The position numbers and the translations under genes were made by a program. Positions 1 to 44,041 of a stretch of DNA of 44,041 nt are shown one piece after another. The stretch lies in the IMG/VR virus record IMGVR_UViG_3300009506_000064, positions 1-44,041 of that record; one strand, written 5' to 3'. Position 1 is the stretch's first letter; every line of letters begins with the position of its first letter. The notes below the pieces were generated by a model. The model saw only the letters and a program-made list of their open reading frames with translations, did no database searches and had not been told where the DNA came from. The stretch comes from a virus.

Positions 1-432
1 CATTATAATAATCTTTCCAAAGAATTAAAAGATAGAGTAAAAATATATCAAGGAGATCAAAGTAGTAATAAAAGTATTCAAAAAGTTTTAGATCAAATTT
101 ATACAAGCAATAAAAATGAACAAAAACGTGGATATAGAAAATTTGATATAATAATAGATGATGGTAGTCACGATCCGGCGCATCAACAAACTTCTTTTAA
201 AAAGTTATGGCCTGAAGTGGAAAACGGGGGATTGTATATAATAGAAGATTTTCATTTTTCTTATAAAGATGGAAAGCACCCTACTATTGATTGGTTGTTT
301 GATATGATACATAAATTGAATCGTTATGGTGATAAGAATGGATCTATTGTATTACCAGATACTCAATGGATTATGTTTGGATATAATGAAGTTTTAATTA
401 GAAAAACTCCTTTTAATTATGGTAGAGGTTAA
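1..432 (+). CDS. SAM-dependent methyltransferase, class I (5' end cut by window)
   Basis: The reading frame is open from base 1 to the stop at 430-432, so the start lies upstream of the window; a GTG at 217 is only an internal codon. The visible 143 residues contain FDIIIDDGSHDPAHQQ followed by WPEVENGGLYIIEDFH. This is the acidic IDDGSH strand plus GG-IED pattern of the Methyltransf_24 / macrocin-O-methyltransferase-like group, which methylates sugars and small molecules using S-adenosylmethionine. The SAM-binding N-terminal half is missing from view. It ends two bases before the epimerase-like gene, so both are probably co-transcribed. A role in sugar O-methylation is inferred from the family and neighbours; the substrate is not visible. 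Confidence 0.75.
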   Translation, partial: HYNNLSKELKDRVKIYQGDQSSNKSIQKVLDQIYTSNKNEQKRGYRKFDIIIDDGSHDPAHQQTSFKKLWPEVENGGLYIIEDFHFSYKDGKHPTIDWLFDMIHKLNRYGDKNGSIVLPDTQWIMFGYNEVLIRKTPFNYGRG

Positions 433-434
433 TT

Positions 435-1478
435 ATGAAAGTTTTAGTTACTGGTGGTTGTGGTTTGATTGGTTATCATGCAGCTATATATTATCATAAA
501 CAAGGGCATCAAGTAGAGGTTATGGATAATTTAGAACGATCTAGTTTATTAGGATATAAGGATGTAAATATTGCGCGAGTTCGTTTTAATAAGCAATTAC
601 TTCAAAATGAGGGTATTGTTGTATATCCAAATGATGTTTCTAAAAAAGCATCTTTTTTGACGCTATCTGGGCATGATGTAATTATTCATATGGCAGGGCA
701 ATGCGGAGTTCCTACTAGTATAGATAATCCAAGAAGGGATTTTGAAGTTAATACTGTTGGTACATTAAATGTATTAGAATATGCTAGACAAAATAACTCA
801 ATTGTAGTATTAGCGTCTACGAATAAAGTTTATCCTTTACATACTGGTTTTGTTTTAAATAGAAGTTTAGGTAGGTGGGAGTTTGAAAATTTAGATTGGA
901 AGAGATATGGATTTCCAAAAAATGAGACTTTAATTGGAGCGCGTACTCCTTATGGTAATAGTAAGTATATGGCTGATCTTCTTTGTCAGGAGTATGCTCA
1001 TACTTATGGACTTAGGACTGGTGTATTTAGAATGTCATGTATATATGGTCCTAATCAAATTTTAGGTTTTGAGGAACAAGGGTGGGCTGTATTTTTTATT
1101 ATTGCAGCTATGAAAGGTTGGCCTATTACTATTTACGGTGATGGATGTCAAGTAAGAGATATGCTTTATGTGGAAGATACAGTAAAAGCATATGATGCTT
1201 TTATTAGATCAAATGTGTCTCATGGAGTATGGAATTTAGGTGGGGGGGTTAATAATACATTAAGTTTAAATGAACATTTAGATTATTTAGAAGGTTTAAT
1301 TGGAAAAAAGATTTGTATTTCTTATAAAGATTGGCGTCCATTAGATCAAAAATGTTATGTTAGTGATATTAGGCCAGTTACGCGAGATTTAAATTGGATT
1401 CCAATAATTTCTTCTCAAGAAGGATTAAAAATAACTGCTAATTGGATAACTAAGTATTTGGATTTTTTTAATGACTAA
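435..1478 (+). CDS. NAD-dependent epimerase/dehydratase, CDP-paratose 2-epimerase (tyvelose epimerase)-like
   Basis: A 347-residue extended SDR protein with an intact Rossmann start VTGGCGLIGYH (residues 5-15), a substrate-side STNK (128-131) and catalytic Y173/K177 in TPYGNSKYMAD. The stretch FRMSCIYGPNQ, EEQGWAVFF, then ITIYGDGCQVRDMLYVED is the pattern I associate with CDP-paratose 2-epimerases (RfbE type), which interconvert C2 epimers of 3,6-dideoxyhexoses on CDP. Length fits the family. AGAGG lies upstream of the ATG. It is flanked by a methyltransferase and a glycosyltransferase-like gene, so a nucleotide-sugar role is likely. The enzymes that would make CDP-paratose are not in the window, so the exact substrate is uncertain; it could be another NDP-sugar epimerase. 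Confidence 0.82.
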   Translation: MKVLVTGGCGLIGYHAAIYYHKQGHQVEVMDNLERSSLLGYKDVNIARVRFNKQLLQNEGIVVYPNDVSKKASFLTLSGHDVIIHMAGQCGVPTSIDNPRRDFEVNTVGTLNVLEYARQNNSIVVLASTNKVYPLHTGFVLNRSLGRWEFENLDWKRYGFPKNETLIGARTPYGNSKYMADLLCQEYAHTYGLRTGVFRMSCIYGPNQILGFEEQGWAVFFIIAAMKGWPITIYGDGCQVRDMLYVEDTVKAYDAFIRSNVSHGVWNLGGGVNNTLSLNEHLDYLEGLIGKKICISYKDWRPLDQKCYVSDIRPVTRDLNWIPIISSQEGLKITANWITKYLDFFND

Positions 1479-1563
1479 AGATAAAATAAAGCGTGCTAAA
1501 CAATATAAAGCATGGTATCTTAAAAATAAAGAACATAAAAAAGAACAATTTAGAAAGAACTAA
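1471..1563 (+). CDS. possible 30-residue lysine-rich peptide
   Basis: A short frame begins with ATG eight bases inside the end of the epimerase-like gene and ends five bases before the next gene. It fills an otherwise empty gap and would encode a highly charged peptide (MTKDKIKRAKQYKAWY then KNKEHKKEQ). The composition recalls the basic N-terminal helix often seen before HNH or zinc-binding domains in phage proteins, so it may be a leftover fragment of such a gene. I see no convincing ribosome binding site, and translation would depend on coupling to the upstream gene. It may be non-coding. Confidence 0.3.
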   Translation: MTKDKIKRAKQYKAWYLKNKEHKKEQFRKN

Positions 1564-1568
1564 TAAAA

Positions 1569-2417
1569 ATGTCTAGTGAAGTTATAGTTGGGGTTATGTG
1601 GTGTAGAAATGAGGCTGATTTATTACCTCATACTATCCCAGCAGCTTTGAAAAAAGTAGATTGTCTTTTTATAGCTGATGATGATTCTATAGATAATAGT
1701 TGGGGGATTATTAAATCTTTTGGTAAACAGATTTCATATAAAGTACGCCGGTCAGATAAGATTTCTGATACTAATTATAGTAAGAGACGTTTTTCTAAAC
1801 AACATCTTCTTGATGAAGTTAGGAAAAGATTTGGAACTCAAAATGTTTGGGTTCAAATTATCGAAAGTGATGTTGCATTATTAGATACTGATATTAGAAC
1901 TGTAATTAATAAGTATGCAATTGATGATATATCTGTTCGTTGGCATATGATTAACGCTTGCCGTAGGGAATGGACTCCTGAGTACGATCTTCCTCGTATT
2001 CCAAATATGCCATTACATGAATTTTATGAGGCAGCACATTGGATGGAGCAGATTAGTTGTTATACTTTTAGACCCTTACCAGAAATTAATTATACTGAAC
2101 GTGCTGTACCGTGGCCTGGCGGGTTTAGTCATTATTTAAAAACGGATGTTCCTTTTAAATTAGAAAAACTTAAACAATCTCCATTAATTATTCATTATGG
2201 ATTTAGAAGTCCTACTTTTTATTATAATAAAATGAAAGATCGTGTTTATGGTAGAACTTCGCAAAAATATCCTACATGGGATCTATCTAGTCCAGAGTCA
2301 GTTAAGTTAACTGTTCCTTTTTATAACGGAATTTATAATAGTGAAATTGATACTTTTGAGATAACAAGAAATGGTTGGTATCGATGGTTAATGTTGAGGA
2401 AAAAATATGATGACTAG
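1569..2417 (+). CDS. glycosyltransferase family 2-like protein
   Basis: A 282-residue protein opening with VIVGVMWCRNEADLL, the N-terminal strand and nucleotide-binding segment of GT-A fold enzymes (compare xxxKNExxxL in GT2 proteins). IADDDSIDNSW follows at about 35-45, and IIESDVALLD at about 97-106 is in the place of the metal-binding DxD-type motif. The C-terminal half is rich in Trp/Tyr and resembles no domain I can name. It would transfer a sugar from a nucleotide-sugar donor; acceptor unknown. It overlaps the next gene by 11 bases. The upstream ribosome site is weak. The DxD is imperfect (ESD), so activity is inferred from fold only. Confidence 0.6.
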   Translation: MSSEVIVGVMWCRNEADLLPHTIPAALKKVDCLFIADDDSIDNSWGIIKSFGKQISYKVRRSDKISDTNYSKRRFSKQHLLDEVRKRFGTQNVWVQIIESDVALLDTDIRTVINKYAIDDISVRWHMINACRREWTPEYDLPRIPNMPLHEFYEAAHWMEQISCYTFRPLPEINYTERAVPWPGGFSHYLKTDVPFKLEKLKQSPLIIHYGFRSPTFYYNKMKDRVYGRTSQKYPTWDLSSPESVKLTVPFYNGIYNSEIDTFEITRNGWYRWLMLRKKYDD

Positions 2418-2781
2418 AATTCCTAATGTGAATACGTTAGCTGATTTGATTGATCGTTTAATTGTTGAAATAAACAAGTTAAGTTATTTTGAAAATAAAA
2501 AAAGAGAAGAACAATTTAAAGTTAATCCTGATTTTGAATTAATAGCTAAATGGGATAATCTTAGTAGAGACTGTTGTGAGCTACGTTCAGCTTTAAAAAA
2601 TGAGATAAATAGTCTTGTATCGGAGATTGTAAAAAATGGTAAATACAATGTTATGAGGGAGCCAAGAACTTTTAGACCGTCTCCAAAGAAGATTGCTAAT
2701 GTTTTAGAAGAGATGTGTTTAGAGCGAGCTAGAAGTTTATATAATGGAGAGTTAGTTAGGGCTTTAGAGGAAGAGTTATGA
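2407..2781 (+). CDS. hypothetical helical protein in sugar-modification block
   Basis: A 124-residue charged, mostly helical protein with no signal or membrane segment. Its N-terminus (TLADLIDRLIVEINKLSYFE) resembles small helical proteins that I recall travelling with glycosyltransferase genes in phages, loosely similar to DUF4254; that assignment is tentative. It starts at ATG ATG just after GAGG inside the end of the glycosyltransferase-like gene and ends in an ATGA overlap with the following methyltransferase gene. Translational coupling with both neighbours suggests it serves the same pathway. Function unknown. Confidence 0.7.
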   Translation: MMTRIPNVNTLADLIDRLIVEINKLSYFENKKREEQFKVNPDFELIAKWDNLSRDCCELRSALKNEINSLVSEIVKNGKYNVMREPRTFRPSPKKIANVLEEMCLERARSLYNGELVRALEEEL

Positions 2782-3404
2782 CTAAAGAAGATAGAAGACA
2801 TAAGAGTCATGAATTAAATCCTAGAAAATGGCCTGTAGGTTTAGAGTATTATAATAGCCCGTCTAAAGAACGGATTTGGGATGATTTTATACATTCTGAT
2901 GGAGTAATGTTGAGTCTTCCAGAACAAAAATTTATTCAGGATATACCTAGATTTTTAGGAGATGGAAATTATGCTAATTTAGGTCATTCAAGGGGAGGTT
3001 CAGCTATTTTATTAGCTAGTGGTCTTAGGGAATATAATTTATCTGGTCGTGTGTATTCAATAGATTTAAAATGGAAAAGTAGATCAGAGTCTATTCTTCA
3101 ACGTTTTAGTCTTAGGGATTATGTGTGTAAATGTGAGGGAAGTACTGATGATTGGGCTGAAAAGTTATCTAATTTAAAATTTAATTTTGTATTTATTGAT
3201 GCGGATCATTGTTATGAGGCTGTTGTAAGAGATTTTCAGAATTGGTCAAAAATAGTACGAGTAAGCGGATTGATTTCTTTTCATGATACTAATCAAGATT
3301 TTTCTCATAAGGCGATAGAAGATACAGTATTGAAAGATTCAAATTGGGCGGAATTTCCTGAATTTCATGTGCATAGGATTAGAACTTTTCAGAAAATTAA
3401 TTGA
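2778..3404 (+). CDS. SAM-dependent methyltransferase, class I (Methyltransf_24-like)
   Basis: A 208-residue protein. ANLGHSRGGSAILLASGL (about 66-83) matches the glycine-rich SAM-binding motif I, RVYSIDLKWKS (91-101) the acidic motif II, and FNFVFIDADHCYEAVVRDF (about 135-153) the IDADHxYexvxxDf motif typical of Methyltransf_24 proteins. GLISFHDTN (164-172) follows. The methyl acceptor is unknown; sugar or glycopeptide methylation is inferred from the block it closes. It starts with an ATGA overlap and GAGGA ribosome site. Its stop overlaps the convergent deacetylase-like gene by eight bases, so this is the last gene of the plus-strand operon. Confidence 0.8.
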   Translation: MTKEDRRHKSHELNPRKWPVGLEYYNSPSKERIWDDFIHSDGVMLSLPEQKFIQDIPRFLGDGNYANLGHSRGGSAILLASGLREYNLSGRVYSIDLKWKSRSESILQRFSLRDYVCKCEGSTDDWAEKLSNLKFNFVFIDADHCYEAVVRDFQNWSKIVRVSGLISFHDTNQDFSHKAIEDTVLKDSNWAEFPEFHVHRIRTFQKIN

Positions 3405-3990
3405 TAAATAGTTTTTTATTTTCACGAATTGTACGTAATGTTTTAACTAAATTATGACTCTCTACAGTAAACCACTTATCTTCGTACCAATGAATAAACA
3501 ATTCTTGTTTATTTAATCTAACTAATTCACTATATTCTTTCCATGCTTTTCCACCAAAATATTTTCTTTTAGGATATAATATATTAGAACAATCTATTAA
3601 TTCTAATCCTACCATATTTGAGGCTTCTTTAATATGTTTATCGTTTGCCCCCCAAGGAGTATAAAATTTGGTAGGATGATAATTAAAGTTGGTTTCTATG
3701 GTTTCTATACATTTGTTTAAATGATTAATAATTTCTTTTATGTTAAGAACTCCATAGTTAGTATGTTCCCATCCATGAATTTCCGGAATTAGTTCTTTTT
3801 TTTCATAGGCTTGTTTTAAAAAATCTATTCCTCCAGGAAATTGATTTAAAGTTCCACAAATTAAAGCAGCAATATGTATCGCGCCTTCATTTGCAATTAT
3901 TTGATGGATTTGTTTAAAACGTTCTACTACCTCAGTATGAGAAGTATATTTTCCTCCGAGTAGAAATACATCATCATCTCGTATAAGCAT
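3397..3990 (-). CDS. polysaccharide deacetylase-like protein (NodB/CE4 type)
   Basis: A 197-residue protein starting almost directly with the catalytic motif IRDDDVF (D5-D7). IHGWEHTNYG carries the two metal-binding histidines H72 and H76, and FYTPWGANDKHI (109-120) resembles the later substrate-groove motif. This is the order of motifs in CE4 deacetylases, metal-dependent enzymes that remove N-acetyl groups from sugar polymers. No signal peptide is present, so it would act in the cytoplasm, for example on sugar precursors, or be released at lysis. It overlaps the sulfotransferase-like gene upstream by 17 bases and is the last gene of the minus-strand operon. The start has little Shine-Dalgarno support and probably relies on coupling. 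Confidence 0.7.
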   Translation of the reverse strand: MLIRDDDVFLLGGKYTSHTEVVERFKQIHQIIANEGAIHIAALICGTLNQFPGGIDFLKQAYEKKELIPEIHGWEHTNYGVLNIKEIINHLNKCIETIETNFNYHPTKFYTPWGANDKHIKEASNMVGLELIDCSNILYPKRKYFGGKAWKEYSELVRLNKQELFIHWYEDKWFTVESHNLVKTLRTIRENKKLFIN

Positions 3991-4546
3991 ATCGTTGTAA
4001 CCAAGTATAATTGTTAAATAGGTTATCTAAGTTAATATCTAGTTTAGGTTGTTTTATATTTGTTTTTACTAAACTAGATGCCGCTTCCAGCCAGTTTTTT
4101 GTTACATTTAATTCTAAAGTACAGCCTAATTTTATAAATTCAATTTTAGGATTTATTATTATGTCTTCATAAAATATTTTTTCTTCTACTTGTTTAAACA
4201 TATTTAATATAAATTTCATTACTGCTTCTATGGATTTATGTTTTTTAAGTAATGAATAAGCCATGACATATGGATTGCGGATAATCCAAATAGTTCTATC
4301 TGGAGCCTCTATTCTTCCAGTATTTCCTAACCATAAAATTTTTTCTTTATTAGTTAGTTGATCTGGATGGATAAAACTATATTTATTTCCAACCCATTTT
4401 TGTGTGTCATTTTTAGAAGCAAGTATTTGTTTAATAGTTATTGGTGCTCCATAACGATTTGCTATAATTATGTTTGGATGACAATCTAAGGCTGCGGCTA
4501 CAAGAGTATGTCCGCTGTGTGATCCTCTAATTTCAATACTTTTCAT
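3974..4546 (-). CDS. sulfotransferase-like protein (second of a pair)
   Basis: A 190-residue protein with RGSHSGHTLVAAALDCHPN (7-25), matching the RSG(T/H)T PAPS 5'-phosphosulfate loop and the following 'hPn' of sulfotransferases. IWIIRNPYVMAYSLLK (86-101) has the R and S eight residues apart that bind the PAPS 3'-phosphate. FYEDI near 125 is the usual 'YEDL' segment. The protein is shorter than most cellular sulfotransferases. It starts in an ATGA overlap with the preceding sulfotransferase-like gene, showing translational coupling. Transfer of sulfate from PAPS to a sugar or other surface group is inferred; no PAPS synthesis gene is in the window, so the donor would come from the host. Confidence 0.68.
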   Translation of the reverse strand: MKSIEIRGSHSGHTLVAAALDCHPNIIIANRYGAPITIKQILASKNDTQKWVGNKYSFIHPDQLTNKEKILWLGNTGRIEAPDRTIWIIRNPYVMAYSLLKKHKSIEAVMKFILNMFKQVEEKIFYEDIIINPKIEFIKLGCTLELNVTKNWLEAASSLVKTNIKQPKLDINLDNLFNNYTWLQRYAYTR

Positions 4547-5169
4547 TGAGTAACCTTTTCAGAGACTCTATGCCAAGGTTTTACTTTTTCTAACTTTATC
4601 CATTTTTTATGGACTCGTTTAACATCTTTTTCTGTTAAATTTTTTAATTTAAGAATAGGTTTTAGTACGTCTATTGCATAATTTATATCTTTGCAAAAAC
4701 GTTGATAGTGAATAATAGTTATTGGGATACCTAAATCTATAGCATTATATACTGCTGTGCCTAATCTACGTTGAAATGTATTTTTGACTAATTCAATTTT
4801 TTCTTCATCTGTTAATTTTTGATATTCGTTTAAAGTCATATTAAAATTAACTCTAGGGCTAATTTTTACTCTAGTTTTATCGCCTGCATAAAGACGTTTA
4901 TTTATTGTAATATCTAGATTATTTGCCATATAAAAGATATGGTCTACTTGCCAATTATTATCTAAAACCCATGTTTTTAGATTAACTATAAATCCTCCAA
5001 GATGTTTAATTACTTCTGGAAATTTAGTATTAGAATCAATTTTTCTACCTTTAAGCCATTCGTGAGGTCCTGTATTTATAGCGTCTCCACCAGTATCAAA
5101 CCCTAACAGGTAAAATATTTGTAATAGTAAAGTAGTTCCTGAACGTCCTTCTCCTGTAATTAAAATCAT
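4543..5169 (-). CDS. sulfotransferase-like P-loop protein (first of a pair)
   Basis: A 208-residue protein opening with ILITGEGRSGTTLLLQIFYLLGF. GRSGTTLL is the PAPS-binding P-loop found at the N-terminus of bacterial sulfotransferase-like proteins, and the following 'GFDTGGD' is also usual for them. The 3'-phosphate-binding RxPxxxxxS motif is not clear, so it may be a divergent or nucleotide-binding relative. Its ATG follows the terminase stop directly (TAA-ATG), with GAGG inside the end of the terminase gene as ribosome site, so it is translated with the packaging gene. The acceptor is unknown. Confidence 0.65.
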   Translation of the reverse strand: MILITGEGRSGTTLLLQIFYLLGFDTGGDAINTGPHEWLKGRKIDSNTKFPEVIKHLGGFIVNLKTWVLDNNWQVDHIFYMANNLDITINKRLYAGDKTRVKISPRVNFNMTLNEYQKLTDEEKIELVKNTFQRRLGTAVYNAIDLGIPITIIHYQRFCKDINYAIDVLKPILKLKNLTEKDVKRVHKKWIKLEKVKPWHRVSEKVTQ

Positions 5170-7401
5170 TTATGCCTCATTTCCGTATGGATTATTCCAA
5201 TAGTTCGGATTATTTCTAGGGTTATTATGTCCTTTTAATAATCTTTGCCATGCTTCTTGTGCTGACATAGGTTCAGCTCTTCCTATACCTAATTCTCTAC
5301 GTTCTTGCTTTTTTATAGCATCTTCAAATTGTTTCTTTTCTCTAGCCCACGGATCTCCGGATGCTTCTGCAATTTTGTGTTCTGGTACTTTTATTTGTTG
5401 TGAGCATATTAGCCATATAGCAAAATACCATGCATCTAATACGTGATCTCCGCGAAACGGATCGCTTACCTGCCAGCCTTTGAGTTGGTTTGATTTAGAT
5501 TCTCTAGCTGGATCTTCAGCTACATCAATACATTGTCTAATTTGATCGTGAATTAGATAAGCTCCTGGAGATTCATCTTCTTGAGTATACGATTCATCAT
5601 ATAGATGGAACCATAAATGATTATATCGTGCAACGTTATTTATAAACTCTTGATTTTCTCTTCGCCAGTTTTCTTGAATTTTTGTCATATTTCTATGACG
5701 TTTGAGAATATCTGTAGGCCATGGTTGGCCTTCTTCTTCTAATTCAACAAATATAGGTTCTAACATTGGATCTTGATCAGTAATAGTATAATTCCATAAT
5801 TCTGAGTTTCCACCTAAAGCTTCAATCCATCTCGGTACTCTAGCTCGTAGGCGTATTAGATTTTTTTTCATGGTGGTCATTTCATCTGAATTATAGTATT
5901 CCCAGGATGTTACTATATCTGTACCGTCATATCCAACAAGGCATCCGGCAAAGTTTTTTGGCCCTTGATCAATACCAAGTATCCAGATAGCTCGTTTAAA
6001 GAAATCAGGTTCAACAATTTTAAGATGATCATCTCTAACTAAACCAAATTTAGCCCCTTCTGCTGCTACTCCTATGCCCTCGAATTCCGAAGCATATTCC
6101 TCATCAGTTAATTCCATTCGGGCGGCTTTTAATTCAGATTTTACATATTCCGGGTTATCCATAGGATCAAGTTTAGTGATTAACATGGAGACGTTCCACG
6201 GACAGCCGTTTTTGATTAGACGGTTTTCTCTTCTCCATCTAATCATTTTACCAGTTTCAGGGTCACGACCATGCATGTTGGTCATACGTCCAATGAAGCC
6301 TCCAAGACCTTTTGGAGTACCTAAAGCAATAATACGTCCCATGCGTTCTGACATACGCGCACGAAGTTCTTCATAGATATCTGCGGGAAGCCAACCGGGT
6401 TCTGCGCATAATGCAAATTCTAGAGCATGGCCTGTGATTGATCCTTTAGCTTTAGATGATTTTACTCGTACTTCTGAACCCCATTTTGTAGTCATGATCA
6501 TTTCCCCTGTTTTTTTATCATGTACTACATTTACTATTTGTTTATAGTAAGGAAAGAATAAGGTTTTAAGAAAGTTTTGAAGATAAGCTACTTCTTTTGA
6601 AGATCTATCGTATGTTTCTGCGAGTATCCAGACCTCTACTCCAGGTAAGCAAATAGCCATAGCGGCTATTAGGGCTAACAAATAACTTTTACCGCTTCTG
6701 GCAGCGCCTTCTCCAACTATATGCCTTTCAGGAGCCGCAAGAATATTAATTTGACTGGTATGTGGAGTTCGACGCGGATCGCATCGTTTGATGATTTCCA
6801 TTTGACGATCAAATTTTCTTTTTAAATTTTGTTTCGGAGTAGAAACTCCGTTTTGATCCCGCCAAGTTTCTAGTTTTTCATTTCTTACTTCAGATAATCC
6901 AAATGAGTTATGGCAAGAAGGGCAATGGGCTGTTTGATATGCCCAAGCTAAATCAAGCCATTTATAGATTAAGTTTACGTCTTTACCAGGATCATGAAGT
7001 TTTTTTAATGTTTTAATAGCATTAAAACGATCAGCAGCTTTGGCTTTTGGATTGTCTCGTAATTTTTCTAATACTTTAAAAGCGTATTCTCGGAGATCTC
7101 CTTTATGCATTTCTCCGAAATCAACACGTAAAGATTCTTTAGCTTTTTCTTCGGCTATTTTTTGTTCGCGCAATCTTTCAATTTCTGCTTTAATACGTGG
7201 AGTTCTAGCTAAATTTCTAGCCTTCATGTTTTCTTTAGATGAAGGTTCGCAACGCCATCCAAATGCAATACGGGCGGCTTCTATTCCGCCCATTCCGGTG
7301 TCTGCAATTAGTTTAGCAAAATGGCGTTCACTAGGACTGATGCGTTTTTTAACTCTAGTCTTCCCCTTGGGGCAACCAGTATTCGGGGTTTCGTTGCTCA
7401 T
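5170..7401 (-). CDS. terminase large subunit with TerS-like N-terminal extension
   Basis: A 743-residue packaging ATPase-nuclease, long for a TerL (commonly about 450-600). Residues about 21-80 (SPSERHFAKLIAD, EAARIAFGW, LARTPRIKAEIERL) resemble the DNA-binding helix-turn-helix region of small terminase subunits. A linker with one CPSC pair (160-163) follows. The Walker A motif is GEGAARSGKSYL (230-241), Walker B region FALCAEPG (329-336), coupling motif IALGTPKG (358-365). The RNase H-like nuclease has GIDQG (D478), TDQD (541-544) and HVLDAW (D656). It pumps DNA through the portal and cuts concatemers. AGAGGAGG precedes the ATG, which lies inside the 68-residue gene upstream. No separate TerS gene was recognised. 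Confidence 0.9.
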   Translation of the reverse strand: MSNETPNTGCPKGKTRVKKRISPSERHFAKLIADTGMGGIEAARIAFGWRCEPSSKENMKARNLARTPRIKAEIERLREQKIAEEKAKESLRVDFGEMHKGDLREYAFKVLEKLRDNPKAKAADRFNAIKTLKKLHDPGKDVNLIYKWLDLAWAYQTAHCPSCHNSFGLSEVRNEKLETWRDQNGVSTPKQNLKRKFDRQMEIIKRCDPRRTPHTSQINILAAPERHIVGEGAARSGKSYLLALIAAMAICLPGVEVWILAETYDRSSKEVAYLQNFLKTLFFPYYKQIVNVVHDKKTGEMIMTTKWGSEVRVKSSKAKGSITGHALEFALCAEPGWLPADIYEELRARMSERMGRIIALGTPKGLGGFIGRMTNMHGRDPETGKMIRWRRENRLIKNGCPWNVSMLITKLDPMDNPEYVKSELKAARMELTDEEYASEFEGIGVAAEGAKFGLVRDDHLKIVEPDFFKRAIWILGIDQGPKNFAGCLVGYDGTDIVTSWEYYNSDEMTTMKKNLIRLRARVPRWIEALGGNSELWNYTITDQDPMLEPIFVELEEEGQPWPTDILKRHRNMTKIQENWRRENQEFINNVARYNHLWFHLYDESYTQEDESPGAYLIHDQIRQCIDVAEDPARESKSNQLKGWQVSDPFRGDHVLDAWYFAIWLICSQQIKVPEHKIAEASGDPWAREKKQFEDAIKKQERRELGIGRAEPMSAQEAWQRLLKGHNNPRNNPNYWNNPYGNEA

Positions 7402-7561
7402 TTTCCTCCTCTTCTAAATCCCAAGGGCAACCCGCGTATTCAGGAGTTGTAGCTTTGAGTGCTTTATCTAGCGCATTGATTAATTTTTGATCAGAGGTTT
7501 CCTTTTTATTGAAAGTTAAATCGTTTACAGATTGAAGTATGAAAGATAATTTATCGCTCAT
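7355..7561 (-). CDS. hypothetical 68-residue acidic protein
   Basis: A small acidic protein (ending PWDLEEEENEQRNPEYWLPQ) with no recognisable domain. Its ATG follows the stop of the small membrane protein gene with no gap (TAA-ATG), and its last 47 bases overlap the start of the terminase gene, whose ribosome site lies inside it. The packing implies a real, coupled gene between the lysis and packaging genes. A terminase-associated role would be a guess from position. Confidence 0.65.
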   Translation of the reverse strand: MSDKLSFILQSVNDLTFNKKETSDQKLINALDKALKATTPEYAGCPWDLEEEENEQRNPEYWLPQGED

Positions 7562-7846
7562 TTAATAAATTTTATCTAAAACAAAACCAGCAAGACTAAT
7601 AATTAATGATACCCCACCAGCTAAAACAATAATAGTTCTTTTCATTCCGCTAGTTTCACCTTCTCGTTTTGCTTCTCTGAGAAGAAATTCGTTAAATTTT
7701 TCATCAAGGTTTTTAATAGATGCTGTTAGTTCTGGTAATTGTTTTTCGTCTCTATGTATACGTTGAGAAAGAAGTTCTCTAAAAGCTCTAACTTCTCCTA
7801 TAAATTCCCCCGCCATTGCAAGTGCTACGCTTTTTTCTGAGTCCAT
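7562..7846 (-). CDS. small C-terminally anchored membrane protein, holin candidate
   Basis: A 94-residue protein with a charged helical N-terminal part (likely coiled coil around 20-60) and one C-terminal hydrophobic segment, IIVLAGGVSLIISLAGFVL (about 71-89), ending DKIY. This architecture resembles XhlA-type haemolysin/holin proteins. It lies directly downstream of the M15 peptidase gene, the usual pairing of endolysin and holin. AAGG precedes the ATG, within the tail of the peptidase gene. A holin would form pores in the inner membrane at lysis; an accessory membrane or anti-holin role is equally possible from sequence alone. Confidence 0.55.
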   Translation of the reverse strand: MDSEKSVALAMAGEFIGEVRAFRELLSQRIHRDEKQLPELTASIKNLDEKFNEFLLREAKREGETSGMKRTIIVLAGGVSLIISLAGFVLDKIY

Positions 7847-7850
7847 TTTA

Positions 7851-9101
7851 TTAACCTTCTGGAAAGTATTTTTGTATTAATTCAGGATAAGCTCTAAGTC
7901 CTTTGCGAGTGATGTTCTTTTTTTTACCTATTTTTAATAAATGTTCAGCTAAAGCTTCTTTAGTTTTTTGGGTATCTCTTTCTATATGTAAGTGAATATT
8001 ATCTTTTTCTCCGTGGATTATAAATTCAAAACCATCTTTTTGCCATAATTGTCCTTTTTCTCCATGAATATTTACAGATATTGGTTTACCCGGTAGGTTT
8101 TCTTTTATTTTATTAATAGCTTCAGGAGAAGCGTTTTTTAATCGCATATCAATAGCTTCACCAATTTCATGTAAACTCCAATCACCTTTTCCTCGTTTTC
8201 CTGAGGTGATTTCTGGTATAATGCCTGCTTTATTTAAAATAGGACTAATTATGTTTAACGCTGGACCTAGATTAGAACTTATTTCATTTGGATTTATATC
8301 TTTTTTATCTGCTATTTTTATACCTGTTTCTTTCATAAAAGCACTAAAATTAGAAGCAGGTTCTTGAACTTCTTTTGGTAGTAACGATTGAGTGGGCGTT
8401 ATAGATTTTTTATAGGCGGCTATGTTTTGAGTTCTACGTATAGCGCTTCTATCTTCTTTTGTTAATCCTTCAATAATTAAAGGTTTTATTATATGTGTTT
8501 TTAAAGCTGATTCTATTTTACGGGATTCTAAGTACCGCGCCCATTCTTGTTTAGTTTCATCATCTCTTTTTGTATTGAAGAGATTACCTTTATATTCAAA
8601 TTTTTCCATTCCAGCCGTTCTAGCTTTTTTGAATGCTTCTTTAAAATTAACAGGGGACGCTTCTTCAGGTGCTTCATCTATTATTTTTTCCCATTTTGCT
8701 TCATCTTTAAAAATTTTTTCGCTTTTAACGGGTTCGGGAGTAGTAATAGTTGGAATTGTAGATAGAATTTCTTTAATTGGTTCTTTTTTTTGTAAATCGA
8801 GTCCAGCGCGTTTTGCTAATCTTTCTATAACAATTGGATCGGGTTCTTCTTTTATAGACCTTATAAGAGAAGGATCAATACGCTCGCGTTCTTGTTGTGT
8901 GTCTCCCATCTCTAAGTTTAGATATTCTCTATAAAGTTTAGGTTCTGCCAGTCGGGCCGGGAGTTTTTGTTTTAGGTTACTAGATCCCAATCCAGCACGA
9001 GCAGCTAAATGATCAATGATAGGATTTTCTGGAGCTTTTGACGTTGGTTTATTTTGAGATAAATTAAACGCAAAAAGCTTTTCTGGCATAATTTCAGCCA
9101 T
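7851..9101 (-). CDS. M15-type peptidoglycan peptidase, endolysin or virion-associated lysin candidate
   Basis: A 416-residue protein whose C-terminal quarter carries WSLHEIGEAIDMR (308-320; zinc ligands H311 and D318) and NIHLHIE (368-374; HLH 370-372), the SxHxxGxAxD and HxH signatures of M15 D,D-carboxypeptidase/L-alanyl-D-glutamate peptidase domains. The first ~250 residues are charged and hydrophilic and contain two similar segments (IDHLAARAGL near 29-38, IERLAKRAGL near 92-101) of unknown role. No signal peptide. Position just before a holin candidate favours an endolysin. The long N-terminal part and a FEYKGNLFNTKRDDE stretch (168-182) would also suit a virion protein that opens the cell wall at entry. 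GGAG precedes the ATG. Confidence 0.65.
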   Translation of the reverse strand: MAEIMPEKLFAFNLSQNKPTSKAPENPIIDHLAARAGLGSSNLKQKLPARLAEPKLYREYLNLEMGDTQQERERIDPSLIRSIKEEPDPIVIERLAKRAGLDLQKKEPIKEILSTIPTITTPEPVKSEKIFKDEAKWEKIIDEAPEEASPVNFKEAFKKARTAGMEKFEYKGNLFNTKRDDETKQEWARYLESRKIESALKTHIIKPLIIEGLTKEDRSAIRRTQNIAAYKKSITPTQSLLPKEVQEPASNFSAFMKETGIKIADKKDINPNEISSNLGPALNIISPILNKAGIIPEITSGKRGKGDWSLHEIGEAIDMRLKNASPEAINKIKENLPGKPISVNIHGEKGQLWQKDGFEFIIHGEKDNIHLHIERDTQKTKEALAEHLLKIGKKKNITRKGLRAYPELIQKYFPEG

Positions 9102-9120
9102 GAATTATTCTCCGAAGTTG

Positions 9121-9477
9121 TTATATTGTAGTTTTTTTCTTAGAACAACTTTCTGCAAATTCTTCACAATCATTAGAAGTTGTTTGAACTTTAACTCGTT
9201 GATCTTTTTTACTTGTTACCCAGCCCATTTGATTAAGATCTTCTTCAGGAATTAACCAATGATTTTTATGAGCGCAGTAAGGACAACAGCCAACAGATAG
9301 TTCTTCATTAAACATTGTTTCAAAAAATGTTTCGCTTTTAGAAGTTTCGTTTAATTCATTAATTATTTGAAGACGCACAGCTTCTGATGTTTGAGGGTCT
9401 ACAATCATGCTAGCTAATACAGAAGCATTTTCTTCATCAAAATCTTTTATTAAGTCTTTTATTTTCTTATTTGACAA
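9121..9477 (-). CDS. hypothetical Cys-rich (zinc-ribbon-like) protein
   Basis: A 118-residue protein. The N-terminal half is acidic and helical (IKDLIKDFDEENASVLASM). The C-terminal half has GCCPYCAHKNHW and, about 40 residues later, NDCEEFAESC, four cysteines that could hold one zinc. The start is TTG at 9475-9477, chosen because GGAG sits at the right distance upstream and no ATG is nearby. It is the first gene after one copy of the intergenic promoter-like motif and precedes the M15 peptidase gene by 19 bases. Such proteins occur in virion clusters, but I do not recognise its function. Confidence 0.7.
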   Translation of the reverse strand: MSNKKIKDLIKDFDEENASVLASMIVDPQTSEAVRLQIINELNETSKSETFFETMFNEELSVGCCPYCAHKNHWLIPEEDLNQMGWVTSKKDQRVKVQTTSNDCEEFAESCSKKKTTI

Positions 9478-9483
9478 AGTATT

Positions 9484-9513
9484 CTCCTAATAAATAATAC
9501 CGTTTGTTTATTT
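9484..9513 (-). promoter_or_regulatory. phage promoter-like motif, copy 1
   Basis: On the minus strand this reads AAATAAACAAACGG then TATTATTTATTAGGAG, nearly identical over its whole length to the copy at 14301. It lies in the 66-base gap between the recombinase gene and the Cys-rich protein gene and points at the latter. The terminal TTAGGAG also supplies the ribosome binding site for the TTG start at 9477. Probably drives the lysis-packaging-sulfotransferase operon. Confidence 0.75.
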
Positions 9514-9543
9514 GATGAAGAAATTTAGTTTACTTGAATAATT

Positions 9544-10374
9544 TCATTTATCGGTTTCGGGAAGAAAATCTATCTTACTTTCTTCGTTTGTTAGGTTCCA
9601 ATATATATCTAAAGTGGTAGAGACAGAGCTGTGTCCTAACCAAGCAGATACTTGTTTAGCGTGTATTCTTTTAGTTTTATTGGTTAAGGCTAGAGAAGCA
9701 AAAGTATGTCTAAGATCATGAAAACGTAGTATCGGTATTTTTGCGTGCGCGCATAAGCGCCTGAGAATTGGATTTGGATCAAATTGTTCAAAAATTTTTT
9801 CATTAGGATTACTTAATAAAACATTTCTAGTTTTTATTAAAGTTTTAGTGAGTTCTGGACTCATAGGAACTATCCGGCTTTTACCGTTTTTAGTAGGACC
9901 ATCATAGGAATGAGAAATTTTGATTTTTCCGTTTAATACATCAACATCTTTACATCTAAGTCCAAATATCTCTCCTCTACGTAATCCAGCATGTAAAGCT
10001 AATAACATAACAGGATAGAATTTAGGTTCTAATCTTTGCGTTATTTTCATTAAAGTTAAAGATTGTTCAGCGTTTAGGGCTAATACTTCAGTTTGTTGTT
10101 CGCTTCTTTTTAAACTTTTAATATATTGTTTAGTGTCAATATCAGTTCCGCCCATAAATTTAATATAACGGTTTAATAGTCTTATTAATGTTATTTTTGT
10201 ATTTTTAGATAAATTCTTTTGTTCCCATTTTGTTAGCATAAATAATGTTGATTCTCTTGTCCAATTTTTCCAATTTGGTTCTTCTCCGCAGGGAAATTCT
10301 ATATGTGCTTTAAATAAACTTTTATAGGTTTTAACGGTTGCCGGGCGTCCGGTTAGGGTTTCTGTGAAGTCCAT
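9544..10374 (-). CDS. int: tyrosine recombinase / phage integrase
   Basis: A 276-residue protein with a short N-terminal SAM-like/core-binding domain (about 1-95) and a catalytic domain with HAGLRRGEIFGL (R132), TKNGKSR (a lysine near 162-165), HDLRHTFASLAL (H219, R222), WLGHSSVSTTLDIYW (H248, nucleophile Y258). All active-site residues are present, so it should be active. The family integrates phage genomes or resolves circular multimers. It is shorter than typical integrases (about 320-400), lacking an arm-binding domain. GAGGAGG precedes the ATG. Its promoter-like motif is the same as that upstream of virion genes, which is unusual for a lysogeny gene. No excisionase or repressor is visible nearby. 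Confidence 0.88.
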   Translation of the reverse strand: MDFTETLTGRPATVKTYKSLFKAHIEFPCGEEPNWKNWTRESTLFMLTKWEQKNLSKNTKITLIRLLNRYIKFMGGTDIDTKQYIKSLKRSEQQTEVLALNAEQSLTLMKITQRLEPKFYPVMLLALHAGLRRGEIFGLRCKDVDVLNGKIKISHSYDGPTKNGKSRIVPMSPELTKTLIKTRNVLLSNPNEKIFEQFDPNPILRRLCAHAKIPILRFHDLRHTFASLALTNKTKRIHAKQVSAWLGHSSVSTTLDIYWNLTNEESKIDFLPETDK

Positions 10375-10380
10375 AGGTTT

Positions 10381-10409
10381 CCTCCTCTAGTATATAATAC
10401 CGTTTATCC
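10381..10409 (-). promoter_or_regulatory. phage promoter-like motif, copy 2 (recombinase)
   Basis: On the minus strand it reads GGATAAACGGTATTATATAC then TAGAGGAGG, followed by AAACCT and the recombinase ATG. It differs from the consensus by one base in the core (ATATA instead of ATTTA). The GAGGAGG end is the recombinase ribosome site, leaving room for only a very short untranslated leader if transcription begins at the G of TAG. It faces away from copy 3; the two cores are about 60 bases apart. Confidence 0.7.
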
Positions 10410-10450
10410 AGAAAAACGGCAGGATAAAATTAATAAAATAGCTTAATCAA

Positions 10451-10479
10451 ACTAAAATACGGTATTATTTAATAGAGGA
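10451..10479 (+). promoter_or_regulatory. phage promoter-like motif, copy 3 (start of rightward virion operon)
   Basis: Reads ACTAAAATACGGTATTATTT then AATAGAGGA, with the ATG of the 84-residue gene seven bases further on. The bases before it (TAGCTTAATCAAA) are repeated before copy 4 at 14291. The 110-base gap 10375-10485 holds only this and the divergent copy 2; I see no tRNA-like or clear attachment-core sequence in it. Confidence 0.75.
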
Positions 10480-10485
10480 TTTTGC

Positions 10486-10740
10486 ATGCCTACAGATAAT
10501 TGGACCTATGAAGAGGGTCCATCAAAAACAGATAAATATGAGTGGCGAATACCTAATAACGAAGATCAGCATGGAGAACAAACTGTAGCTCCCGGGGATT
10601 TGGCTGTTAAGCCTAAAGATCTAACTCTTGTTCCTACTAAACCTCCTGCGCGTTCTGGTATTCAACATGGTACTGAAGATTGGAATTATACGAGCATTCC
10701 AGATATGAATTGGTATGTCTGGGGAATTATTGAGGATTAA
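10486..10740 (+). CDS. hypothetical 84-residue protein
   Basis: A small hydrophilic, Trp- and Pro-rich protein (several W residues, 'WTYEEGP' at the start and 'NWYVWGI' near the end). No domain recognised, no signal or membrane segment. First gene of the rightward operon, immediately behind promoter-like copy 3 and before the large tail protein, so a tail-accessory role is possible. AGAGGA is its ribosome site. Confidence 0.7.
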   Translation: MPTDNWTYEEGPSKTDKYEWRIPNNEDQHGEQTVAPGDLAVKPKDLTLVPTKPPARSGIQHGTEDWNYTSIPDMNWYVWGIIED

Positions 10741-10760
10741 TTTTTAGTAGTGAGGAAAAT

Positions 10761-11051
10761 ATGGCTAGCGCAGCAGTAATCAAAAAACTTTTATTGAAAT
10801 ATTTTAGAGAGGCCCCTAAAGAAATTATTATAGATTATTTAGAGATTATGTTTAATTCTCTATCTACAGCACAGAAATTAGCTTTAATCAAGGCCGCTAA
10901 AAATTACTTATTACCTAAAGCACAAGATGATTTAATAACAATTAGTGTTTCTTGTGATACTCTTCGTACTGAGGCTTCTTTGATTACTGAAAATGCTGAT
11001 ACTATGGTTTCTGAGGCTCAAGAATTAGTAGACGATATAGAGAGTTTATAA
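10761..11051 (+). CDS. hypothetical helical protein upstream of tail protein
   Basis: A 96-residue protein predicted to be almost wholly helical (AAVIKKLLLKYFREAPKE, then long Ala/Leu/Glu-rich helices). No recognised domain. GAGG precedes the ATG, and the large tail protein gene starts 16 bases downstream. It may be a tail-fibre assembly or accessory protein by position only. Confidence 0.7.
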   Translation: MASAAVIKKLLLKYFREAPKEIIIDYLEIMFNSLSTAQKLALIKAAKNYLLPKAQDDLITISVSCDTLRTEASLITENADTMVSEAQELVDDIESL

Positions 11052-11067
11052 GTAAGATTTAGGAGTT

Positions 11068-14000
11068 ATGATGGCTAATGTAATTAGAAACGGGACTTTT
11101 TATGGTATTTGGCCTGTTTTAGACGGTAAAGGAATCAATTATCAATGGGGTGAGATAAGATCAAATACGGCTGAAACAAAAGCTATTGTTAGAAGTTCAG
11201 TACAAGAGTTGGAAGATGGGATAGACGAATTAAATGCTCTTAGGTCTCTTCTTGGATTATCTTTTGGTGATTTAGATTTTAGTAATAAATTTCGTTTTTA
11301 TTATGATCAAACAACAGAAGAACTTTGTTGTCAAAAAAATGACGGTACGGTAGAATCTCCTATTTGGACGGATGCTTGGTGTGTTAGATTTCATGATGGG
11401 CAATTTCAAGTAGTTAGTACTGGAGGAATTCAATCGGCGGCGGGTTTCTACGGTTCAGGTTTACAATCAATTGAGGAAGTGGCTGAATCTGGTACAGGCG
11501 CTGATGTTTCTATTCGTAATCCTACTAAAATTTTCTTTAATGTCGGGGATGGTTTATCTGTAGAAGAAATTGCTGCTGGGGCGAACAAAGGTCAACCTGA
11601 GATTAGGTTTAGTCAACCTTTTGGACAAGCACAAAAGTTTTCTAAGTCTGGTAGAGTGTGGCGTGTAGATCATAATTATGGTCTTACTCCTGTTCTTGTT
11701 CAAGTTATGGATGCGGACGATAGAGTAGTTATTCCAGATGTAGCAGATGTTTCAGATGAAAATACTGCTTGGTTTTATTTTAATGATTCTTTTACAGGTT
11801 CGGTTTATATTGCTTCTGGAGGTGTAGGGGCTGCTTCTCTTGTTCCTCGTGATCCTTTTTATCTTGTTGTTCGACACAGCGGGCAGTCTGCTTCTCCTGA
11901 TAATTTGTTTAAACCAAATTGTGATTTAATTTTTGATGAACGATATTTTTATGTAAATCCGAATCAAGATGAAGATGCTGGTGGGGCTCATAAGGAAGTT
12001 TTTGTTAGCTTATCTTCTGATACAATTGGGGTGGATTTAACAGACGGTGAGAACGTCTTTCCAAGTACAGATAAGATTAATTTTAATCATGATCGTTTTT
12101 ATCTTACTTCTGATTCAGAAGGTAAGCCTGTTGTTAATAGCCGTTTTCTTGATTCTGTTAGATTTGAGGCTCATGTTAGAGTAGATGATTCTGTTTATGT
12201 AGAAAATGCTGTTACGGCTGAGGCATTTTATTTGGCTCCGGGTTCAGGTGGGGAATTAAGTAAGTCGGAGAATGATGTTAAATTAGCGTCTAAAGATGGT
12301 GATGTTATTATTGATGATGATCTTCAAGTAACAGGCGCTGTACAAGCAGATGATACTATTTATGTAGAAAATGCTGTTACGGCTGAAGCTTTTTATGTTA
12401 AAGCAGGATATGAACTTAGTTCTGAAATACTTAAAGCTCCAGAGGGAAATTTTAGTGGTTATGTTAATGTTGATGATTCTGTTTATGTAGAAAACATAGT
12501 TACGGCTGAAGCTTTTTATGTTAAGTCTGGGCATGAATTAGGATGTGATGGACTTATAACTAGTGATGGAAATTTTAGTGGTTATGTTAATGTTGATGAT
12601 TCTGTTTATGTAGAAAATATAGTTACGGCTGAAGCTTTTTATGTTAAGTCTGGAAACGAGTTAGGTCCGGACGGTCTTCATGTTAATGATATTGATGCTA
12701 GTGGTTATGTTAATGTTGATGATTCTGTTTATGTAGAAAATATAGTTACGGCTGAAGCTTTTTATCTAGCTTCTGGAGGTGAAATAAGTAAATCCGGTGA
12801 TGATGTTATATTAGCGTCTAGTGTTGGTGATGTTATTATTGATGATTGCGCTAAAATTACTGATTGTTTAGTTATTGGAGAAGATCAAACTTATGCTACC
12901 GGTGTTAAGAATTTAATTGAAATTCCTGATTCTGTAATTCAAGATGGGGAAGGCGGAAATATTAACGTTTTATCCGGACTTAGTTCATCGGCTTTAACCA
13001 AGATAAATTCAGCACAAACTTTAACTTCTGCGGCTACTTTCGTTGATAGGACTATATTCCGGGAGACCGGAGCAATCGCTGGAAGTCATACATTATTACA
13101 AAAAATAGGTGTTCAAGCAACTCCAACATATCAGATTGGACACGATGGAACTAGTACCGCAGCAGTTCCTACTTTTTGTGGTATTGGTTCTAGTCCGATT
13201 GTAAAACGAAAGTCTGGAAATACTGGTAATGTTACTGTTACAGAGATGTCTGGATTTAATACGAATCCTCTCAATCCTCTTATTGCTTTTGTTTCCGCTC
13301 AACAAATAAATGCAGGCTTTACTATAACTAAATATGCTCATTTTATAGCTCATTCAGACGTATCTGGTGGTCTTGTAAAGACAGGTGGAACGATTACTAC
13401 TGAAATAGGTTTGGATCTTCAGAATATTAATCTTGGTACTACTTGTATATCTATTAATTCTACGGCTACTGGCGCTACTATGCGGCATCGTGGTAAAGTT
13501 AGTCTTGGAACTACTTCTACTCCTTCTGTGTCTTTAGGCGGTACTGCGTATGCGCCTAAATTGTATGTAGAAAGTAACGATGGAGATATGTATGAGTGGA
13601 TTGTAGCTAAATATGATAATACTAATGCTAATCATTTAGTTTATGCTCGTGCTCGTGGAACTTTAGCTTCTCCTAGTGCGATTGCTACTGGTAATACAAT
13701 TTTTAGTACTCAAGGTTGGGGTTATACTAATGGTTCTTTCTGGAAAGCAACTTCTTTTAATTCTGAAGTAGACGATACTGTTGGAGTTCAAGATGTGCCT
13801 GGGGCTTTTGTATTTAAAGTACATGGAGCAGGTACGGGTGTAAATGTTGTAGATATTGCTTTAAATATTAGAAGTAATTTAACTATGATAAATAGCGGTC
13901 ATAGAGGATATGCTAGTACTGGAATATTTAGTGGTACTTTAAGTGGGAATGTTAATGATTATGCTTCATATGGTGAAAAAGGAATATGGAGAATTAATTG

Positions 14001-14259
14001 TGGGGCTGCTAACAGAACAATTACTGGTATTTTAGCTCCGGCGGCACCGTCTACTACTGATTTCTTAGAAATTACTATTATTAATGTGTCCGCGGCGGCA
14101 GCGGATCTTATTTTAGCTGATGAGGATGCAGGCTCTGTGGCGGCGAATAGAATTATTACGGGAACTGGAAGTGATTGGACTATTAGCCCAGACGAGGCGG
14201 CTCATTTAATTTATGATAATGTTACGGATCGTTGGCGTATTATTTCCCATCATCCTTAA
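11068..14259 (+). CDS. tail fibre / tailspike-type protein with internal repeats
   Basis: A 1063-residue protein. The N-terminal ~270 residues are mixed, possibly the virion-attachment part. Residues about 370-590 hold five copies of a VDDSVYVENxVTAEAFY segment, four of them exactly 41 residues apart. The rest is rich in T, S, G, N and V with beta-type repeats ('LSGNVNDYASYGEKGIWRI' near the end), as in trimeric beta-helical fibres or spikes. No glycosidase or lyase signature is visible. It probably binds the host surface. ATGATG is the start; AGGAG precedes it. The receptor is unknown; the last ~120 residues may be the trimerising tip. Confidence 0.7.
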   Translation: MMANVIRNGTFYGIWPVLDGKGINYQWGEIRSNTAETKAIVRSSVQELEDGIDELNALRSLLGLSFGDLDFSNKFRFYYDQTTEELCCQKNDGTVESPIWTDAWCVRFHDGQFQVVSTGGIQSAAGFYGSGLQSIEEVAESGTGADVSIRNPTKIFFNVGDGLSVEEIAAGANKGQPEIRFSQPFGQAQKFSKSGRVWRVDHNYGLTPVLVQVMDADDRVVIPDVADVSDENTAWFYFNDSFTGSVYIASGGVGAASLVPRDPFYLVVRHSGQSASPDNLFKPNCDLIFDERYFYVNPNQDEDAGGAHKEVFVSLSSDTIGVDLTDGENVFPSTDKINFNHDRFYLTSDSEGKPVVNSRFLDSVRFEAHVRVDDSVYVENAVTAEAFYLAPGSGGELSKSENDVKLASKDGDVIIDDDLQVTGAVQADDTIYVENAVTAEAFYVKAGYELSSEILKAPEGNFSGYVNVDDSVYVENIVTAEAFYVKSGHELGCDGLITSDGNFSGYVNVDDSVYVENIVTAEAFYVKSGNELGPDGLHVNDIDASGYVNVDDSVYVENIVTAEAFYLASGGEISKSGDDVILASSVGDVIIDDCAKITDCLVIGEDQTYATGVKNLIEIPDSVIQDGEGGNINVLSGLSSSALTKINSAQTLTSAATFVDRTIFRETGAIAGSHTLLQKIGVQATPTYQIGHDGTSTAAVPTFCGIGSSPIVKRKSGNTGNVTVTEMSGFNTNPLNPLIAFVSAQQINAGFTITKYAHFIAHSDVSGGLVKTGGTITTEIGLDLQNINLGTTCISINSTATGATMRHRGKVSLGTTSTPSVSLGGTAYAPKLYVESNDGDMYEWIVAKYDNTNANHLVYARARGTLASPSAIATGNTIFSTQGWGYTNGSFWKATSFNSEVDDTVGVQDVPGAFVFKVHGAGTGVNVVDIALNIRSNLTMINSGHRGYASTGIFSGTLSGNVNDYASYGEKGIWRINCGAANRTITGILAPAAPSTTDFLEITIINVSAAAADLILADEDAGSVAANRIITGTGSDWTISPDEAAHLIYDNVTDRWRIISHHP
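12181..12765 (+). repeat. five in-frame repeats of about 50 bases inside the tail protein gene
   Basis: Units begin at 12181, 12346, 12469, 12592 and 12715, each encoding VDDSVYVEN(A/I)VTAEAFY with near-identical bases. Spacing is 165 bases for the first pair and exactly 123 bases (41 codons) for the next three. Copies 3-5 also share the preceding GYVN codons. The intervening codons vary. Low DNA divergence suggests recent duplication or homogenisation by recombination; flanking LASKDGDVIIDD and LASSVGDVIIDD segments are a further repeated pair. Confidence 0.9.
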
Positions 14260-14300
14260 TCAATAATATTAATTTTGATTTTTAATCAATTAGCTTAATC

Positions 14301-14329
14301 AAATAAACAAACGGTATTATTTATTAGGA
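14301..14329 (+). promoter_or_regulatory. phage promoter-like motif, copy 4
   Basis: Reads AAATAAACAAACGG then TATTATTTATTAGGA, the closest match to copy 1. It is in the 83-base gap after the large tail protein and before the 100-residue gene; an AAAAGGAG ribosome site follows. It would drive the accessory-tail and portal genes. Confidence 0.75.
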
Positions 14330-14342
14330 AAAGGAGTCTTTT

Positions 14343-14645
14343 ATGGCTGAGTATACTGGAACTAAAACCGCTAGAGTGTTGGGAAACGCTTCAGCAGCTA
14401 ATCGTACTCTTATTGCAGCAAACAGATCTGCTCTTATTTTAGGAATTTATGTAGCGGCAGATGGAGTGGCTGATATTGTTAATGTTCAAGATGCTAGTGG
14501 GAATGCTATAGGAGATATTGCGGTAGGAGCAGATGATACCGGTGGAATTAATACTCCTTTTTTGGTTGATAATGGTCTTTTAGTGGTATCTGGAGCTAGT
14601 GCAGCGACGACTTATATTATGGTAATTTATCGTCCGGATTGTTAA
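14343..14645 (+). CDS. hypothetical structural protein (beta-rich, 100 residues)
   Basis: A small Ala/Gly/Val-rich protein (ASAANRTLIAANRSALI, then VADIVNVQDASGNAI), likely all-beta. It has no signal peptide or Cys pair. Composition and position behind its own promoter-like motif, between tail-type genes, suggest a virion component such as a head or tail decoration subunit. No family recognised. AAAAGGAG precedes the ATG. Confidence 0.7.
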   Translation: MAEYTGTKTARVLGNASAANRTLIAANRSALILGIYVAADGVADIVNVQDASGNAIGDIAVGADDTGGINTPFLVDNGLLVVSGASAATTYIMVIYRPDC

Positions 14646-14647
14646 TT

Positions 14648-15286
14648 ATGGCTCAAACACGCGGTAAACATGCCATAAAGGGTGATTTTGCAGTTAGTGG
14701 GAATGCTGATTTTGAAAAAGGATTAACTTCTCCATATTTGGAAATTATTGATCAAAAATTAACAGGTACTCCGGGTGGAACTTTTAATGGTCAAAATGAT
14801 GAACCCGGAGCAGCGGCTTGGAAGACTAGAGATTTAACATATACTGTTCATGATGATTTTGCTACTGATATTACTTTAGCGGCGGCGGCTGGAGATGGAG
14901 GAGATATCACATTAGAAAAGGGGGTTTATTATGCTGAGATTTCAGCCCCTGCTTTTAATGTTAATGAGCATGTTGCTAGGTTAGCTGATGTAACAGATAA
15001 TCCAGGAGCGCAAGCTGATACTGTTATTTTGGGTACTTCAGAGTTTGCACCAGATACTGCTCTTTGGCAAGATAGTGTTCCGGCTGGTATGACTGTTGCA
15101 GCGTCTGCTCAAACTAGATCAATTGTTACTGGAAGATTTAGTCTTTCTAGTCAAAGAACTTTAGAGATTCAACATCGTTGTGCTAGAACACAGACTCTTG
15201 ATGGATTTGGAAGTGACGCGGGTTTTTATGAAGTAAATAACGTTTTTACTATTGTGAAAATGTGGAAACTTAGGGATTACGTATAA
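14648..15286 (+). CDS. putative tail/appendage structural protein
   Basis: A 212-residue protein starting MAQTRGKHAIKG. I chose the ATG at 14648 over an in-frame TTG nine bases earlier because that TTG lies inside the preceding gene. The centre (GGDITLEKGVYYAEISAPAF then a long Ala/Thr/Ser part) looks like a jelly-roll or C1q-like beta domain often found at the tips of phage appendages. No enzyme motif. It probably forms part of the host-binding apparatus with the two genes before it, inferred from context. Confidence 0.65.
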   Translation: MAQTRGKHAIKGDFAVSGNADFEKGLTSPYLEIIDQKLTGTPGGTFNGQNDEPGAAAWKTRDLTYTVHDDFATDITLAAAAGDGGDITLEKGVYYAEISAPAFNVNEHVARLADVTDNPGAQADTVILGTSEFAPDTALWQDSVPAGMTVAASAQTRSIVTGRFSLSSQRTLEIQHRCARTQTLDGFGSDAGFYEVNNVFTIVKMWKLRDYV

Positions 15287-15301
15287 AGGGAGAGATTAAT
15301 A

Positions 15302-15595
15302 ATGGCTAATCAAAATGATTATGATGCGCGAGGGGAAATGCTAATTCGTAGGGAAGAAGCTAAGTTAGAGAGAAGTAAAGCCCGTGCAGAAGCGCTTGAA
15401 AAGAACATGGAAGAGACTATTGCTGGTTTTCTTAAAAGAGAATCTACTAAGAAGGCTTTAGCGCGAGAGGCTATGGCGGCTACTAATAGTACTGGAAAAC
15501 GCGACGATATTTTTGATAAAGCTGGGGATGGAACTTATTCTAATGATCGGGAGGTTATTACTGGAGATGAGCCTCGACCTTGGGAAAGAAGTTAA
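15302..15595 (+). CDS. hypothetical charged protein upstream of portal
   Basis: A 97-residue hydrophilic protein with an alternating Glu/Lys/Arg helix (about 10-60, probably coiled coil) and a disordered acidic tail. GGGAGAG precedes the ATG. Its stop codon is followed immediately by the ATG of the next gene. No family recognised. Confidence 0.7.
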   Translation: MANQNDYDARGEMLIRREEAKLERSKARAEALEKNMEETIAGFLKRESTKKALAREAMAATNSTGKRDDIFDKAGDGTYSNDREVITGDEPRPWERS

Positions 15596-15997
15596 ATGGT
15601 TTGGGGGGATAGTAAAAGAGATCTGATTGTTGCTGAAAACGCAGCAGCGAAGCGAGAGATTGAACTTTTAAGAGAACAAATTTTAGATTTGAAAGAAGAA
15701 CGTTCAATGCTTATACAGCAACTTAAAGCAACTCAAGAGGCTTTAGTTGCTAAAGAGTCTCCTGAAGCATATAGAGATATGATGGATTCTCGTATGAGTG
15801 ATAGTAAGATTCTTACTCCTGAAGAAAAAGAAGAGCAAAGATTAAAAAAGCAAAAAACGGCTATTTATGAGGCTTATATTAATGAGTTAGAAAGTCCGTT
15901 ATTCAAAGACGCAGATGATATTAAACAAGTTTTAACAAGAGTTACTAATCTTCCAATTTCTGAGGCTGAATCGCTTCATGGAAATGCGGAAAGTTAA
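15596..15997 (+). CDS. hypothetical coiled-coil protein upstream of portal
   Basis: A 133-residue protein with a long amphipathic helix (AAAKREIELLREQILDLKEE onward, about 14-60) predicted to be coiled coil, then a second charged helical part. It begins directly after the preceding stop and ends directly before the portal ATG, so the three genes are translated together. It may be a portal or head-assembly helper; no family recognised. Confidence 0.7.
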   Translation: MVWGDSKRDLIVAENAAAKREIELLREQILDLKEERSMLIQQLKATQEALVAKESPEAYRDMMDSRMSDSKILTPEEKEEQRLKKQKTAIYEAYINELESPLFKDADDIKQVLTRVTNLPISEAESLHGNAES

Positions 15998-18202
15998 ATG
16001 AGTGTTGATTATCGTACAATAGCTAAGAGCGGTCAACTTCATCGTATTGATGAATTAGACATTGGAGATGATAGTATCGGAGGGCTTATTAGAGAGTATT
16101 CTGATTCTATTAATTCAAATAATAAATCATTACATTGGCAAAGAGCGGTACGTTGGATTGAAAATATTTTCTTTTCTGCTGGAAGACAGTATGTAGATGA
16201 TATTCTTGTTTCACGTTTAGCTAATAGCGGCGGTAGCTCAGAAATTGGAGATTTGTCGGTAGTTATGGATGCTACCCGTAGTATACCTAAACCTACCAAT
16301 GATCTTCTTGGTAGATATGTTGAAACAAATATTGCTCTTTTAACGGAAAATAGACCGCGACCTAGAGTAACACCTAAATCGGATAGAGATGAAGATCAAA
16401 CAGCGGCTGAGTTATCTGAATTAACTCTTGAGTATGTTTGGGAGGCTTTACTTATGCCCGCTAAAATGCGGGAAATGGCGCGTTTAGTTTTACATACGGG
16501 TCTTTGTTTACTTGAAGTAGCTTGGGACCCTACAATTCCGCGTAGGATGCAGATGGCTAAAACAAAGAAAGAAATAGCTGTGGCGCTTCCAGAAGGATCG
16601 AAACCTCCAATTATTGCCCCTCGTGAAGTTCCAGAATTAGATGAATTTGGAAGACCTATAATGAAAGAGGAGATTGAGTATGGCGATATAGTAGCAAATA
16701 TTGTTACAGCCTTTCAATTTCATACTCCTTCTACTCATTTTTGGGAAAATTTAGGTTGGACTTTAAAAGAGGAATTTATTCCGATTGATAAGTTAAGAGA
16801 TAAATATTTAACCCCTGGTAAACAGGCGGCCGGATTAACTAAGGAAAAAGGTTGGAATTTATCTGTTCTTGACGGCATACAAAGTGAAAATATTAGTTCT
16901 CTAGCTCTTTGGTGGTGGGAACGTATCTCAGAATTAGTAGAGGGTCCAGGGCCTAGTTTATGTATTGGTTCTCCAGATAATTGGGATGGTTATGTAATTG
17001 TTAGAACTTTTGATAGGGCTCCATCTAAAAAATGGTCTAAAGGACGTACTATTATTACAGTAGGAGACAAGGTATTATATGATTCTCCTAAGGTTATTGG
17101 AGCTAGAGCTTATGATCCTCGTTGGCCTTCTAGATGGCATCCTTATGTTAGGTATCGATGGGAAGGTCAAACTGGAAGTATTCATGGTCGTAGTTTGATC
17201 TCTAAATTATTACCAAAGATTAAAAGAGTTAATGCAATCGATACTACTTTGATTATGTGGCGACGTACAGTACCGATTGCGGCGTGGATTTCTCCTAAAG
17301 GTTCTGATCCAATTGAAGATCTTTGGTCTGGTCGTCCTGGTATGCATTGGCAATATGATCCTAGACGTACTGCAAATATGCGTCCTGAAGTAGTATATCC
17401 GCCACCTTTCCCGGCAGCGGCTTTACAAGAACGTGAGATACAAATTGCAGAAATGGAGGCTATAGCAGGAACAGAACAGATTTTACGAGGTGAGCGTCCG
17501 GTTGGTGTGAATTCTGCGGCTATGATTGATATTTTACGTAAGCAAGCTTTAGCTAGTCGTTCAGCAACTCTTCAAGAGTGGGATGAATCGCATCAAGAAT
17601 TAGGTCAATTATTACTTCAAACAATAATTAGACACGTTCGTAATGATCCTCGTTATGCTGAGCGAATTCGTATTTTAGCTAGAGAAAAGCATAGTAGGGT
17701 TGCTATTGAAGCTTTTTCTGGTGAAGATTTATCGGATAATGTTATTGTACGAGTAGATACGGCAAGTCTAGCTTTGGTATCTAAAGAAGCTAGAGAAGCT
17801 AAAGTGATTGAAATTCTTCAATACTTACCAAATATTCAAGCTATTGATGATGTTGGTTTACGTCAAGCTATTCTTGATGAATTGAATTTAAAGAAAGCAC
17901 TTATGCCTAGTGGTCCTGATATTAATAGAGCTAAGAAGATGATTTCTCTTATTAAGCAAGAGAGATTTGATAGAATTACATTATTACCGGAAGATGATCC
18001 TTATATCTTCCAAGCTTTATTAGTTAATGAAACAAAGAGCGATGGTTTCATAGATCTACCAGTAGAACAACAACAAGCATTGATTTCGTTAGTTGATCTT
18101 TATGAACGTCAAATTAAGTTAAGGGAAATGCAACAAGCTCAAATGATGCAAGCACAAATGGAAATGCAAGCGGCACTTACAGGGAGAGGTTCTAAGGAGT
18201 AG
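15998..18202 (+). CDS. portal protein
   Basis: A 734-residue portal (head-tail connector) protein, in the large size class of P22/N4-like portals. Typical features are the N-terminal NDLLGRYVETNIALLTENRP, then LVLHTGLCLLEVAWDP for the wing, a long alpha/beta core, EQILRGERPVGVNSAAMIDILRK near the stem-loop region, and a Gln/Met-rich C-terminal helix (MQQAQMMQAQ). Twelve copies would form the DNA channel and dock the terminase. It starts directly at the preceding stop (TAA-ATG). The terminase it works with is encoded on the other strand at 5170-7401. Confidence 0.85.
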   Translation: MSVDYRTIAKSGQLHRIDELDIGDDSIGGLIREYSDSINSNNKSLHWQRAVRWIENIFFSAGRQYVDDILVSRLANSGGSSEIGDLSVVMDATRSIPKPTNDLLGRYVETNIALLTENRPRPRVTPKSDRDEDQTAAELSELTLEYVWEALLMPAKMREMARLVLHTGLCLLEVAWDPTIPRRMQMAKTKKEIAVALPEGSKPPIIAPREVPELDEFGRPIMKEEIEYGDIVANIVTAFQFHTPSTHFWENLGWTLKEEFIPIDKLRDKYLTPGKQAAGLTKEKGWNLSVLDGIQSENISSLALWWWERISELVEGPGPSLCIGSPDNWDGYVIVRTFDRAPSKKWSKGRTIITVGDKVLYDSPKVIGARAYDPRWPSRWHPYVRYRWEGQTGSIHGRSLISKLLPKIKRVNAIDTTLIMWRRTVPIAAWISPKGSDPIEDLWSGRPGMHWQYDPRRTANMRPEVVYPPPFPAAALQEREIQIAEMEAIAGTEQILRGERPVGVNSAAMIDILRKQALASRSATLQEWDESHQELGQLLLQTIIRHVRNDPRYAERIRILAREKHSRVAIEAFSGEDLSDNVIVRVDTASLALVSKEAREAKVIEILQYLPNIQAIDDVGLRQAILDELNLKKALMPSGPDINRAKKMISLIKQERFDRITLLPEDDPYIFQALLVNETKSDGFIDLPVEQQQALISLVDLYERQIKLREMQQAQMMQAQMEMQAALTGRGSKE

Positions 18203-18205
18203 GAA

Positions 18206-18865
18206 ATGGCTAATAATTACGGAAGAGGTGGAGCGGCTTCAACAGGCGCGGCTCAAAAAGCATCTGTAGGTTCGGCATACGAATTTACCCCTAGAAATGC
18301 TATGTCGTATTTAACAGGGGAGGAACAAGTAGCATATGGTAGAACTATGGCGTCTTCTGGTAAAGGTATGTATGGTCAAGCTAAAAAAGAACAACTTCGT
18401 CGTCTTCGTGATCTTGCAGCTAGCAGAGCCCTTACAGATTTTGAATCTCAAAATATGCAGTATTCTAAACCTTGGTTGCATAAAGCTTCTGCGGGTTTAA
18501 TTACAGCAGAAGATTCGTCTAAGGGTGAAGGTTTGGGAGTTTTAGGACTAGATACTGGTAAAGAAATTAGAGATAAATTAAGAGCTATTGCATTAGGAGA
18601 ACCTGTTACTCCAGATTTTTATGTTGATCCTTTAGCTAAATTTTATATGAAAAAGAAAGGCGCGATGCCTGGTTTTAAAATGTCATCCGGTGGTCCGCGT
18701 AAATATTTTACTCCTGAGATTACTAATGTGGATACTGCTTATTCTGGAATTGGCGGTCTAAACTGGACACAGGTAGGAAGAAATGGTAGAGAGGGCTCAA
18801 ATAATTTAGGAGTTCCTACTTCCACTAGAATACTTAATTCTTGGAATACTAATTCTTGGAGATAA
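18206..18865 (+). CDS. hypothetical protein downstream of portal
   Basis: A 219-residue, Gly-, Lys- and Tyr-rich protein with few secondary-structure cues; long stretches look disordered (N-terminal GRGGAASTGAAQKA and a Gly/Asn-rich C-terminus). No domain recognised. AAGGAG lies in the end of the portal gene, three bases before this gene. Probably a minor virion or assembly protein, by position. Confidence 0.65.
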   Translation: MANNYGRGGAASTGAAQKASVGSAYEFTPRNAMSYLTGEEQVAYGRTMASSGKGMYGQAKKEQLRRLRDLAASRALTDFESQNMQYSKPWLHKASAGLITAEDSSKGEGLGVLGLDTGKEIRDKLRAIALGEPVTPDFYVDPLAKFYMKKKGAMPGFKMSSGGPRKYFTPEITNVDTAYSGIGGLNWTQVGRNGREGSNNLGVPTSTRILNSWNTNSWR

Positions 18866-18868
18866 ATA

Positions 18869-19033
18869 ATGCCAGCTAAATCTAAAGCGCAACAAAGATT
18901 TATGGGTTTGTGTAGTTCTTCTGAAGGAAGAAAAAAAGCTTATGGTAAATGTCCTCCTGTTTCTGTAGCGAAAGAATTTGCTCGTACTCCAAGAGGTAAG
19001 TTACCAGAAAAAGCTAAGAAAAGATCATTATAA
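18869..19033 (+). CDS. DUF3008-like small basic protein
   Basis: A 54-residue protein beginning PAKSKAQQRFMGL, which matches the start of DUF3008 proteins (PAKSKAQQRxMGM), and ending FARTPRGKLPEKAKKRSL, the usual 'k.LPEk' end of that family. Two cysteines (15 and 29) replace the usual middle part. Start ATG three bases after the preceding stop. Found repeatedly in phage head clusters; no function is established that I know of. Confidence 0.72.
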   Translation: MPAKSKAQQRFMGLCSSSEGRKKAYGKCPPVSVAKEFARTPRGKLPEKAKKRSL

Positions 19034-19043
19034 GGAAGGTATT

Positions 19044-19439
19044 ATGGGGGAGGTTTTAGAGACTGATAAGATTATTGTTTTTTTAGATAACGATCAAAAT
19101 AGAGCTGCTTTGTTATATCAAAGAATGAATAAACGAGATCAAGAGAGAACTTTTTGGGTTAAAACAGTTGTAGAAGCGATTGATGTATTAAAGGAATATA
19201 AGCATAGGTTGGATATTGTATCTTTAGGATATAATTTAAAAGGGTATGAAATTTCTGTACATCCGGCTAGTGAAGAATCAGGGATGGAAGTAATTCGTTG
19301 GTTAGAAAAACAACCTATAGAAGTATATTCTCATGTAAAATTTGTTATTCATACTTGGGATGTTCCTATTGGTATTAAAATGACTAATAGGCTTAAAGAA
19401 AAAGGATATAATGTTATTAGAGTGCCTTTTGGTTCATAA
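19044..19439 (+). CDS. receiver-like protein, resembling cyclic-phosphate-processing receiver (cREC) domain
   Basis: 131 residues from the ATG at 19044, which AAGGAAGG precedes; an in-frame upstream extension into the DUF3008-like gene is unlikely to be real. IIVFLDNDQNRAALLYQRM resembles the first strand and acidic loop of receiver-fold proteins. DIVSLGYNL is in the place of the 'DxISLDHDL' segment and VKFVIHTWDVPIGIKM in the place of 'VHSxNpxGxxxM' of the cREC family, ending with a strand (YNVIRVPFG). If so, key Asp/His residues of the LDHDL motif are changed to GYN. The role in a virion-gene operon is unknown. Confidence 0.55.
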   Translation: MGEVLETDKIIVFLDNDQNRAALLYQRMNKRDQERTFWVKTVVEAIDVLKEYKHRLDIVSLGYNLKGYEISVHPASEESGMEVIRWLEKQPIEVYSHVKFVIHTWDVPIGIKMTNRLKEKGYNVIRVPFGS

Positions 19440-19450
19440 GGAGATAGGTT

Positions 19451-19642
19451 ATGGCGAATAAATGGATACAAAAAGCAGTTAAGCATGAAGGAAGAATTAA
19501 ACGCGCATTAGGTGTGCCTCAAGATGAGTCAATTCCTGCTAGTAAAACCGGACGTTTGAGAGAGTTAGCTAAGAAAAAAGGTAGTTTAGGTGCGGCTGCG
19601 CGTTTAGCTATTCGTTTTAAGAAAGGAATTTCTAAGGAGTAA
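19451..19642 (+). CDS. small basic protein
   Basis: A 63-residue, Lys/Arg-rich protein (NKWIQKAVKHEGRIKRALGV, then KKKGSLGAAARLAIRFKKG). The 'KWIQKAxKxxGxxxxxLGVPxxxxIPxxK' pattern is one I have seen in many short phage proteins located near structural genes, but I know of no assigned function. AAGGAG overlaps the previous stop region. It may bind DNA or RNA given its charge. Confidence 0.7.
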   Translation: MANKWIQKAVKHEGRIKRALGVPQDESIPASKTGRLRELAKKKGSLGAAARLAIRFKKGISKE

Positions 19643-19648
19643 TAAGTA

Positions 19649-19912
19649 ATGGCTGAACCTAAGAAAACAATTTTAATGGGCGAGGGCGTTTCTGAATCTA
19701 AGGAAAAGAAACCTTGGAGTTATTATTTACGTACTAGAAAACGTGGGGTTGGTGGAACTATAGGTGAAATAGAACGTGGAGACCAACCTGATATTCAGGT
19801 TAAATGGAAGGCGGGGTTTTTGAAGGGAACTCCTGGAAATAAACGTAAAGATCGTTTAAATAAACTTTCTCGTAAAGTCCGTCCTGGATTTCAAATAGAG
19901 GTAAAATTTTAA
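19649..19912 (+). CDS. hypothetical basic protein
   Basis: An 87-residue Lys/Arg/Gly-rich protein with an RKRGVGGTIGEIERGD segment and a C-terminal KVRPGFQIEVKF strand. No family recognised. It starts six bases after the previous stop with AAGGAG upstream, and its stop shares bases with the next ATG (TAATG). It belongs to the run of small genes between portal and scaffold. Confidence 0.65.
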   Translation: MAEPKKTILMGEGVSESKEKKPWSYYLRTRKRGVGGTIGEIERGDQPDIQVKWKAGFLKGTPGNKRKDRLNKLSRKVRPGFQIEVKF

Positions 19913-20121
19913 TGGCATCAATATCTCCTCCTAAAACAGAAACAATTGGTGGTCGTTATAAGTATGAAGTAGAAGATGATCTTCGTGCTTTACGAAATGC
20001 GAGTAAGATTAAAAATACTCCTTCTAGACTAAAGGCTGTAAAGATATTGGTTAAAGAAGAGATGGGTGCTTTAGAAAAAATTGCTAATGATAAAACTGAA
20101 GGTTTTAGTTCGGAGTATTAA
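19912..20121 (+). CDS. hypothetical protein, 69 residues
   Basis: A small charged helical protein (DDLRALRNASKIKNTPSRLK, AVKILVKEEMGALEKIANDK). Its first base is the last base of the preceding stop (TAATG), so it is coupled to that gene. No domain recognised. Confidence 0.65.
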   Translation: MASISPPKTETIGGRYKYEVEDDLRALRNASKIKNTPSRLKAVKILVKEEMGALEKIANDKTEGFSSEY

Positions 20122-20125
20122 ATAT

Positions 20126-20341
20126 ATGGACCCTATGTACGTTTTAGAGCCAAATTATACTGGAAGTTTATTTGATAATTTTGGTTTAGAAGGATTACTT
20201 GCTAATCGTGGCCTTGGTGTAAATGAAATAAACAAAAACTCAAAGATTAAATCTACATCAAAAGCAGAATCTGAAAAAGATCGTCTTAGAACTGCTAAGG
20301 CCCGTGAATTTGGAATGACTAAAGAGACCGTTGGTTTTTAA
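20126..20341 (+). CDS. hypothetical protein, 71 residues
   Basis: Begins MDPMYVLEPNYTGSLF at the ATG at 20126, with CGGAG eight bases upstream inside the end of the previous gene; an ATG 45 bases earlier lies inside that gene and is less likely. The second half is Lys/Ser-rich and probably disordered or helical. No domain recognised. Confidence 0.6.
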   Translation: MDPMYVLEPNYTGSLFDNFGLEGLLANRGLGVNEINKNSKIKSTSKAESEKDRLRTAKAREFGMTKETVGF

Positions 20342-20352
20342 AGGAGTAGGAA

Positions 20353-20598
20353 ATGGCAGGACTTCAAGAAAAAGCAGATAAACGAACTTTAGGTGAAAAA
20401 CGAAAGCCCGTGAAGATTATTATTGCTGATCCTATGGCTAGTACAAGTTCTTTTGTTCAAGAAACTACAATTAATTTAGATTCTAAAGTTAAAAATAGAG
20501 GTCAAGGAGAAAAAGGGACTACTATTGGAGCTGCTCAACCTGTAAAACGTTCTTCTGGTTCTGGAGTTACTTCTGGTATGGGTGGGCGTCATAATTAA
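20353..20598 (+). CDS. hypothetical protein, 81 residues
   Basis: A small hydrophilic protein with a basic N-terminus (KADKRTLGEKRKPVKIIIAD) and a Gly/Ser/Thr-rich C-terminus (KRSSGSGVTSGMGGRHN). Looks largely disordered. AAAGGAG precedes the ATG. Last of the small-gene run after the portal. Confidence 0.65.
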   Translation: MAGLQEKADKRTLGEKRKPVKIIIADPMASTSSFVQETTINLDSKVKNRGQGEKGTTIGAAQPVKRSSGSGVTSGMGGRHN

Positions 20599-20630
20599 TT
20601 TTTATTAAATTAAACTAAGGAGAAGATGCT

Positions 20631-20831
20631 ATGCGTTATATTTTTATTACTATTTTATCTATAATGTTTTTATCAGGTTGCGCAACAATGCTTGATCTTA
20701 GTAAAACTGTTTGTGACGCGGCTTTAGGAGGTTCTAAAGCTGGTGAGGTATGCGCTGAAATTGATAAACTCAAGTCTGATGTTCCTGTAGAAACTCCTGC
20801 TCCAGCCCCCGCAGAAGTTCCTTCTGAGTAA
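20631..20831 (+). CDS. small lipoprotein (outer-membrane spanin or exclusion-protein candidate)
   Basis: A 66-residue protein with a signal peptide MRYIFITILSIMFLSG and lipobox FLSGC, so that C17 would be lipidated. The mature part is short, with two more Cys and a Pro/Ala-rich tail (VPVETPAPAPAEVPSE). Size and proline-rich end resemble Rz1-type outer-membrane spanins, but no inner-membrane partner gene overlaps or adjoins it. A superinfection-exclusion lipoprotein is an alternative. AAGGAG precedes the ATG and a strong terminator follows. Confidence 0.65.
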   Translation: MRYIFITILSIMFLSGCATMLDLSKTVCDAALGGSKAGEVCAEIDKLKSDVPVETPAPAPAEVPSE

Positions 20832-20872
20832 TTACTTCGCTTACTCTATGCTATGGTGTAGATAGCGAAGAG

Positions 20873-20911
20873 AGCGGGCCGGGTGTCCTCCCCACCCGGC
20901 CTGCTATTTTT
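20873..20911 (+). terminator. intrinsic terminator after lipoprotein gene
   Basis: A 13-bp stem (20873-20885 with 20893-20905, one G-T pair, GC-rich GGGCCGGGTG core), seven-base loop, then ATTTTTA. A weaker repeat CTTCGCT/AGCGAAG lies just upstream (20834-20840, 20863-20869). It closes the portal-to-lipoprotein unit. Confidence 0.88.
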
Positions 20912-20948
20912 AATGTTTTGTTTACTTAAAGTAATAATGACTGTTCAA

Positions 20949-20978
20949 ATAAATAAACGGTATTATTTAAATAGAGGA
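20949..20978 (+). promoter_or_regulatory. phage promoter-like motif, copy 5 (scaffold-capsid)
   Basis: Reads ATAAATAAACGGTATTATTT then AAATAGAGGA, with one extra A before the TAG compared with other copies. It sits between the terminator and the scaffold gene, so the scaffold-capsid unit is a self-contained cassette. Confidence 0.78.
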
Positions 20979-21092
20979 AGTAGTTTAACTGCCTATTAGG
21001 CGTGCTTATCTTCCAAAGCCATAAATGTTAAACATCAATTCGTCAGAACATACTCCCTAAGCTGACGTTAAAACATCAAGGAGGTACAGCCA
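20979..21092 (+). promoter_or_regulatory. structured 5' leader of the scaffold-capsid transcript
   Basis: About 110 bases between promoter-like copy 5 and the scaffold ATG. It holds a small hairpin GCCTATTAGGC (20991-21001), a 6-bp hairpin CGTCAG/CTGACG (21041-21046 with 21062-21067), and a repeated GTTAAACATCAA / GTTAAAACATCAA. CAAGGAGG is the ribosome site. The other promoter-like copies except copy 6 have almost no leader, so a role in mRNA stability or translation is plausible. Confidence 0.5.
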
Positions 21093-22043
21093 ATGGCTGA
21101 CGCGAATGAAGTCCAGGCAGCGTTAGAAACTGCGCTTGCTGACAACGCGGAATCGCAAACCGCAAAAGGGTCGAGCACAGAAGTAGCAGAAGCAGTAAGT
21201 GCCGCTTTAGGCGCAAAGGAAGATGTTAGCGCTTCTGAAAGTGAGACTGGAAAAGGTGCTGAGACCGCTGGTAAGGAACCAAAAACAGTTCCTTATGAAA
21301 GGCTATCTCAGGTAGTTAAGCAGAAAAATGAAATCTCCGAACGGTTTACTGCCCTCGAAGAACAATATAAATCTGCTACGGCAAGAGAACAAGAACTCCG
21401 TGGTCGTATTGGGGATTTAGAGCAAGACTCTCAGATTCTCGACGCTATCAAAAATCTTGCTAAGGATGAGAAATATCGGGCTCACGTTATAGCCATTGAT
21501 AAAGCTCTTCAAGGTATTGATGATGATATCGAGGCGGCGGAAGAGAAGAAAGATCAAAAAGCTGTGGCTGACGCTGAGAAGCGTTTCCAGGCGAAGGCAG
21601 CGGAATTAGAGGATCTTCTTGCTGATCAGCGAGCAGAAAATCTTTGGAATGAGACAGCCGAAATGGCTAAAGGAATGCTCGCGGCACTTCCTGAGGAATA
21701 CACGGACGAAGACAAGGTTCTTATTGGGAAGTTTTGGACTCCCCGTGTAAATTGGAGCGAAATTGAGCAGAGAGGTTCGGAAGCGATTCCTTCTGCATTA
21801 AATAGTTCCTTTGCTGCGGTGATCAAGGAGTATGGTACTCCTAAAGGCGCTTTGGTAACTAGAACGACTAAAGAAGTTGAATCTAGGATTCCCGAAACGA
21901 AACGTGCATCTTCAGAAGATGTAGTGAAGGGTCTATTAGAAAAAGATTGGGCTGAAAAGGATAGTGACGGCAAGTTCGTTCATTCTGATGAAGAATTTAC
22001 TGGAGGGCTTACTGAACTACTCCGAAAGGTCCACGGACGCTAA
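21093..22043 (+). CDS. capsid scaffold protein
   Basis: A 316-residue, very acidic and Ala/Glu/Lys-rich protein, largely alpha-helical. It has a low-complexity N-terminus and a long coiled coil (about 65-190: VKQKNEISERFTALEEQ onward, DAEKRFQAKAAELEDLL). The PYERLSQVVKQKNE segment is common to phage scaffold proteins. Position just before the capsid gene supports the call. It would organise capsid subunits and then leave the prohead. The C-terminal KVHGR end is short and basic, as capsid-binding ends of scaffolds often are. Codon choice is clearly richer in C and G than in the upstream genes. Confidence 0.8.
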   Translation: MADANEVQAALETALADNAESQTAKGSSTEVAEAVSAALGAKEDVSASESETGKGAETAGKEPKTVPYERLSQVVKQKNEISERFTALEEQYKSATAREQELRGRIGDLEQDSQILDAIKNLAKDEKYRAHVIAIDKALQGIDDDIEAAEEKKDQKAVADAEKRFQAKAAELEDLLADQRAENLWNETAEMAKGMLAALPEEYTDEDKVLIGKFWTPRVNWSEIEQRGSEAIPSALNSSFAAVIKEYGTPKGALVTRTTKEVESRIPETKRASSEDVVKGLLEKDWAEKDSDGKFVHSDEEFTGGLTELLRKVHGR

Positions 22044-22064
22044 GACTTAGAGGGAATCCGTAAC

Positions 22065-22114
22065 TAATCATAAGTGCTGCTTTGGCATGGTGCTACAGCT
22101 ATATCTTATGATTA
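22065..22114 (+). promoter_or_regulatory. hairpin upstream of capsid ribosome site
   Basis: A perfect 10-bp inverted repeat, TAATCATAAG (22065-22074) with CTTATGATTA (22105-22114), with an inner GCTG/CAGC stem (22076-22079, 22096-22099). It lies in the 87-base gap between scaffold and capsid. GAGGAG for the capsid gene begins four bases after it. There is no T run, so not a terminator; it may be an RNA processing or stabilising element that raises capsid over scaffold expression. Confidence 0.65.
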
Positions 22115-22130
22115 ACTGAGGAGTTCCTTC

Positions 22131-23342
22131 ATGGAAACTTTTACGACTCTTGGTGATATGCTTCTTCGTCGGTATGTCGTGGACTTTATTGGGCAGATGC
22201 AGCAACTTTCAGCGCCAGTTCACAGCCGACTAAAGGAGAATATGCGTTTCCAACCCTCCGGGGATGGTGCGTATTTTGCAGTTCGGATTGATGGTAATGA
22301 GTCAGGAGGTGGTTGGCGTGCTACCGACGATAATACTCTACCTTCGGCAAGTAATGAGCGCATCAAGCAGGCTCGCGTTCGACCTAAGAAATATTATCAT
22401 ACGGTAACTTTTTCTGGTCTAGCAGAGGCAGTATCTAAGCGTGCTGGTGAAGATGCTTTTGCTGCTGGTATTACTGATGCAATTAGTAATGCCGTAAAGC
22501 GTGCTGGTGCTAATTTTGAGACTACTTTCCTACGTGGTGATGGTACCGGGCGGCTTACGAATGTAAGCGGAACCCAGACGGCCTCTACGACTATTCTAGT
22601 AGATGATTCTAGAACAATGCGTTCTGGTCAAGTAGTTGTTTTCTTAAACAATACTACGGGTCTTCGACAAGCCGGTCCAGTAACTGTAACATCAAATGAC
22701 ATTGCCAATAGTACTATTACAGTCAGCGCGGCTGTAACAGTAACGGATGATGATGGTGTTTATATTTCAGGTGAGCAGGATGAAGCTTCTGCTCCTTCTG
22801 AAGTTACAGCACTAGGATTACCGGCATTAGTAAACAATACTGGTACTATCTATAATATTAGTCGAACGACTTATCCAATCCTTCAATCTAAGGTTATTGC
22901 GGCTGGTTCTACGTCTCTTGACGAAAGTATGCTACGTAGATTACGCAAGCAGCTAATGATTGAAACGGCAGTTGAGACTCTAGATGGCTTTGCCATGATC
23001 TCGAATCACGATCAGTATGATCGTTATACTGAGATCGCTCTTCCGTTCCGTCGGTTTAACGATATGCGGTTAGAGCTTGGTGCTCAGCAAGAACTAACTA
23101 CGTTCGAGGGTCGGCCATGGCTGGTTACGTGGGCGGCTCTTCCGGATGAGGTTTATTTCCTCAATCTCGGTGCAATCGAGCGCGGTGTTGTTCGTCCGTT
23201 TACGATTGATGAGAGGGTAAATATGGCTTGGGTACCTGGACACGATGCTTTCACAGTTCTGATGAAGACTTATTGTGAGAACGTTGGTCGTTATCTTAAT
23301 CAATCGGCTAAGATTACAGGACTAACAACTCCTACGTACTAA
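22131..23342 (+). CDS. major capsid protein (HK97 fold)
   Basis: A 403-residue protein. It carries the scaffold-adjacent position, size and sequence character of HK97-fold capsid proteins: an N-terminal arm, VRPKKYYHTVTFSGLAEAVS for the E-loop/spine region, ISNAVKRAGANFETTFLRGDG, a beta-rich insertion (about 145-220), RRLRKQLMIETAVETLDGFAMISNHDQYD and MAWVPGHDAFTVLMKTYCENVGRYLNQSAKI near the end. The size resembles capsid proteins of N4-like phages. It has GAGGAG, a hairpin upstream and a strong terminator downstream. Codon use differs from most of the window (CGT/CGG, CTT/CTC, GTC more frequent), consistent with very high expression. Confidence 0.88.
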   Translation: METFTTLGDMLLRRYVVDFIGQMQQLSAPVHSRLKENMRFQPSGDGAYFAVRIDGNESGGGWRATDDNTLPSASNERIKQARVRPKKYYHTVTFSGLAEAVSKRAGEDAFAAGITDAISNAVKRAGANFETTFLRGDGTGRLTNVSGTQTASTTILVDDSRTMRSGQVVVFLNNTTGLRQAGPVTVTSNDIANSTITVSAAVTVTDDDGVYISGEQDEASAPSEVTALGLPALVNNTGTIYNISRTTYPILQSKVIAAGSTSLDESMLRRLRKQLMIETAVETLDGFAMISNHDQYDRYTEIALPFRRFNDMRLELGAQQELTTFEGRPWLVTWAALPDEVYFLNLGAIERGVVRPFTIDERVNMAWVPGHDAFTVLMKTYCENVGRYLNQSAKITGLTTPTY

Positions 23343-23369
23343 TCGTAGCTTGTTGAAAAATTAGAAATA

Positions 23370-23396
23370 GCCCCCGGGGAAACCCGGGGGCGTTTC
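23370..23396 (+). terminator. intrinsic terminator after capsid gene
   Basis: CCCCCGGG (23371-23378), GAAA tetraloop, CCCGGGGG (23383-23390), extended by one G-C pair, followed by GTTTCATT. Strong stem with a weak T tract, so partial read-through into the following small genes is likely since they have no promoter-like motif of their own. Confidence 0.85.
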
Positions 23397-23420
23397 ATTG
23401 TTTAAATAGGAGCTAAACTA

Positions 23421-23693
23421 GTGTCACGTTTTATTAATCAAACTATGCAAACTGTGAGGCGCGGACAAAGTTCAGTTGCTGCAACAGTTGTTAAACTTAC
23501 CGCAGTTTCAGACTCCGTTGAATTGCCTAGTATGGCTGCAAGCTCTAATTGTGTAGTTCAGCTTCGTCGCCCTGGTGATCCTAAAGTAGTAGTTAGTCAA
23601 ACTGATTTAAATACAGTTGGAGTTACTGGAAAAATTGGCGATGAAATTCTTTTAGTTAGTCTTCACACGGACCCTGTTCCGGAGCCGAGGTAA
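23421..23693 (+). CDS. hypothetical protein, 90 residues
   Basis: Starts at GTG (SRFINQTMQTVRRGQ) with TAGGAG upstream. Predicted to be beta-rich (SSVAATVVKLTAVSDSVELP). Probably a small virion or head-completion protein by position after the capsid gene; no family recognised. Confidence 0.65.
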   Translation: MSRFINQTMQTVRRGQSSVAATVVKLTAVSDSVELPSMAASSNCVVQLRRPGDPKVVVSQTDLNTVGVTGKIGDEILLVSLHTDPVPEPR

Positions 23694-23696
23694 GAT

Positions 23697-23987
23697 ATGC
23701 CCCCTCTTGAAATGACTGAAATTGAACTTAGATTTCGTATTAATAATAAACAAACTTTACTTGTTCGAGAATTAACTCCAAGAACTAAAGATAATTCGTT
23801 TGTTACGACTTCTGGTGGATTACGTAAAGATCATGGAGTTCTTAGTACTAATTCTAGTGCGGGTATTGCTGTAGATAGGTTTTATACTGGTGCTTCTGTA
23901 GTTAGAGATGTTGCTCCATCATCTAGTTTATATATTCATAATAGCCGTGAAAAGCGAGTAACTGTAGTACAACTTGAAGATAAGTAG
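23697..23987 (+). CDS. hypothetical protein, 96 residues
   Basis: A small beta-rich protein (TEIELRFRINNKQTLLVREL, then SSLYIHNSREKRVTVVQLED). Begins three bases after the preceding stop; the end of the preceding gene (CGGAGCCGAGG) provides the ribosome site. No domain recognised; probably a virion protein. Confidence 0.65.
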   Translation: MPPLEMTEIELRFRINNKQTLLVRELTPRTKDNSFVTTSGGLRKDHGVLSTNSSAGIAVDRFYTGASVVRDVAPSSSLYIHNSREKRVTVVQLEDK

Positions 23988-23998
23988 GAGCTTTTATA

Positions 23999-24391
23999 GT
24001 GGCTTCTAATAGACTTTTAAAAAAACAGTTAGCTTCTAAAGGATTTTATGATTTAGAAAAAGCTATTAAAGTTGGATTAAAACCTGATCCTGTTAGTGGT
24101 CATTGGGGAAGTAGAGATCCTATAAGCGGTGCTAGTTTAAAAGTTCCTGGTCATCCTACATTAAGTTTAGCCGTAAAAGAAGATAAAGCTTTAGGTTATA
24201 ATAATGTTCTTAGGGGAACTAGATTATATTCTTTTAAAAAATCTGATCCTCGTTTACAAGGCGGTTCTGTTAATACTCCTAGATCTAGGGATATTAGCGG
24301 GGCTTTATTTTCTAGTGAATTAGAAAAAGCGATTAGAAGTGATAAGGCTCCTAGATCTAAAAAACGTAGATGGGAAAGAGAAGGATTTTAA
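23999..24391 (+). CDS. hypothetical protein, 130 residues
   Basis: Starts at GTG after TAGGAG. Lys/Ser/Arg-rich; SGHWGSRDPISGASLKVPGH and a basic tail KAPRSKKRRWEREGF are distinctive. The 'GHWxSRdp.tG..LK.p.HpT' pattern appears in many small phage proteins located near head genes, but no function is known to me. Its stop is directly followed by the next ATG. Confidence 0.65.
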   Translation: MASNRLLKKQLASKGFYDLEKAIKVGLKPDPVSGHWGSRDPISGASLKVPGHPTLSLAVKEDKALGYNNVLRGTRLYSFKKSDPRLQGGSVNTPRSRDISGALFSSELEKAIRSDKAPRSKKRRWEREGF

Positions 24392-25078
24392 ATGCCCTCT
24401 GCATATGATACTGAAGGTAGGCTAAAAAAGCATGCCTTAATGGGTACTTCTTTTGCTACAGATCCTTATAAGAAAAAGGAACGTACACAGTTCCAGACTC
24501 TTTATGGAGAAGCAAAAGAAGCAGCCAGTCATGGTATTGGTCAAGAAGGAATGCTTAAACGTCTTCAAAGTGATTGGCAAGGCTATGCTTCTAATCAATT
24601 ATCTCGTCTTGAACAAATTGCTAAAGAAAGAGAAATGATTCAATCTGAGGGCGAGGCAAATATTTCTGCTCTTACCGATCCTGAAAAAGAAAAACGCTTT
24701 ACTGCTTATCAACAATGGGCTAGTTTGTCTCCTCAAACCCAGCAACATACTGGTATTTATAAATTAACTAATATGGGTATTCCTTCTGATTTTGTTAAAG
24801 AAGCTAAAAGAGCTTATTTAAATATGAATCAAAGCGATAGAAAAGCATATGCTAAAGATCATGGTGTTCCGGCTAATAGAGAAACTATGTCTACATTTAT
24901 AAAGAATTTATGGCAAGATAAGTACGGTACTCCACAAGAACAAGCTTATAAAGAAAAACTTAGTGCTGAAGTAGATAAGTTACAAGGTAGACTTGTACCT
25001 CTTCAAGAGGAAGAAATAGATAGACAAGAAAGACTAGCCAGTCGTGCGGAACTATATAGTATGTTTTTGGGGGTGTAA
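24392..25078 (+). CDS. hypothetical helical protein, 228 residues
   Basis: A charged, mostly helical protein with a long Glu/Lys/Gln-rich central part (LSRLEQIAKEREMIQSEGEA) and a C-terminal coiled coil (KLSAEVDKLQGRLVPLQEEE). No signal or membrane segment. Starts directly after the preceding stop, so coupled. Could be a scaffold-like or internal virion protein; no family recognised. Confidence 0.65.
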   Translation: MPSAYDTEGRLKKHALMGTSFATDPYKKKERTQFQTLYGEAKEAASHGIGQEGMLKRLQSDWQGYASNQLSRLEQIAKEREMIQSEGEANISALTDPEKEKRFTAYQQWASLSPQTQQHTGIYKLTNMGIPSDFVKEAKRAYLNMNQSDRKAYAKDHGVPANRETMSTFIKNLWQDKYGTPQEQAYKEKLSAEVDKLQGRLVPLQEEEIDRQERLASRAELYSMFLGV

Positions 25079-25079
25079 T

Positions 25080-25283
25080 ATGAGTTGGTTAAAAAAAGTA
25101 TTGTTAAAAGTATTTCGAAGTGCTCTTGAGCAGATTGTTCAAGAAGCTATGGAAAAAACAATTAAAGAACTTAATACCGAAATTGATGAAGTATTTAAAG
25201 ATGAACAAGAACGTCGAATTCTTAAATCTGGAATTGTGATGCTTCGTTCTAGACTTTTAGTAGTGATTAGAGAAAGGTTATAA
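25080..25283 (+). CDS. hypothetical amphipathic-helical protein, 67 residues
   Basis: Begins MSWLKKVLLKVFRSALEQIV at the ATG one base after the preceding stop (TAATATG); an in-frame ATG 36 bases earlier inside the previous gene is less likely. The N-terminal 20 residues form a cationic amphipathic helix, the rest is a charged helix. Peripheral membrane association is possible. No family recognised. Confidence 0.6.
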   Translation: MSWLKKVLLKVFRSALEQIVQEAMEKTIKELNTEIDEVFKDEQERRILKSGIVMLRSRLLVVIRERL

Positions 25284-25284
25284 A

Positions 25285-25608
25285 ATGGCTGCACTTTCAC
25301 AGGGTAATATAAAAAGCGTTCGTTTTGTTGATATTCCTACTTTAGATCAAGTTGTAGGACTTTGGCATTTAGTACTTCAATCAGCTTCGGATACGCTTAC
25401 AGTACCGGGATTGTTAACTACGGAAGCTGTAGCGGATCTTGAATATGATACTGTAGCGCATACAATACTAGTATCGGCTGGAGCCCTTACCGAAGGTCAG
25501 AATACAGTAACTATTGCTGGTGGTGGTCTTGGGGTTGAAGTTTTAATTGCGACTCGTCATAGGACAGGTTTCTTAAATAATCTAAGTAGAGATGAAGATC
25601 CTACGTAA
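25285..25608 (+). CDS. hypothetical beta-rich structural protein, 107 residues
   Basis: A Val/Thr/Ala-rich protein (SVRFVDIPTLDQVVGLWHLV, then HTILVSAGALTEGQNTVTIA), likely a small beta barrel or sandwich of the virion. It starts one base after the preceding stop and ends before a promoter-like motif. No family recognised. Confidence 0.65.
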   Translation: MAALSQGNIKSVRFVDIPTLDQVVGLWHLVLQSASDTLTVPGLLTTEAVADLEYDTVAHTILVSAGALTEGQNTVTIAGGGLGVEVLIATRHRTGFLNNLSRDEDPT

Positions 25609-25635
25609 TTGATCAACCGTTTAGTATTGCTTAAA

Positions 25636-25666
25636 CAAAACTTTAGACGGTATTATTTATTAGAAG
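25636..25666 (+). promoter_or_regulatory. phage promoter-like motif, copy 6
   Basis: Reads CAAAACTTTAGACGGTATTA then TTTATTAGAAG. Core identical, purine end AGAAG rather than AGAGGA. It precedes the 125-residue gene by about 107 bases, leaving a structured leader. Confidence 0.75.
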
Positions 25667-25679
25667 TTGAAGTGTAGTT

Positions 25680-25777
25680 AAGATATGTTGAATATCTTGC
25701 AGAATAAAACGTAAAATTAAAAGATTGCCAACCCCATTGGAGGGAAGGACTCTTTGTTGAAAGGAGAAATCCAATGG
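25680..25777 (+). promoter_or_regulatory. structured leader with start-codon hairpin
   Basis: Contains AAGATAT/ATATCTT (25680-25686 with 25692-25698, loop GTTGA), then an 8-bp inverted repeat CCATTGGA (25734-25741) with TCCAATGG (25770-25777) that pairs across the ATG at 25774. Nested inside is CTTTGTTGAAAG (4-bp stem), whose 3' arm abuts the AAAGGAG ribosome site. In this fold both ribosome site and start codon are partly hidden. Confidence 0.6.
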
Positions 25778-26151
25778 CTAATGATGTAAAGATTCGTTTT
25801 CGTTCGTTCCTGCCCGGCGGCGGGTTTGACTCTTCGGGTAATGCTAAGCAAGGTAAGACCCGGGTAGTTGGTGAGATTGACGTAACATCTTATGCGAAGG
25901 GTGGAGAAAATCTTGCTCCGGTAGATGTAGGTCTTAGCACAATCGATTTAATTAGTCTACGTGTACACGATCAGACTAGCCATCCTAGTGCTCAGGAGCA
26001 GCGACAGGCTCTCTATAATCAGACGAATGATCAGTTTTATCTAATTACTGTGTCTTCGGCTGGTGTGCCTATCGAGTATGCTAATGCAGCAACTGAGACT
26101 GTTGAGTTTGTGGCAGAAGGTGATAGCGCGCATGACGTGGAGCTAACGTAA
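25774..26151 (+). CDS. abundant virion protein candidate, 125 residues
   Basis: A beta-rich protein (VKIRFRSFLPGGGF, RVVGEIDVTSYAKGGENLAP, QFYLITVSSAGVPIEYANAA) with no enzyme motif. It has its own promoter-like motif, a structured leader and a strong terminator, and the same C/G-rich codon choice as scaffold and capsid. This points to a very abundant product, such as a capsid decoration (cement) protein or head fibre base. The 'VTSYAxGGExL' segment is shared by small phage head proteins I have seen unassigned. Function is inferred from expression layout, not from a recognised domain. Confidence 0.7.
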   Translation: MANDVKIRFRSFLPGGGFDSSGNAKQGKTRVVGEIDVTSYAKGGENLAPVDVGLSTIDLISLRVHDQTSHPSAQEQRQALYNQTNDQFYLITVSSAGVPIEYANAATETVEFVAEGDSAHDVELT

Positions 26152-26186
26152 GTTAGTTTAAGTAAACTAAAGTCTTGAACATATAG

Positions 26187-26215
26187 GGGGCCTGGATTCC
26201 AGGCCCCTTATTAAT
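26187..26215 (+). terminator. intrinsic terminator after 125-residue gene
   Basis: GGGGCCTGG (26187-26195), loop ATT, CCAGGCCCC (26199-26207), then TTATTAATTT. A perfect 9-bp GC-rich stem. Confidence 0.87.
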
Positions 26216-26232
26216 TTGATTAAGGAATTTTT

Positions 26233-26397
26233 ATGAATTATCAAGCTGCTTTACGTTGTGAATTATGCGGTGTACCTATTGTTAAAAAATCTAGAGCAAA
26301 AACACCTAAATATTGCGCTTCTTGTCGTGAAAAGAAACAAGAAGCATGGAAGATGCAACTTAAAGTTGATAGACAACGCAGGGTGCGTGGTCGATAA
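26233..26397 (+). CDS. small zinc-ribbon protein, 54 residues
   Basis: Encodes RCELCGVPIVKKSRAKTPKY then CASCREKKQ: two CxxC knuckles about 18 residues apart, a typical zinc ribbon, and a basic C-terminal helix ending QRRVRGR. The ATG is preceded by AAGGA. It lies just after a terminator with no promoter-like motif, so it depends on read-through. Nucleic-acid binding is likely from the fold; role unknown. Confidence 0.65.
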   Translation: MNYQAALRCELCGVPIVKKSRAKTPKYCASCREKKQEAWKMQLKVDRQRRVRGR

Positions 26398-26418
26398 TTA
26401 AACAAAAGGAGAAATATT

Positions 26419-26679
26419 ATGGCTACTACTGTTGCAAACCGTCGGGTGGTTCCTCTTGGTGGAATTACCATGGAAGTTCTTAATCTTACTGGCGTAACTG
26501 ATGCTGATACTGTAACAAGTCAGATGCAACGACCGGTATTTGGATTTGGAGTTGTATATAGCGATGGTTCACCAATGACGGCTGCTATTAATCCTTCGAT
26601 TTCTGGTCGAACGATAACTCTTAATAGTACGGATCTTGATGGCGATGATAATTTAGTACTGGTTCTATTTGGTTTTTAA
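26419..26679 (+). CDS. hypothetical beta-rich structural protein, 86 residues
   Basis: A small Val/Thr/Gly-rich protein (TTVANRRVVPLGGITMEVLN, then GRTITLNSTDLDGDDNLVLV), predicted all-beta. AAAAGGAG precedes the ATG. Codon use here (CGTCGGGTGG, CGAACG) is again somewhat C/G-richer than in flanking genes. Probably a minor virion protein; no family recognised. Confidence 0.65.
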   Translation: MATTVANRRVVPLGGITMEVLNLTGVTDADTVTSQMQRPVFGFGVVYSDGSPMTAAINPSISGRTITLNSTDLDGDDNLVLVLFGF

Positions 26680-26706
26680 TCAAATACTATCAAGGGAGGA
26701 GTATTT

Positions 26707-27408
26707 ATGTTGGTAAAATTACCAGAACAGGGTCGTCCATTAAACGTTTTTTATCGTAAGTGTGCTCTTGGAGTTGATCTCCCGGCGCAATTATTTTATG
26801 ATTTGCGTGGACTTGATGGTAATTTTTATTTTATTTACCATCCTTATAGAATTCTCTGGGATAATATTGTTAATGAGTATACTGGAAAATTAGATGAAGA
26901 ACGCTATCCTGTTGTAGAAAATAGTTTCAAATACGGACAATTAGTTATGGGCCATGTTCTTTCTAACGGGCAAGGTATACCTGCGCCTGAAGGAAATTGG
27001 CATCTTTGGCGGTATTGTTCTGCTATAAATTCTTGGGCTCATATTATTGAAATTAAATATAAAGATCCGATATACATGAAGTTAATTGTAGAGCGTATCT
27101 GGCTTCAAGCTAAATACAACGATAGGTATGGGCATCGTAGTTATCAAAAAATGATGGAAGAAGCAGATCTTAAACAAAGAGCTAAGATTCAAGACGAGAA
27201 GCAAGATCTCATGAATCAGATTAATAAAGCTAATACTGCTCTAGTAGGTAGAGCGATGTATAATTTTGAGCATGGTAGAGTTAAACCAACTAAGCCAAAG
27301 AAGGATATTATTGTTTCTGGTGCTGGTATTAACAAGCGTTCAAGGATAACTCGTGATCTTACTGATCGGGAAGGTGGTTTGATCTTACCTGATAATTTAG
27401 GAGATTAA
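26707..27408 (+). CDS. hypothetical protein, 233 residues
   Basis: Mixed alpha/beta protein with many aromatic residues in the first half (NFYFIYHPYRILWDN, NWHLWRYCSAINSWAHIIEI) and a Lys-rich helical second half. No recognised motif. GGGAGGAG precedes the ATG. Its stop is directly followed by the GTG of the fibronectin-like gene. Probably a head-tail or tail component by position. Confidence 0.65.
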   Translation: MLVKLPEQGRPLNVFYRKCALGVDLPAQLFYDLRGLDGNFYFIYHPYRILWDNIVNEYTGKLDEERYPVVENSFKYGQLVMGHVLSNGQGIPAPEGNWHLWRYCSAINSWAHIIEIKYKDPIYMKLIVERIWLQAKYNDRYGHRSYQKMMEEADLKQRAKIQDEKQDLMNQINKANTALVGRAMYNFEHGRVKPTKPKKDIIVSGAGINKRSRITRDLTDREGGLILPDNLGD

Positions 27409-28389
27409 GTGGCTACTAGTGCTAAAAGATTAGGAATGGACGTAAAGGATGATCTTGAGTTAGAATTACGTCTACGCCGTATCGAGGCAGAGTTAGAACA
27501 GTGTGTTAAAGCTTCTGATATTGGTGATGGTTCTGATCAAACGCAACGGGTTTCTACTGTACCTCAAGTTACCGGACTTAGAGTTACAGGACGAACGGCG
27601 GGCGCAATAAGCATGGCTTGGAATCAGGTTAGGATTTCTGATTTAAGAAGATATGAATTGTGGATTGCTGAAGATTTAGCTTTTAGTACAAATCTTCAAA
27701 CATTTAATGTTGCAGGAACTGATTATACATATAGTACGGTTTCTTCAACAGGAGGTGGTGGTAATACTTCAGTTTATGCTAAAGTTAGAGCTAGAACTAA
27801 ATCAGGAAATGTTGGTGTATTTTCTGCTATATTAAATGCTTTAACAGGCCAAGCTCAAACTGATGATATTGCTGATGAATCGGTAACTGTTGAAAAAGTT
27901 TCAACTGAAGATCCTGATAGTACTGTTTGGACTTCTGAAAATGACGGTGCTGGAAGTGGTCTTGATGCTGATCTTGTAGACGGTATTGATAGTGATGAAC
28001 TTATGACGGTGGATGGTTACCACGCAGAAGATCTACTTGTATTTGATGAGGTTGTTCCTCTTTATTATGAAAGCGCCTCAACAGCTATGGCGGATAATTC
28101 TGATATTACATTTAATCATGGTTTAGGTAGTGAGCCTCGATTGGTTCAAGTTTATGCCGTTTGTATTTCAGCAGAATTAGGTCATAGTGTTGGAGATAAG
28201 CTTTTAATTGGTTGGGGAAGTGAAGGAACAGTTGGAGGTGGAAAAGGAGTAGAATGTTTTATTCGTGGTACTACTAGTATTATTATTCGTATAGCTCAAA
28301 ATGGAATTAGAATGCTTTCTACCGCACCAATTGTTTGGACTAATGCGACTACTGCAAAATGGGAATTAATTGTAAAAGCATGGAAGTAA
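27409..28389 (+). CDS. tail/appendage protein with fibronectin type III-like domain
   Basis: 326 residues from a GTG that follows the preceding stop without a gap. After a coiled-coil start, residues about 48-140 look like a fibronectin type III domain (VPQVTGLRVTGRTAGAISMAW, YELWIAEDLAF). This is followed by DADLVDGIDSDEL and VDGYHAEDLL, the 'DAxxLDGxxxxxx' motif common in phage tail fibres, and a beta-rich C-terminus (LGSEPRLVQVYAVCISAELG). It likely belongs to the virion's appendages. Confidence 0.7.
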   Translation: MATSAKRLGMDVKDDLELELRLRRIEAELEQCVKASDIGDGSDQTQRVSTVPQVTGLRVTGRTAGAISMAWNQVRISDLRRYELWIAEDLAFSTNLQTFNVAGTDYTYSTVSSTGGGGNTSVYAKVRARTKSGNVGVFSAILNALTGQAQTDDIADESVTVEKVSTEDPDSTVWTSENDGAGSGLDADLVDGIDSDELMTVDGYHAEDLLVFDEVVPLYYESASTAMADNSDITFNHGLGSEPRLVQVYAVCISAELGHSVGDKLLIGWGSEGTVGGGKGVECFIRGTTSIIIRIAQNGIRMLSTAPIVWTNATTAKWELIVKAWK

Positions 28390-28399
28390 GGAAAAATAA

Positions 28400-29092
28400 A
28401 TGGCGACAATAGATGATAATCTATCAGGTCTTAGAAATAGGGTAAGACGTTGGTTGCATGAATTAGCTCCCGGTAATTCTTTTTGGAGTAATACGTTTAT
28501 TGATCAACAAATCAATGTTTCTTATCGTCGGCGTTGTGCAAATCTTGTTATGGCTTATGAAGGATATTTTACAAATGTTGCGACTAGAGATCTTGTGGCT
28601 GATCAAGAAAGGTATGCGTGGCCTCCAGGATTAGAACGTGTTTTAAAAATGGAGTTAGTGAGAACAGATGGTACTACAATACCTATAGAACGTGAAGAAC
28701 GTCATTATGCGGCTAAGTTAACTGAAGCGGGTGGCGGTCAAGATATTTATATGCCTAATTGGCGTCCCATTAGTGGTGGTTTTGTTCTAGAGCCGGCCCC
28801 ACAAGAAGCAGTAACTAATGGTCTTAGACTTGAATATTATGGATTACCTACGTTAATGCAAAATAGTGGGGATTCTATGCATCCTGATTTTCCTCGTAGT
28901 TTTGATGAATTAATTGTATTGGATACTGTTGTTGCTTGTATGGATTCAGAGAATTTATTAGAATTAGCAGGAACACGGACGGCTCTTCGTCAACGAGCAG
29001 AATGGGAACTTGATTGGGAAAGATATATTGATAATAGAGTTATTAGTACAAATAAAATTCAACCCTTCATTCCGCATTATATAGATAGCTAG
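28400..29092 (+). CDS. head-tail adaptor / tail tubular A-like protein
   Basis: 230 residues; the helical start (SGLRNRVRRWLHELAPGNSF, FIDQQINVSYRRRCANLVMA) and the later EYYGLPTLMQNSGDSMHPD, SFDELIVLDTVVACMDSENL resemble phage adaptor proteins that bind below the portal (DUF6682-type and T7 gp11-like). It is somewhat longer than T7 gp11 (196). The adjacent 850-residue gene fits gp12, supporting the assignment by order. Confidence 0.68.
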   Translation: MATIDDNLSGLRNRVRRWLHELAPGNSFWSNTFIDQQINVSYRRRCANLVMAYEGYFTNVATRDLVADQERYAWPPGLERVLKMELVRTDGTTIPIEREERHYAAKLTEAGGGQDIYMPNWRPISGGFVLEPAPQEAVTNGLRLEYYGLPTLMQNSGDSMHPDFPRSFDELIVLDTVVACMDSENLLELAGTRTALRQRAEWELDWERYIDNRVISTNKIQPFIPHYIDS

Positions 29093-29096
29093 AATA

Positions 29097-29282
29097 ATGA
29101 TTTGTTTATGTGGAGAGCAAATTATACGAAAGAGAAAAAATTCTAATAATGAAATTTTATGTAAAAAATGTAATAATAGGCGACGAAATAATAAATATGC
29201 AGTTTCTTTGTGTGTTTCTTGTAATTCATTTAAAAAAGACCGTTTAATAATCGCCGGTAAATTTCCAGGAGTATTAATATAA
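29097..29282 (+). CDS. small multi-cysteine zinc-binding protein, 61 residues
   Basis: Contains CLCGEQII, LCKKCNNRRRNN and LCVSCNSFKKD: three CxC/CxxC pairs, enough for one zinc ribbon with a spare pair. Lys/Arg/Asn-rich. It fills the gap between adaptor and tail gene, overlapping the next ATG by one base (ATAATG). Ribosome site weak. Homing-endonuclease remnants and small DNA-binding proteins share such patterns; role unknown. Confidence 0.6.
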   Translation: MICLCGEQIIRKRKNSNNEILCKKCNNRRRNNKYAVSLCVSCNSFKKDRLIIAGKFPGVLI

Positions 29283-31834
29283 TGCCTTCAACTCCTAAAA
29301 TGCCTTCTGTTGATATTATCAATTTTGAGGGTTTATACACTAAACAGAACCCAGAAACATTAAAAGTTACTCAACTTCGTGAGTGTAAGAACGCAGACTT
29401 TTTTAGAGAATATGGTTCTCTATCTAAGTTACGCGGTAATACTCGTGTGCTTTCTAGTCAATATTCTGAGGATGCAGTTACAAAAGGAATTTATTGGGGT
29501 TCTAATTATAAAGTTCAAGATCTTTCTGGAGCTATTGATAGGCAAGTAATTATTGCGGCTGGAACAACTATTCAGAAAATTAATTCAGATGGAACATTGA
29601 CTGAATTATTATCTGATGAACCTGATGAACTTTATCGTACTTCAGGACAGCTTGATAGGTTTTTATTCTTTACTAGTCAAGATCCTTTTGATGTTGGTAA
29701 ACGAGGCCAAATGTCAAAGTATGACGGAACTAGAATTACTCAATGGGGCGTGACCCCTCCTGGTAGTCAAGTTATTAAGTATACAAATGGTGGACTTACC
29801 GAGTCTGATATAGATACACCTGTTGAGGGTTTTGATGATTCTTCTTTGTTTACTGTTAGTAACGCTACGGTAGAAGATTCAACTCAGCCAGCATGGCGTT
29901 CTACTTGTGTAAAAATGACGAAAGGTACTTCTTCTACTGTTGCATATATTGAAAGATTAGGTGTAGATGCTAATGCTCCTACGCCTTTTCAAATTAATAA
30001 TATTATTGAAGATAGAGCCCAAGTTCAAGTTTTTATTCCTCGTGAACATTATAGAAAATTAGCGACTAGTGGTAGAGCTTTATCTGTATATATTGGATCA
30101 GGAGCATCATTAGCAAATGATTATTATCGTTATGATTTTCAAATTGGGCGTTTGTATGAAGGTTGGAATACTTTAATTTTTGATTTTTCAACTTATCCTT
30201 CTGGTGATTTTGGTACAACGGTCGGTACTCCAGATGATGATAATCTTGCTAGTTATCGTTTTGAGGTTATTACGAATAATGCTACGGATGCTCCTGTAGT
30301 ATATTGGGATTGGTTTGTTTCTTTAGATCAAGGATCAGTAGTTCCTGCTTTCGGAGATGCCGGAGGATTAGTTTTTCCTTCCGCAGAGTCGTCTTTATGG
30401 AGTTATAAAGTTACATTTGTAGATGATGCTGGATTTGAATCAAACGCAGGTCCAGAATCTGTAATAGCTGATAATACTACAGGGGATATAGATTATGGTC
30501 AAATTGATCTAACAAATATTCCAGTTTCTAAAGATGGTTCTGTAGTAAAACGAAATCTTTATAGAAGGGTTGCTTCAGGTTCCCAATTTTTATATCTTGA
30601 TTCAATTAATGATAATGTAACAACTACTTATACAGATACTGTTCCTGATACTTCGTTAGGAAGTGATACTCCTCCTTTATTGGGGGATTTGATTTTTGAT
30701 AATAGCCGCCCTCCTAGTGGCGGGATTATGTTAATTTGGAAACGAACGGCGTTTGTTGCAGGTGATCCTCTTAATCCAACTATTTTAGCTTACAGTAGAT
30801 TTGATCTTCCAGAAGCATTTCCTATTAATAATGCGATTGAATTTGATGAACGTGTTACTGGTTTGTTTAAAACATATCTTGGGGTAGTGGTTACTACTGA
30901 AACAGCATATTGGAGAATTATCGGAGACAATCCAGATTATACCGTTGATAAGGTTATTGAGGGTTTTGGTGGGGTAGGGCCTCGTGCTGTAGGAACAGGG
31001 CGAGAAGTTGGTTGGGTTGTAGATAGAGATGGTCTTAGACTTTATGATCTTAGAGATACAATTAAGATTTCTGAAATTATTAGAGATAGGGTAGATGCTT
31101 TTAATAAAATTTATTTAGAAGAGGCACATACAGTACATAGTAGAAAGAATAATGCTTTACTTTGGTTAACTAAAGATTCTTCTGAAATATATTCGGATAT
31201 CTATATGTATCAATATATGATTGATGAAGTACGACAAGGATGGTTCTCACAGATAGAACCAAATCCTACTACATTTAATATTCAGCATTTATGGGAAGTG
31301 GAAGATTCTAACGGAAATTTTAAATTATATGCTGCTACTTCTGGTGGTATGGTTCATGAAATGTTAAGTGAAGATTCTTTTAATTGGTTAGATGATCAAG
31401 GAAAATCTCGTGCAATTACAATGGAGGTTTTACTTCCTTATATGCGTTTAGGCGTTACTGAAGAGGCCGTAGCCTTAACCGGTTGTTCAGGTAGAGTAGT
31501 ACCTAAAGAAATTGAATTAAGAATTAAAGAAAATAATGGTTTAGCTCATACTTGGACGGTTACGGTAGATACAAGCGACTCAGCTAGTGAAAACGCTTCA
31601 GTTAGAGATACTCAAGATATAATTTTTGATTTTAAAGCCGGACAAAGTTTATTAAGATTACCAACTCAAGATTTAATTCCAGGAGAGTACGTTAGACTCC
31701 GATTGATTAATTCAGAAAAAGATAAAGATCTTTCGATAATGGGCGTTAAGATATATTATTTGGTTAGGCCAGGACAATATATAGTTACTGGTGTTTCTGG
31801 TGATGGTGTTGCTGGTGGAGGGGGGCAGAATTGA
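29282..31834 (+). CDS. tail tubular B-like / tail hub protein
   Basis: 850 residues, close to T7 gp12 (794) in size and position. The N-terminus (INFEGLYTKQNPETLKVTQL, ECKNADFFREYGSLSKLRGN) has the 'GLnt..xp..l..gq....N...r.gg.l..R.G' layout of short-tail nozzle/propeller proteins. The body is beta-rich throughout, with repeated strand-turn units. It ends in GGGGQN. Six copies would form the tail nozzle below the adaptor ring. A P22 gp10-like protein is the alternative reading; both fill the same place. Confidence 0.7.
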   Translation: MPSTPKMPSVDIINFEGLYTKQNPETLKVTQLRECKNADFFREYGSLSKLRGNTRVLSSQYSEDAVTKGIYWGSNYKVQDLSGAIDRQVIIAAGTTIQKINSDGTLTELLSDEPDELYRTSGQLDRFLFFTSQDPFDVGKRGQMSKYDGTRITQWGVTPPGSQVIKYTNGGLTESDIDTPVEGFDDSSLFTVSNATVEDSTQPAWRSTCVKMTKGTSSTVAYIERLGVDANAPTPFQINNIIEDRAQVQVFIPREHYRKLATSGRALSVYIGSGASLANDYYRYDFQIGRLYEGWNTLIFDFSTYPSGDFGTTVGTPDDDNLASYRFEVITNNATDAPVVYWDWFVSLDQGSVVPAFGDAGGLVFPSAESSLWSYKVTFVDDAGFESNAGPESVIADNTTGDIDYGQIDLTNIPVSKDGSVVKRNLYRRVASGSQFLYLDSINDNVTTTYTDTVPDTSLGSDTPPLLGDLIFDNSRPPSGGIMLIWKRTAFVAGDPLNPTILAYSRFDLPEAFPINNAIEFDERVTGLFKTYLGVVVTTETAYWRIIGDNPDYTVDKVIEGFGGVGPRAVGTGREVGWVVDRDGLRLYDLRDTIKISEIIRDRVDAFNKIYLEEAHTVHSRKNNALLWLTKDSSEIYSDIYMYQYMIDEVRQGWFSQIEPNPTTFNIQHLWEVEDSNGNFKLYAATSGGMVHEMLSEDSFNWLDDQGKSRAITMEVLLPYMRLGVTEEAVALTGCSGRVVPKEIELRIKENNGLAHTWTVTVDTSDSASENASVRDTQDIIFDFKAGQSLLRLPTQDLIPGEYVRLRLINSEKDKDLSIMGVKIYYLVRPGQYIVTGVSGDGVAGGGGQN

Positions 31835-31861
31835 TTAGTTTAATTAAAAAATCTAAATCAA

Positions 31862-31890
31862 ACAAATAAACGGTATTATTTACTAGGGGA
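31862..31890 (+). promoter_or_regulatory. phage promoter-like motif, copy 7 (ejection proteins)
   Basis: Reads ACAAATAAACGGTATTATTT then ACTAGGGGA, followed by GGTATATTT and the ATG. AGGGGAGG is the ribosome site of the GNAT-like gene. In the 65-base gap after the tail gene; it would drive the internal virion protein genes. Confidence 0.78.
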
Positions 31891-31899
31891 GGTATATTT

Positions 31900-32352
31900 A
31901 TGTCTGAATTAAAAAAGATTAGGGTTCGTAAAGCTAAAGAGCGTGATATTGGATTGTTTAGAAAACTTTGGGGACAATTGTTAGAACAAAATACTGAACA
32001 AGGGTCAATTATTGTTCCCAATTCAAATTTACTTAGTTTGTCTGAAGAATATTTTAATTTATATGTTAATAATATTTATGAAGGTATTGTTTTATTTGTA
32101 GCAGATAAAGGAGTGTTGATGTGGGGTGAGACTAATTCTTTATTAGAATATAAGCCAGGTAACTTAGTTGTTGGCTGGGGTTTTTATGTGGTTCCTGATA
32201 GTTCTGATGAAATTGAAAAAGCTCTTTTTTCTTATGCTGAAAATTGGGCTCGTGAAAAAGGATATGATGGCGTGCAAACGCAATATTATAATAAGCCGCT
32301 TGAAGGTTTTACATCTTGGACTACTTTTGCATATAAAGTATTTGATCAATAA
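31900..32352 (+). CDS. GNAT acetyltransferase-like protein, in T7 gp13-like position
   Basis: 150 residues with RVRKAKERDIGLFRKLWGQL, the first strand and helix of GNAT folds, and VVGWGFYVVPDSSDEIEKAL in the place of the acetyl-CoA-binding strand. The usual Q/RxxGxG/A loop is replaced by PDSSDE, so catalysis is doubtful. YAENWAREKGYDGVQTQYYN resembles the C-terminal GNAT helix. T7 gp13 (138 residues) occupies the same place before the core proteins, and related genes are often annotated as GNAT-like. A structural or assembly role is as likely as an enzymatic one. Confidence 0.6.
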   Translation: MSELKKIRVRKAKERDIGLFRKLWGQLLEQNTEQGSIIVPNSNLLSLSEEYFNLYVNNIYEGIVLFVADKGVLMWGETNSLLEYKPGNLVVGWGFYVVPDSSDEIEKALFSYAENWAREKGYDGVQTQYYNKPLEGFTSWTTFAYKVFDQ

Positions 32353-32382
32353 GACATAGAAAATGTAATTTAAGGAGTTAAC

Positions 32383-33576
32383 ATGGGCGGTGCAGCAGCA
32401 GCGGGTATGGTTGGCGAACTATTTGGAATGGTTGGCGATATTGTATCGGCTCATATGTCTTCAAGCGCTCAAAAGAGTGTAATAAAGAAACAAATCAAAT
32501 CTCAGGAGCGTATTCACGAGGAATCAGCCGCTGAACGTCAAAGATCTAGTCAGATGGCTCGCGCAGATGCGGAGATAGCTCAAAAGAATTTACTCCAATC
32601 AGAACAAGCACGGCTTAATATTCTTACTTCTTTAGGTCAACCTGGAACGTATGGTCCTGGTATTGGAGATCGTACTGGCCCTATTTCATTGGGTATTTTA
32701 GCTCCTACGAAACTTTCTGGTCTTTATGGTTCTCAACAAAATTCTTTAAGTGCTGCTGGTAGAATGAGTATAACAGGAAGTGTGGACCCTAGAGAAGTAG
32801 CTCTACGTAATCAGCCTCGTATATCGATAGCTAAGAAATGGGAAACCACTGGAGTTGATCTTGATCCGGCTGCAATGGCGGCAGAGGTAAAAAGTAGTGC
32901 TGGTTTTCGTACCGTATCTCGTATGGTGGCGGAAGCAGAACAATTAATGAATCGAGAAGGCCCTCTTTGGGATCAACTTAATAATTCTATAGTTGGTGGT
33001 ATTTATGAGTCTAATGCTACATTTCAACGTCAAGCTATGGAACAAGTAGCTAGGAATTTAGCTCGTGGTGGTACGGCACGTAGAGCGGGTCTTCAAGTAG
33101 CTCAGGCTATGCAAGTACAAGAAGGAATTAATCGTCAACGTACTAATCAATTATGGCAAGCAAAGTTGAGTTTAGAGGAATTTAGAAGTAGTTATGGTCA
33201 ACAAGTCCAATCTTTTTCTCAAGCGTGGGTTAGTAATCACGCGGGTATTCGTGATGCTTTTACTACCGCTCTTAACAATCTTCAAATGCATTGGGCTTCA
33301 ACAATGGCTCCTGTTTTAGCAGGAGCTACGGTAGGAGCACAATCAGCTACACAGCAAGGAATAGCAAACGCATCACAAGGAGCTATGCAGGCTATAGCAA
33401 CTTCAGCTAATGCTATGTCTGGTGCTTTTCAAAGTATTCAGGGAATAGGTCAGCAAGTATTAGGTTATGGTTTGTCTCAAATGGGCGCAAGTCCTACAAT
33501 ACCTGCTTCTTATGCTACTGGTTCAGCATCAGACGTAGCAAGTGGTGGTGCAGGGGCAGCAACTTCTGTATTTTAA
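32383..33576 (+). CDS. internal virion protein, gp14-like position
   Basis: 397 residues, Ala/Gln/Ser-rich and helical. The N-terminus has a short glycine/alanine hydrophobic stretch (GGAAAAGMVGELFGMVGDIV) suited to membrane insertion, then a long charged helix; ARNLARGGTARRAGLQVAQA and an Ala/Ser-rich C-terminus follow. This is the usual character of gp14-type ejection proteins that form the outer-membrane pore on DNA entry. It is about twice the size of T7 gp14 (196). First of three large genes in the core-protein order. Confidence 0.62.
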   Translation: MGGAAAAGMVGELFGMVGDIVSAHMSSSAQKSVIKKQIKSQERIHEESAAERQRSSQMARADAEIAQKNLLQSEQARLNILTSLGQPGTYGPGIGDRTGPISLGILAPTKLSGLYGSQQNSLSAAGRMSITGSVDPREVALRNQPRISIAKKWETTGVDLDPAAMAAEVKSSAGFRTVSRMVAEAEQLMNREGPLWDQLNNSIVGGIYESNATFQRQAMEQVARNLARGGTARRAGLQVAQAMQVQEGINRQRTNQLWQAKLSLEEFRSSYGQQVQSFSQAWVSNHAGIRDAFTTALNNLQMHWASTMAPVLAGATVGAQSATQQGIANASQGAMQAIATSANAMSGAFQSIQGIGQQVLGYGLSQMGASPTIPASYATGSASDVASGGAGAATSVF

Positions 33577-33593
33577 ATTAAGGAGTTATATTA

Positions 33594-35579
33594 ATGGCTG
33601 ACGGACGAGCGGTTGATCTTGGCACTATGTTTATGATGCAGGGGGCTATGACTCTTGAAGAGGGTTTAGCTCGTTTGCATGGAGCTACAGCTTCGCCAGC
33701 AGTTCAAGCTCAGATGATGGAGAACGCTAGAGTTAAAGGAGCGATGGCGGCTGAGAATATAAGAAATCGTTATTTTAAAAAAGAATTTGAACAAGTTTTG
33801 GGTGCTAGAGTGAATCCTCTTCTAGCTGAGCAGCAAAATGCTTTAAATAGTTATAAAGAAGCCATGCAAACAACAGTTATGCCTGTTAAGCGCGTTGTAA
33901 ATCCAGAAGAAAGTCAAATGTTAGAAGAGGCTCTTCAAACTCCACCGCCTCCTGTTCCTAAAATTCCAGGTAAGGAACAGGTTTCAGTTCAAGAGAAAAT
34001 GCGGCCGGTTTCTGAAACAAATGTGGCTATGCAGCCTGGTATGATTGGTGCGGTAGAGATGAAAGAAGAACTTGCTATCCGAGATCCCGCATCAGGAGAG
34101 CCTGTTCCTATTTCTTCTCCTCGCGGAATTAATATATGGCAAGAAGCAAAAAATGATTATTGGGCTGTTAATTCTAGAGTCAATCAAGAATTAATGACTA
34201 TTATGTCTGAGTATCAAGGCAATCCTTATGCAGATAGTTATGCAAGAGCTTTAATGGATAATGTTATTAAACAAAGTAATATTGCAACTACCGGTATTGC
34301 TGATCCTATGGAAGCGCAAGCAACATGGGATAAAAGAATGGAATGGGAAGCAAATCAAGAAATCAAACAACAAGAGATTTCTACAAATGCTCTTAATTTT
34401 GAAAAACGTGAGGCTGATTTGGCGGTTGATGTTAATGATGCTTCTCGATTACTGTCTACTGATCCGGCCTTTAAAGATCTTGTTGGAGATAAGATCGCTA
34501 ATAAGTTAATGAATAATAAACCTCTTACTAGGCGTGAATCTCTAGAAGCATCAAGTGCAGTAAGAACGCATCGTTCTCTTCAGGAAAAAATGATTCTTCA
34601 ACGAGCTAAGCAAAGAGTATTTACTATTCCGATGACTAATGTTAATAACCCACAAAATTGGGAAGCAGATATTCAAAATGATCCGGTATTTGATACTTAT
34701 AAGAATCAAGCTTTTAATGAAGTAGCCGCCGCGGCGTTACCTAAATTACGTGCGGAAGCTGAACAAGATCCTGAAGGATTTGCGAATAGGATGAGAATGA
34801 AAGGTATTCCAGAAGTAGATATTCAAACTTTCGTGGTTGGTGGAGGTGCGACACCCGCGCTTACTGATGCACTAAAAGCAGATTTAACTAAGGAACAAAC
34901 ACAATTAGCTTATGATACGGCTTATTTGAGAAGATTACCGGAGCTTGAAAGACAGCAGCCTGAATTAACTCCAGTAATTGATTCTGTTGTTGAATCGGCT
35001 ATTAGTGCTCTTAAAGAAAAATATCCTGAAATGACTCCAGAACAAGAGGATGTTTATCGACAAGATAGGTATAGAACTTTCTTTGATTGGTCTACAGGGC
35101 GTCCTTCACCGGAATTTCACGATCCTATTACATTACAAAATGTAGCAGGAGCAATGGAAGCTGCTACACGAGCGAAAATACAAGCAGAAACACGAGCAAT
35201 AGCGGAAGCAGAGGAAGAACCTCTTGGACCGTTGGCTGTTGAGCCTTTTGAACAAGCGGTTACTCCGTTAGATCTTCGTGAGTTAGCTAAGGAAGCTGAA
35301 ACCAATCCAGAAATTATAAATACTCTTTCTAAGGAGCAGTTGAATAAAGGATTACGACAGCTTAATTGGATTATTGTTGGACATAAAGCCGGTGCTCTTT
35401 CTTCTAGAGAACGGAAGCAATTAAGAGCTTTACAATCACTTATGCGAAAAGCTCAAGTTACTCCTATTGAAAAAGCAATTAATACTGTAGGAGAAAAATT
35501 AACGGATTGGTTTACTACTTCTGATGAAGAAAAACAACAAATGGAACAAAAACGTCAACGAGCTTGGATTTTGGAGTAA
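33594..35579 (+). CDS. internal virion protein, gp15-like position
   Basis: 661 residues (T7 gp15 is 747), hydrophilic and mostly helical, with a Pro/Glu-rich part (about 120-180: QTPPPPVPKIPGKE) and no signal peptide. No enzymatic motif recognised. AAGGAG precedes the ATG and the gene ends three bases before the 1332-residue gene. By order and size it is the likely tube-forming ejection protein of the periplasm. Confidence 0.6.
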   Translation: MADGRAVDLGTMFMMQGAMTLEEGLARLHGATASPAVQAQMMENARVKGAMAAENIRNRYFKKEFEQVLGARVNPLLAEQQNALNSYKEAMQTTVMPVKRVVNPEESQMLEEALQTPPPPVPKIPGKEQVSVQEKMRPVSETNVAMQPGMIGAVEMKEELAIRDPASGEPVPISSPRGINIWQEAKNDYWAVNSRVNQELMTIMSEYQGNPYADSYARALMDNVIKQSNIATTGIADPMEAQATWDKRMEWEANQEIKQQEISTNALNFEKREADLAVDVNDASRLLSTDPAFKDLVGDKIANKLMNNKPLTRRESLEASSAVRTHRSLQEKMILQRAKQRVFTIPMTNVNNPQNWEADIQNDPVFDTYKNQAFNEVAAAALPKLRAEAEQDPEGFANRMRMKGIPEVDIQTFVVGGGATPALTDALKADLTKEQTQLAYDTAYLRRLPELERQQPELTPVIDSVVESAISALKEKYPEMTPEQEDVYRQDRYRTFFDWSTGRPSPEFHDPITLQNVAGAMEAATRAKIQAETRAIAEAEEEPLGPLAVEPFEQAVTPLDLRELAKEAETNPEIINTLSKEQLNKGLRQLNWIIVGHKAGALSSRERKQLRALQSLMRKAQVTPIEKAINTVGEKLTDWFTTSDEEKQQMEQKRQRAWILE

Positions 35580-35582
35580 TAA

Positions 35583-38500
35583 ATGCCTCAAGGTATCGGA
35601 GTTTATGATCCTGAAAAAACGGAAGAGGCTCGACGTGTTGTTTATGGCGAACCTCTTAGTATAAATACGCCTTATGTTCCCGGGCCTTTAGGGTTTAAAA
35701 AAGAAGATTTGGAAAAAGCTCGTATGACACAACTTACTGCGAGTATGCTAGTTCAACGAGATGTAGAATCTCGTAGACGTGAATTATTACGAGACGTTTC
35801 CTATCTATCTACAGCAGGGTTAGGTACGCTTAATCCAAATGATAATTATGAGTTTGAACAATCTCATGATACTTTAGGTGAAATACGTCGTAAGGATTTT
35901 CGGGATAATGATCCGGAAGCATCTTTTCTTCAACCAGATAAAGATTTAGTTGATCCTACAGCACAGCCAGATAAGCCTGGAAATGCTCTTCGTAGTACTT
36001 TAAACTTTTTGTTTAGTGATGAAATGGGCCTTTTAGGTTTTAAGTGGGATGAAGAGGCTTTTACTTGGAATTTGGATAATTTCGTAAATCAAATTTCAGA
36101 GCATCCTTTCTCTACGGCCTTTACTCTTGCAAGTTATTTAGTTCCTGTAGGTTTAGCATGGAGAAAAGGAGCCCGGATTGCTGAGCGCGGAGTTAAATTA
36201 GCTACGTTAGTTAGTCCGCGTAAGGGTGAAGCGATTGCAGCAGGACAAGGTTTATTAGGGTCTAAATTGTTTTATCGGTTTGATGATCATGCTAAATTAG
36301 TTCAAACATTAGCGAAACCTGTTGCAAATAGTGATAGGCAATTTTTTAGTAAATCTCTTACTAGCGCATTAAAAAAGGCTAAGAGTCCTGAAGAAGTTAA
36401 AAATCTGATTTCTCCTTCTGAATTGAATAAGATGTTGATTAGCGATTGGCATCAAGATAGATTTTTTGAGCTTCGTCATTTAGCTAAGGAAGGTAAATTA
36501 GAAGGAATTAAACAAAAAGCTTCTTGGGCTATGTGGCGTAGATTTGGTAATAAATATTTCGAGCGCTTACAAGATGTAAGTAAACATAATATTGATAGTA
36601 TGAATGACTTTTTTGTGAAATCACAAATTGGGCGTTTTCTTGCTAATGCTCCTACTCGTCTTGGTAAGGAAAGTGAACAAGCGATTTATAAATACTGGTT
36701 GGCCGGGACTGGTAGAGATGTAACTCAATTGTCTAAAAAAATCGGACAAGAAAATGCGGAATGGGCTGAACAATTAGTAGGAAAATGGGAAGAGTTGTTC
36801 ATTGAACAATTTGATGACGGATTTATTGATGACGCAACAGCGGCTTTATTTTCTGATCCTGATAAAGTAGCTTCTGGTTTTCATCTTCCTGCTCTTAGAA
36901 AAGGTACGCCTGGTTTCGAGGAATTAGGTGGAAAATTTATGACCTTGGTTCCAGGAGAAGCGGCTCAATACGGAGCTTTAGTTGAACGTCGTGGTTTAGA
37001 CGTAGCAAAAGCATTAGGCGGTCCAACTACTAAGCATAGGGGTAAGTTTGTTACTTCAAGTGCTGTATTAGATAGTTTAGATGAATTAGAGACAAATCCA
37101 GCTAAATTAACTTTAGGTGGTTATATCAAGGATAATGTTTTATTTCAAATTCATAGAAATTTCCGAGATATTATAGTTGATGCTACAGAAGGTAGTCCTA
37201 AATGGGCTCAATTGATTTCTTCTCGTGAAGCTTATGAAGCTATGCCAAAATACGCTAAACAGAATTGGCTTAGTTTTGAAGAATTGGATAGCGTGGTTCC
37301 TGGATTAGCTGATCGTATGGAAAGAATGATTAAGACTAAAGTAGCTAAAGACGGTTTAGACGTAACTAAATATGCAGCTATGCCTGTTATTGATAGAGAA
37401 GTTGTAAAAGCTTTTTTTGGGAGAGAAGGATCGGCAAGACAGGTTGGAGGTTCTTTTGCTAAATTCTTTGAACTTTTAACGGCCGTTCATAAGACTACAC
37501 GAACTGCGCTTAATGTTCCTACTCATATGTCAAATTTAACAGGAAATATGATGTTTCTTGCTATGGCTGGAATGAATCCTTTCGGAAAGCAGGCATTAAA
37601 TGATGGTAAAATGTTTGCTAAAGTATTCCATAGGTTAGCCAAGACAGTAAAGAATAAAGGTGATGAAACAATTGATTCTTTAATGACTGTAGATAACCTT
37701 GGCAAGATGTTTGGAAAAGATAGATATATTACCGATAAGCTGGGTAAGAAAGTTGATCTAGCTGAAATGTTTGCTGATCCTGTTATGAAAGATTTGGTTG
37801 AAGCACAAGCATTTGATACTGTAGAAGGTTTTAAAAACGTAGATCGTTTACTTAATCAATTAGAAAAATTAGAAACAGATGGTTGGGGTGATAAAGTTTT
37901 AGAAACCGCAGCTAGATCTATTGCTGGTTTTGGTGATGTTCCTGGTATTAAACAAACTCTACAAACAGCATCTTCTATGTATCTTGGTGAAGATATGATT
38001 CCTAAGATGATGTATGCTTCACATTTAGCTAGAAAAGGTTGGGGACGAGATGCAATAATTCGTGAGATTGGTAGACGATTACCACAATATCGTACTGTAG
38101 GTCAGATTCCTCAAAAAGCTAGAAAAGTAGTTCTTCCTTGGATTACTTTTCCTGCTGAAGCTACTCGTATTATGAAAAATAATATGATGGATCGTCCTGT
38201 ACAAATGATGGCTTGGTTACAAGCCCCACAAATTGCACAAAGTATGGTTAGTGGTTTAGGGATGGGGCCTCAATTCAAAGATTATGCTGATGCAATTGAG
38301 AATGCGCCGCCTTGGGCTGCTCGATATCAGACTGTTATGTTGGATGGGAATGAAGCTCCAGAGACGTTAGGGGCCGTTGGAGGCGCTGGCGTTGGTGGTT
38401 TAGTTGGAGCGGCTGTTGGTGGCGCTCCTGGAGCTGTTGTAGGAGCCGTAGCTGGGGGAGTTGGTGGAGCGGCTTTTGGAGCTATATTCGGTAAAGAAGA

Positions 38501-39581
38501 ATTAAAAGCGTTCAATAGAGCTTGGTCTTTGGATTTTCTTCCTTATTCGTCATTAGCTCCGACAAGTATTCATCCTTCTCAATGGGAAAAAGTTCTTCCT
38601 TCTGCATTAGGTGGAATTCCTACTCCTGGTAGGGAAGTTGCAATGACCGCAAAAGATCTTTCTCCTGTTGAGCCGTTTGCGGTATTCACGCCTCTACTAG
38701 AACTATATGCTGGAAGAGGTTCTTTTGGAAGTGAGATTGAAGCAAAGAGCGGAATTGATTATGCAAGTCAAATGGCATTAGGTCTTTTAGGCCATCTCTC
38801 ACCGCCAGTAATGCAAAAATATGGTATGTCACTTCAGGGTCCACAAGGAAATCCTATTGAAATGGCTGAGATTTTTGCGAATAATGGAGGACAATCTACT
38901 TTACCTAAGGCTATTACAGCTACTTTTGGCGGTCTTGCTTTAGGTGGGTTGACCTTTTTAGGAGCACGAATGGGACTTGGTGCTACGGCTGGTAAGGCTG
39001 CTGTTTCTGCTGCTGTTTCTGGTTTATTAGGAACAGGGGCTGGATATGCTGTGAATGTAAATAGATTAATGCGTGATCTTGGGATTAGTCCTGATCCGCG
39101 TACTGATCAATACAATGATGCAACTTTAGATTTCTTAGCTAATAGCTTTTTCGGGTTAAATAAATCTTGGAGGGCTGATCCCCTACAAGCAGAATATAAT
39201 CAAACTTTAAGAAACAATCAATTTAGTGAATTAAGAAAATCATCGGTAAAAGAATTTAGAGATGCAATTAATAATGGAAGAGCTGATGTAGCTAGAGCAG
39301 TTCTTGGGGAGATTAAGAAGACTTACATTTATCAATACGGTGATACGCAGATGGCGGATACGGAGTTTATGGAATGGGCTCGACGTATGTATAGTAGTAT
39401 TGGTAGTTTGCCTATTTGGGGGGGTGTAAGTGAAAAGGAATTAGCTATTCGGATTAATTCTAGTAGGGCTGCAAATGCTGAAAAATACAAGTATCAAAGA
39501 GAGCGCTTAGCAGAATTAAGAGCCGAATTTATTAGGAGACAACTTGGTAAAGCAAAAGGATTAAAAGTTGTATTAGAATAA
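35583..39581 (+). CDS. large internal virion (DNA ejection) protein, gp16-like position
   Basis: 1332 residues, against 1318 for T7 gp16, and last of the three large core genes. Two Gly/Ala-rich hydrophobic stretches stand out: about 929-969 (GGAGVGGLVGAAVGGAPGAV and on), a glycine-zipper-like repeat, and about 1109-1159 (FGGLALGGLTFLGARMG, then VSGLLGTGAGYAV). These would suit crossing the inner membrane. I see no lytic transglycosylase motif at the N-terminus, unlike T7 gp16, so wall opening may rest on the M15-type protein or another one. The ATG follows the previous stop by three bases with TTGGAG upstream. Confidence 0.68.
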   Translation: MPQGIGVYDPEKTEEARRVVYGEPLSINTPYVPGPLGFKKEDLEKARMTQLTASMLVQRDVESRRRELLRDVSYLSTAGLGTLNPNDNYEFEQSHDTLGEIRRKDFRDNDPEASFLQPDKDLVDPTAQPDKPGNALRSTLNFLFSDEMGLLGFKWDEEAFTWNLDNFVNQISEHPFSTAFTLASYLVPVGLAWRKGARIAERGVKLATLVSPRKGEAIAAGQGLLGSKLFYRFDDHAKLVQTLAKPVANSDRQFFSKSLTSALKKAKSPEEVKNLISPSELNKMLISDWHQDRFFELRHLAKEGKLEGIKQKASWAMWRRFGNKYFERLQDVSKHNIDSMNDFFVKSQIGRFLANAPTRLGKESEQAIYKYWLAGTGRDVTQLSKKIGQENAEWAEQLVGKWEELFIEQFDDGFIDDATAALFSDPDKVASGFHLPALRKGTPGFEELGGKFMTLVPGEAAQYGALVERRGLDVAKALGGPTTKHRGKFVTSSAVLDSLDELETNPAKLTLGGYIKDNVLFQIHRNFRDIIVDATEGSPKWAQLISSREAYEAMPKYAKQNWLSFEELDSVVPGLADRMERMIKTKVAKDGLDVTKYAAMPVIDREVVKAFFGREGSARQVGGSFAKFFELLTAVHKTTRTALNVPTHMSNLTGNMMFLAMAGMNPFGKQALNDGKMFAKVFHRLAKTVKNKGDETIDSLMTVDNLGKMFGKDRYITDKLGKKVDLAEMFADPVMKDLVEAQAFDTVEGFKNVDRLLNQLEKLETDGWGDKVLETAARSIAGFGDVPGIKQTLQTASSMYLGEDMIPKMMYASHLARKGWGRDAIIREIGRRLPQYRTVGQIPQKARKVVLPWITFPAEATRIMKNNMMDRPVQMMAWLQAPQIAQSMVSGLGMGPQFKDYADAIENAPPWAARYQTVMLDGNEAPETLGAVGGAGVGGLVGAAVGGAPGAVVGAVAGGVGGAAFGAIFGKEELKAFNRAWSLDFLPYSSLAPTSIHPSQWEKVLPSALGGIPTPGREVAMTAKDLSPVEPFAVFTPLLELYAGRGSFGSEIEAKSGIDYASQMALGLLGHLSPPVMQKYGMSLQGPQGNPIEMAEIFANNGGQSTLPKAITATFGGLALGGLTFLGARMGLGATAGKAAVSAAVSGLLGTGAGYAVNVNRLMRDLGISPDPRTDQYNDATLDFLANSFFGLNKSWRADPLQAEYNQTLRNNQFSELRKSSVKEFRDAINNGRADVARAVLGEIKKTYIYQYGDTQMADTEFMEWARRMYSSIGSLPIWGGVSEKELAIRINSSRAANAEKYKYQRERLAELRAEFIRRQLGKAKGLKVVLE

Positions 39582-39612
39582 TATCAATAGATTATTTATT
39601 ACATTAATTATA

Positions 39613-39816
39613 TTGTTAATTTGTAGTTTTGATGTAAATGCTTATGATCCTTATGAAGAATATCGTGATATTGATTGTGCAAAAATATATCAAATTATTG
39701 AAGTTTTAGAAGGTTCTTTAGAACTTATAGATAATGATAGTCCTGTATTTTTTAAAGTTAAAGATAAAATAAGGGTTTTAAAAGAATTAAGAAAATATAT
39801 TTGTACTGAGGTTTGA
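39613..39816 (+). CDS. small exported protein with uncertain start
   Basis: The frame is open from 39577 to the stop at 39814-39816. In the conventional reading it starts at TTG 39613. Upstream in-frame codons from ATC 39583 would give xNRLFITLIILLICSFDVNA followed by YDPYEEY, a textbook Sec signal peptide with a cleavage site after NA. The TTG start leaves only half of it. The mature part is about 57 residues, charged, helical, with Cys in DCAKI and YICTEV that could form a disulfide. Likely periplasmic. It overlaps the 3' end of the large ejection gene only in the extended form. Function unknown; lysis or superinfection control are guesses. Confidence 0.5.
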   Translation: MLICSFDVNAYDPYEEYRDIDCAKIYQIIEVLEGSLELIDNDSPVFFKVKDKIRVLKELRKYICTEV

Positions 39817-39831
39817 TTAGGAGATAGTATA

Positions 39832-40173
39832 ATGGGAGGGGTTAGCCGTAAATTAGAGGCTCAACAGGTTACCCCTATCTTGTCTGGTTCTGTGGATATA
39901 GTTGGTAATGAGTGGATAACAATCTTTATTCCAAGTGAAGATAAAACGCCTGTTTTGCTTTGGTTTCAGCCTCAAAATGGGGCTTTAGCTAACGCTTACT
40001 TTAAAATTAGATCGGGTAATAAGATACTTTTTAATGTACTTTTAGGAGCTTACGGTAGTAATGGTTATGAAAGTATTATATATCCTGAACTTATAGGATA
40101 TAAAAACGAATCTCTTGAAGTTTTTGGTACTAATAGTGCCATTAAAGTGAATTTTTCTGTTGGTGAGATTTAG
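39832..40173 (+). CDS. hypothetical beta-rich protein, 113 residues
   Basis: Predicted beta sandwich (VTPILSGSVDIVGNEWITIF, PVLLWFQPQNGALANAYFKI). AGGAG precedes the ATG. Similar in composition to the next gene. Position at the end of the virion gene run suggests a small virion component; no family recognised. Confidence 0.65.
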   Translation: MGGVSRKLEAQQVTPILSGSVDIVGNEWITIFIPSEDKTPVLLWFQPQNGALANAYFKIRSGNKILFNVLLGAYGSNGYESIIYPELIGYKNESLEVFGTNSAIKVNFSVGEI

Positions 40174-40178
40174 AAATT

Positions 40179-40460
40179 ATGATTGTTTCTAATCTTACCA
40201 GAGTTACATTAGATGAAAATAGAATAATTTCCTTAGATTCTATAAGAGTTAATCATATTCTTATTTCAAATGCTACTATTACTGCTGTTGAATGTGTCTT
40301 TAAAAATAAAAACAATGAAAACATATTAAATATAACTGTTCCAGCTCAAGATTCTGTTCCATATAACGTAATATGGATTGCTGATAAAGGCTTAAAAATA
40401 GATGGTCTTGGAGATGCTGATGTTGTGGTAACAGTGGCTCACAGTGCTATTGGAGTTTAA
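40179..40460 (+). CDS. hypothetical beta-rich protein, 93 residues
   Basis: A small Val/Ile/Asn-rich protein (VRVNHILISNATITAVECVF-like strands, then ITVPAQDSVPYNVIWIADKG), likely all-beta. Starts six bases after the preceding stop, with GGTGAG nearby. Its TAA overlaps the stop of the convergent glycosyltransferase gene by four bases. End of the rightward operon; no terminator hairpin is visible here. Confidence 0.65.
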   Translation: MIVSNLTRVTLDENRIISLDSIRVNHILISNATITAVECVFKNKNNENILNITVPAQDSVPYNVIWIADKGLKIDGLGDADVVVTVAHSAIGV

Positions 40461-41200
40461 ATACGTTTCCAGAGCGATTCTAGAGCCGGAGAGACGGTAA
40501 AATTTTCAATTCGGTTTCGTAGAACAGGTAGCTCTTTTAATAAGTTTAATTCAATTAATTTTCCAGGATGATAGGAAGCTTTAGATTTTCTTATAATTCG
40601 TTTTGTGGCTTCGTCTTCTTTTGGTGAACGAATAGCGTTATGCATATGCCAGCAGGTGATTTCAAACCATTTTTCTGATTGTTCATTTTGTTTATATCCA
40701 GATTCTTCTCCAGGATGGGTTCCTTTCCAGTAAGCATCTCTTGTATATAGCCTATGATGGCTTCTATGTTTGTCGTATTGTTTAGTTAAAGTCTCATTTA
40801 CTTCTACTCGTTTAAACACTCCAAATTTAAATCTAGAATCTGCGTTATGAGCAATCCATAATTCAGATGCTGCTCTTGGTATAACGGCAAGATCTTTAGG
40901 GGTATATAATTCATCTCCATCTAGAATCATATAGATATCTCGTCTGCCTTCTGGAATCATGCTATTCCTAAATGTGCCTTGTACTTCGGGTTCTAGATGC
41001 GGGAATTTTCGTACAACTATATCTGATTGGTTTTTGTTTCTTTCTACGAACCAATCTATGATGTTGCGAGTATTATCTGTAGATCCTATATCATATATGA
41101 CATAGGAATCAAAAACTCCTTCACATTGTTTAAGAACATACGGTAGCCAGTATTCTTCATTTTTAACTAGTACCATTATGCTAGGCATTAATCCTCCCAT
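40457..41200 (-). CDS. glycosyltransferase family 2 protein
   Basis: 247 residues with SIMVLVKNEEYWLPYVLKQC (N-terminal GT-A nucleotide-binding segment), YVIYDIGSTDNTRNII (the D-GSTDxT motif of GT2) and YMILDGDELYTPKDL (DxD metal site within DGDE). It would transfer a sugar from an NDP-sugar; acceptor unknown. The start may be ATG 41200 or ATG 41188; GGGAGGA lies between them and supports the second at rather short spacing. It overlaps the 94-residue gene upstream. Last gene of the minus-strand block at the right. Confidence 0.82.
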   Translation of the reverse strand: MGGLMPSIMVLVKNEEYWLPYVLKQCEGVFDSYVIYDIGSTDNTRNIIDWFVERNKNQSDIVVRKFPHLEPEVQGTFRNSMIPEGRRDIYMILDGDELYTPKDLAVIPRAASELWIAHNADSRFKFGVFKRVEVNETLTKQYDKHRSHHRLYTRDAYWKGTHPGEESGYKQNEQSEKWFEITCWHMHNAIRSPKEDEATKRIIRKSKASYHPGKLIELNLLKELPVLRNRIENFTVSPALESLWKRI

Positions 41201-41472
41201 GCTAGATCCTCTTTAGAATTAAAACAAACGTTGAAATTTACTTTCTTTTTTCTTTTCTTTTTAGCGTCTTCCCATCCTAAGTTATACATTGTTGCGCGAT
41301 CATTTTCTACATGACGTTCTAACTCTTCCCAGAGACGATAATAAATTAATTTAAGCCATTTGCTTGCGTTTGTTTCTTCATTTAATGTGAACCAAAAAGG
41401 TTCTTCTTTATAATTAACTCTAACTCCTATATGTAATCCATTCTTGTTTTGTCTAAATTCTATTTCTAACAT
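41188..41472 (-). CDS. hypothetical protein, 94 residues
   Basis: A charged protein with beta strands at the start (LEIEFRQNKNGLHIGVRVNY) and a helical, Lys-rich second half (AKKKRKKKVNFNVCFNSKED). GGGAGAT precedes the ATG. It sits between two glycosyltransferase genes and overlaps the downstream one. No domain recognised. Confidence 0.62.
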   Translation of the reverse strand: MLEIEFRQNKNGLHIGVRVNYKEEPFWFTLNEETNASKWLKLIYYRLWEELERHVENDRATMYNLGWEDAKKKRKKKVNFNVCFNSKEDLAWED

Positions 41473-41483
41473 TTTAAATCTCC

Positions 41484-42374
41484 CTATTTATTTACTACTT
41501 CTAAAATTTGTTCAAGTCTATTTTTAACTAGATGTTTTTCTTTAACTAATCTATATGCATTATCCGCTATATTTGCCGCTTCGTCGGGATGATCAAATAC
41601 CCATTTCATTGCTTCTTCTAATCCTCTATAGCTGTATGCCTCATAAGGTATATAGTGAGTATAGGCTTCAAACAATTTATCCATGCCACTTCTAGGGTCA
41701 GAGTCAGTAATTAATGGGCGATGCATTAACATAGATTCCATTACTCGTAAATTAGGACCGTCATGTTTTTGTCCGTGATTGAATAGATGTTCACATTCAT
41801 TCATAGCTTCTGCGGTAGCAGGCCATCTATGTTTACTTCCAATAGCAATTTGTCGTGCAGTAGCGGTATAACCCATTTTAGATGCTATTTTAATCATAGG
41901 TTCGGCTCTTGATAAACCTCCTTTAGATCCAAAGAAGCCAAAATCATATATAGGTACTACTGGCGTATATTTTGTTGCATCAAACCATTTATCATCTGTG
42001 AAATTTGGACACCAATGCGCGCTAGTATGGTCTGTAAATAAATCTCGTTTATCCCAAACGGCAAAAAATATATGATCGTAGTTTTTTGCCATACGCCTAT
42101 GGATATCTGGGTAACCATGAGAATCTATGAACATTACAGCGCTAGGAATAGGAATTTTTCCTAGTTCTCCTTGCCATACTAGTTTACCATTTTCATCTCT
42201 ACCACAATCTATATCTATTAATAGATCTATATCATTATATTCGCAATAAGGATTTTTTGGTAGATCAACTACTTTATGCCCCATTTCTCTGAGAACGCGG
42301 ATCATAGAAGATGAATATGTTTCTACTGGTTTATTTTTGTAATAAATCCAGCGTCTAGTTACCATTATTTTCAT
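41484..42374 (-). CDS. CgeB-like glycosyltransferase (GT-B, Glycos_transf_1_2 type)
   Basis: 296 residues. DLLIDIDCGRDENGKL and an AVMFIDSHGYPDIHRRMAKN stretch match the N-terminal region of CgeB/DUF3880-type proteins. The C-terminal PNLRVMESMLMHRPLITDSD, then GLEEAMKWVFDHPDEAANIA and a terminal RLVKEKHLVKNRL helix, is the family's donor-binding end. GAGGT precedes ATG 42374, which lies 20 bases inside the deformylase gene. It would add a sugar to a phage or host surface molecule; substrates unknown. With the GT2 gene it forms a two-enzyme glycosylation set. Confidence 0.75.
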   Translation of the reverse strand: MKIMVTRRWIYYKNKPVETYSSSMIRVLREMGHKVVDLPKNPYCEYNDIDLLIDIDCGRDENGKLVWQGELGKIPIPSAVMFIDSHGYPDIHRRMAKNYDHIFFAVWDKRDLFTDHTSAHWCPNFTDDKWFDATKYTPVVPIYDFGFFGSKGGLSRAEPMIKIASKMGYTATARQIAIGSKHRWPATAEAMNECEHLFNHGQKHDGPNLRVMESMLMHRPLITDSDPRSGMDKLFEAYTHYIPYEAYSYRGLEEAMKWVFDHPDEAANIADNAYRLVKEKHLVKNRLEQILEVVNK

Positions 42375-43062
42375 TTTCTACCTCATTGTTTATTGGTGCT
42401 CGTAGCCCCTGCTCGAATGCTTGCGCTCGTTTTAAATTATATGCTTTTGTTTTATGCGCGTGTTTAAGAGCGTTGATAGCTCGTTTGTATCCTTTTTTGT
42501 ATTGCCGTCTAATCTTTTTAGCTTTACGAAATGCTATGTCTTGTCTTAACTTAGATAGATGATCATAAAAACAATATCCATTTAAATGGTCTATTTCATG
42601 TTGAATTATTATGGCTTCATGACCTTCAAACCACTCATGATGTACTTTTCCTTTAAGATCTATCCATTCTAATTCTAATTTATCTATTCTTTGGATTTGA
42701 CTTTTGAAGTTATATGGAAAGGATAAACACCCTTCTCCGGGTGGAGCTAGCATTTGTGCTCCATCTCCAATTTCAGTTACTTGAGGATTTAAGAAAATTC
42801 TAGGCTTTCTTTTTCCATTTAGATGCCAATTAGAATCCATTACAAAGATCCTAAAAGGAATTCCTACCTGCTGAGCAGCTAGACCAACTCCGTAATGCTT
42901 GTACATGGCTCTAATCATTGCTCCAGCAGTTTCTCTAACAACAGGAGCCGATATGTTGGTTTCGGGAAAAGGATCTACCGGATACTTCAATGATTCATCA
43001 GGCCAGATAACCAGTTGAAGTTCAGGTTTAGAGCACGACGGTAGCGGCTTTAGATTCATCAT
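42355..43062 (-). CDS. def: peptide deformylase
   Basis: 235 residues from the ATG pair at 43062, which GGAGA precedes at a good distance; an in-frame ATG at 43116 lacks such a site and lies further inside the upstream gene. All three family motifs are present: GVGLAAQQVG (58-67), EGCLSFP (110-116, metal ligand C112) and HEIDH (155-159, H155/H159 ligands, E156 catalytic). It removes the formyl group from nascent N-termini. The last ~65 residues are a Lys/Arg-rich tail absent from host enzymes, which could contact the ribosome. Phage deformylases are known from several marine and other phages. Confidence 0.9.
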   Translation of the reverse strand: MMNLKPLPSCSKPELQLVIWPDESLKYPVDPFPETNISAPVVRETAGAMIRAMYKHYGVGLAAQQVGIPFRIFVMDSNWHLNGKRKPRIFLNPQVTEIGDGAQMLAPPGEGCLSFPYNFKSQIQRIDKLELEWIDLKGKVHHEWFEGHEAIIIQHEIDHLNGYCFYDHLSKLRQDIAFRKAKKIRRQYKKGYKRAINALKHAHKTKAYNLKRAQAFEQGLRAPINNEVENENNGN

Positions 43063-43219
43063 AATCAAATTCTCCAAGAGGTATTGTATTAAGTTTTGTA
43101 TTACAACATTTTTCACACTTTGATTTTATTGCGTTATATTCAATTGATATTAGATAAAAAGGAAGAATACATTTTGTGCAAATAGCATCCCAAGGAACAG
43201 GTTGTTTAAAATTATACAT
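43028..43219 (-). CDS. small zinc-ribbon protein, 63 residues
   Basis: Contains AICTKCILPFYLI and KSKCEKCCNTKLN: two CxxC knuckles about 20 residues apart, so a zinc ribbon. Its last 35 bases overlap the deformylase start and contain that gene's ribosome site, indicating coupling. Ribosome site for this gene is weak. Function unknown. Confidence 0.6.
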   Translation of the reverse strand: MYNFKQPVPWDAICTKCILPFYLISIEYNAIKSKCEKCCNTKLNTIPLGEFDYDESKAATVVL

Positions 43220-43224
43220 ATATA

Positions 43225-43791
43225 TTATTCTTCGTCTTCAAATGTATTAAGAAGAGCAAATTCTTTATAGTATTCTTTAGCGGCTTCATTATAAGCTTCT
43301 GCCGCCTCACGTTCAGTATAATATGTTCCTAATTTAATTTGTTTTTTTTGGTATGTAATGGTTGCACGCCAGCGTTTTTTGCGGCCGTCTTTTATTCTAG
43401 TGACTCCTTTATATCTAGAAGTAGGAGAACCAGAACCTCCTTGAGTTCTACGTTTTCTTTTATTAGCTTCGTTATCTGCTTTTGTAGCTAAGCGTAAATT
43501 TTCTCGGCGGTTATCTAATTTATCTCCGTTGATATGATCAACTAAAAATCCTTTTGGAACGGGGTGCCCGCTCATTTTTTCCCATACTTCATTATGTAAA
43601 TAGTAGTCTCCGCGTGTATTACCTACTTGCCAAGATCTATAGGCATAATAATGAGGAAAGTCAGGAGAACCAGCAGATTTAGCACTCCAATTATTGATTA
43701 ATAAATCTCGGTCAATTTCATCAATCCAGGCAACTAAACCAGAACTACCGAGTTCAACTTCAATAATGTTATCGTTATATTCATCGGTCAT
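43225..43791 (-). CDS. HNH homing endonuclease with AP2 DNA-binding domain
   Basis: 188 residues. YYLHNEVWEKMSGHPVPKGF then VDHINGDKLDNRRENLRLAT (84-103) is the HNH_3 core: H66, D85-H86 and the N93/N98 positions. Residues about 126-180 (SRYKGVTRIKDGRKKRWRAT, IKLGTYYTEREAAEAYNEAA) form a complete AP2/ERF domain. Such free-standing genes spread by cutting related genomes that lack them. No intron or intein is visible around it. It starts two bases inside reach of the partial gene upstream, whose stop is at 43793-43795. Confidence 0.88.
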   Translation of the reverse strand: MTDEYNDNIIEVELGSSGLVAWIDEIDRDLLINNWSAKSAGSPDFPHYYAYRSWQVGNTRGDYYLHNEVWEKMSGHPVPKGFLVDHINGDKLDNRRENLRLATKADNEANKRKRRTQGGSGSPTSRYKGVTRIKDGRKKRWRATITYQKKQIKLGTYYTEREAAEAYNEAAKEYYKEFALLNTFEDEE

Positions 43792-43792
43792 G

Positions 43793-44041
43793 TTATTCTA
43801 ACACCAAATCATGATAAGTATATTCATGACGTTGAAGTTCTTTTAGAACTTGTTTATTTCTACGTAATTGATCAGACACGTCTGTTCCCCATCTACCTCC
43901 CTCAGTGTCGCCAATTTGAATGATCTTATCTCGGGCTTCTTTGATATCAACCCATCGTAAAGGATGATTTATTAAACCGGCTCGCGCTACTCGATTGCTC
44001 CATTCTCCATGAGCATACCCAGCGCCTCTAAATAGAGGATT
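43793..44041 (-). CDS. partial hypothetical protein (5' end outside window)
   Basis: The frame is open from the window end to TAA at 43793-43795, giving the last 82 residues. They include NPLFRGAGYAHGEWSNRVAR, IKEARDKIIQIGDTEGGRWG and a helical end (SDQLRKNKQVLKELQRHEY). Hydrophilic, no motif that I recognise. It ends one base before the HNH gene's ATG, so it belongs to the same operon. Confidence 0.6.
   Translation of the reverse strand, partial: NPLFRGAGYAHGEWSNRVARAGLINHPLRWVDIKEARDKIIQIGDTEGGRWGTDVSDQLRRNKQVLKELQRHEYTYHDLVLE

Follow-up and report, generated by a model that had tools for sequence, protein, structure and literature searches.

The seven copies of an intergenic motif in the window, a 44,041-base viral fragment from IMG/VR, are probably the −35/−10 promoters of one phage regulon, read by the host core RNA polymerase together with a phage-encoded sigma70-family factor. 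In the proposed mechanism, this factor would be made early in infection and join the host core enzyme; the resulting holoenzyme would read GCYTRA as the −35 element and the extended (AAACGG)TATTAT as the −10, transcription would start within the conserved TAGRGG, at its G, and replication and virion operons would thereby be switched on. Co-occurrence, geometry and analogy suggest that the phage sigma binds the motif, and the window's own genome presumably carries the sigma gene beyond the fragment. A sigma cascade resembling those of phages phiEco32 and 7-11 is the best reading, by analogy with these systems. Such a regulon would explain the motif without a phage polymerase.

A repeated intergenic motif in the window

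Exact matching of ACGGTATTATWTA to the window gave seven copies, two on the minus and five on the plus strand, and none in 200 dinucleotide-shuffled versions of the window; the reversed pattern likewise had no match in the window. These are the same copies that the sequence-only reading had listed, but its positions were 7–11 bases off. As it had described, the core ACGGTATTAT(T/A)TA lies in a gene-free gap and points at the next gene in all seven exact copies. The downstream distance from core to start codon is 13–19 nt in five of the seven and 114–123 nt in the other two (20957 and 25647). When up to three mismatches were allowed, 49 matches were found in the window against 44.5 expected by chance; the motif is therefore informative only in its full form. 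The copies, with their predicted starts and the genes that they head, are as follows:

9487..9521, minus strand: copy 1, core 9503-9491 with the −10 hexamer starting at 9499, TCTTCA as −35-like element (9521-9516), start predicted at ~9487; in front of 9121-9477 and the operon on the terminase side
10387..10421, minus strand: copy 2, core 10403-10391 (the TATTATATA variant) with a poorly conserved −35-like element; in front of the recombinase gene 9544-10374
10441..10475, plus strand: copy 3, divergent from copy 2, GCTTAA 10441-10446, core 10459-10471, −10 from 10463, predicted start 10475; heads 10486, 10761 and 11068-14259
14293..14327, plus strand: copy 4, GCTTAA 14293-14298, core 14311-14323 with the −10 starting at 14315, start predicted at 14327; in front of the genes from 14343 to the portal gene 15998-18202
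20939..20974, plus strand: copy 5, core 20957-20969 with the −10 starting at 20961 and a start region displaced by one base (ATAGAGG); in front of the scaffold-position gene 21093 and the capsid gene 22131-23342, with a leader of ~120 nt between
20973..21092, plus strand: leader of the scaffold/capsid operon, retained in relatives and predicted to fold into a three-way junction, a pseudoknot and a terminal hairpin, helices assigned by eye
25629..25663, plus strand: copy 6, GCTTAA 25629-25634, core 25647-25659 with the −10 starting at 25651, start predicted at 25663; in front of 25774-26151 (125 aa)
31852..31886, plus strand: copy 7, TCTAAA 31852-31857, core 31870-31882 with the −10 starting at 31874, start predicted at 31886; in front of 31900 and the genes for the large virion proteins, 32383-39581

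With a 39-column matrix built from six relatives, the window left out, these seven sites and no others were picked in the window, with scores of 15.7–35.5; the next-best window site scored 1.2, and the maximum over 40 shuffles was 14.4. The proposal of a phage-specific promoter family at the head of functional units is strongly supported. For the scaffold/capsid leader, a search of Rfam gave no match.

Related contigs and promoter anatomy

The phage collection held no close DNA relative of the window and only weak protein matches, whereas a search with the capsid protein recovered 34 loci in viral contigs. The same protein, used for host identification, was not found in GTDB genomes. Two of the related contigs, G004 (119.6 kb) and G005 (119.5 kb), were taken as complete because their ends carry direct repeats of 87 and 121 bases, respectively. 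The window itself is collinear with the 87-kb contig G001, in which the motif takes the form ACGG[CT]ATTATTTA (10 copies). Other versions are ACGGTATTATCTA in G010 (8 copies) and G039 (6 copies), ACGGCATTATCTA in G015 (6 copies), mostly ACGGTATAATTAGGAAG in G003, AAGGTATTATTTA in G026 (3 copies), ACGGTATAATTAA in G022 (3 copies), AAGGAATTATTTA in G012 (5 copies) and TTCCTATAATTAAG in G004/G005. The motif is near-uniform inside one genome and drifts from genome to genome. No late motif was detected by k-mer enrichment in G036-G038, which are early/replication-side contigs.

Next to the −10 hexamer (TATTAT, CATTAT or TATAAT), a stack of 47 motif copies from seven related contigs revealed a −35-like GCYTRA, located at positions −22 to −17 relative to the −10, with information of up to 1.07 bits and a 16-nt spacer. 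Within the hexamer, A at the second and T at the sixth base are invariant, while the first base differs among genomes (T/C/A). Immediately upstream lies a near-invariant AAACGG, and TAGRGG occupies the expected start, its T-A-G-R falling 10–13 nt past the first −10 base; the region from −60 to −44 is flat, i.e., without conserved sequence. In the window, the −35-like element is exact (GCTTAA) in 3 of 7 copies and degenerate in the other four. Two conserved blocks 16 nt apart together with TAG at the expected start amount to sigma-dependent anatomy, and the motif is accordingly classed, by its sequence, as a bipartite −35/−10 promoter of bacterial type. To the sequence-only reading, a −35 box was not apparent at the usual distance. 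This holds for TTGACA, as no TTGACA-like element lies at 17 ± 1 nt in the window copies, but it overlooks the conserved non-canonical GCYTRA consensus 16 nt upstream of the −10.

That the copies are ordinary strong host sigma70 promoters, alike by copying or shared ancestry and served by no dedicated factor, is improbable. Distant relatives do have promoters that would suit this explanation, of the form TTGCAA-17-TATAAT. The matching late promoters of G004/G005 combine TATAAT with TTGCAA-like −35 elements, and host sigma70 could also read these, which counts against the phage-sigma reading. Against ordinary sigma70 promoters, however, stand the lack of a TTGACA-like −35 in the window copies, the long conserved blocks beyond −10/−35 that differ coherently among genomes, the unrelated operons that the sites head, and a distinct TTGACA early class kept in the same clade. 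In a sigma70 scan that allowed two mismatches, the seven copies did not stand out in the orientation of the motif.

The reader of the motif

A weak Sigma70_r2 and Sigma70_r4 signal, in the right order, pointed to a 420-aa protein of G005, which hits phrog_351, a PHROG family of sigma factors (E 7e-22), and has homologues of 47–73% identity in L124, L125 and L126 and of ~55% in L171. In all seven contigs examined through this stretch (G004, G005, L124, L125, L126, L171 and G039, the last from the window's clade), a sigma70-family gene lies downstream of AAA and VWA (DUF2201) genes, and the phage sigmas match phrog_351 with E values of 1e-8 to 7e-22. Contig G010, also of the window's clade, ends inside the VWA gene, and G039 (79 kb, same sample) starts there. 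G039 encodes a 452-aa sigma (L175:7108-8466; phrog_351, E 1.4e-8) and thus places a sigma gene and six exact ACGGTATTATCTA copies on one contig of this clade. Its identity to the G005-type sigma is only ~21%.

A PDB profile search with all seven sigmas returned 45 matches, every one a sigma factor, the best being SigA (E 6.5e-10, regions 2-4); regions 2 and 4 are recognisable in the proteins of the relatives. The AlphaFold model of the G039 sigma was moderate (mean pLDDT 65.5), and Foldseek with this model ranked sigma A and sigma70 chains at the top (E 6e-5) with a low global TM-score, whereas the model of the G005 sigma, built from two sequences, was poor (mean pLDDT 37). By these profile matches, the factor encoded in the relatives is a full-length member of the sigma70 family. 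No sigma gene was found in the window or in the G001 and G006 fragments, none of which contains the AAA/VWA/sigma stretch; the nearest known sigma gene to the window is that of G039, which counts against the main reading. A gp55-type (T4 late) sigma was considered and rejected: the small sigma gp55 falls in PHROG families 234/34068, and the phage sigmas match phrog_351 instead.

The predicted early promoters are of a different type. Several TTGACA-17-TAnnnT sites occur in the early region of G010, before AAA and VWA, where the ACGG motif is absent; one precedes VWA in G039, and the sigma operons of G036 and G037 are preceded by similar predicted promoters of TTGACA type. In G039, one motif copy directly follows the sigma gene, and others stand before the SSB/UvsX/SbcCD, ejection-protein and 125-aa genes. 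In terms of predicted promoters, then, the motif heads replication and structural operons, and the sigma operon is preceded by ordinary TTGACA-type early promoters.

With host primary sigma70 as the reader, a phage activator would have to sit on the upstream GCYTRA/AAATCAAA element and replace the −35 contact, as in T4 MotA/AsiA. We consider this unlikely, though it is the better of the explanations that keep host sigma70. The −10 hexamer retains the A and T most needed by sigma70, and the activator could be a small HTH protein of 75–90 aa (resembling Sigma70_r4/HTH_58), whose gene immediately follows a motif copy in G003, G006, G010, G015 and G005. This protein was, however, not found in the window or G001; the first −10 base varies between genomes (T/C/A), the AAACGG block differs from the sigma70 extended −10 (TGn), separate TTGACA promoters for sigma70 exist in the same clade, and the complete sigma factor of the relatives would be sufficient.

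The sequence-only reading had favored a single-subunit phage RNA polymerase or a dedicated activator, and considered that a T7-type polymerase gene might lie outside the window. Its dedicated factor fits the sigma70-family protein encoded in the relatives. Its polymerase, of T7 or N4 type and reading the motif as a contiguous promoter, now appears highly implausible. PF00940, the T7/N4-type RNA polymerase family, was absent from every relative tested (22 contigs plus G039, G036-G038 and G040, including the complete G004/G005 and the window-clade contigs G010 and G039), while the T7 and N4 controls were both detected. Nor did the 1332-aa and 1063-aa virion proteins, examined for a virion polymerase, match a polymerase in Pfam, or the former by sequence in PDB. 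T7-like promoters are also near-uniform within a genome and divergent between genomes, with conserved initial transcribed purines, a likeness to the motif that speaks for a phage polymerase. T7-type polymerases contact roughly 17 bp, however, and the −35 element lies far outside such a stretch; the −35/−10 geometry and the sigma factor in the relatives are likewise contrary to this reading. The T7-like gene order noted in the window fails outside the virion genes, where the relatives carry a PolA that includes a UDG-like domain, helicases of the DnaB and UvsW types, UvsX, a gp32-type SSB and SbcCD-like proteins.

Comparison with known phage regulons

The phage-sigma regulon proposed for the window is of a known kind. 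Salmonella phage 7-11 encodes its own sigma, SaPh711_gp47, with late promoters GTAAtg-(16)-aCTA upstream of late operons, and its early promoters use host sigma70 (PMC8948821). In phiEco32, the sigma phi32_gp36, without region 4 homology, redirects the host core enzyme to the middle and late promoters of the phage, which have a single element, tAATGTAtA; between the two phages promoter positions are conserved and sequences are not (PMC8948821). The published 7-11 scheme is matched by the order seen here, with TTGACA before sigma and the motif directly after sigma and before later operons (PMC8948821). The authors of that study predicted the discovery of further sigma/promoter pairs, and the window's family looks like an instance of these (PMC8948821).

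Like 7-11, the window's family is of podovirus type and combines a phage sigma, bipartite promoters with a 16-nt spacer upstream of operons, predicted early promoters of TTGACA type, and promoters that keep their positions but differ in sequence between relatives. Unlike in 7-11, the promoters read GCYTRA-(16)-TATTAT with AAACGG and TAGRGG blocks and are known from sequence alone, the motif also heads replication genes, and the complete relatives are of ~119 kb with a T4-like recombination/replication set. The proposed switching of host core polymerase to phage promoters by a phage sigma is shared with phiEco32, but here the −35-like element is conserved and sigma region 4 is recognisable.

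T4 late promoters consist only of TATAAATA and require the sliding clamp. The likeness to T4 lies in the proposed redirection of host RNA polymerase by phage factors and in the UvsX, gp32-like, gp46/47-like and UvsW-like proteins of the relatives. A T7/SP6-type promoter is a contiguous 23-bp element for a single-subunit polymerase; near-uniformity within genomes, divergence between them and conserved initial purines are common to such promoters and the motif, whereas the motif includes another conserved block, 16 nt upstream of its −10, and no single-subunit polymerase was found in the relatives tested.

Both the lineage and its pairs of sigma factor and promoter seem to be new, and an uncultivated phage lineage is here tied to a concrete regulatory scheme. 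We tentatively suggest, at somewhat less than even chances, that each lineage has its own promoter code, drifting together with its own sigma factor; the variants include extended −10 sequences AAACGG, AAAAGG, TTCC and others, with GCYTRA or TTGCA as the −35. If so, co-evolving sigma/promoter pairs would form a natural series, and the late regulons of related phages would not be cross-activated. The variant promoter sets, at least eight in number, and the two diverged sigma types provide material for testing how the promoter specificity of sigma factors changes.

Leader RNA ahead of the scaffold/capsid operon

In the window, a leader of about 110 nt separates the motif from the scaffold/capsid operon, and a leader was found at the equivalent position in loci of related viral contigs (L013, L014, L016, L018, L020, L024, L029, L039 and L041).

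Window 20973-21092: apparently structured leader

The leader appears to fold into a three-way junction formed by P1 and the hairpins P2 and P3, with an apparent pseudoknot (PK) between the P3 loop and the leader 5' end, and a final hairpin seems to stand ahead of the ribosome site. Pairing is kept despite sequence change in helices chosen by eye; among helices so chosen, the different ones counted were 7 for PK, 9 each for P1 and P3, and 8 for P4. An Rfam search with the leader returned no match. The leader may represent a new RNA element that regulates capsid synthesis in cis.

Genes behind the motif and other promoter classes

In five relatives, the gene directly 3' of a motif copy encodes a small HTH protein (sigma region 4-like/HTH_58).

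Small HTH protein genes
G010:20694-20939
G003:47255-47527
G015:1979-2305
G006:5201-5494
G005:106457-106675

In G003, G005 and G006 the next gene is conserved and encodes about 205-220 aa, and in the relative G007 the HTH is fused with an endonuclease VII-like domain.

Besides the motif, G005 and a second relative taken as a complete genome, G004, carry two additional promoter classes.

Class 1: TTGCAA-17-TATAAT, spacer end A-rich, GAAAGAAAAGC; some copies ahead of replication genes
Class 2: TTCCTATAATTAAG; ahead of virion operons

Base composition and the peptide deformylase region

Base composition is strongly shifted between the window and its close, collinear relative G001 (L047-L051), with GC contents of 36% and 53%, respectively. 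Even so, their capsid proteins are 93.6% identical (DNA 75.4%); third-position GC in the capsid gene is 0.33 in the window and 0.74 in G001.

A phage peptide deformylase homologue adjoins glycosyltransferase-like genes in the window.

Window 42355-43116 (-): peptide deformylase homologue
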